Assembly (NCBI GenBank): GCA_020073265.1
Contig: JAIQFN010000063.1
Location: 1-35,080, forward strand
Length of the DNA: 35,080 nucleotides
Origin: Terriglobia bacterium
GTDB taxonomy: Bacteria > Acidobacteriota > Terriglobia > Bryobacterales > Bryobacteraceae
Direction of reading: 5' to 3'
The position numbers were made by a program, and so were the translations under genes. Shown here in pieces: positions 1-35,080 of this stretch. Within the stretch, counting starts at the first letter, position 1. Each line of letters opens with the position of its first letter. Below the pieces are notes generated by a model. It saw only the letters and a list, made by a program, of their open reading frames with translations. It was not told the origin of the DNA and made no database searches.

Positions 1-135
1 AAATGACGGTCCGTGGAAAGCCTGGAAAACCAAAGGCAGGTTTTCCACCCTTCCCACCGCCCTTGGAAATCGCTGCGCGATTCCCACATTCCCACCGCTT
101 CGACTGCTGTCCTTATATATAACGTCGAAGAACCT

Positions 136-179
136 GGTGAGGCAAAAACCGCCTCACCTAAGAATCAATAACTTAGGGT
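136..179. other. Two mutually exclusive hairpins
   Basis: GGTGAGGC at 136-143 pairs with GCCTCACC at 151-158. The right arm of that stem runs into CCTAAG (157-162), which can instead pair with CTTAGG (172-177). The two folds share bases and cannot form together, as in an attenuator, but no leader peptide or downstream gene on the plus strand supports such a role. Confidence 0.3.
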
Positions 180-232
180 GGGCCGAATTAAAATGCCGAA
201 GTGGGCCACGGGGACTTGCCAAAAGCACAGAA

Positions 233-255
233 GCCAGTGGATGTGCTCCACTGGC
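233..255 (-). terminator. Possible terminator after the ATPase pseudogene
   Basis: A perfect 9-bp stem (GCCAGTGGA/TCCACTGGC) encloses a 5-nt loop. On the minus strand it lies about 64 nt past the stop codon of the ATPase remnant and is followed by a broken T-rich run (TTCTGTGCTTTT). It could end transcription of that gene, but the T-tract is poor. Confidence 0.35.
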
Positions 256-318
256 GATTTCTTAAGGTGTCACGTATCGGTAAATGTTGGGTGCTAAAGC
301 GAACCGTTAGTCAGAAAT

Positions 319-1695
319 TCAGGCGTAGTAGCCGGACATCAGTTCTTCAGCGTTACGAAGACCGAGAATAGTTCGATTGCCGGAATCGTCCTTTGCCAGG
401 GTGACGCCTTGTTGGGCTATTGCTTCAGATAGCTTTCTGATGATGCACTGGCCATCCTCTATCTTTAATTGGTGAATGAAGTCGCGGTCTTCGCCGTTCC
501 ACGCCTCGCACATTACAAATGGGCTATGGGACGATATTAAGATTTGGCTTCGCTGAGTTTCGTCTTCCCGAAACGCAAGAGCACGTATGGCCCTATAGAA
601 ACGCATGAGCGCGGCGGGTGTTAGACCGTTCTCTGGTTCCTCAATAAGCATGACCGGAGGACGATTCTGGCTATAGGTCAACACCATCAAGCCGAGGAAA
701 ATTAGATTTCCGTGAGACATTCGGGCTGCATTGATGCTCCCACGCCCATCGGAGAACTTCATTGAAAAGGCCACTTTATCCACACCTACAAAAGTGAACT
801 CGAAACCCTCGAAATTGGGCAACACGTGCTGAACTTCAGCGATGATGGTGTTTAGGGCCGGGTCTTCAGTCTCGTGCATGTAGTAGAGACACGCTGCAAG
901 GCCCGCCCCTACGTAATCGAGCCGCGGCGCCGAATCACTTTCTACATCAGGGGCTGGGCTGGGCATCGCCAATTCGCCCGGCGCTAGCAGGCTGCGGAAA
1001 AAGTCTTCTCGACCTCTCCCAAGCTCGAGATCGGGGGTAGCGAAATGTATATCCAGGGCTCGGCGATGGCTTGTAGGGCCTCTAATCGCAATGTCGATTT
1101 TCGTTGCGCAGCCGAGAAAGAGTTTTTCCGCAACCTGCTAGACGAAACTTATTGAATCGCCCGATCTCTCTTGCACAGTCGGAGACTATCTGGATGCCGT
1201 CGTCCATCCCCTCAAACCCCGCTCTTCTGACCGCCGCAAGGATGCCATAATCGGAATCAACGTATCTTAAGGCCTGCCTCAAGCCGGAACGCCCAGGGCT
1301 ATCACGATTAAAGACCTGACCACCAGGTGACAATGCAAGGGATTCCGTCTTAATCTCGAACGTAGGATTGCCTGGTTCGGCGGTTCCTAGCTGCGAATAG
1401 TTGATCGTATAGGTGAGGCGTTCCGTCTGGCTCTGAGTGTTAGACATCACAACATCGAAGCCGATCCGTTCGTAGGGTGCCGCCCTCCGTACTTCGTCGC
1501 CGCGTATGAATATGGATAGTGTCCAAACGCCTGCTTGATGCTGCCTCTCGAAAGCATCGAGAAGTTCAGAATGGCATCGAACAATGCTGACTTTCCGCCA
1601 CCGTTCGGCCCGATCAACACCGTGATGGGCGAAAGCTTGATGCTCGAAGAGCAGTGGATCATGTAGTTGCGGACAGTCAGTTCGTGGATGTACAT
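319..1695 (-). pseudogene. AAA-family ATPase (AAA_21/OLD-like), broken by a frameshift and an insertion
   Basis: Three pieces in two frames make up one ATPase of the RecF/OLD/AAA_21 type. The N-terminal piece starts at ATG 1695 (MYIHEL...) and carries a Walker A motif (GPNGGGKSA). Around 1475-1490, in a G-rich run, the frame changes and the protein continues as PYERIGFDVV... down to about 1142. A 158-bp inverted-repeat element (984-1141) then interrupts it. The C-terminal piece (about 983 to 319) has a signature-like SHGNLIFL, a Walker B motif (MLIEEPENG) and an ISSHSP switch. The element supplies an in-frame stop at its far side, so no full product can be made. Such ATPases often act in DNA repair, defence or toxin-antitoxin contexts, but no partner gene is visible. 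The frameshift alone could be a sequencing error; the insertion could not. Confidence 0.82.
984..1141. mobile_element. 158-bp inverted-repeat element (MITE/REP-like)
   Basis: The ends are CTAGCAGGCTGCGGAAAAA and the complement of CTAGCAGGTTGCGGAAAAA, which is 18 of 19 matching terminal bases. The interior has no transposase and only tiny reading frames, so it would have to be moved in trans. CTAG at both outer edges may be part of the repeat or a target duplication. It sits inside a recognisable ATPase gene whose two halves continue on either side, which is direct evidence of insertion. I cannot name its family. Confidence 0.78.
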
Positions 1696-1836
1696 TGCGA
1701 ACCAATTCCTAAGTTTACACCCGTTCAAGGGTCCAGCACCTGGTAAAATGGCACGCGCATCGGTTGATCCCTGCCGGGCGGGACGCGGACAGAGGAGTTC
1801 ACACTGGCGACAAGTCTCCTGGGAGCCAATAGCCTT

Positions 1837-3279
1837 CTACGCCAGGATCTTGTGCGCCACGTTTCCGTACACATCGGTCAGGCGGAACTGCCGGCCGCTG
1901 TATAAATAAGTGAGCTTCTCGTGGTTCAGACCCAGCAAGTGAAGAATCGTGGCATGCAGATCGTGAATGTGCATGGGATCCTCCACCGCGTAGTAGCCGA
2001 ATTCGTCGGTCGCGCCGTACACGAAGCCCCTCTTGACGCCGCCGCCGGCCATCCACATGGTGTAGCCGTACGGATTGTGATCGCGGCCGTCCCGGCCCTG
2101 CGCAATGGGCGTGCGCCCGAATTCGCCGCCCCAGATCACCAGCGTATCGTCCAGGAGGCCTCGCGATTTCAGGTCCTTGAGCAGCCCGGCAATCGGTAGG
2201 TCCACCTCGCGCGCGTTCTTCGTATGACCGCCCACCAGGTCGGTGTGCTGGTCCCACTTCAAGCCCGCTCCCGGCAAGGCGTCCGTGCACTGGACAAACC
2301 GCACGCCGCGTTCCACCAGCCGCCGCGCCATCAGGCACTGCCAGCCAAAGCTGCGCGTCTCTTCCTGGTCGAGCCCATACAGCTTCTTGGTGGCCTCGGT
2401 CTCGCTTCGGATATCGAAAGCCTCCGGCGCAACCGATTGCAACCGGAACGCCAGCTCGAACGCGCCGATGCGGCTCTCCAGGTCGGAATCATACTGGCTC
2501 AGCCGGAGATTCCGCTGGTTCACCTTCTGCAACATGTCGAGTTCGAAGCGCTGCTGTTCGGCAGTGAGGCTGTTGTTGTGAAGGTAGGGGATGGGGTTCT
2601 TTTCGAGGTCTTCGGTCTTCATGCCGCTCTTGCCGATCGCGGTTCCCTGATAGTAGGCCGGCAAGAACGCGGTTCCCCAGTTCTTGGCGCCGCCATGCTC
2701 CAGCGTCGGCTTGATGCTGATGAACCCGGGAAGATTCCGATTCTCTGAACCCAAGCCGTACAGTAGCCACGAGCCGAGGCTCGGGCGGACGAAGTTCAGC
2801 GTGCCGGTATGCAGCTCCAGGACCGCGCCCCCGTGATCGACACCGTCGCCAACCAACGAACGGACTACGCACAGGTCGTCAACACAGGTGGCCAGGTGCG
2901 GAAACAGGTCGCTCACCTCGATACCGCTCTGACCGTAGCGGTGGAACTCCCAGGGCGAGCGCATCAGGCCGCCGGTCTGTTCGGGGGCGAACGAAAGTGG
3001 CTGCTTGAAGGGCAGCGGCTTGCCGTCATCCTGAATCAGGCGCGGTTTCGGATCGAAGGTGTCGATGCCGGACGGGCCGCCGTGCATGAAGAGAAAAATC
3101 AGGCGCTTGGCTCGCGGAGTAAAATGCGGGGTCTTGGGCGCCAGCGGATTGTTCGAGACCGATTGTCCCGACAGTTCCTCGGCCAGCATGGCTGTCAGCC
3201 CCAGCATGCCGAAGCCGCAGGCCGCGTTACGAAGCAGTCCGCGCCTGGAAACCAGCGAACATTCATTTTGCTCTTTCAT
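1837..3279 (-). CDS. DUF1501 family secreted protein
   Basis: This 480-residue protein begins with a twin-arginine (Tat) export signal: SRRGLLR at about residues 10-16, then a hydrophobic stretch. The body matches DUF1501, a family with an alkaline-phosphatase/sulfatase-like fold: FMHGGPSGIDTFDPKP near residue 65 and a WGGEFGRTP motif near residue 385. DUF1501 genes are typically paired with PSD1/DUF1553 cytochrome genes in Planctomycetes, Verrucomicrobia and Acidobacteria, and that is the arrangement here, with the PSD1 gene ending 45 nt upstream. The biochemical role is not established; participation in breakdown of complex carbohydrate outside the cytoplasm is commonly inferred. It is the last gene of the esterase-PSD1-DUF1501 unit. 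Confidence 0.9.
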   Translation of the reverse strand: MKEQNECSLVSRRGLLRNAACGFGMLGLTAMLAEELSGQSVSNNPLAPKTPHFTPRAKRLIFLFMHGGPSGIDTFDPKPRLIQDDGKPLPFKQPLSFAPEQTGGLMRSPWEFHRYGQSGIEVSDLFPHLATCVDDLCVVRSLVGDGVDHGGAVLELHTGTLNFVRPSLGSWLLYGLGSENRNLPGFISIKPTLEHGGAKNWGTAFLPAYYQGTAIGKSGMKTEDLEKNPIPYLHNNSLTAEQQRFELDMLQKVNQRNLRLSQYDSDLESRIGAFELAFRLQSVAPEAFDIRSETEATKKLYGLDQEETRSFGWQCLMARRLVERGVRFVQCTDALPGAGLKWDQHTDLVGGHTKNAREVDLPIAGLLKDLKSRGLLDDTLVIWGGEFGRTPIAQGRDGRDHNPYGYTMWMAGGGVKRGFVYGATDEFGYYAVEDPMHIHDLHATILHLLGLNHEKLTYLYSGRQFRLTDVYGNVAHKILA

Positions 3280-3324
3280 ATCGATGCCTCCTCAATTTAC
3301 TAAGTCAGAGATTCTAAACCGCGG

Positions 3325-6177
3325 CTAGTCCACATAGAGAAACTCATTTGAGCTGAGCAGGATTCTGGTGAGGCTCTGCGCAGCCCGGAGGCGCTTCTCG
3401 TCTTCGGACGCGTTAGCGGCCAGCCGCGCGGGAGCCTCGGTCAGGTACTGTAGAGCCTCGGCCAGTTCATCTCCAGCGGGCTCGCGATCGAACACAGTCA
3501 GATAAGCGCGCGCGACAAACTCCGACGGCGTGCGCGCCTCGGCCAGCAGCTTCTGGGCGAGCCGTTTGGCACGCTCATCCACGAACTCGCTGTTCATCAT
3601 GAACAGCGCCTGTGGAGCCACGTTGGTATGAGAGCGCCCGGCCGAGGAGGTGGCGGCATCGCCAAAATCGAACAGGGTGAGTAGCGGCAGCAGGTTCGCC
3701 CGCTGCACCGGCAGGTAAACGGTGCGACGGGTGCTCTGCATCGGATCGCGATTGGTGGCGCCAGGTTCGGTGGCGCCGGCCGCGCCGCGCGGCGCAATCA
3801 GCGTCCCTCCCATGGTCAGGTCGAGTGAACCGTCCAGAGCCAGCATGCTGTCGCGGATTTCCTCGATGTCCAGCCGGCGCCGGCTGAACCGCGACCATAG
3901 CAGGTCTTGGGGATCGTTCTTCTGGCCCAGCGGCGTCGCCGTGCTGCTCATTTGATAGGCGCTGGACAGCATGATCAGCCGGGTAATCGCTTTCACCGAC
4001 CAGCCGCTCTCGACAAAGCGCACGGCCAGATAATCCAGCAGCTCGGGATGCGTGGGCGGCTCGCCCTGCTTTCCGAAATTGTTCGGAGTACGCACCAGTC
4101 CCTCGCCGAAATGCCACTGCCAGATGCGGTTGACCATCACACGCGCGGTCACCGGATTATCGGCTTGCGCCAGCCACTTGGCCAGTTCCAACCGCCCGCT
4201 GCCGGTCTGGATACTGGGCTGATTGTCGCCGGCCAGCACTCGCGGAAAGGCGCGCGAAACTTCGGCCCCCACGTTCTTGTGGTCGCCGCGAAGAAAAACG
4301 TGCTGCAATACCGGCTGTCCCTCCGCGACCGCGGTCGCCATGGGAGGTTCCGGCGGCGCATTCTTTCTAAGGCTATCGAGCTGCTTCCTCGATTCGGCGA
4401 GCTGCTGTTTGACCTCTGCGGGAAGAAATTTTTCCGCCCCTCTCTCGGGCAGGCCGAAGGGGCCATCGCCAAAGCCAACGTCCCCAAAGAACCGGTCGTC
4501 GGTCGATTCGGGCTTGAACGGCGAGCGGGCAACCGGCGCCAGGCCTTTGGCCAGGGTCGCATCCACTTCTTTGTCCCAATCCGCCAACTGTTGCTTCCAT
4601 CGCCGCGCGGCCGCATCGTAACGCGCTTCGTAAGCCGACGTGACCGCCTGAATCCGTTCGGCGCTGGCTTGTCGCCATTCCTCCAAATACGGGCGCTGCC
4701 CCGCGCCCGGACCGGTTCCCTGGAAGTACTCCACCCAGGTCTTCAAAATGGCGGGATCGAGACCCGCTTGCTTGGACACGGTTTCCAAAGGCTCGTTCTT
4801 CGCAACGTGCCACGCCGCTGTCATGTAGCCGGCAAGCTGCGGGCGCAATTTCTCCCGATGGGCTTCGATCGCGCGATCGGTCAAACCGTTAATCTCGCGC
4901 TGCTTGGCCGCTATCTTTTGCTGGTACTGCTCATATGCTTCGTAGACGCCTTCGGGCACCAGCGGCCCTTGATACGGCCTGGAAGGATCCTCTACCTGGC
5001 CAAAGCTTCGCGTGGCGGCGAAGATCGCAGCCATGGAGTAGTAGTCCTTGGTGCTGATCGGGTCAAACTTGTGGTCGTGACAGCGCGCGCAAGATACGGT
5101 CACACCCATGAACGCCTTGCTGGTGACGTCGATCTGCTCGTCGATGGTGTCGTAGACCATTTTCGTCTTGTCCTTCTCGACGAAGGGCTTCGACCCAATC
5201 GCCAGGAACCCGGTGGCGATCAGTCCATTCTTGTTGACCTCGCCGCCGCTGCCGGCCGGAAGCATGTCACCGGCGATCTGTTCCATGACGAAATGGTTGT
5301 ACGGCATGTCATGATTGAACGCGTCGATGACGTAGTCGCGGTAGCGCCAGGCGTTCGGATACAAGCGATCGTTCGTCAGGCCGTTGGAGTCGGCGTAACG
5401 CGCGACATCCAACCAGTGCCGCCCCCAGCGCTCCCCGTATTGGGGCGTTGAGATTAGCCGATCCACCACGTGGGCGAAAGCGTCCGGAGAATGATCGGCC
5501 AGAAAATCTTGCAACTCCTTAGCGGTGGGAGGCAGGCCCGTCAGGTCGTAAGTGGCTCGGCGGAGCAACACAACCTTGCTGGCCGGCGATGCAGGAGTCA
5601 GGCCATTCGCTTCCAGCTTGGCCAGAATGAAATTGTCGACGTCATTTCGAACCCAAGCGCTGTTGCGCACCGGGGGCGTCGCGGGCTTGCGAGGCGGCTT
5701 GGCCCACCAGGGCTTTTCCGCGCTCTTCGCTACGGCTGGCGCGCCAGCGGACCTGCCAGGCACGGGTACCTGTGACGCGCCGGGCCAAGGTGCGCCCATC
5801 TTGACCCAGGTTGTGATGTCGTTGATCTCCGCATCGGAAAGCTTTCCGCCTGGAGGCATCTTGATCTCGCCCTGGTAGCCAATCACCCCCAGGATATGGC
5901 TCGTCTCGGGATTTTCCTTGGAGAAGATGGGGCCGCTGGCGGCGCCCTTGTAAAAGCCTTCGGCGGTGGATAGATTCAGCCCGCCCATCCGCGGCGACTT
6001 GTCGCCGTGACAGGCAAAGCAGTGCGCGACCAACAGAGGGCGGATCTTCTGCTCGAAAAATTCGGTGTTGGCCGGTTGCGCCGTAGCCAGGCCCGCTGCG
6101 AACAGGATCGCCAATCCGCCCCGAAGCGGGAGCGCGAGCTTGCCGCGCGTGAGTTCGATCAGCAGGGTCGGCTTCAT
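3325..6177 (-). CDS. PSD1/DUF1549/DUF1553 haem-containing protein
   Basis: I start this at ATG 6177 (MKPTLLIEL), giving 950 residues. The frame is open further upstream, but this start has an AAAGGA ribosome site and a signal-like hydrophobic segment at about residues 18-34. An N-terminal cytochrome module carries CFACH (C53, C56, H57). Next come a DUF1549 region (DVARYADSNG), a second CxxCH (CARCH) and a C-terminal DUF1553 region (NPVTARVMVNRIWQWHFGEG). The start codon overlaps the stop of the upstream esterase as ATGA, so the two are probably translationally coupled. The family is a periplasmic c-type cytochrome of unknown reaction, usually paired with DUF1501, which follows here. Confidence 0.9.
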   Translation of the reverse strand: MKPTLLIELTRGKLALPLRGGLAILFAAGLATAQPANTEFFEQKIRPLLVAHCFACHGDKSPRMGGLNLSTAEGFYKGAASGPIFSKENPETSHILGVIGYQGEIKMPPGGKLSDAEINDITTWVKMGAPWPGASQVPVPGRSAGAPAVAKSAEKPWWAKPPRKPATPPVRNSAWVRNDVDNFILAKLEANGLTPASPASKVVLLRRATYDLTGLPPTAKELQDFLADHSPDAFAHVVDRLISTPQYGERWGRHWLDVARYADSNGLTNDRLYPNAWRYRDYVIDAFNHDMPYNHFVMEQIAGDMLPAGSGGEVNKNGLIATGFLAIGSKPFVEKDKTKMVYDTIDEQIDVTSKAFMGVTVSCARCHDHKFDPISTKDYYSMAAIFAATRSFGQVEDPSRPYQGPLVPEGVYEAYEQYQQKIAAKQREINGLTDRAIEAHREKLRPQLAGYMTAAWHVAKNEPLETVSKQAGLDPAILKTWVEYFQGTGPGAGQRPYLEEWRQASAERIQAVTSAYEARYDAAARRWKQQLADWDKEVDATLAKGLAPVARSPFKPESTDDRFFGDVGFGDGPFGLPERGAEKFLPAEVKQQLAESRKQLDSLRKNAPPEPPMATAVAEGQPVLQHVFLRGDHKNVGAEVSRAFPRVLAGDNQPSIQTGSGRLELAKWLAQADNPVTARVMVNRIWQWHFGEGLVRTPNNFGKQGEPPTHPELLDYLAVRFVESGWSVKAITRLIMLSSAYQMSSTATPLGQKNDPQDLLWSRFSRRRLDIEEIRDSMLALDGSLDLTMGGTLIAPRGAAGATEPGATNRDPMQSTRRTVYLPVQRANLLPLLTLFDFGDAATSSAGRSHTNVAPQALFMMNSEFVDERAKRLAQKLLAEARTPSEFVARAYLTVFDREPAGDELAEALQYLTEAPARLAANASEDEKRLRAAQSLTRILLSSNEFLYVD

Positions 6178-7358
6178 GGAATTGTTTTCCTTTCCCGGTC
6201 CGGTGCCTTGAGAGCGGCCCGCTCCCGAGTTTGGGGAAAGAGCAGCGGACTCACTTCGAATAAAGAACGCCGCCATACTTGCCAGGTATGGTCGCCTGTC
6301 ATCGGCCGAAACGTGTGCGTGATTCCGTTTTTCGTCAGAAGGTTGGAAAATTCCTGGTTCACCGCAAACAGCCGGTCGTCGGTACCGCAGGAGAACCAGA
6401 TGGTTTTGAACTCGTCATTGACTTTTTTGGGATTCGCTACGACATCCTGGAAGGTTTCCTTGAGGTTGCGTTGCTGAAGACCCGCGCTAAAGCCGGCGAC
6501 TCGGCTAAACAGTTCCGGGTGATGCAGGCCGATGGTGAGCGCTTGTCCTCCTCCCATCGAGAGACCGGCAATCCCGCGTTCATTGCGGCTGGTATTGACG
6601 CGATAGTTCGCCTGTACGTACGGGATGACGTCCCCGATCAGGTCTCGCTCGAATCCCGCGCGCTGGCTCTGCTGTACGTCGGCCAGACCTTCCGGCGGAG
6701 CGTTCGGTGAGAACGCATATCCGAATGGCATCACCACTACCAGCGGAGCGATCTTGTGGTCCGCAATCAGATTATCCAGGATCATGTTGACGCGGCCCAG
6801 TGCCAGCCAGACACTGTCGTCTCCGCCCGCCCCGTGCAGCAGGTACAACACCGGGTAACGCGCAGTGACGCGCTCATAATCAGGTGGCGTGTAAATGTAT
6901 AGCCGGCGTTCTGAGTCCAGAGATTTCGAACGGTACCAGCGGATTTGCATTGCCCCGTGCGGAACCTGCCTGGTGTCGTAAAACATCGGAGACTGGCCGG
7001 GGACTTCGAGCCAACTGGAAGTCTGCATGGGGAGCGAGCTGTTCTTTACTGAGGGGTTGTTCGGATCCACCGTTCGGACGCCATCAACCAAGAACTCGTA
7101 GGCGTAGATGTCAGGCTCAATAGGTCCGACCGTCACGGCCCAGAGGCCTTTTTCGTCCTTTCGCAGGACCTCGCGGGACTTGAGAAAGTCTCCCCGCAGG
7201 AGCACTTCGGCTGCTTTCGGAGCCGGCAGGCGGAAGGTCACGCGCCGATCCGGGTGCACCTCGGGCGAATGGATGGGCCCAGTCGCGGCACCGGGCTGTT
7301 GCGCAAAGGTGCTGAAGGGCGCGAGTGTCAATAGCAGGACTAGACTGGGTCGTGTCAT
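6174..7358 (-). CDS. Secreted esterase, Fes/CE1-like, with N-terminal CBM48-like domain
   Basis: This 394-residue protein has a signal peptide (residues 1 to about 19), an E-set/CBM48-like domain (about 35-115) and an alpha/beta-hydrolase domain of the enterochelin esterase/feruloyl esterase type. The likely triad is Ser267 in GLSMGG, Asp327 or Asp328 in GTDDRLF, and His357 in GDHTW; the oxyanion segment is LLHGAGGDD. Relatives hydrolyse sugar-linked aryl or acetyl esters, so removal of ester groups from plant polysaccharide fits, but the substrate cannot be read from the sequence. A GAGGAG ribosome site precedes the ATG. It heads a unit with the PSD1 and DUF1501 genes and has a palindromic operator about 50 bp upstream. 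Confidence 0.88.
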   Translation of the reverse strand: MTRPSLVLLLTLAPFSTFAQQPGAATGPIHSPEVHPDRRVTFRLPAPKAAEVLLRGDFLKSREVLRKDEKGLWAVTVGPIEPDIYAYEFLVDGVRTVDPNNPSVKNSSLPMQTSSWLEVPGQSPMFYDTRQVPHGAMQIRWYRSKSLDSERRLYIYTPPDYERVTARYPVLYLLHGAGGDDSVWLALGRVNMILDNLIADHKIAPLVVVMPFGYAFSPNAPPEGLADVQQSQRAGFERDLIGDVIPYVQANYRVNTSRNERGIAGLSMGGGQALTIGLHHPELFSRVAGFSAGLQQRNLKETFQDVVANPKKVNDEFKTIWFSCGTDDRLFAVNQEFSNLLTKNGITHTFRPMTGDHTWQVWRRSLFEVSPLLFPQTRERAALKAPDRERKTIP

Positions 7359-7407
7359 TTGGCCAACTCCTCAAAACGAGCGCTGCGCGCGGTTGTGTTC
7401 TAAGTTA

Positions 7408-7423
7408 TTCGAACCGATTCGAA
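7408..7423 (-). promoter_or_regulatory. Operator-like palindrome upstream of the esterase operon
   Basis: Read towards the gene it is TTCGAATCGGTTCGAA, a 16-bp palindrome with one mismatched pair. Its 14-bp core TCGAATCGGTTCGA is identical to the site before the second TonB receptor. The hexamer 9 nt further on (AGAACA) is a poor -35 box, so the promoter itself is unclear. It belongs to the AATCG(G/A)TT series. Confidence 0.75.
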
Positions 7424-7578
7424 ACCCAGGTAGAATCATACATCAACCTAGAGCCGATGTAAAGGCTGGTAGGACATGCGGGGGCGTACGGCCCTGATAA
7501 CTCATTTATGGCAATGCGGATGCCATCTACGCATCACCTTCAGCGGCAGTTGTGGGTCGTTACCCTTCGCGAGCCCGA

Positions 7579-7615
7579 ACGAACCGGCCGTTCGTGAATG
7601 TTCGTGTCGATTCAC
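7579..7615 (-). terminator. Hairpin cluster after the first TonB receptor
   Basis: ACGAAC (7579-7584) pairs with GTTCGT (7590-7595), and GTGAAT (7594-7599) pairs with ATTCAC (7610-7615). They lie 30-65 nt past the receptor stop on the minus strand. No T-tract follows, so termination is only a possibility. Confidence 0.3.
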
Positions 7616-7642
7616 GTTCTGCTGTCCGCTATTGGTCGCGGC

Positions 7643-10588
7643 CTAAAACGAATATCGCAACGCGAACTGGATCTGCCGGTTCGTCCCGAATCCGGTGCTC
7701 GCGCTGAGAGTGCTGCGGCTTTGCCCAAACGTGGACGGAGAGCTCAAGCTGGCGGCGGGACTTCCGAACTGCGGTGTGTTGAACAGATTGAACATTTCAG
7801 CCCGGAACTGGACCTGCTGCCTTTCTGTCACGCTGAAGTTCTTGAACATCGAGAAGTCCCAATTGAACACATTCGGACCACGGTAGGTGTCCGCGCCTAA
7901 ACTGCCGAAGCTTCCAGCGGCCGGCACCTTGAACGCGGCGCGATTGAGCTGGTTGGTTGGCAGATCGTAATTGACGGGCACCACGGGCACTCCGGCGACC
8001 AGATCCGGCCTGCCGGTCAGCGAGCCGACGCCCACCGGATCGCATCCGCAAGTCACCGTGTAAGGCGTTCCAGTCCGCATGGTGGTGATGCCGTTGATCT
8101 GCCAGCCTGAGCCCACAACTTTGGGAATCTTGGGCGCGGCGGGAAGCTGATACGTGTAGTCGAACTCGAGATAGTGGGTTACGTCATAGGTGGCCGTGGC
8201 GTATTCTCGCGGTCCGGATGGATTCGGGCCCAGATTGTCCTCGAAGATGTGTTCCCAGGTATAGCTGGCATTCAATGTGAGCCCGGCCGTCAACCTTCTT
8301 TTGAAGCCGACTTGAAGGGCGTTGAAATTCGCGCCGGAGCCATTTTCGAACCACTGGATCGATCCGTACCTGGGGTTGCGCCGGGCGCCGGTGCCGGGCA
8401 CGATCGGATTGTATTCAAAGGTAGGATCGAGGTGCAGCGTGCGATTGCCGACGTAGCCCACTTGCAGCACCATGCTCCGCCCCAGTCCCTGCTGGATGTT
8501 GAAATTCGCCTGCTCGGTGTAGACGGGTTTCCAGTCGAAGGGCATGTAACGCACGGTCAGCGTGCCCAGGACATACTGGTTGATATTGGGGAAAGGAAAA
8601 CCACTCAGGCCGGGAAGTTGCGCGCGGGTTATGGAGCGCTCCAAGCTGGTACCCGCGATATTGGCAGGCATATATTGCCCGATGGCCCCCTGCAAGTTCG
8701 AGTAGAGCATCCCGACGCCTGCCCGGATCACCGTGTTCTTGGAGGCAAACGGGGTGTACGCGATGCCAAGCCGCGGACCGAAGTTGGTCTTAGGAGCGTC
8801 GATATAGGTAGATCCTTCCGGGTCCACGAATCCGGTCACCGGGTTGTAGTTGGCGCCCCTTCCGGCAGCCTCGCTCGGTGACGTGTCGTACTGGTATCGA
8901 AGGCCCAGGTTGAGCGAAAGCCTGGGGCTGACCTGGATGTCATCCTGCGCGAAGAAGTTGAAATTGCTCTCGCGCATGCCTACGCGCGGATAGCCGATGG
9001 TCGCGGCCGTAAACGGGCTGTTCGCGACGTAATCGTTGAGACTTTGGAAGGTCAGCGTCTCGCCGAAACCGCGCGCTTTGTTCATGTCGCTGCGGACGAT
9101 CTCGGCGCCGAACTTGAACTGCTGGTTTCCTTTGATCCAGGAGAGCGTATCGAGCCACGTATAGGACGTATTGCCGACGAACAATTCCGGCTGCGCGGGC
9201 CCGATCGGCGCCATTCCGCCGCCGATAGTCACCGCGGGGAAAGCGCGCGCGTCGTCGGTCAGTGCGCCGAAAATATCCGTGTGCACACGGTTAATGAACA
9301 TGCTCGCTTCGTTGACGATAGTGGATGAAACCGTCTTGGTATAGTTCAGCCGCCCCAGTTGCAACAGGCTCGGGACGTTGCGGGCTTGATTCGCACCCAC
9401 TCCCTGCCACAGAATGTTGGTCGCCTGGTTGACGTTGTAGCGAGCTGAAAAACGGTCGCTGGACGTGATCTGATAGTCCACTTTGAAGCCGCCCGTGTTT
9501 TCGCCGAGCACATCTGATAAATTTCCGAGGTACTGCGCCAGGCGCGAGTCGGCGGAGGAAACCGCGCCATTGGGCAATGGCAGGGTGTCGACAGCCGGCT
9601 GCAGAGCTGGCGCCAAGGAGGCCCGAAAAGTCGCGGTGGGAACAAACACGTTGAAGGTGTGGCCTCTCCGCTGGCGGACATCCTCGAGGTTCACGAAGAA
9701 GAAGAGGCGATCCCGCAGAATGGGTCCGCCAAAGGTGCCACCAAACTGATTCAGCCGGTAGGACGGCTTCTGCGCCGGTGGGGCGTTGAAGTAGTTCCGG
9801 GAGTCGAGCTTCTCGTTGCGGAAATACTCGAACACACTGGCGTGATACTGGTTGGTCCCGGACTTGGTGATGTAGTTGACCACTCCGCCAATGCCTTGCC
9901 CGTATTCCGCCGAGAACTGATTCTGCTGCACTCGCATTTCTTCCACGGCATCCGCGCTGATGCGATTGATTCGCGCCGCCGATTGATAGCCTCCGTCGGC
10001 CAGATCGGAATCCACTTGCCCGGAGTCCCCGCCATCCACCAGATACTTGGCCCCGGTTTCCCAGATTCGGGAGGGCGCGCCTCCCACCACCTGCGTTCCT
10101 CCGATGAGCATCACACCGGGAATCACGGCCAGCAATTGCGTGATGGACCGGCCATTCATGGGCAGGTCCTGGACGCGCTGGGCGTTCACCACGCCTCCCA
10201 GCGTCGTCGATGCGGTTTCCAGCAGCGGCGCCTCCGCGCTCACGGTGACTTTCTCGGACACTTCGCCCGCTTCGAGCGTGATTTCCAGCCGCACGCGATC
10301 CGCGGAGTTGATCGAGACCTTGTCTCGCACGTTGGTTTTGAATCCCGGAGCAGAGATGGTGATCCGGTAGCTGCCAACCGGCAACGATGGTGCGATAAAG
10401 TTCCCGGACGCGTCCGTTATGGATGAAACCGTCGCCGACGTACCTTGATTCTGAACATCCACTTTGGCGCCCGGCACCACGCCGCCGGACGAGTCAAACA
10501 CGGTACCCAGGATGGTGGCCGTATCCAATTGAGCGAGACAAGCAGAAGCTACAAAGAGCCCCAGTGCGACAAGTTTGTGGCAAGTCAT
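7643..10588 (-). CDS. TonB-dependent receptor, Oar-like, with carboxypeptidase-regulatory-like domain
   Basis: I start at ATG 10588 (MTCHKLVALG), giving 981 residues. This start is followed directly by a signal peptide (to about residue 20) and is preceded by GAAGAGG; the frame's earlier start would place 17 non-signal residues in front. An Ig-like regulatory domain (TILGTVFDSSGGVVPGA..., about 22-110) precedes the plug (LPMNGRSITQLL). The rest is a large beta-barrel ending in the outer-membrane signature ...FALRYSF. Such proteins import or bind oligosaccharides and other bulky ligands in Acidobacteria. It is transcribed alone from a good promoter with the shared operator upstream. The ligand is unknown; the surrounding glycoside and sugar-acid genes suggest a pentose-containing saccharide. 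Confidence 0.92.
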   Translation of the reverse strand: MTCHKLVALGLFVASACLAQLDTATILGTVFDSSGGVVPGAKVDVQNQGTSATVSSITDASGNFIAPSLPVGSYRITISAPGFKTNVRDKVSINSADRVRLEITLEAGEVSEKVTVSAEAPLLETASTTLGGVVNAQRVQDLPMNGRSITQLLAVIPGVMLIGGTQVVGGAPSRIWETGAKYLVDGGDSGQVDSDLADGGYQSAARINRISADAVEEMRVQQNQFSAEYGQGIGGVVNYITKSGTNQYHASVFEYFRNEKLDSRNYFNAPPAQKPSYRLNQFGGTFGGPILRDRLFFFVNLEDVRQRRGHTFNVFVPTATFRASLAPALQPAVDTLPLPNGAVSSADSRLAQYLGNLSDVLGENTGGFKVDYQITSSDRFSARYNVNQATNILWQGVGANQARNVPSLLQLGRLNYTKTVSSTIVNEASMFINRVHTDIFGALTDDARAFPAVTIGGGMAPIGPAQPELFVGNTSYTWLDTLSWIKGNQQFKFGAEIVRSDMNKARGFGETLTFQSLNDYVANSPFTAATIGYPRVGMRESNFNFFAQDDIQVSPRLSLNLGLRYQYDTSPSEAAGRGANYNPVTGFVDPEGSTYIDAPKTNFGPRLGIAYTPFASKNTVIRAGVGMLYSNLQGAIGQYMPANIAGTSLERSITRAQLPGLSGFPFPNINQYVLGTLTVRYMPFDWKPVYTEQANFNIQQGLGRSMVLQVGYVGNRTLHLDPTFEYNPIVPGTGARRNPRYGSIQWFENGSGANFNALQVGFKRRLTAGLTLNASYTWEHIFEDNLGPNPSGPREYATATYDVTHYLEFDYTYQLPAAPKIPKVVGSGWQINGITTMRTGTPYTVTCGCDPVGVGSLTGRPDLVAGVPVVPVNYDLPTNQLNRAAFKVPAAGSFGSLGADTYRGPNVFNWDFSMFKNFSVTERQQVQFRAEMFNLFNTPQFGSPAASLSSPSTFGQSRSTLSASTGFGTNRQIQFALRYSF

Positions 10589-10610
10589 GTGTGCGAAACC
10601 TCTTCGTGAT

Positions 10611-10660
10611 ACTCTAGACGAGCCTGAGACCGGTGTCAAGCATGAATTGAACCGATTCGA
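10611..10660 (-). promoter_or_regulatory. Sigma70-type promoter and upstream operator of the first TonB receptor
   Basis: Read on the minus strand, the operator-like TCGAATCGGTTC (10660-10649) is followed after 9 nt by TTGACA (10639-10634), a 17-nt spacer and TAGAGT (10616-10611). Transcription would begin about 16 nt upstream of the ATG. The geometry matches the promoters at 15165-15215 and 20315-20365. Confidence 0.8.
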
Positions 10661-10831
10661 TGGTCGTCTTTGGGTTTGGCGACGCTAGGCGTTAGACACT
10701 GGCAAAGAAACCAACAAGCCCCAACTAATCTTAGGGATAGTAGGATACTCTACGCGCTCGTGAAGGAAACCGGACGACCCATGGTCGGAGAGCCTGGTCT
10801 GAGACGATTTAGAATCGCCTGGTCGAGATCC

Positions 10832-11596
10832 CTAGACCATGTAGAAGCCACCGTTTAACTCGATGGTCTGCCCGTGGATATAGCGCGAGGCCTGCGAGCA
10901 GAGGAAGATGATGGCATCCGCCATGTCTTCGTCCGTGCCCAAGCGTCCCGCCGGAGTCGCAGCCACCACTGAATCCAGCATCTTGCGGTTGGAAAAGGCT
11001 TCGTGGAAATGGTTGTCGACGGTGCCCGGGCTGATGGCGTTTACGCGAATCCCCTTGGGAGCCAGTTCACGCGCCATGCCCTTGGTCATCGCGGACACGG
11101 CTGCTTTCGCGGCGGCATATACCACCGCTCCAATAGATCCGCCGGTGCGTGCGGCAATCGAGGTCACATTCACAATCACGCCGCCGGAGTTGCGGAGCAT
11201 GTGCGGAACGACGGCTTTGGTCAGGAACCAAACGCTCTTGGCGTTGAGCGTCATCACCCGGTCGAACAACTCTTCCGGATAATCCAGCAGGGGTGCGCGT
11301 TGGATCAGAGCGCCGGCATTGTTGATCAGAATGTCCAGGCCCTGGCAGTTTTTGTCCAGTTCCTGGATCAGGCAATGGATGCCGCAGGACGTGGTCAGGT
11401 CGGCGCAGACCAGCACACCATCGGCGCCCGCCTCACGGACCGCCGCGAGCGTTTGCTCGGCGCCTTTCCGATGGGAATGGTAGTGGATGACGACCTGCTG
11501 GACTCCGCTGCGTGCCAGAGCCACTGCCGTGGCCGCGCCGATTCCCCGCGAAGCGCCGGTAACACAAGCTTTTTTATTTACGAATTCGTTTGACAA
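10832..11596 (-). CDS. SDR-family NAD(P)-dependent dehydrogenase
   Basis: A 254-residue classical short-chain dehydrogenase/reductase. It has the cofactor motif TGASRGIG (about residues 13-20), NNAG (about 91-94), the catalytic Ser in VTSIA and the YAAAK Tyr/Lys pair, and the PG motif (ISPGTV) that follows. Most relatives are annotated as 3-oxoacyl-ACP reductase-like, but in a sugar operon the expected role is oxidation of an aldose or a polyol. Its start overlaps the end of the transporter gene by 19 bp, so it is the third gene of the GH172-MFS-SDR unit. In the proposed pathway it would oxidise the released pentose to the lactone or acid; that is inference from context. Confidence 0.88.
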   Translation of the reverse strand: MSNEFVNKKACVTGASRGIGAATAVALARSGVQQVVIHYHSHRKGAEQTLAAVREAGADGVLVCADLTTSCGIHCLIQELDKNCQGLDILINNAGALIQRAPLLDYPEELFDRVMTLNAKSVWFLTKAVVPHMLRNSGGVIVNVTSIAARTGGSIGAVVYAAAKAAVSAMTKGMARELAPKGIRVNAISPGTVDNHFHEAFSNRKMLDSVVAATPAGRLGTDEDMADAIIFLCSQASRYIHGQTIELNGGFYMV

Positions 11597-12876
11597 CTTA
11601 ACTCCCGAATAGACTCCGTTTCAAAATTGTCCAGCCGCTCGATCCGGCGCGTGGTCATCAAGACAATCAGCAGCGACACCGGATGCAGCAAGCCGGCTAT
11701 AGCGAATACAACTCCGTAACCGTGAAACTGGGCGAGCAGCATCCCTACCATCAGATTAAACAGCATAGCGCCGAAAGATCCCACGGCTCCCAACAGCCCC
11801 GCCACCGACCCCACTGACCGCGGCGCGAACAAATCCGTCACCAGAGTTTGCACGATGGTCGACCAGAACTGGTGCGCGAACAAAGCAATGCTGAAAAAGA
11901 CGATGGCCAAGCTGAGCCGGGATGACACGATCAGCAGCGAGAACGGCATCAGAGCGGCGCTCAGGCTGAGCGGGATTTTGCGCGCCGAATTCAGCGAGAA
12001 TCCACGTCTAAGAAGAGCACTGCTCAGCGCGCCTCCCGACAGGCTGCCTACGCCGGCGAAGGTGTATGGGATCCAGGCATAGTAGCCGATCTCTTGAATG
12101 TTTAAGCCGCGAACCTCGCCCAGGTACCGCGGCAGCCAGAAGATGAAAAAAAACCAGGCGGAATCGGTCAGGAACTTCGCCGTCATGAGTCCCCACACCG
12201 GCACGTATCGAAAAAACTGCCGGTAGGGCGCGGGTGGAAGCGCGACGGGAATCGAGCTCTCGAGCAACCGGCGTTCCGGTTCCGTGATCCGCGCGTGCCG
12301 CGAAGGAAGCGCGTAGAATTTCCACCACAGACCCGCCCACAAGATCCCGAACGTTCCGGTAGCAAAAAAGGCCCAGCGCCAATTTCCGAAAGCTACGATC
12401 ATGCCCGCGATCAGGGGAGGCGCGATCACGGCGCCGACGCTCGACCCGGTATTGAATATTCCGAATGCGGTGGATCGCTCCGCCGCCGGGAACCACTCTG
12501 AAACCACCTTGGCCGATCCCGGAAACGATCCGCCCTCCCCGAGACCGAGGAGGAAGCGAAAAATGGCGAGACTGCCTACCGAGGTGGCGAGCCCATGCAG
12601 GAAATTCGCGATCGACCACCACAGGATGACCACCGCGTAGCCGGCGCGCGTCCCCAGCCGATCCATGATTCGTCCGCCGCCCGCGTACATGAGCGAGTAC
12701 GCCAGCAGAAAGGCGGACTGCAGAGTCGAATACTGCCGATCCGATACGGGAATGTCACGCTGGAGCACTTTCACGGCGATTGGGAAACTCTGCCGGTCCA
12801 GGTAGTTGAGCGCCGTCGCCACCGCCAGCAATCCGGCGATCCACCAACGAAGATTCGGGATGCGGGCGGCCGTCAA
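11578..12876 (-). CDS. MFS transporter, anion:cation symporter (ExuT-like) family
   Basis: I start this at TTG 12876, giving 432 residues beginning MTAARIPNLRWW. The TTG lies one nt past the stop of the GH172 gene and is preceded by GGAG at a 9-nt spacing. The frame's first ATG (13023) would add 49 Arg-rich residues that read as out-of-frame GH172 sequence. About twelve hydrophobic segments and the N-terminal NYLDRQ motif, LGLGEGGSFPG and EWFPAAERS place it among hexuronate/sugar-acid symporters of the ACS family. It probably brings a sugar acid or monosaccharide into the cytoplasm for the neighbouring enzymes. The use of TTG may keep expression below that of the upstream gene. Confidence 0.87.
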   Translation of the reverse strand: MTAARIPNLRWWIAGLLAVATALNYLDRQSFPIAVKVLQRDIPVSDRQYSTLQSAFLLAYSLMYAGGGRIMDRLGTRAGYAVVILWWSIANFLHGLATSVGSLAIFRFLLGLGEGGSFPGSAKVVSEWFPAAERSTAFGIFNTGSSVGAVIAPPLIAGMIVAFGNWRWAFFATGTFGILWAGLWWKFYALPSRHARITEPERRLLESSIPVALPPAPYRQFFRYVPVWGLMTAKFLTDSAWFFFIFWLPRYLGEVRGLNIQEIGYYAWIPYTFAGVGSLSGGALSSALLRRGFSLNSARKIPLSLSAALMPFSLLIVSSRLSLAIVFFSIALFAHQFWSTIVQTLVTDLFAPRSVGSVAGLLGAVGSFGAMLFNLMVGMLLAQFHGYGVVFAIAGLLHPVSLLIVLMTTRRIERLDNFETESIRELSCQTNS

Positions 12877-12877
12877 A

Positions 12878-15115
12878 CTATTCGGCTCCGTTTCTCGCCT
12901 TGGATTTGGACGCGGATCCGCGCGACGCCGAGGCACGCCCAGCCTGCAGGGAAAACTCCGGCAGCACGTAGCTGTACGCGCTGTAGCGCATTTCGCTCCA
13001 CCCCAGATTCGGCGCCGGGCCACCCGGATACAGCGGGATTTGGACGGGCGTGAACTGGACGCGCACGCGGATGGCGGACCTGCCGCGCGTCAGTTCGCGC
13101 GGAACCAGAAATTCGTCGTCGCGGAAGCGGCGGTTCGAGGTCTGGAGAACGTGCTCGGAAGCTCCCAGTTCGTTGCGGTTGGGAGGATACGAATACACGC
13201 AGGTATTGGATCCAGCCAGGTACCAGATACCCGCGCTCCGCCACACCGGCTTGCTCGAAGCGGCATCGGCGATGAAAACCTCGGCGCGCTGATTTTGGAA
13301 GGAATAGTCCAGCTTGCGGCGCAGCATCACTCCCAGGTTCTTCGGCTCGATTTTCAGCGTGAACTCCGAGCGCGTGGTGGTGGTTCGTCCGTGATCCTTG
13401 GTGGCCGGGAATATTTCGACTCCATTGATCGTATCCGGGCCCCATTCGTAGCGCGATTCGATTTCATAAGGCTTGGAGGCATCCGGAGAAACGTAGTTGT
13501 GCTGGCGCTCGCTGGCTTCGTCGCCGACCGAAAGTTCATCGGTGCGGATGAGCGACGGAGCCGGCAAGCCATACCAGTAGGCCACGGTTTCGTAATGCTC
13601 CTTGGATTCGTTGGTGCCTCCATGCTCCAGGTGGATCACCGCATTTTTCCCGAACGGCATCGCGTCCGCCAGCAGGAAGCGGTAAGCCGATTCGATTTTG
13701 TCCTCCGGGCTCTTGGCCTCCTGCGGGGTCTTGGCGCCCACCGGATGGCCGGCGAAAGGCAAAGTCATGTTCAGGCCGCCCCAGTAGTCGCCGCCCCCAC
13801 CCCACTCCTCGGTTCCGGTGCCTTGGGCCTGGGGAGTGAGGCTGTCGTCGAAGAAAAACCGCGGGTCGCCTTCGAGCGTGCGCAGGATCGCATCATGCGA
13901 AAAAATGAACGAAGTTCCGATGAACTGGCCCGACCAGTCGCCGCCTCCTTCAACCTGCCGCGTGTCCAAAAGCTCGACGTCCTTGCCAACTTCCGGCGAC
14001 GGATGGTCGCGGTAGGTCGCGTGGAGATAGCTGGAATGATTGGCCGGATCCTTCAAGGGACCGAAACGGATGCTCCACTCGACATCCTTGAGATCCGCGC
14101 CGTCGACTCCCACCAGCTCGACCCGAGCGGAACGAAAGAACGGCATGGGAAGGTAGCAGCTCAGGTGAACTTTGCTTTCGTCGTAGCGGATCACCATCGG
14201 AAAGCTCTTCACCAGATACTCGCGGTTGTCGCGGTTGTAGAGGATACCCGCGCCGTAGAACAAAGAGACCGGTGCGTCGACGGAAGGCGTGGCGCGATCG
14301 TCCCAGGTAATCCGGAGCCGTGCGCGCGAGAACTCGATGGCTTGGTCCCTGGATACCGAAAACTCGAGCGCTCGCACGACGCCGGGTGAACCGGATTTGG
14401 TCCACACCACCGTTGACTCTCGACGCGGGATCGTGATCTTCCCCGACTTCTGCTGGATTCCCGACGCTCCCGCGCGCGGCGCGATGTCGCTCCCCGCTTT
14501 AGCCAGCAGATCGAGCACATCCTGCGCCGGAGGAGTGGCGGCATCCCAGGGCTGAATTGGGTGGGAAAGCTTGGTGCCTTTGACGAACTGATGATATATG
14601 TAGTAACCCGTTCCGTAAAACGTTCGCGAGTAGCCCATGCGGAACGTTTTTTCGAACCCGATCGGGATCCAGGAAAGATCGGCGCCTCTGGTCATCGACC
14701 AGGTGAACGCCAGCGGAGAAGGAAACAACTGGAGCGGCAGAAAGGTCGAATTTTCGACCGGATGCAATGGATCGGCGGTGCTGCTTTCCTGGACGATGTG
14801 ATCGGTGCCGTCGACTTCGTAGTGCCAGGGGCTTCCGTGCCAGTGGTTGTAACGGACGAAGTACAGGATGCCAGGGCCTGCGATATCCAGCGTAATGTTT
14901 TTGTCCGGCGCGAGCTGGTAGAGAAAGTGCGACGCGTCGGCGGTTTCGTTCCCTCCCGTGCGATCGTAGGTGCTACGCATATACGCTCGCACACCGATCC
15001 GCTGCAAGGGCCAGCGGTCCCACATGCGATAAGCGTCCAGGCCGGCTGGAACCACTGGCGGATCGGCCAGCAGCATGGCCGGCCACAGAAGAAGCAGAAT
15101 CAGTGTCGCTTTCAT
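12878..15115 (-). CDS. GH172 (DUF2961) family secreted glycoside hydrolase
   Basis: A 745-residue protein with a signal peptide (about residues 1-18). The family hallmarks are a YDRTGGN segment at about 50-56, a jelly-roll core (DIAGPGILYF...) and GTGTEEW at 432-438. The last corresponds to the GTGTEDY motif that carries a catalytic Glu in GH172. Characterised GH172 enzymes act on D-arabinofuranosides or fructofuranosides, so release of a furanosyl pentose or ketose is likely; which one is not decidable here. It is longer than the minimal DUF2961 core, with a second beta-rich half. It is the first gene of a unit with the MFS and SDR genes and has a strong promoter and operator-like site upstream. 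Confidence 0.87.
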   Translation of the reverse strand: MKATLILLLLWPAMLLADPPVVPAGLDAYRMWDRWPLQRIGVRAYMRSTYDRTGGNETADASHFLYQLAPDKNITLDIAGPGILYFVRYNHWHGSPWHYEVDGTDHIVQESSTADPLHPVENSTFLPLQLFPSPLAFTWSMTRGADLSWIPIGFEKTFRMGYSRTFYGTGYYIYHQFVKGTKLSHPIQPWDAATPPAQDVLDLLAKAGSDIAPRAGASGIQQKSGKITIPRRESTVVWTKSGSPGVVRALEFSVSRDQAIEFSRARLRITWDDRATPSVDAPVSLFYGAGILYNRDNREYLVKSFPMVIRYDESKVHLSCYLPMPFFRSARVELVGVDGADLKDVEWSIRFGPLKDPANHSSYLHATYRDHPSPEVGKDVELLDTRQVEGGGDWSGQFIGTSFIFSHDAILRTLEGDPRFFFDDSLTPQAQGTGTEEWGGGGDYWGGLNMTLPFAGHPVGAKTPQEAKSPEDKIESAYRFLLADAMPFGKNAVIHLEHGGTNESKEHYETVAYWYGLPAPSLIRTDELSVGDEASERQHNYVSPDASKPYEIESRYEWGPDTINGVEIFPATKDHGRTTTTRSEFTLKIEPKNLGVMLRRKLDYSFQNQRAEVFIADAASSKPVWRSAGIWYLAGSNTCVYSYPPNRNELGASEHVLQTSNRRFRDDEFLVPRELTRGRSAIRVRVQFTPVQIPLYPGGPAPNLGWSEMRYSAYSYVLPEFSLQAGRASASRGSASKSKARNGAE

Positions 15116-15164
15116 TTTAAAAGTTGCAAGCCGTATAGCGCGAAATCACCTACCGATCCGCACT

Positions 15165-15215
15165 AGTATACGTCGTGAAAACCGCCGACGTCAAGCGATT
15201 ACTAAATCGATTAGA
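15165..15215 (-). promoter_or_regulatory. Promoter and operator of the GH172-MFS-SDR operon
   Basis: Read on the minus strand: TCTAATCGATTT (15215-15204), 9 nt, TTGACG (15194-15189), 18-nt spacer, TATACT (15170-15165). The predicted leader is about 45 nt. The operator here is best seen as CTAA-TCGAT-TTAG, with the same AATCGATT core as the other sites. Confidence 0.8.
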
Positions 15216-15290
15216 ATAGTAGATGACAATATGAAACTGTCTTTGTAACAATAGCTTGGGAAGCAATCATGGTTCCGGTCGCTATCAGTA

Positions 15291-15306
15291 CTCAAATCGA
15301 TTGAAC
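15291..15306 (+). promoter_or_regulatory. Operator-like palindrome upstream of the LacI-family gene
   Basis: The sequence is CTCAAATCGATTGAAC, in which TCAA and TTGA arms flank the AATCGATT core. It lies about 205 bp upstream of the regulator and 176 bp upstream of the divergent GH172 gene. With the site at 15204-15215, it could allow looping or autoregulation. Confidence 0.65.
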
Positions 15307-15509
15307 GCGCGAAGAGGTCCGGCGCTGATGGTGTTTTCCGGTATCGCCCAGCCACCAACGTCTCTCGGTTTGATAGCCAGCTGGCTCAGGCTTCGATACA
15401 GCTAAATCCCAAACCACTAGCCTTAGCTTGTACACTAGATGTTCGGGAGACGGCAGGCGTCGCAACTGAAAGCGCCCTGCGAAAACGGTTCCTAAGCACC
15501 ACGCCGACA

Positions 15510-16601
15510 ATGGCCAAGCGCAAGTCCAAATCCACCACCATCTACGATGTCGCCCGACTCGCCACCGTCTCGCCGGCCACCGTCTCGGCGGTAGTCAACG
15601 GTACGGCGGTGGTGAGCCCGGCCCGCACCAAACGGGTTAGAGAAGCGATGGCCGCGCTGGACTACCATCCCGATCACATCGCGCGCAGCCTCAAGACCGG
15701 CAAGACCCACGCCATCGGAATGGTGGTGCCGGACGTGACCAACCCATTCTTTCCCGAAGTGATCCGCGGCGTGGAACAAGCGGCCGGGAAGGCCGGCTAT
15801 TCGATCATCTTTGTCAATTCCAACGAAGATCCCGAACAGGAGCGCCGCGGGTTGGAGGCGCTGATATCGCGGCGGGTGGATGGAGCGCTGATCGCCTGCT
15901 GCGACAACACCACCGCGACTTTCGATCTGGTGTCGCGCCGGAACGTTCCCACCGTTTTCCTGGACCGCGTGCCGCTCGGGGTGAACGCGATTCGCATTTC
16001 CACCGACAATTTCAAAGCCGGACTGGTGGGCACCAAACACCTGATCGATCTGGGGCACGAGCGCATCGCCATCGTGGCCGGCCGGATGGATCTGTCGCCG
16101 CACGTCCAGCGCGTCGAGGGTTTTCGCAAGGCCATGCAAGAGCCCGGCATCCCGGTCCGCGACGAGTATTTCAGAACCGGGTCTCTGTCGTCGGAGACCG
16201 GCTATCAGATCGGAAAACAACTGCTCCAACTGGAGCGCCGTCCGACCGCGATCTTCTGCACCAACAATAAGACGCTGCTGGGGCTGGTGCGGGCGCTGGG
16301 CGAGTGCAACGTCAGCTGTCCGGACGAAGTCAGCGTTCTGGGCTTCGACGATTTCGCCTGGACCGAAAACTTCCATCCGAAGCTGACGACCATAGTGCAG
16401 CCCGCCCAGGAGCTGGGGCGCCGGGGCATGGAGATGCTCATCCAGCAGATCAAGATGCACGAAAGCGGCGAAGCCAATCCTCCCTCCGCCTACGAGACGG
16501 TGTTGCTGGAAGCCGAGCTGAAGATTCGCGAGTCGACGGCGCCGCCACCCTCGGTCGGGCTGCCAGCGAGCGGCTCTCTAGCGGAGTCGCTCCCGCGCTA
16601 A
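15510..16601 (+). CDS. LacI/GalR-family transcriptional regulator
   Basis: This is a 363-residue regulator. The N-terminal helix-turn-helix covers about residues 9-60 ([20 protein letters not shown]), with the hinge near [10 protein letters not shown] periplasmic-binding-protein-like sensor domain follows ([41 protein letters not shown]). Such proteins bind palindromes with a central CG and respond to a sugar or sugar derivative. It lies divergently from the GH172 operon and is the only regulator in the window. The recurring AATCG(G/A)TT palindromes are its most likely targets; the link is an inference. Its 3' end overlaps the convergent dehydratase gene by 24 bp. Confidence 0.93.
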
Positions 16602-18554
16602 AGCCGCCTTCCCCGCGGCGAGAACCTTCAAGATAGAATCCACATCGTAAACGGCGCCGCCCCAGGTTCCCCCGCTTACGTCTTCGAGCGCCGCCCAGAG
16701 ACGCGTGTCATCGGGCAACTTGGAATCCGGCGCCAGATCGGGCCGGGATTCGCGGCCGGCCAGTATTCGAGAACCGTCGGCTGCGTTCGAGGCTGCACCG
16801 TTTTCGCCGACCAGGTTCAGTGACCCCTCGAGCTTTACGCGATCGACTACGATTTCAAGCATGTCGCCGTCTCGCAGTTTTCCAATAGGACCCCCGGCCA
16901 GCGCCTCCGGCGAAACGTGGCCGATGCAGGCGCCGGTGGACACGCCGCTGAAGCGGGCGTCGGTCACAATAGCCACCTGTTTTCCGAAGTCCAGATAGCG
17001 GAGCGCCGAAGTGAGCTGATAGGTTTCCTCCATGCCCGCGCCCATGGGTCCACGGCAGGCCAGCACCAGCACGTCGCCCTCGCGGATACGATGGTCCTTG
17101 ATCGCGGCAATGGCGGCCGCTTCGGTAATAAAGACTTTCGCCGGGCCGGTCTTCCGATAGACGCCGTCCGCATCGATCACCGATGGATCGATAGAGGTGG
17201 CTTTGATCAGGGACCCCTCCGGTGCGAGATTGCCGGTCGGGAAACAAACCGTGGAGGTGATGCCGCGGCGTGAGGCTTGCTCCGGCGCCAGAATCACGTC
17301 ATCCGGATCGACGCCGTCGCGCTCGCGGAGCAGGTCGCGAAGGCGCTCGCGCCGCTCGGACCGCTCCCATTCATCGAGTTGTTCGCCCAGCGTCGTCCCG
17401 CTCGCCGTCAACGCTTCCGTTTCCAACAGACCCGCGCGGCGCAAGTGCAGCAGCACTTCGGGCACTCCTCCAGCCAAAAATACTTGAGCGGTAATGTGAT
17501 TTCTCGGGCCGTTCGGAAGCGCGTCCACCAGGCGTGGGACCTGGCGGTTGATGCGCGCCCAGTCGTCAACCGACGGCCGGCGGAGTCCAGCGGCGTGCGC
17601 GACCGCCGGCAGATGCAGGATCAGATTGGTCGATCCGCCAAACGCCGCGTGCGCGACCATCGCATTATGCAGCGCGGCCTCGGTCAGCACGTGGCGCATG
17701 CTGATGCCGCGCTGTTCCAGCGCCAGCAACGCTCGAGCGGACCGGCGCGCCATATCCAACCAGATCGGATGACCGGAAGGCGCCAGCGCGGAATGCGGGA
17801 GCGATATGCCGAGAGCTTCGCCCACTACTTGCGCCGTTGCGGCTGTGCCGAGAAACTGGCAGCCTCCGCCCGGTGTAGCGCAAGCGCGGCAGCCGGCGTC
17901 GGCGGCCTGTTCCACCGTGATCTGGCCGTGGGCGAACCGCGCGCCGATGCTCTGAACGCGCCCGGCATCTTCGCCATTCTCCGGCGCCAGCGTCACGCCG
18001 CCCGGCACCAGCACGCACGGCAGGTCGTGCATGGCGGCTAGCGCCATCATCATCGCCGGCAACCCTTTGTCGCAGGTAGCGACGCCCAGCACTCCGCGCC
18101 GGGTGGGAAGCGACCGGATCAGGCGCCGGAAAACCGTCGCGGCGTCGTTCCGGTAAGGCAGGCTGTCGAACATCGCGGTGGTGCCTTGCGAACGGCCGTC
18201 GCAGGGATCGGTGCAATAAGCCGCGAAGGGAATAGCTCCCGCCGACGCCAACTCGCGCGCCGCCGCTTCCATCAGCAGCCCGACTTCCCAGTGACCGGTG
18301 TGATAGCCCAGCGCGACCGGTGTTCCGTCCGCCGCCCGAATCCCGCCATGGGTGGACAGGATGAGAAATTCCTTTCCACCGAGCGCGGAAGGATTCCATC
18401 CCATGCCGGCGTTCTGGGTCCATCCGAACAAATCCCCGGAGGGTCGCTCGCGGAGCAGCTCGGCCGTCAGCGGCAACGACCCGGCGGGTCCCGGTGCGTG
18501 CGTCCGGATGTCGTACAGAGAGGGATCGTCGGAATCAAACGAGTTGCGAGACAT
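16578..18554 (-). CDS. yjhG: Sugar-acid dehydratase, YjhG/YagF family (IlvD/Edd superfamily)
   Basis: A 658-residue protein, close to the ~655 residues of E. coli YjhG/YagF, which are D-xylonate dehydratases. Agreement is clear along the whole length: [46 protein letters not shown] and PDDTRLWA. Cysteines expected to hold the Fe-S cluster are C118 (DPCDG), C161 (TCDKG) and C232 (GGGCQF). The enzyme removes water from a pentonate (D-xylonate, or D-arabinonate, which gives the same product) to form 2-keto-3-deoxy-pentonate. It is cytoplasmic and lies 82 bp after the first haem/copper gene on the same strand. The FAH-family and aldehyde dehydrogenase genes at 25313-27612 would take the next steps. 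Confidence 0.9.
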
Positions 18555-18636
18555 GACGCGTCCATCATATCCGGCGGCGAGTGGAAAGAAGACCTGCTCC
18601 GGGATGCGGGCTGCGATTCAGCGCGTAAACGCAGCT

Positions 18637-19941
18637 TTATTTGCCGCCGCCGGCTGGCCCTGTTATCGCCGCGAAGAGACTCTTGACGTTCTTGCCCGGA
18701 TCGAACCCGATTTCCATCCAGCCGCTCATCATCTCGTCCCAACTCTGCTCGCCGTAAGTGACGGTGGCATTGGGGTCCGGATTGGCTGGATTGTTGACTG
18801 AGTTGTCGAAGTGCGCCGTGCACTCGATGCGGGTGCCGCGCGGAATCAGTTTCGGCTTGGCGAGGAAATAGGTGAGCTGCCAATTGAAGTCGTACTTCGG
18901 AACCCGCAACAACACTTCCGTCTCGCCGGTCGGATACACGGCTTTGTATTCGTAGTCGCTGCCCCGATAGTGCATGTGCGGCTGCAAACTCACCAGCGTC
19001 ACATCCGACGCGAATTCCACCACGGAGTGGACTTCGTGGTGCGCGTCGCCCGGTGGAATCACAAAGGTCCAACTCTTGGCGACCGCGGAGAGCACTCGCT
19101 GCTTGGGCGGCTCCTTGGAGAAGATCAGTCCGATCTTGCTTTGGTCCGTACCGGCGGTTCCGTTGGTCGAATAGTGAATCTGGAAAATGAAATCCGAACC
19201 GGCTGGAACGAACTTCGCTTCTCCCTCGGGCCAGCGTTTGCCGAACAGGCCCGGGACGTAGCCGACGAAGAATTCACTGTCGGGTTGCCAGCCGTCGGGC
19301 GGCGGAGTGAATTTCGTATTCTTGGGCGGTGAGTAAGGAACTCCAGGCGCTAGATTACGCATGGTCCGCTGGTCCGGTGTGCGCAGGATCGCATTGATGT
19401 GATGGACCAGCGCGCGATTCCCGGGGCGGACCTCAGCGGCTTGCACCCAACGATCCTCTTTGAAATCGGCCGGTACCACGAGGTAGATGATATCGAGCGT
19501 GCCGCGTGCCGGAATCGGAAGCGCTTTCGGCATTTCCAGGACCAGATCCGGCTTGCCGATCGCCCAACCCTCTTCAAACGCGACGGGCTTCGGCAGATCG
19601 GCGGGATTGCCTTCGGGGGCGCCCGCATCCGCCCAGGCCACCAGCGTGTCGATCTCGTTTTGAGCCAGCGACACGTCGTTCGAGAAGTGGCCATAGCGCG
19701 AGTCGGCAAACCACGGTGGCATCTTCCTGGTCGCCACAGCCTGTCGAATCGCCTTCGCCCAGGGCCTCGCCTGCTGGTAGGTATCGAGCGGCATGGGACC
19801 GATTTCGCCAGGCCGGTGGCATTGCTGGCAGTGCTTCTGGAGAATGGGGGCTACGTTCTTTGAAAATGTGGTAGCCGCTGGATCGGCGGCGAAGGCCAAA
19901 CCGGCTGCGCTGCACAAGAGCGCGATCCATTTCGTTTCCAT
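18637..19941 (-). CDS. Secreted haem protein with Cu(II) monooxygenase-like domain (copy 1)
   Basis: This 434-residue protein has a signal peptide (to about residue 19) and a cytochrome c module with CQQCH (C38, C41, H42) and likely axial Met74 in KMPPW. The C-terminal half resembles the ascorbate-dependent copper type II monooxygenase fold (PHM/DBH-like). Candidate copper ligands are H180/H181, H256 and the PHMH motif (H322, M323, H324). Acidobacteria carry many such fusions; the substrate is unknown. A perfect ribosome site (AAGGAGAGG) precedes the ATG. It leads a unit with the sugar-acid dehydratase, and an operator-like palindrome sits in its leader. The gene at 23906 is a paralogue that also leads sugar-acid genes. 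Confidence 0.85.
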   Translation of the reverse strand: METKWIALLCSAAGLAFAADPAATTFSKNVAPILQKHCQQCHRPGEIGPMPLDTYQQARPWAKAIRQAVATRKMPPWFADSRYGHFSNDVSLAQNEIDTLVAWADAGAPEGNPADLPKPVAFEEGWAIGKPDLVLEMPKALPIPARGTLDIIYLVVPADFKEDRWVQAAEVRPGNRALVHHINAILRTPDQRTMRNLAPGVPYSPPKNTKFTPPPDGWQPDSEFFVGYVPGLFGKRWPEGEAKFVPAGSDFIFQIHYSTNGTAGTDQSKIGLIFSKEPPKQRVLSAVAKSWTFVIPPGDAHHEVHSVVEFASDVTLVSLQPHMHYRGSDYEYKAVYPTGETEVLLRVPKYDFNWQLTYFLAKPKLIPRGTRIECTAHFDNSVNNPANPDPNATVTYGEQSWDEMMSGWMEIGFDPGKNVKSLFAAITGPAGGGK

Positions 19942-19956
19942 GTCCTCTCCTTACGC

Positions 19957-19968
19957 AAAACGATTCGA
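19957..19968 (-). promoter_or_regulatory. Operator-like site in the leader of haem/copper copy 1
   Basis: Read towards the gene it is TCGAATCGTTTT, ending about 15 nt before the ATG and just upstream of the ribosome site. Binding there would block transcription or translation rather than help it, unlike the sites placed upstream of -35 boxes. The right half-site is degenerate. Confidence 0.6.
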
Positions 19969-20009
19969 ACTGCGGCCCGGCGTCCGGGCCAGGCGCAACC
20001 CAAACTCCG

Positions 20010-20039
20010 AGTTTATCCGAAAAGCCAATACCAGAGCAA
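20010..20039 (-). promoter_or_regulatory. Possible promoter of haem/copper copy 1
   Basis: On the minus strand TTGCTC (20039-20034), 18 nt and TAAACT (20015-20010) form a moderate sigma70-type pair. The resulting leader of about 65 nt would include the GGCCCGG hairpin and the operator-like site. Confidence 0.4.
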
Positions 20040-20314
20040 GACCCCTTGCTGGAGGTCCAGGTTACATACATCGGAGGGGCCTAGAGAGGTTCGCGGCGGG
20101 ATCCGCCGACGCCTGGCCAAGCGCCGGTCAGCACTGGGGTAATCGGTTCACGCTGTATCCCAACTGCCCGTGTGACTGCGGGGAGCTCGCGTTGTATTGG
20201 CGTCTCGCGGCCTTCCAGACGTCGGCTCAGGGCAGTGTGAAGCCTGAAAACATGTATGCCCCGGGCCATTCAGTCTATCCCCCCAGATTGGCGTGTTTTC
20301 GCCATCCGCAGAAC

Positions 20315-20365
20315 TCGAATCGGTTCGATTTTTTGTTGACACGTTGTCCGGCCCGAACGTATAGT
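20315..20365 (+). promoter_or_regulatory. Promoter and operator of the second TonB receptor
   Basis: TCGAATCGGTTC (20315-20326), 9 nt, a consensus TTGACA (20336-20341), an 18-nt spacer and TATAGT (20360-20365). The operator and its 9-nt spacing repeat those of the first receptor. The -10 box ends only 7 nt before the annotated ATG, so the message would have almost no leader. Confidence 0.83.
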
Positions 20366-20372
20366 ATCTGCT

Positions 20373-23300
20373 ATGATCTCGCGTCACTCCATGTTGATCG
20401 TTGCCGGGCTCATTGTTGCTCTCCCGGTTCTACTTATCGCGCAGGCCACTTCGGTCGTCCAGATCTCCGGCGTAGTCACCGACGAAAAAGGGGGAGTGGT
20501 GCCTAACGCGCAGGTGAAGGCAACGCAGACGGGTACAGGCCTGATACGAACGACGACCACGGACTCAGTGGGGGCCTACTTGCTCTCCAATCTGCCGATC
20601 GGACCGTACCGGCTGGAGGCGACCTCCGACGGATTCCGGCCGTACGTGCAAACCGGAATCGTGCTGCAGGTCAATACCAACCCGACGGTCAACATTACGC
20701 TCCAGGTGGGATCGATCTCGCAGGAGGTGCAGGTGGTCGGCAACGCGACCATGGTCGAAACGCAGACCAACGGGTTCTCGCAGGTGATCGATCAGAGCCG
20801 CGTGGTGGACCTGCCGCTGAACGGCCGTCAAGCCACGCAGTTGATTCTTCTCTCCGGCGCGTCGGCGCCCGCGCCTCCAGGCGACTTTGCCAGCAGCAAG
20901 AACTATCCCAGCTCGATCACGCTCTCGGTGGCGGGTGGCCAGCCCAACGGCACGTACTACCTGCTGGACGGCGCCGACCACAACGATGGATATTCGGCCA
21001 TCAATCTTCCCGTGCCTTTCCCCGACGTGCTCCAGGAATTCAGCGTGCAGACCAGCGCGATCCCGGCGAATTACGGCGTACGCGCGGGGGCGGTGGTCAA
21101 CATGGTGACCAAGTCGGGCACCAACCAGCTGCATGGCGACCTATTCGAATTCCTGCGCACCGGCGCCACCAACGCGAAGAATGTCTTTGCACCTAAGCGA
21201 GATGATCTGAAACGCAACCAATTCGGCGCCACCGCGGGCGGACCCATCGTCAAGAACCAGCTTTTCGTTTTCGGAGGATACCAGGGCACGCGCATCCGCA
21301 CCGCGCCACCCACCAATACGGTATTTGTCCCGACCCAGGCAGTACTGAACGGCGATTTCAGCGCGATCGATTCGGCCGCCTGTGGCCAAGCTCGCTCGCT
21401 CATCAATCCGGCCACCGGCGCTGCTTTCCAGAACAACTTCATCTCTCCGTCGCTTTTCAACCAGCAGGCTCTGGCCTTCCTGAAGTATGTGCCGGTCTCG
21501 AACGACCCCTGCGGGAAACTCATCATCGCGATTCCCAGCCCGCAGGATGAAGATCAGATTCTGGGGCGCGCTGATTGGATTAAGAGTTCCAAGCAGACCT
21601 TGTTCGGGCGTTACTATTACACCGATTTTCGCAACCCTGCGGCCTACGACGGCAGCGATCTGTTGCTCACCACGCGCCCGGGCGTGCTCGACCGTGTGCA
21701 GTCGCTCACCGTGGGCGATACGTACATCGCGAGTAGCGCGGTGGTCAATTCATTTCATTTCACCTGGTCGCGCGATCACGTGACTCGCGGACCGGCCAGC
21801 GGCTTGCCGACCTCGGAGGGAATCGGTCTGAATGTCGCGCCCTCGGCGGGCAATTTCCCCCAGATCGCGGTGGGCAGCGACTTCGGCACCTTCTGCGGCA
21901 CTTGCTCTCTGGCGCATATCAACAGCCAGTCTTTCCAGTTCGCCGACGACTTCAGCCTGGTCAAGGGCCGCCATCAGATGACCTTCGGCGTGGATGTGAT
22001 CCGCCACACCCTGGACTTCCAGGTATCGACCCAGGAGAACCCGGCCTACGCATTTAACGGCCAGTTCACCAAGGACCCCATCGCCGACCTGCTGCTCGGC
22101 CGCCCGAGTTCGTTCACGCAAGGCAGCCTCACCAAGCAGAACGAGATCGCCACTTACTTCGCGTTGTACGCCGAGGACAAAGTCCGCGTCACTCCACACC
22201 TGAGCGTCAATGTCGGGCTGCGTTGGGAACCCTATTTTCCGGCCGTGGATACCAACGGCCGCGATACGCATTTTGAGATGAGCGCCTTCCTGGCCGGCAC
22301 CAAGACGCAGCAGTTTACCAACGCGCCCCCGGGTGTGTTTTTCCCCGGCGATCCGCAAATGCCGGATGGCGGCGCACCCACCAGCCACCACTGGAACGAC
22401 CTGGCGCCGCGCGTGGGTTTCATCTGGGACCCCAGCGGCAACGGACGCCTGACGATTCGCAGCGCTTACAGCATCCAGTACGATATTCCCGGCACGGCTC
22501 CCACGGTCTGGTTCGGGTTCGGTCCGCCCTGGGCGAGCACGGTCACCCTGACCAGTCCTCCCGGCGGCTTCACCGATCCGTTCGCCGGACAGCCCGGCGG
22601 CAATCCGTTCCCGCAACCCTCGCCTCCGACCAAGGACGCCAGGTTCATCACTGGCGGGCAGTACACCAACATGCCGTTCGAGGTGAAACCGACTTACGTG
22701 CAGCAATGGAACTTCAGCATCCAGCGCCAGTTCAGCGATTCATGGCTGGTCACTGGAAACTACCTTGGCAACAAGGCCACGCATCGCTGGAACAGCCAGT
22801 CCATAAATTCCGCGGTGTACATTCCGGGCACCTGCGGAAGCGCGCCCTGCTCCACCACGGCCAACACGGCCCAAAGACGGCTGCTGTCTCTCCTTCGGCC
22901 AGCGGATGGGAGCGCGTACGGCATTTTCGCCACGGTGGATGATGGCGGGAACTCGAGCTACAATGCGCTGCTATTGTCCCTGGAGCATCGCCTGAGCAGG
23001 AATTTCAGCATGCTCCTGAATTACACTTGGGGCCACTGCATTGACGATCTGGACGGCGACAACGACATCGTCGGCACCTACATGAACCCCAATAACCGGG
23101 CGGCCGAGCGCGGGAACTGCTCCTACCAGGAAACGCAGATCTTCAACGGCTCCTTTGTGGCCATGACGCCCAAGTTCGCCGATCGTTGGATGCAGCGTTT
23201 CTTCGGAAACTGGCAATCGTCGGTGATCACCACCAAACGCACCGGATTGTGGTTCAACACGCTTACCGGGCTGGACAACTCGCTCACCGGGAACGGCCGG

Positions 23301-23639
23301 GATCGTCCCGATGTCGTCGGAGTTGCCAGCCTGGCAAATCCCACCACGGGGCGCTGGTTCGACACCAAAGCGTTCGTGCCTAACGCGCTGGGCACGTACG
23401 GCAATTCGGGCCGCGACAATATCGAGGGCCCGGGCGCATTCACTTTCGACCTGGCGTTGATGCGTATGTTCCCGGTCACCGAGCGGCAGCATGTGGAAGT
23501 GCGTGCCGAAGCGTTCAATATTTTGAATCACCCCGTGTTCGCCAACCCGCGCAGTACCCTGACAGACTCCAACATCGGCCGGATTCTCACCGCAGGCGAT
23601 CCGAGGATTCTTCAGTTCGCGCTGAAATACATCTTTTGA
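20373..23639 (+). CDS. TonB-dependent receptor, Oar-like, with carboxypeptidase-regulatory-like domain
   Basis: A 1088-residue outer-membrane protein. A signal segment (about 1-25) is followed by the regulatory-like domain (VVQISGVVTDEKGGVVPNA, to about 115), the plug (LPLNGRQATQLILL) and a large beta-barrel closing with ...FALKYIF. It probably binds and imports a bulky carbohydrate-like ligand. The start could be ATG 20373 or ATG 20391; neither has a good ribosome site. The -10 box just upstream suggests a leaderless message from 20373 or use of the second ATG with a very short leader. It shares its operator type with the first receptor. The two haem/copper paralogues lie on either side of it. 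Confidence 0.92.
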   Translation: MISRHSMLIVAGLIVALPVLLIAQATSVVQISGVVTDEKGGVVPNAQVKATQTGTGLIRTTTTDSVGAYLLSNLPIGPYRLEATSDGFRPYVQTGIVLQVNTNPTVNITLQVGSISQEVQVVGNATMVETQTNGFSQVIDQSRVVDLPLNGRQATQLILLSGASAPAPPGDFASSKNYPSSITLSVAGGQPNGTYYLLDGADHNDGYSAINLPVPFPDVLQEFSVQTSAIPANYGVRAGAVVNMVTKSGTNQLHGDLFEFLRTGATNAKNVFAPKRDDLKRNQFGATAGGPIVKNQLFVFGGYQGTRIRTAPPTNTVFVPTQAVLNGDFSAIDSAACGQARSLINPATGAAFQNNFISPSLFNQQALAFLKYVPVSNDPCGKLIIAIPSPQDEDQILGRADWIKSSKQTLFGRYYYTDFRNPAAYDGSDLLLTTRPGVLDRVQSLTVGDTYIASSAVVNSFHFTWSRDHVTRGPASGLPTSEGIGLNVAPSAGNFPQIAVGSDFGTFCGTCSLAHINSQSFQFADDFSLVKGRHQMTFGVDVIRHTLDFQVSTQENPAYAFNGQFTKDPIADLLLGRPSSFTQGSLTKQNEIATYFALYAEDKVRVTPHLSVNVGLRWEPYFPAVDTNGRDTHFEMSAFLAGTKTQQFTNAPPGVFFPGDPQMPDGGAPTSHHWNDLAPRVGFIWDPSGNGRLTIRSAYSIQYDIPGTAPTVWFGFGPPWASTVTLTSPPGGFTDPFAGQPGGNPFPQPSPPTKDARFITGGQYTNMPFEVKPTYVQQWNFSIQRQFSDSWLVTGNYLGNKATHRWNSQSINSAVYIPGTCGSAPCSTTANTAQRRLLSLLRPADGSAYGIFATVDDGGNSSYNALLLSLEHRLSRNFSMLLNYTWGHCIDDLDGDNDIVGTYMNPNNRAAERGNCSYQETQIFNGSFVAMTPKFADRWMQRFFGNWQSSVITTKRTGLWFNTLTGLDNSLTGNGRDRPDVVGVASLANPTTGRWFDTKAFVPNALGTYGNSGRDNIEGPGAFTFDLALMRMFPVTERQHVEVRAEAFNILNHPVFANPRSTLTDSNIGRILTAGDPRILQFALKYIF

Positions 23640-23659
23640 GTGAGAAGCTGAGCGGTCAC

Positions 23660-23671
23660 AAAACGTTTCGA
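23660..23671 (+). promoter_or_regulatory. Degenerate operator-like site after the second TonB receptor
   Basis: AAAACGTTTCGA followed by ACTGCGG resembles the plus-strand reading of the site at 19957 (AAAACGATTCGAACTGCGG), with one base changed. Some similarity may continue for about 90 bp downstream. It may be a duplicated remnant rather than a working operator, because a better site lies 140 bp further on. Confidence 0.4.
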
Positions 23672-23806
23672 ACTGCGGTTGAGCATCCGATTCCGGTGAG
23701 ATCCGGAGTCCAGGGCAACGTCTCTTCTGGAAGGGCGTGTTGCAAGGATTTTGGCGGCCCGCAATCGTTGGGCTCCGGTTGTGAGAAGACTTCATCAGAC
23801 CGCGAT

Positions 23807-23858
23807 CCGAATCGATTCGTAGAAGGCACTTGACCTGGGCGCGCAGTCTGACTAAACT
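23807..23858 (+). promoter_or_regulatory. Promoter and operator of the haem/copper copy 2 - ALDH - FAH - VOC operon
   Basis: CCGAATCGATTC (23807-23818) contains CGAATCGATTCG, a perfect 12-bp palindrome. After 11 nt come TTGACC (23830-23835), a 17-nt spacer and TAAACT (23853-23858). The layout matches the other operons apart from two extra bases between operator and -35 box. Confidence 0.78.
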
Positions 23859-23905
23859 GAAATCGACGTCACTTGAGTACTCTGACGTCCAGGGAGCACC
23901 TTGGC

Positions 23906-25243
23906 ATGGATGGAAGATTCGCCTTAGTTACATCGCTGCTGGCCTGCTCGGCGTTTGCGGCCCCCGTTCCTACGTTCTACCACGACGTATTGCCGATCCT
24001 CGAAAAGAACTGTCAATCGTGCCACCGCCCCGGCGAAATCGGCCCCATGGCGCTCGAAACGTACCAGCAGGCGCGGCCTTGGGCGAAAGCGATTCGACAA
24101 GCCGTGCTCACCAAGAAGATGCCACCCTGGTTTGCCGACGCAACCGTCGGCAAGTACGCCAATGACCGATCGCTGAGCCAGGCCGACATTGCGACTCTGG
24201 CGTCGTGGGTCGATACCGGAACTACCGAAGGCGATCCGAAGGACGGTCCCAAGCAGGTGGCCTTCACGGACGGCTGGCGCATTGGAACACCCGACGTCGT
24301 CTTCGAGATGTCGAAGGCCTTCCCAGTTCCAGCGAGCGGAACGATTCCGTATGAGTACATCATCGTGCCGACGGGCTTCAAAGAGGACAAGTGGATTCAG
24401 GCCGTGGAATTCCGCCCCGGCGAGCCTGCCGTGGTGCACCACTCTTCGATCTACTCGCGCGAGCCGGGATCCACTTACGCCGCGGGCCACAAACCCGGCG
24501 AATTTTTCGAACTCGACGAAGAAGTCCCCGTGGAGGGACGGAAGCGCCCCGTACCCGGCCGCCTGATGTTCTCCGCGCCGGATTTCCCGTTGCACCTGCA
24601 GGTCTTCGTGCCCGGCGGCGATCCAGTGGTGCTGCCTCCAGGCCAGGCCCGCTTGATCAAGGCCGGCTCGGACATCATCTTCCAGGTGCACTACACGGCC
24701 AACGGAAAGGCGGTGATGGACCGCAGCCGCATTGGCCTGATTTTCGCGAAAACGCCACCGGTCGAACGCGTCAAGACCGTCCGCATCCAGAACGGCGTTC
24801 CCATCCGCATACCGCCCGGAGATGCGAATTACCGGCTGGAATCGCGTGTGATCGTGCAGCAGCCGCTGAGGATTGTGTCGTTGCAGCCGCACATGCATTT
24901 CAGGGGGTCCTTCTTCGAATACAGCGTCATCTATCCCAGCGGAGAATCCGAAGTGCTCTTGCGCACGCCGCACTACAACTTCCACTGGCAGCAAACGTAC
25001 TATCTGGATAAGCCGAGGCTTCTGCCCAAGGGCACGATCCTGATCGTCAAAGCCGGTTATGACAACTCGGCCAACAATCCCGACAACCCCGACCCCAAAG
25101 CGTGGGTGAAAGGGGGAGCGCAGAGCTGGGATGAGATGATGGCCGGGTTCATGGATGTGGGCTTCGATCCCAAGATCGCGTCGCCGGACTTTTTCCTGGA
25201 CGCTCCGCCGGTGACAGCGACCGCATCGACCGGTGGCCAATAG
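23906..25243 (+). CDS. Secreted haem protein with Cu(II) monooxygenase-like domain (copy 2)
   Basis: I start at ATG 23906 (445 residues), which has AGGGAG 9 nt upstream and leads straight into a signal peptide (MDGRFALVTSLLACSAFA). The frame is open from a TTG at 23873, which would add 11 unlikely residues. The haem motif is CQSCH (C36, C39, H40), with KMPPW following. Copper-type motifs are VVHHSS, FQVHYT and PHMHFRG. It is clearly paralogous to the gene at 18637-19941, with stretches such as HRPGEIGPM and TYQQARPWAKAIRQAV nearly identical. It has an extra loop of about 30 residues before the FQVHYT motif. It heads an operon with three downstream genes and presumably shares its function with copy 1, which is unknown. 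Confidence 0.85.
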   Translation: MDGRFALVTSLLACSAFAAPVPTFYHDVLPILEKNCQSCHRPGEIGPMALETYQQARPWAKAIRQAVLTKKMPPWFADATVGKYANDRSLSQADIATLASWVDTGTTEGDPKDGPKQVAFTDGWRIGTPDVVFEMSKAFPVPASGTIPYEYIIVPTGFKEDKWIQAVEFRPGEPAVVHHSSIYSREPGSTYAAGHKPGEFFELDEEVPVEGRKRPVPGRLMFSAPDFPLHLQVFVPGGDPVVLPPGQARLIKAGSDIIFQVHYTANGKAVMDRSRIGLIFAKTPPVERVKTVRIQNGVPIRIPPGDANYRLESRVIVQQPLRIVSLQPHMHFRGSFFEYSVIYPSGESEVLLRTPHYNFHWQQTYYLDKPRLLPKGTILIVKAGYDNSANNPDNPDPKAWVKGGAQSWDEMMAGFMDVGFDPKIASPDFFLDAPPVTATASTGGQ

Positions 25244-25312
25244 GAGCGCGGCGCACAACGTGCCAGACTGCCAGCCCGCCGACAACGTATCGCAGCTTGG
25301 AAACCTGCCTGC

Positions 25313-26755
25313 ATGACGCTCTTCGCGAACTATGTCAACGGCGAGTGGGTTTCCGGCCGTGAAACCTTCGACAACCGCAATCCCGCGAATACGGACGAAG
25401 TTGTCGGACAGTTTGTAAAGGGCCGTTCTTCGGACGTCGCGGCCGCCGCGGACGCAGCCCAGCGAGCGTTGCCGGAGTGGTCTAACCTGCCGGCTCCGGC
25501 GCGCGGCGCCTACCTGTTTCGTGCCGCCGAGATCCTGGAGAGCCGCTTCGACGAGATCTCGGCCGACATGACGCGCGAGGAAGGCAAGACGCTTCCCGAG
25601 TCAAAGGGTGAAGTCCGGCGGTCCATCAACATCTTTCGCTATTTCGCGGGCGAAGGCTCGCGCCTGTTCGGCATTCTCGCGCCTTCCGAGCGCGCGCGGG
25701 TACAGATGTTCGCCGTCCGCAAGCCGATCGGCGTGGTGGGCCTGGTGACCCCGTGGAATTTCCCCAGCGCGATTCCGGCCTGGAAGCTCGCACCGGCGCT
25801 CATTTGCGGAAATACGGTGGTGGTGAAACCGGCTTCGGCCGCACCTTTGAGCGCCTGGCGTCTGGTGGAAGCCTGCCATCAGGCGGGCGTTCCCAAAGGC
25901 GTCGTCAATTTCGTCGCGGGTTCCGGCGGCGAACTGGGAGCCGCTCTGGTAGAGGCGGCGCCGCTCAAGGCAGTCTCGTTCACCGGATCCTGCGAGATCG
26001 GCCAGTGGCTCCACGAGCGCGCTTCGGCGCGGCGTCTTCGCATCCAGCTCGAAATGGGCGGCAAGAATCCGACCATCGTGCTGAGCGATTGCGATTTCAG
26101 CGCGGCGGTGGAGAACACTGTAAACGCGGCCTTCTTTTCCACCGGACAAAAGTGCACCGCCACCAGCCGGGCCATCGTCGAAGAGTCGATCTACGACAAA
26201 TTCGTCGATGCGCTGGTGGAGCGGACTCGAAAGCTGAAGGTCGGCAATGGGATGGAAGCCGGCATCGACATAGGCCCGGCGGTGGATCAAGGTCAACTGG
26301 AAACCGACTTAAAGTACATCGAGATCGGACGGAAGGAGTGCGGCGCGCCCCGCGTTGGCGGACATCGCCTGAGTGGCGGCGCATTCGACAAGGGCTACTT
26401 CATCGAGCCGACGATTTTCGCTGACGTGACCCCGAGTATGACGATCGCGCGCGAGGAGATTTTCGGCCCGGTCCTGGCGGTAATGCGCGCGCGCGATTTT
26501 GAGGACGCCCTGCGCATCGCCAACGACATTCCGTTCGGACTTTCGGCGTCCATTCAAACCACCAATCTCTCGCGCGTGTTTGAGTTCATCCAGCGCTCCG
26601 AAGCCGGTCTGCTCACCGTGAATCTTCCGAGCGCCGGAGTCGAGTACCAACTGCCCTTCGGCGGGACCAAGGACTCGAGCTTTGGCCCCAAAGAGCAGGG
26701 ACCCGCGGCCATGGACTTCTACAGCGACTACAAAACCGTCTATCTCAAGTATTAG
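25313..26755 (+). CDS. Aldehyde dehydrogenase, 2-oxoglutarate-semialdehyde dehydrogenase-like
   Basis: A 480-residue NAD(P)-dependent aldehyde dehydrogenase. Catalytic residues are present: N149 (PWNF), K172 (VVKPAS), E247 (LEMGGKNP) and the nucleophile C281 (GQKCTATSR). Length and motifs fit the 2-oxoglutarate semialdehyde dehydrogenases that finish the non-phosphorylating pentose and hexarate routes. The assignment rests mainly on the next gene, two nt downstream, which encodes the FAH-family dehydratase that would make this substrate. The product would be 2-oxoglutarate, feeding the TCA cycle. Other possibilities are succinate-semialdehyde or glycolaldehyde oxidation. It lies 69 bp after haem/copper copy 2. 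Confidence 0.87.
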   Translation: MTLFANYVNGEWVSGRETFDNRNPANTDEVVGQFVKGRSSDVAAAADAAQRALPEWSNLPAPARGAYLFRAAEILESRFDEISADMTREEGKTLPESKGEVRRSINIFRYFAGEGSRLFGILAPSERARVQMFAVRKPIGVVGLVTPWNFPSAIPAWKLAPALICGNTVVVKPASAAPLSAWRLVEACHQAGVPKGVVNFVAGSGGELGAALVEAAPLKAVSFTGSCEIGQWLHERASARRLRIQLEMGGKNPTIVLSDCDFSAAVENTVNAAFFSTGQKCTATSRAIVEESIYDKFVDALVERTRKLKVGNGMEAGIDIGPAVDQGQLETDLKYIEIGRKECGAPRVGGHRLSGGAFDKGYFIEPTIFADVTPSMTIAREEIFGPVLAVMRARDFEDALRIANDIPFGLSASIQTTNLSRVFEFIQRSEAGLLTVNLPSAGVEYQLPFGGTKDSSFGPKEQGPAAMDFYSDYKTVYLKY

Positions 26756-26757
26756 GA

Positions 26758-27612
26758 ATGCGCCTCGGCCAAATCTCGTGGAACGGCGCCGCAATCGCCG
26801 CAGCGTTCGAAGGTGCGCACGCGCGCGCCATAGCGGGGCACTCGCTCTATGACTTGCTCTGCCGCGCGGAACGCGAAGGCACGCCGTTGGGGGCGCTCGC
26901 GCGCCAACTCGCATCGGAGACTCCGATGGTCGCGCTTCCGCGGATTCCGATCCATCCACCCGAAGTGTGGGGCTGCGGGTGTACCTATGAATCCAGCGCG
27001 GCCTTTCGCGAGGCCGAGCACGGCACCCGCGAAGGATTTTACGCGCAGGTATACCGCAACGAGCGCCCGGAGGTTTTCTTCAAGGGTACGGCCCGCGTGT
27101 GCGTGGGACCTGGGGAGGCGATCGGGATCCGGCCGGATTCGAAATTCACGGCCCCCGAGCCGGAACTTGCGGTGTTGCTGGGGAGCCGCGGCCGAGTGCT
27201 CGGATACACGCTCGCCAATGATGTTTCCGCCTGGGACATCGAACGCCAGAATCCTCTGTACCTGACGCAATCCAAGATCTTCACGGGAGCCTGCGCGTTC
27301 GGCCCGGTATTCGTTACGCCCGATGAGCTGGGCGATTTGCGCGCGCTCCGCATGTCGTGCCGCATCGAGCGGAACGGCCGGACGCTGTTTTCTGACGAAG
27401 TCGGACTCGACAAGTTGAACCGTAAGATTGAGACGCTGATCGAATTTCTCATGCGCTCGAATCCTGTGCCGGCTGGTACCCTGCTGCTGACCGGCACCGG
27501 CATCATCGCGCCCCAAGAAGCGGCGCTTGCCCCAGGCGATATCGTAACCATCGCGATTCCACAGATCGGTGAACTGCGCAACCCCGCCGCGGCTCTCGGC
27601 AACGGCGCCTGA
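26758..27612 (+). CDS. FAH-superfamily 2-keto-3-deoxy-pentonate dehydratase candidate
   Basis: A 284-residue protein with the FAH catalytic fold from about residue 65 on. Metal ligands appear as E134 and E136 (TAPEPEL) and D155 (ANDVS), with the FAH spacing. The segment GYTLANDVSAWDIERQNPLYL followed by QSKIF and CAFGP is typical of the archaeal/bacterial 2-keto-3-deoxy-D-arabinonate and -xylonate dehydratases (KdaD/XylX type). Those convert 2-keto-3-deoxy-pentonate to 2-oxoglutarate semialdehyde. It starts 2 nt after the aldehyde dehydrogenase stop, so the two are surely cotranscribed and act in series. The upstream step would be the YjhG-type dehydratase at 16578-18554. Confidence 0.85.
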   Translation: MRLGQISWNGAAIAAAFEGAHARAIAGHSLYDLLCRAEREGTPLGALARQLASETPMVALPRIPIHPPEVWGCGCTYESSAAFREAEHGTREGFYAQVYRNERPEVFFKGTARVCVGPGEAIGIRPDSKFTAPEPELAVLLGSRGRVLGYTLANDVSAWDIERQNPLYLTQSKIFTGACAFGPVFVTPDELGDLRALRMSCRIERNGRTLFSDEVGLDKLNRKIETLIEFLMRSNPVPAGTLLLTGTGIIAPQEAALAPGDIVTIAIPQIGELRNPAAALGNGA

Positions 27613-27618
27613 ACGACT

Positions 27619-28389
27619 ATGCTGCGCATATCCATCACCGCACTCTTTTGCCTGGCTCTAAGTTTGCCGGCGCAGGTGATGCCGCCCGGCCCTTCCGGCG
27701 TCAGCTTGGGCCATCTTCACTTTCACAGCGACAACCCGGCCGCGCATGCGAAGTTCTGGACCGACGTGTTCGGCGCCCAGCTTACCAAGGTGGGGGATCT
27801 GGATGTCTACAAACTCCCAGGGTTCTTCATCGCGCTGAACCACGAGAAACCTGCCGGAGGGATGGCGGGATCCACCGTGCCGTCGATCGGGCTGAAGGTG
27901 AGGGATCTCAAGGCGACGCTGGCCAAAGCGAAGGCGGCTAATGCAAGAATCGCGGATCGAAGCCGCTCGCACGCCGTGATTTTTGGGCCAGACGATATCC
28001 GCATCGAACTAACCGCCGATCGAAAGCTCGCGACCGCCGTGGCGAGCGACACCATCCAGTTGAGTCTTCCCGACCCGGAAGCCGCCAGGGCGTGGTACGC
28101 CAAGACGTTCGGCGCGGTTCTCGGGCAGGGTGATTTCGCAACCCTCCCCGGCGTCAAACTCGATTTTTCGAAATCGGCCGCCGTTCCGGCAGGCACCAAG
28201 GGCCACGTGCTGGATCACATCGGTCTGGAGATTCGAGACCTGCGAGAGTTCACCAGGAAGCTCGCCGCCTCGGGACAAAAGGTCGACCTGATGTACTACA
28301 AGCTGCCGGACTCTGGCGTCGCCATCGGATTTGTGACCGATCCCTGGGGCACCTACATCGAGCTGACCGAAGGATTGATCCGCTTCTAG
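27619..28389 (+). CDS. Secreted VOC (glyoxalase-like) family protein
   Basis: This 256-residue protein has a predicted signal peptide (MLRISITALFCLALSLPAQ) and two vicinal-oxygen-chelate modules (about 28-135 and 140-256). The modules carry GHLHFHSDNPAAHAKFW, DHIGLEIRDLREF and DPWGTYIELTEG. Possible metal ligands are His in the first motif, His in DHIGLE and Glu in YIELTE. VOC proteins are lyases, isomerases or dioxygenases; the reaction here is unknown. Export is unusual, because most glyoxalases are cytoplasmic. It starts 6 nt after the FAH-family gene and ends 27 bp from the convergent lyase gene. Confidence 0.8.
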   Translation: MLRISITALFCLALSLPAQVMPPGPSGVSLGHLHFHSDNPAAHAKFWTDVFGAQLTKVGDLDVYKLPGFFIALNHEKPAGGMAGSTVPSIGLKVRDLKATLAKAKAANARIADRSRSHAVIFGPDDIRIELTADRKLATAVASDTIQLSLPDPEAARAWYAKTFGAVLGQGDFATLPGVKLDFSKSAAVPAGTKGHVLDHIGLEIRDLREFTRKLAASGQKVDLMYYKLPDSGVAIGFVTDPWGTYIELTEGLIRF

Positions 28390-28416
28390 TTTTCGACGGC
28401 GCCTTTCGTCAGCTGC

Positions 28417-30087
28417 TCATCTCCATCCCAGCGGCTGCTCATCCGGCACCCTGGCTAAACCGCGCACGGAATCGGGACTTCGGGCCGAAGCGTCGGTGAT
28501 CACGTTGAGGCACGCGGGTAAGCCGGAAGCACGGGCGCGCAGAAGCGCAGGCCGGATTTGATCCGGATCCTCCACCAGTTCGCCGTAACCGCCGAGTGCT
28601 TGAACCATCAGGTCATAGCGCGACGGATTCAGTTCCGTTCCAATGATCCTGCCCGGGCCGAAGTCTTCAATCTGCGACGTTCGCTCAATGCCCCACGCCG
28701 CATTGTTGCTGATCACAACCACGATGGGAAGTTTGTGCCGGACGGCGGTGTCCATCTCCATTCCGGTGAGGCCGAACGCGCCGTCGCCGGTTATACAAAT
28801 CACCTGCTGTTCCGGTCTCGCCACCTTGGCGGCGATCGCGAACGGGACGCCGACGCCGAGGCAACCGAACGCACCTGGTTCCAACCAGTGGCCCGGGGAG
28901 TTGACTTGAATGGCGACGCGCGCGAAGGAGAAGATGTCGCCCCCGTCGGCGACGACCACGGTATTGTCGTCGAGACTAGCCTGGATTTCGCGGCACAACC
29001 GGAGCGGATGGATCGGCCTGGCGTCACTCTTCGACAAGGCCTCCTGGCGTTGCCCGGCCTCGGTGTTCTTCGCCTGTAGCGACGCGAGCCAATCACCCGG
29101 GTGGCTGGTCGTCGCGCCGGTGAGTTGCCGCAGCACCGCTTTCGCGTCGCCAACGATCCCCACATCGACGGGACGGTTTCTGCCGATCTCGGAAGGATCG
29201 ATGTCCACCTGAATCACTTTTGCATCCTGGGCGAATCGCGGAGGCCGTCCGTAACCCATAACGAAATTGAATCGCGTCCCGATGACCAGGATCACGTCGG
29301 CCCGTGACAGAGCAGCGGATCTCGCCGCCGGAACATGCTGCGGGTGGACGCTCGGAATGCATCCTTTGGCCACCGAGGTGGTGAGCACCGGATATCCCGT
29401 CGCATCCGCAAACCGCCGCAACTCCTCGGATGCTCCCGACCACACCACGCCGCTTCCGGCGACAACCACGGGCCGTTTGGCCTTCGTCAGAAGCTGGATG
29501 GCCTTCGCCACCGCGTCGGGATCGCCCTGCGCGCGGGCGCCGGTGCGATAGTTCGCCGGCATTGCGGAATCGCTGAATTCAACACGAGCGCGCAGGACGT
29601 CAGTGGGTATCTCCACAAACACCGGACCCGGCCGGCCGGTGAAGGCCTGGCGGAAGGCGATGCTGAGATACTCGGGGATGCGGCCGGTCTCGAGGATGGT
29701 GCGCGACCACTTGGTGATCGGCGCCATGATTTCCACCTGGGGGATATCCTGCAGCGCGCCCAGCTCGAACTGCTTCAAGGGAGCTTTGCCTCCGATCACC
29801 AGCAGAGGGCTGCCCGCCTGATAAGCATTCGCCACGGCAGTAACAATGTTGGTGACCCCGGGCCCGGCCGACACCACCGCAACGCCGATCTTTCCCGTGA
29901 CCCTGGAAAACGCGTGAGCCATGTGGCCGGCGGCTTCTTCGTGGCGGACGTCCACGATGCGGATGTTCTCGTCCAGGCACGCGTCATAGATCGGCGCGAT
30001 GTGGCCGCCGTTCAAGCTGAAGATCACATCGACGCCTTCCTGCTTCAGCGTCTTGACTACCAACGTGCCGCCGCTTAGTTGGGCCAT
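28417..30087 (-). CDS. ThDP-dependent enzyme, 2-hydroxyacyl-CoA lyase candidate
   Basis: A 556-residue protein of the acetolactate synthase/oxalyl-CoA decarboxylase/2-hydroxyacyl-CoA lyase family. The cofactor-activating Glu is E50 (RHEEAAGHMA). The ThDP-Mg motif runs from GDG (434-436) to NN (461-462), and AGPGVTN is present. Family alone does not fix the reaction. The gene begins 2 nt after a mutase gene of the 2-hydroxyisobutyryl-CoA type and shares an operon with an acyl-CoA ligase. Cleavage of a 2-hydroxyacyl-CoA to a ketone or aldehyde plus formyl-CoA is therefore the best fit, as described for actinobacterial 2-hydroxyisobutyrate degraders. Acetolactate synthase is less likely, because no regulatory subunit is present. 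No formyl-CoA-processing gene is in view. Confidence 0.78.
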   Translation of the reverse strand: MAQLSGGTLVVKTLKQEGVDVIFSLNGGHIAPIYDACLDENIRIVDVRHEEAAGHMAHAFSRVTGKIGVAVVSAGPGVTNIVTAVANAYQAGSPLLVIGGKAPLKQFELGALQDIPQVEIMAPITKWSRTILETGRIPEYLSIAFRQAFTGRPGPVFVEIPTDVLRARVEFSDSAMPANYRTGARAQGDPDAVAKAIQLLTKAKRPVVVAGSGVVWSGASEELRRFADATGYPVLTTSVAKGCIPSVHPQHVPAARSAALSRADVILVIGTRFNFVMGYGRPPRFAQDAKVIQVDIDPSEIGRNRPVDVGIVGDAKAVLRQLTGATTSHPGDWLASLQAKNTEAGQRQEALSKSDARPIHPLRLCREIQASLDDNTVVVADGGDIFSFARVAIQVNSPGHWLEPGAFGCLGVGVPFAIAAKVARPEQQVICITGDGAFGLTGMEMDTAVRHKLPIVVVISNNAAWGIERTSQIEDFGPGRIIGTELNPSRYDLMVQALGGYGELVEDPDQIRPALLRARASGLPACLNVITDASARSPDSVRGLARVPDEQPLGWR

Positions 30088-30089
30088 GA

Positions 30090-31772
30090 TCAGAACGTGG
30101 GCGATTCCGCGTACGAGCCGAACACCTCGCGGAGCCGCTTGACAATCTCGCCCATCGAGGCTCGTGCTTCCACCAGCTCGATCGTGATGGGCATGAGATT
30201 CGCGGACGGATTCCTGGCCTGCTCCGCCAGCGCATCCAGAAGCGTCGCCACTCGGGAGTTGTCGCGGCTCGCGCGCACGGCCTTCACCCGCTGAATCTGT
30301 CGCGCCTCGACGTCTGGATCGTTGCGGTGGATTTCGATGGCGTCCTTTTGCGGAGCTTCGACGTACTTGTTCACTCCGATCACCGTGCGCTTGCCGGACG
30401 CCTGCGCGCGCGCGGACGTGTAGGCCGAATCCGCCAGTCCCCGCTGGAAATATCCGGCCTCGATAGCCGCTACGGCGCCTCCCAGCTCCTCGACTTCCTT
30501 CAGGATCCGGTTGACAGCCTCTTCGATTTCGTTGGTCATCGCCTCCACGTAGTAAGACCCGCCCAGGGGGTCGACTACTTCGGTGATTCTGGTTTCCTCG
30601 GCGATAATCTGCTGCGTTCGCAGCGCCACCTTCATCGCCATTTCACTCGGGATCGCGTAGGCTTCGTCCAGACCGTTGGTGTGCAGGGACTGGGCGCCGC
30701 CGAGCACTGCAGAAAGGGCTTCGAACGCCGTGCGAACGATATTGTTCAACGGCTGCGCCTTGGTTAGCGTCATCGCGGCAGTCTGGCAATGAAATCGCAG
30801 CCGCATGGACTCGGGCTTGCGGGCGCCGAAGCGCTGCTTCATGATCTTCGCCCAAATTCTGCGGGCAGCCCGGAACTTCGCCACTTCTTCGAAGAAATCC
30901 GCCTGCGCGACGAAGTAGAAAGAAAGCCGCGGCGCGAAGCAGTCGACCGCCAGGCCCGTCGCGGCCACCTGCTCCACGTAGGCGATGCCGTTGGCGATGG
31001 TGAACGCCAGTTCCTGAATCGCCGTCGCGCCTGCTTCGGACATATGATACCCGCTGATGTTGACCGGGTTGTAGCGAGGCAGATGCTCGGCGCCGTAGAC
31101 GATCATGTCGCGCACGATGCGCATGGACGGACGGATCGGATAGATCCATTCCTTCTGGGCGATGTACTCCTTGAGGATGTCCGCTTGGGTGGTGCCGGAG
31201 AGCTTGGCCAAGTCGAGGCTGCGGGATTTCGCGAGGGCCACATACATCGCGAGCAAGATCCACGCCGAGGGATTGATGGTCATCGACACCGAGATGCGCT
31301 CGAGATCGATCCCGTCAAACAAGTCCGCCATGTCGTCCAGCGTGTCGATCGCTACGCCCTCGCGGCCAACTTCACCGAACGATCGTGGGTCGTCGGAATC
31401 GTAGCCCATCAGCGTGGGCATATCGAAATCCACCGAGAGCCCGGTCTGGCCCTGAGCGATCAGATAGCGGAACCGGCCATTGGTGTCCGGCCCGGTGCCG
31501 AAACCGGCGATCTGGCGCATGGTCCAGGGGCGCGCGCGGTACATGGTCGGATACGGGCCGCGCAGGAACGGGTATTGCCCTGGAAGACCGATGTCTTCGA
31601 AGGGCGTATCGGCGATGTCTTCCGGCGTGTAGACACGTTGCACCGGAAGGCCGGAAGCCGAACGGTATTCCTGCTGCGACTCAGGCTGCCGTTCCAGGAA
31701 ATCCCGCAGCTCGTTCTGTTCCCAGGCTCGGCGCTGCGATCGAGCTTTTTCCACATCTGTTGGATCAGGCAT
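30090..31772 (-). CDS. hcmA: B12-dependent acyl-CoA mutase large subunit, 2-hydroxyisobutyryl-CoA mutase type
   Basis: I start at ATG 31772 (560 residues, MPDPTDVEKA). The frame also opens at a TTG 15 nt upstream. It lacks the C-terminal B12-binding domain of one-chain mutases; that domain is the separate small subunit at 34197. The acyl-CoA-binding barrel is complete: RGPYPTMY, DFDMPTLMGYDSD, GTTQADILKEY, NISGYHMSEAG (His at about 243), RFHCQTAA and LHTNGLDEA. The decisive residue is Ile88 in WTMRQIAGFGTG. Methylmalonyl-CoA mutases have Tyr there, while HcmA has Ile. The expected reaction is interconversion of 2-hydroxyisobutyryl-CoA and 3-hydroxybutyryl-CoA. The start overlaps the meaB stop by 8 bp. 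Confidence 0.85.
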   Translation of the reverse strand: MPDPTDVEKARSQRRAWEQNELRDFLERQPESQQEYRSASGLPVQRVYTPEDIADTPFEDIGLPGQYPFLRGPYPTMYRARPWTMRQIAGFGTGPDTNGRFRYLIAQGQTGLSVDFDMPTLMGYDSDDPRSFGEVGREGVAIDTLDDMADLFDGIDLERISVSMTINPSAWILLAMYVALAKSRSLDLAKLSGTTQADILKEYIAQKEWIYPIRPSMRIVRDMIVYGAEHLPRYNPVNISGYHMSEAGATAIQELAFTIANGIAYVEQVAATGLAVDCFAPRLSFYFVAQADFFEEVAKFRAARRIWAKIMKQRFGARKPESMRLRFHCQTAAMTLTKAQPLNNIVRTAFEALSAVLGGAQSLHTNGLDEAYAIPSEMAMKVALRTQQIIAEETRITEVVDPLGGSYYVEAMTNEIEEAVNRILKEVEELGGAVAAIEAGYFQRGLADSAYTSARAQASGKRTVIGVNKYVEAPQKDAIEIHRNDPDVEARQIQRVKAVRASRDNSRVATLLDALAEQARNPSANLMPITIELVEARASMGEIVKRLREVFGSYAESPTF

Positions 31773-32739
31773 TTTTGTTTGTCTCAATGAACTGCGCCAG
31801 TTCGGAGGTCAACGCTTTTACATATTTATATGGCGAAACCTCCCGGCGCGCTATTTGATCGATCATTTGCGCGGTCCCGCAGGCCGGCTCCTCGATCATC
31901 CTCTCCAGCCCCTCGCGCACGATTCTCGAAACCCTGGCCTTGGCGATCTCGAGCTGCCGGCGTTGGAGTCCGTTCGATTCTTTCAAGGCGCTCATGTGAC
32001 CCAGCACGGAATCGAGCAGCGCCTCGACACCTTCGCCAGTCGCCGCTGTGCATGACAACACCGGCGGCGTCCAGCCGGACCGACCGGCGGGGCCAAGGTT
32101 CAACATGGCGAGCAAATCCGCGACGGACTGGTCGGCTCCGGGCCGATCCGACTTGTTGACGGCGTGCACGTGCGCAATCTCGAGAATGCCGGCCTTCAGA
32201 GTCTGGACATCGTCGCCGAGACCAGGCACGGTGACAACCACTACGGTGTGCGCCAGACCCATCACGTCCACTTCATCCTGTCCCACGCCGACGGTTTCCA
32301 TGAACACCAGGTCCATGCCGGCGGCATCCATCAAGTCCGCGGAATCCTCGGCTGCGCGGCACAGTCCGCCGAGCGCGCCGTGGCTGGCCATGCTGCGGAT
32401 GAAGATGCCGAGCTCGCTCGAAAGGTCGTTCATGCGGATGCGATCGCCGAGAATGGAGCCGCCCGAATAGGGAGACGAAGGGTCCACGGCGATAATTCCA
32501 GTCCTTAGATTGCGCTTCGCCGCCGCCAGCGCCAGCCTGCGGGTCAATGTGCTTTTTCCGGTTCCGGGGCTGCCGGTAATGCCGATGATCTGCGCCCGGC
32601 CGGTGCATGGATACAGCAGCCCGCACAACTCCTCGGCTCGCGGTCCGCCCTGCTCCACCCAGGTGAGGCCCCGCGAAAGGGCCCGGCTGGACCCAGCGCG
32701 AATCTGTTGCGCCAGTATCTCCGGAGTCTCAGACTTCAT
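31765..32739 (-). CDS. meaB: MeaB/ArgK-type G-protein chaperone for the mutase
   Basis: I start at ATG 32739 (MKSETPEIL, 324 residues); the frame is open further up, but only inside the ligase gene. Motifs are the P-loop GSPGTGKST (56-64), METVGVGQDE (switch/base-off region) and the guanine-binding NKSD. MeaB proteins use GTP to load intact cobalamin cofactor onto acyl-CoA mutases and to eject damaged cofactor. The gene lies between ligase and mutase, overlapping the ligase by 11 bp and the mutase by 8 bp. It is therefore the dedicated chaperone of this mutase (called MeaH in 2-hydroxyisobutyryl-CoA mutase clusters). Confidence 0.9.
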   Translation of the reverse strand: MKSETPEILAQQIRAGSSRALSRGLTWVEQGGPRAEELCGLLYPCTGRAQIIGITGSPGTGKSTLTRRLALAAAKRNLRTGIIAVDPSSPYSGGSILGDRIRMNDLSSELGIFIRSMASHGALGGLCRAAEDSADLMDAAGMDLVFMETVGVGQDEVDVMGLAHTVVVVTVPGLGDDVQTLKAGILEIAHVHAVNKSDRPGADQSVADLLAMLNLGPAGRSGWTPPVLSCTAATGEGVEALLDSVLGHMSALKESNGLQRRQLEIAKARVSRIVREGLERMIEEPACGTAQMIDQIARREVSPYKYVKALTSELAQFIETNKNA

Positions 32740-34192
32740 CTTGCCGCTCTCCGGCGGAATGGCGATACAGTTCGCGGTCGTCCACCACCCTGCGCGCCTT
32801 GAACTCATGGCGGGGCAGTTCGCCGGACGGAACCAGCTCGACTACCGGGTGAACTCCCAGGCGCGTCCGTAGCCGCTCCCGAATGGTGACACGCAGCGCG
32901 TTCAGTTTTTCGGGATCGCCGTGCGAGGGAGCGTACTCGGCGCGAACCAGAAGCTCATCCATCGTTTCCTCGCGGGAGATGATCACCTGGAATTCGCCTC
33001 CGAACCCTTCCGTCGAGCGCAGCGTATCTTCAATGGTACTCGGATAAATGTTTTCACCGCGCACAATGAACATGTCGTCGTACCGGCCGTAGAGGCCGTC
33101 GGGCAATCTCGGATAGGTGCGCCCGCAGCGGCACGGCTCGTCGATCCAGCGCGTGCGGTCGTTCGATACCAGCCGGATCATGGGTTGAGAAGTACGCTCC
33201 AGATGCGTGTAGACGGGCGTGCCCTCATATCCATAAGGGACCGGCTGGTAGCTCTGGGGATCGCAGACCTCGGTATACACGATGTCCTGGTAGAGGTGCA
33301 TTCCGGTGCGATGCCGGCATTCGCCGCTGCTCATCCAGGGCGTCATTTCGGCCATGGTGCCAAGGTCGATGCAAGCGCCGCCGAAAGTTTCTTCGATCTG
33401 GTGCTTGGTGGAAGGAATACCGGCTCCCGGTTCACCGGAGAAGAACAGCGTGCGGATTCCGAACGACCGCGGATCGACGCCCTCGCGCCGGGCCGTCTCG
33501 GCGAAGTGCAACGCGTAAGAGGGCGTGCTGTACAGCGCGGTCGGCTGCATTTGACGGGCCCATTCCACCGCCATGCGGGTCTGTCCAGCGACGCCCGCGC
33601 CGAACGGGAACACCGCCGCTCCCAGGCGCTCGCAACCCTTCAACGCGCCCCAGGATCCCAGGTAGAGGCTGAAGAACGAACAAATCAGAACGCGATCGCG
33701 TGGGCGGATCCCCGCGCCCCACAACACGCGTGCGTGCGCCTCGCCGATGCGTTCCCAATCTCCGTTGTCGATTCCAAAAACCGTGGGCCTGCCGGTGGTG
33801 CCGCTGGTGCCGTGGATGCGTGCGACTCGCGAGGGATCGACACACAAGTAGTCGCCAAAGGGCGGATGCTCAGCCTGCGCCTGGCGCAAGTCCGCTTTCT
33901 GGATCACTGGGAACTTTGGGAGATCCGCCAGGCACTTCAATGTCGCCGGCGAGACTCCCGCTTGTTCCCATCTGGATCGGTAGAAGGAACTGCGCTCCCA
34001 GGCGTATTGAATCTGTTTTTGCAGCTTGCGGAAGATGATATCGTCCCGCTCGCCGGGATCGGCGCATTCGATTTCCGGATACCAATGGTCCGAAGCCTCG
34101 GCAGGTTGATAGTTCGCACGATAACCTGGAGGCCAGACGGTGAGATCCAGGCCACGCAGAGTTTCCAATCGACGCAGATCTATCCGCGGCAT
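32729..34192 (-). CDS. PaaK-like AMP-forming acyl-CoA ligase, 2-hydroxy-acid-CoA ligase candidate
   Basis: A 487-residue member of the phenylacetate-CoA ligase-like branch of adenylate-forming enzymes. It has the P-loop HGTSGTTGRPT (127-137), LGTMAEMTP, a CRCG zinc-knuckle-like pair, GRYDDMFIVRGENIYP and the C-terminal catalytic Lys465 in HEFKARRV. No phenylacetate genes (paaABCDE, paaG, paaZ) are nearby. Its position between the mutase small subunit (4 bp upstream) and meaB argues that it activates the mutase/lyase substrate, for example 2-hydroxyisobutyrate, to its CoA thioester. The true substrate is not visible in the sequence. Confidence 0.83.
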   Translation of the reverse strand: MPRIDLRRLETLRGLDLTVWPPGYRANYQPAEASDHWYPEIECADPGERDDIIFRKLQKQIQYAWERSSFYRSRWEQAGVSPATLKCLADLPKFPVIQKADLRQAQAEHPPFGDYLCVDPSRVARIHGTSGTTGRPTVFGIDNGDWERIGEAHARVLWGAGIRPRDRVLICSFFSLYLGSWGALKGCERLGAAVFPFGAGVAGQTRMAVEWARQMQPTALYSTPSYALHFAETARREGVDPRSFGIRTLFFSGEPGAGIPSTKHQIEETFGGACIDLGTMAEMTPWMSSGECRHRTGMHLYQDIVYTEVCDPQSYQPVPYGYEGTPVYTHLERTSQPMIRLVSNDRTRWIDEPCRCGRTYPRLPDGLYGRYDDMFIVRGENIYPSTIEDTLRSTEGFGGEFQVIISREETMDELLVRAEYAPSHGDPEKLNALRVTIRERLRTRLGVHPVVELVPSGELPRHEFKARRVVDDRELYRHSAGERQDEV

Positions 34193-34196
34193 GAGT

Positions 34197-34613
34197 TCAG
34201 CGCGGACCCCGGGCGCTCACCAAGTCGCGGATCAGTTGCGGGATCGAGTCCAGCGGAGTTTCCTGGGAGAAGACCCTCGCCACGCCCATCTCGAGCAGTT
34301 TGGGCACATCCTCATCCGGGATCAGGCCGCCGGCCACCACCGCGATATCCTCGGCGTCCGCGTCCCGCAGCAGTTTGATGATCAGCGGAAATGCGGTCAA
34401 GTGGACGCCCGAGAGAACGCTGACGCCGAGAATGTCGACGTCTTCCTGTACCGCGGCGATCACTACCTCTTCGGGCGTGCGATGCAGTCCCGTGTAGATC
34501 ACGTCCATGCCGGCGTCGCGCAGTGAGCGAGCCACGACGCGAGCGCCTCGATCATGACCGTCTAATCCCACCTTTGCGACGAGGACACGGATCGGGTGCG
34601 GAGTTGTCGCCAT
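34197..34613 (-). CDS. hcmB: B12-binding small subunit of the acyl-CoA mutase
   Basis: I start at ATG 34613 (138 residues, MATTPHPIRV); a GTG 42 nt upstream is in frame but would add a non-conserved tail. The cobalamin-binding signature is complete: DGHDRG (18-23, His20 as the cobalt ligand), SVLSG (65-69) and AGGLIPDED. In 2-hydroxyisobutyryl-CoA mutase small subunits a conserved Asp sits in a QDTP segment, where methylmalonyl-CoA mutase has Phe. This protein has QETP (Glu118), a conservative change that supports the same subgroup. It is the first gene of the five-gene operon, while its large-subunit partner is the fourth. AGGAG occurs 14 nt before the ATG, which is far for a ribosome site. 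Confidence 0.87.
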   Translation of the reverse strand: MATTPHPIRVLVAKVGLDGHDRGARVVARSLRDAGMDVIYTGLHRTPEEVVIAAVQEDVDILGVSVLSGVHLTAFPLIIKLLRDADAEDIAVVAGGLIPDEDVPKLLEMGVARVFSQETPLDSIPQLIRDLVSARGPR

Positions 34614-34706
34614 TGTTCTGTTCAGATCTCCTGGAAAACGTCCAACCTTAACCACAGGTTAGCGCGTACAGCGAACTTCGAAAAGGCCCACCGTCGTGGC
34701 TGCGTG

Positions 34707-34732
34707 GGCAGTTAACTGCCGAATCGATTCAC
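34707..34732. promoter_or_regulatory. Two adjoining palindromes upstream of the mutase operon
   Basis: GGCAGTTAACTGCC (34707-34720) is a perfect 14-bp palindrome. It directly abuts GAATCGATTC (34721-34730), a perfect 10-bp palindrome of the series found throughout the island. They lie about 95-120 bp upstream of the mutase operon start and could bind two different regulators. Confidence 0.68.
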
Positions 34733-34866
34733 TGGCGGAGCCCTTGCTCGATTGCCAAGTTTATCGCGGCCCGGTCCCGGCGGTCAAGGCCGCGCACCCT
34801 GAACCTTCAGATAAGGATGGCCGAGCAGCCATGGTCGATGCTAGACTCACCTGAGGGAGACCTCGG

Positions 34867-34883
34867 GTCTGAATCGATTAGAC
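34867..34883 (+). promoter_or_regulatory. Operator-like palindrome before the PQQ dehydrogenase
   Basis: GTCTGAATCGATTAGAC is a 17-nt imperfect palindrome with the AATCGATT core. It shares ATCGATTAGA with the plus-strand reading of the GH172 site (15207-15216). It ends 33 nt before the ATG, so it probably overlaps the promoter or early leader. Confidence 0.7.
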
Positions 34884-34916
34884 TAGTCAACGCATATGCT
34901 CTTTGAAAGGCTTGCC

Positions 34917-35080
34917 ATGAATTTAAGTATTCTCGGCCTGTTGTCTCTGATGGCCGGCGCGCTGGCGGCGCAAGTTACTAACGACCGCCTGCTGCACACC
35001 GATCGCGAACCGCAGAACTGGCTCACTTACTCGGGCAGTTACTCGGGCCAGCGCTATAGTCTGCTCAATCAGATCACGCC
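34917..35080 (+). CDS. PQQ-dependent dehydrogenase, N-terminal part (cut by window end)
   Basis: The first 54 residues are present. ATG 34917 has GAAAGG 7 nt upstream and is followed by a signal peptide (MNLSILGLLSLMAGALAAQ). The mature start contains REPQNWLTYSGSYSGQRYS, a hallmark of quinoprotein alcohol/aldose dehydrogenases of the methanol/ethanol family. The enzyme would be periplasmic and oxidise an alcohol or sugar using PQQ. The beta-propeller and catalytic residues lie beyond the window. An operator-like palindrome upstream suggests it belongs to the same regulon. Confidence 0.85.
   Translation, partial: MNLSILGLLSLMAGALAAQVTNDRLLHTDREPQNWLTYSGSYSGQRYSLLNQIT

Follow-up and report, generated by a model that had tools for sequence, protein, structure and literature searches.

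The RbsR operator has a CGAAACGTTTCG core, and the lac operators O1 and O3 of E. coli are spaced about 92 bp apart. A comparative survey of the LacI family lists even palindromes with a central CG for 1173 of 1303 regulators (PMC4052901). In the gal operon of E. coli, the GalR operators are placed at -60.5 and +53.5, 113 bp apart and flanking the promoter, in the account of PMC4693257, while SuxR of Xanthomonas is described as a LacI/GalR-family repressor of a TonB-dependent receptor, an inner-membrane sugar transporter and a catabolic enzyme (PMC1790865). The terms 'Acidobacteri', 'Koribacter' and 'Solibacter' are absent from the main text of the LacI survey (PMC4052901), and we found no description of a regulon such as the one below in Acidobacteriota in the open-access literature, where neither the literal 14-mer motif nor RbsR combined with the sequence of its core led to a paper.

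We analysed a stretch of 35,080 nucleotides from a Terriglobia bacterium (the window), in which an initial annotation had proposed ten palindromic operators around a LacI-family gene at 15510. From sequence comparisons, it is very probable that these palindromes belong to a real, dispersed LacI-family regulon and are operators of the 15510 protein, shared with a second LacI copy (C55).

The palindrome and the LacI-family gene in the window

The regulator and the units that we predict to be its targets are as follows.

15510..16601, plus strand: LacI-family regulator, 363 aa, with an HTH, the hinge IARSLK and a periplasmic-binding-protein-like effector domain (Pfam PF00356, PF00532, PF13377)
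12878..15115, minus strand: DUF2961 protein (GH172 type), putative target, heading an operon with an MFS transporter (11578-13023) and an SDR (10832-11596)
16578..18554, minus strand: YjhG/YagF-type D-xylonate dehydratase (1176 bits, cut-off 808), putative target
23873..28389, plus strand: putative target unit with a Cu-monooxygenase-C/cytochrome protein, an aldehyde dehydrogenase (best model KGSA dehydrogenase, 604 bits, below the cut-off of 770), an FAA-hydrolase-fold protein and a glyoxalase-fold protein
28417..34655, minus strand: putative target operon with a 2-hydroxyacyl-CoA-lyase-like TPP enzyme, mutase large subunit, MeaB, CoA ligase and B12-binding subunit

The core AAYCGRTT occurs ten times in the window, and nine of these copies fall within 2,540 intergenic bases (7.2% of the window, with bases 1-1836 excluded from the count), where a first-order model predicted 0.18; the tenth, at 2427, is coding. 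None of 127 comparable palindrome classes had more than two intergenic copies in the window. A 14-mer consensus with up to three mismatches matched 20 times, where shuffles averaged 10.2 and 3 of 100 reached 20; this loose consensus was dropped as too weak a significance test and replaced by the core count and a census of exact patterns. The verdict on significance thus varies with the test chosen, the 14-mer count being weak and AAYCGRTT decisive.

The nine intergenic AAYCGRTT sites were used to build a window matrix, with which they score 10.5-20.6. All ten operators of the initial annotation were read at their positions, and our own gene calls agree that every one is non-coding. Its distances from operator core to -35 element were also right, being 9 nt at 10649-10660 (TTGACA, minus strand), 15204-15215 (TTGACG, minus strand) and 20315-20326 (TTGACA), and 11 nt at 23807-23818 (TTGACC). 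The wider claim, that an operator lies near almost all transcription units, holds for those from 7358 rightwards. LacI-family sites mostly lie 140-30 bp upstream of starts; five of the eight window sites scoring at least 16 do so by our own gene caller, which was trained on the window and tends to place starts late. Where two scores are given below, they are from the window matrix and from the orthologue matrix described in the next section, respectively.

7408..7423: operator TTCGAACCGATTCGAA, before the esterase/PSD1/DUF1501 unit, centre at about +12 of a predicted promoter
10646..10661: operator ATTGAACCGATTCGAT, centre 14 nt from TTGACA (about -50), TonB-receptor-like gene 7643-10639
15201..15216: operator ACTAAATCGATTAGAA, at about -51 of the predicted DUF2961(GH172)/MFS/SDR operon promoter
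15291..15306: operator CTCAAATCGATTGAAC, in the gap that separates LacI from the GH172 operon, 90 bp from 15201
15479..15494: leader sequence GCGAAAACGGTTCCTA, directly before the LacI start, a doubtful operator (4.6 with one matrix, 0.2 with the other)
19954..19969: operator-like CGCAAAACGATTCGAA, before the 18637-19941 / xylonate-dehydratase unit (13.6 and 13.1)
20137..20152: weak site GGGTAATCGGTTCACG, 177 bp upstream of 20314 (10.5 and -1.3), absent from the initial annotation
20314..20329: operator CTCGAATCGGTTCGAT, 14 nt from TTGACA (about -51), TonB-receptor-like gene 20373-23639
23657..23672: sister-class site CACAAAACGTTTCGAA, 149 bp upstream of 23806 (8.8 and 15.1)
23806..23821: operator TCCGAATCGATTCGTA, 16 nt from TTGACC (about -52), unit 23873-28389
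34718..34733: operator GCCGAATCGATTCACT, at about +25 of the predicted promoter of the mutase/ligase/lyase operon
34868..34883: operator TCTGAATCGATTAGAC, before a truncated gene at 34917, at about -125 of the mutase-operon promoter and 150 bp from 34718

The site at 23660-23671, previously called degenerate, is weak with the window matrix (8.8) but scores 15.1 with the orthologue matrix; together with 19957 (13.1), it therefore looks like a genuine AACG-centred member of a sister class. The leader sequence 15479-15494 was demoted as an autoregulatory operator on its two scores; the AAAACGGTTC within it is kept in the leader of the C55 paralogue.

The joining of these units in one regulon was supported except for a PQQ dehydrogenase, a label that had been given to a 54-aa fragment without a Pfam match. 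Within the window, LacI 15510 is indeed the only regulator detected by a Pfam scan of 23 proteins, but a second LacI, 92% identical, lies at G000:C55:41007-42065, surrounded by the same operator class. The DNA-binding domains of the two proteins are nearly identical, their effector domains differ at scattered positions, and the C55 copy should recognise the sites of the 15510 protein. These effector-domain differences would suit a division of tasks, possible if doubtful, in which one of the two proteins rules most sites and the other is redundant or tuned to another ligand; however, nothing seen in the operators separates two groups, and the same site class is present at both loci.

Predicted operators elsewhere in the genome and beside LacI orthologues

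A genome-wide frequency check proposed in the initial annotation was run in part and left its claim standing: among the matches listed, all eight sites outside the window with scores of at least 18 were intergenic and each lay no more than 250 bp from a predicted start, in DNA of which 12-16% is non-coding. Outside-window sites scoring 12-18, again among the matches listed, comprised 36 coding and 14 intergenic sites, mostly coding noise. This census of two exact patterns was limited to AAYCGRTT sites that either have a flanking GA on one side or contain GAATCGATT, so that AACG-centred sites fall outside it, and it took in 50 of the 65 genome sites with GAAYCGRTTC. Judged by sequence, the predicted regulon extends well beyond the window. 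At the paralogous promoters of two DUF6259 genes (80% identical), both operators and their 90/91 bp spacing are kept while the DNA between them has diverged.

Looser searches were discarded. A broad pattern, GAANCGNTTC, gave 247 matches in the genome against 134 for a reversed control, and the 14-mer with two mismatches gave 121 against 62; in both cases most of the matches were GC-rich words, and in the loci that were classed many lay in coding sequence. With one mismatch, nearly all of 61 genomes had some matches (10-17 in this and same-genus genomes, 0-14 in others), which was uninformative about the regulator.

In other Acidobacteriota, a sister palindrome with the core GAAACGTTTC adjoins the orthologous LacI genes. 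Of 80 loci, 19 were taken as orthologues (including two near-identical pairs, L161/L162 and L169/L170) and 59 as controls, with L183 and L210 excluded as partial matches. When each locus's own sites were left out of training, 12 of the 19 loci had a match scoring at least 15 within 300 bp of LacI, with 24 matches in 11,048 bp near LacI versus 7 in 319,197 bp elsewhere; the remaining seven (L155, L158, L160, L164, L165, L166 and L168) lacked a near match in this test. Using all 12 training sites, these figures were 14 of 19 loci and 28 versus 8 matches, and the 1.15 Mb of 59 control LacI loci gave 5 matches. The window-trained matrix, at 13.5, found near matches at 6 of the 19 loci (five intergenic, one in a called gene), with 6 near matches versus 6 elsewhere.

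In the converse direction, a matrix from other species only, at a cut-off of 12, picked out seven sites in the window, each of them intergenic and already in the initial set of ten, and over the window plus L047-L050 (114 kb) all 16 orthologue-matrix matches of at least 12 were intergenic. These included sites before two TonB-receptor-like genes on C50 (L050 6494 and 15734) and one at L050 52 (score 13.4), which precedes the LacI paralogue on C50 by about 220 bp; L049, which holds this paralogue, had no site of at least 12 with the orthologue matrix or of at least 13.5 with the window matrix. Even palindromes with a central CG are present in the window, at C55 and at orthologue loci, with a centre that is AACG in orthologues and mostly ATCG/ACCG in this genome. 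Recognition-helix residues as the sole cause of this base change were rejected, as L156 has the same helix and yet an AAACG site.

The palindrome is thus associated with this LacI clade throughout the genome and across species, and the earlier attribution of a CG-centred palindrome to a LacI-family protein gains support from the C55 copy, the orthologue loci and the cross-species matrix. Proteins outside the LacI family also have CG-centred palindromes, and LacI binding here is predicted, so a different, unseen regulator might bind them with LacI as a mere neighbour; this is very unlikely, as the motif class accompanies LacI orthologues from genome to genome, is concentrated beside the LacI gene, and has no other candidate regulator among the 23 window proteins scanned with Pfam. 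Still less likely is that the palindromes have no regulatory role and arose by chance, form a repeat family or serve as a methylation target. The loose 14-mer count, weakly above shuffles, and the many weak coding sites would fit this; against it stand the intergenic restriction, the promoter geometry, the sites kept in diverged promoters and the cross-species matrix.

Operator position and the sign of control

Seven of 34 operators, at several unrelated genes, are centred near -50 (13-16 nt before the -35 start) versus a null mean of 0.42; the 34 were listed by hand, with weak sites of the window included, and the interval of 12-16 nt was picked after the geometry was seen. Strong operator pairs are spaced 88-91 bp in five of six cases, compared with a uniform 20-199 bp spacing model that is post hoc; two of these five own-genome pairs are the paralogous promoters, leaving about four independent. 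This spacing is not general in orthologues, being 90 bp in L169/L170 and 55, 65, 68, 83, 87, 100, 113, 169 or 199 bp in other pairs. Two operators bracket a single predicted promoter at L047 (13726/13817, -50/+41, 91 bp), at L048 (-88/0) and in the window (34868/34718, -125/+25, mutase operon).

We infer that LacI binds TCGAA(T/C)CG(A/G)TTCGA as a dimer that inserts into the CG at its centre, and that it responds to an effector that is probably a pentose or pentonate, to judge from the sugars handled by the target genes. Effector-free LacI would repress the TonB receptors and MFS transporter for uptake, GH172 and the esterase for sugar release, and the dehydratase, KGSA-dehydrogenase-like and CoA-mutase units for oxidation. 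Many of the promoters have one operator at about -50, just upstream of the -35, and a second, often 88-91 bp away, at about 0 to +41 or further upstream. Two dimers could then sit on either side of the promoter and form a small loop, like GalR at gal; the operator pairs are perhaps looped in this way.

Control is probably repression, which is favored because operators overlap the predicted promoter or start region (L048 6404 at about 0, L091 at about +5, window 7408 at about +12) or lie in the -35/-10 spacer at about -15 (orthologue loci L163 and L169), and because most LacI-family regulators are described as binding DNA without ligand (PMC4052901). Activation at the -50 promoters, with the same regulator and sites and a dimer touching RNA polymerase beside the -35, like GalR at gal P2, is rather unlikely. 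The -50 position, the most frequent one, also permits activation by LacI-family proteins, and the operators 13-16 nt before the -35 start combine an upstream site with an intact promoter, which suits contact activation. As a precedent, GalR at O_E is described as activating P2 while repressing P1 (PMC4693257). However, the -50 promoters are near-consensus (TTGACA/TATAGT and similar) and should need no activator, there are further sites that overlap a promoter or its start region, and -50 is about one helical turn from gal O_E (-60.5), a repressing position for P1, which would point to repression. The activator was kept as a rival and not as the main reading because site position alone cannot give the sign.

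Comparison with known LacI-family systems

One may tentatively picture an Acidobacteriota LacI clade that controls TonB-receptor and pentose/pentonate-catabolism genes genome-wide through a standard loop module (about -50 plus a partner 88-91 bp away), without a lac-type tail and, in this genome, with two near-identical regulators on one operator set. A defined operator would read out which TonB receptors and enzymes share a substrate pathway, including genes without a recognized family, and the -50 position and 88-91 bp pairs would make small-loop control by a regulator lacking the lac tail directly testable.

Like the lac repressor, the 15510 protein has a LacI fold, and the O1-O3 spacing is close to 88-91 bp; unlike it, the protein has no detected similarity to the lac tetramerization tail, its phmmer alignment to 1lbg ending at residue 314 of 360, and no heptad pattern was seen by eye in its C-terminal tail. 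Its closest solved relatives are RbsR, CcpA and PurR, with RbsR the best: the hinge aligns with ARSLK of RbsR, and the RbsR operator core resembles the operator of the LacI orthologues. The targets here, in contrast, are not a ribose operon, and the protein is not an RbsR equivalog, as this best NCBIfam model scores 267.3 bits against a cut-off of 531.

As described for GalR at gal (PMC4693257), a dimeric LacI-family protein would here use operators up- and downstream of a promoter, as at L047, but in a dispersed regulon with many promoters and with a protein that is not a GalR equivalog (176.7 bits, cut-off 557). The LacI regulons of the comparative survey (PMC4052901) likewise have upstream sites, sugar-catabolic targets and a regulator adjoining its targets, but the intersite peaks given there are 13, 22 and 32 bp, unlike the strong pairs here. 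SuxR, as portrayed in PMC1790865, shares the repressor family and the combination of TonB receptor, transporter and enzyme targets; it serves a local sucrose locus, whereas the regulon proposed here would span many unlinked promoters, probably for pentose-type substrates.

Probable operator sites in the window and across the genome

The window is a complete contig (C45, 35,080 bp) of a 6.41-Mb genome in 131 contigs, and each of the ten operator strings that the initial annotation had quoted was found in it at its coordinates; the claimed operator-to-TTGAC gaps were also correct on reading the sequence. Allowing up to three mismatches, the 14-mer matched 20 times; shuffled sequences averaged 10.2 matches and reached at least 20 in 3 of 100 cases, making this count weak as a sole significance test. 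The AAYCGRTT core occurred ten times in the window, with nine copies in intergenic DNA (2,540 bases, excluding bases 1-1836) where a first-order model expected 0.18, and none of 127 other degenerate palindrome classes had more than two intergenic copies in the window. Genome-wide, GAAYCGRTTC was found 65 times versus 11 for its reversed control, and the window accounts for five of the 65 with 0.55% of the genome's length. With both strands counted (a perfect palindrome counting as two), AAYCGRTTNGA had 42 matches (25 intergenic, 17 coding) and its reversed control 11 (2 intergenic, 9 coding); all eight matches in the window were intergenic.

For a census, every genome match of AAYCGRTTNGA and GAATCGATT was assigned to coding or intergenic DNA by a simple gene caller that relies on codon usage and had the window as its training set, giving 96 distinct sites (38 intergenic, 58 coding). 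All 13 sites scoring at least 18 with the window matrix (built from nine window AAYCGRTT sites) were intergenic, including the eight outside the window, where the non-coding share of DNA was 12-16% by the same caller; each of these eight preceded a predicted start by no more than 250 bp. Intergenic shares outside the window were 4/12 at scores of 16-18, 7/15 at 14-16, 3/23 at 12-14 and 8/30 below 12, and low-scoring census sites were mostly noise. The recurrence of the palindrome described in the initial annotation was confirmed. The eight strong outside sites are on contigs C55 (three), C20, C50, C123, C52 and C85, and the genes near them include some for TonB-receptor-like, TonB, DUF6259, Cu-monooxygenase-like and DUF2961 proteins; a Pfam search with the C20 gene gave no match. 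The C85 operator (C85:3174, position 1974 of locus L149; score 18.6) precedes a gene whose product carries a TonB C-terminal domain, and would put the energiser into the same regulon as the receptors.

Related regulators and their predicted operators

A LacI protein 92% identical to that of the window is encoded at C55:41007-42065, and one 49% identical at C50:83308-84339. The C55 cluster contains TonB-receptor-like genes, an esterase, PSD1/DUF1501 genes, a DUF6259 protein and oxidoreductases, several of them preceded by operators. Its esterase is 64% identical to that of the window, and the receptors at window 20373 and L047:13876 (L047 being on C55) are 54% identical. The DUF6259 proteins of C55 and C52 (L047 17375-19516, L152 2182-4001) are 80% identical, and their promoters kept both operators and the 90/91 bp spacing while the intervening DNA diverged. 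C45 and C55 have AAAACGGTTC in common in their LacI leaders, directly 5' of the start codon, but this sequence reached just 4.6 with one matrix and 0.2 with the other.

Several contigs have, close to operators, copies of a recurring protein related to Cu-monooxygenase-C/cytochrome proteins. The copy in the window had no Pfam match, and the others are 45-49% identical to it.

Copies of the recurring protein
Window 18637-19941
L152:509-1855
L050:15882-18443
L119:3239-4579

A scan of genome contigs gave 80 loci, and those used were 19 from Acidobacteriota in which the LacI match was nearly full length (L153-L170 and L175; 46-57% identity), including two near-identical pairs (L161/L162, ~95%; L169/L170, 96%). 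At a threshold of 13.5, six of these had a window-matrix site no more than 300 bp from LacI (L154, L158, L159, L165, L166 and L163, the last inside a called gene). Near LacI there were six matches in 11,048 bp, and the other 319,197 bp also contained six; of four non-acidobacterial loci, L172 and L174 had matches too, kilobases from LacI. Inspection of the orthologue loci revealed a sister form of the palindrome, GAAACGTTTC, and a second matrix built from 12 sister sites (cut-off 15) gave near matches in 14 of the 19 loci (28 near versus 8 elsewhere) and five matches across 59 other LacI loci totalling 1.15 Mb. Because the training sites came from the tested loci, we repeated the scan leaving out each locus's own sites, and 12 of 19 loci had a near match (24 near versus 7 elsewhere), with none in L155, L158, L160, L164, L165, L166 and L168. 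The L156 regulator has the recognition helix of the window LacI, and TTTGAAACGTTTCAGA lies between it and a divergent TonB-receptor-like gene.

This second matrix, which contains no sequence from the window's own genome, was run on the window and L047-L050 (114 kb), where all 16 matches of at least 12 were intergenic. Its seven window sites (7408, 10646, 15201, 19954, 20314, 23657 and 23806) are all among the ten of the initial annotation, even 23657, there called degenerate. Sites 15291, 34718, 34868 and 20137 scored below 12, and are therefore supported by the window's own pattern. On C50 it found sites before two TonB-receptor-like genes (L050 6494, 17.9; 15734, 13.5) and one ~220 bp upstream of the 49% identical LacI paralogue (L050 52, 13.4). 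These AACG-type sister sites may point to a parallel regulon whose operator differs slightly. Taken together, the C55 copy, the orthologue loci and the cross-species matrix support the proposal that the LacI protein would recognize these operators.

Promoter geometry and operator pairs

In a sigma-70 scan around 34 operators (generic weights, threshold 13.5), the -35 element began 13-16 nt from the operator centre in seven cases, placing that centre at ~-50. Random displacement of operators gave a mean of 0.42, and none of 20,000 trials reached seven, for a 12-16 nt interval picked after inspection. The seven genes are for the most part unrelated (three are receptor-like), and 20314 and L047 13726 are paralogous promoters. 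In the orthologue loci the scan, run at threshold 13, yielded few promoters, and most sites had none.

Operator positions relative to predicted promoters
Window 10646, 15201, 20314, 23806; L047 13726; L048 2698, 18698: ~-50
L048 6404: ~0
L091: ~+5
Window 7408: ~+12
Window 34718: ~+25
L047 13817: ~+41
Orthologue L158: -50
Orthologues L163, L169: ~-15, within the -35/-10 spacer
Orthologue L169, partner site: -105
Orthologue L154: +10/-55

Operator pairs (strong: both scores at least 16, one intergenic region)
Window 15201/15291: strong, 90 bp
L047 13726/13817: strong, 91 bp
L047 19515/19605: strong, 90 bp
L048 6316/6404: strong, 88 bp
L152 1895/1986: strong, 91 bp
Window 34718/34868: strong, 150 bp
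Window 23657/23806: one weaker member, 149 bp
Window 20137/20314: one weaker member, 177 bp
L048 18698/18894: one weaker member, 196 bp

Five of the six strong pairs fall inside a 4-bp range (p ~5e-6 if spacings are taken as uniform over 20-199 bp, a post hoc model, and with two of the five pairs paralogous). Orthologue pairs were spaced by 90 bp in L169 and L170 and by 55, 65, 68, 83, 87, 100, 113, 169 and 199 bp in others, and the clade as a whole therefore does not keep to 88-91 bp. In L169 (9838/9928) and L170 (9434/9524), two GAAACGTT-type palindromes precede the orthologous LacI gene at a spacing of exactly 90 bp; in L169 the second of them falls inside a predicted -35/-10 spacer. Two GAAACG palindromes of Leucobacter weissii (L174 3299/3389) are also 90 bp apart, ~6.6 kb from LacI, possibly by chance. 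Overall, the analysis supports and extends the proposed LacI reading, to a dispersed predicted regulon with two near-identical regulators, recurrent ~-50 operators and frequent 88-91 bp pairs.

Predicted substrate and comparison with known systems

Window genes bearing on the substrate
12878-15115: DUF2961 (GH172 family)
16578-18554: YjhG/YagF-type D-xylonate dehydratase, above cut-off
25313-26755: nearest alpha-ketoglutaric-semialdehyde dehydrogenase, below cut-off
26758-27612: FAA-hydrolase fold

This gene set suggests oxidation of a pentose via pentonate to alpha-ketoglutarate, a route that we take to be of the Weimberg type. Because the target genes point to pentose oxidation, the effector is probably a pentose, pentonate or keto-deoxypentonate. 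The operon at 28417-34655 (2-hydroxyacyl-CoA-lyase-like TPP enzyme, mutase large subunit, MeaB, CoA ligase and separate B12-binding subunit) has a layout reminiscent of 2-hydroxyisobutyryl-CoA mutase/lyase operons, and an AAA_21 ATPase fragment (Pfam label AbiEii-like) lies near the left end at 319-972. The GH172 family is reportedly linked to D-arabinan-degrading enzymes.

Given the overlap of several operators with a promoter or start region, and the near-consensus sequence of the promoters with ~-50 operators, we prefer a regulator that represses, although it may possibly activate at the ~-50 promoters. For LacI-family regulators, PMC4052901 gives central-CG operators as the rule (1173 of 1303), intersite peaks at 13, 22 and 32 bp, and DNA binding without ligand in most members. 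The C-terminus of the window regulator does not resemble the tetramerisation tail of the lac repressor, and therefore looping, if any, would rely on gal-like contacts. The operator arrangement here is most similar to that of GalR at gal, a dimer that binds at -60.5 and +53.5, acts from the upstream site to repress P1 and activate P2, and forms a 113-bp loop by HU-aided dimer-dimer contact (PMC4693257). In Xanthomonas, SuxR, of the LacI/GalR family, has been shown by experiment to repress a locus with a TonB-dependent receptor (PMC1790865).
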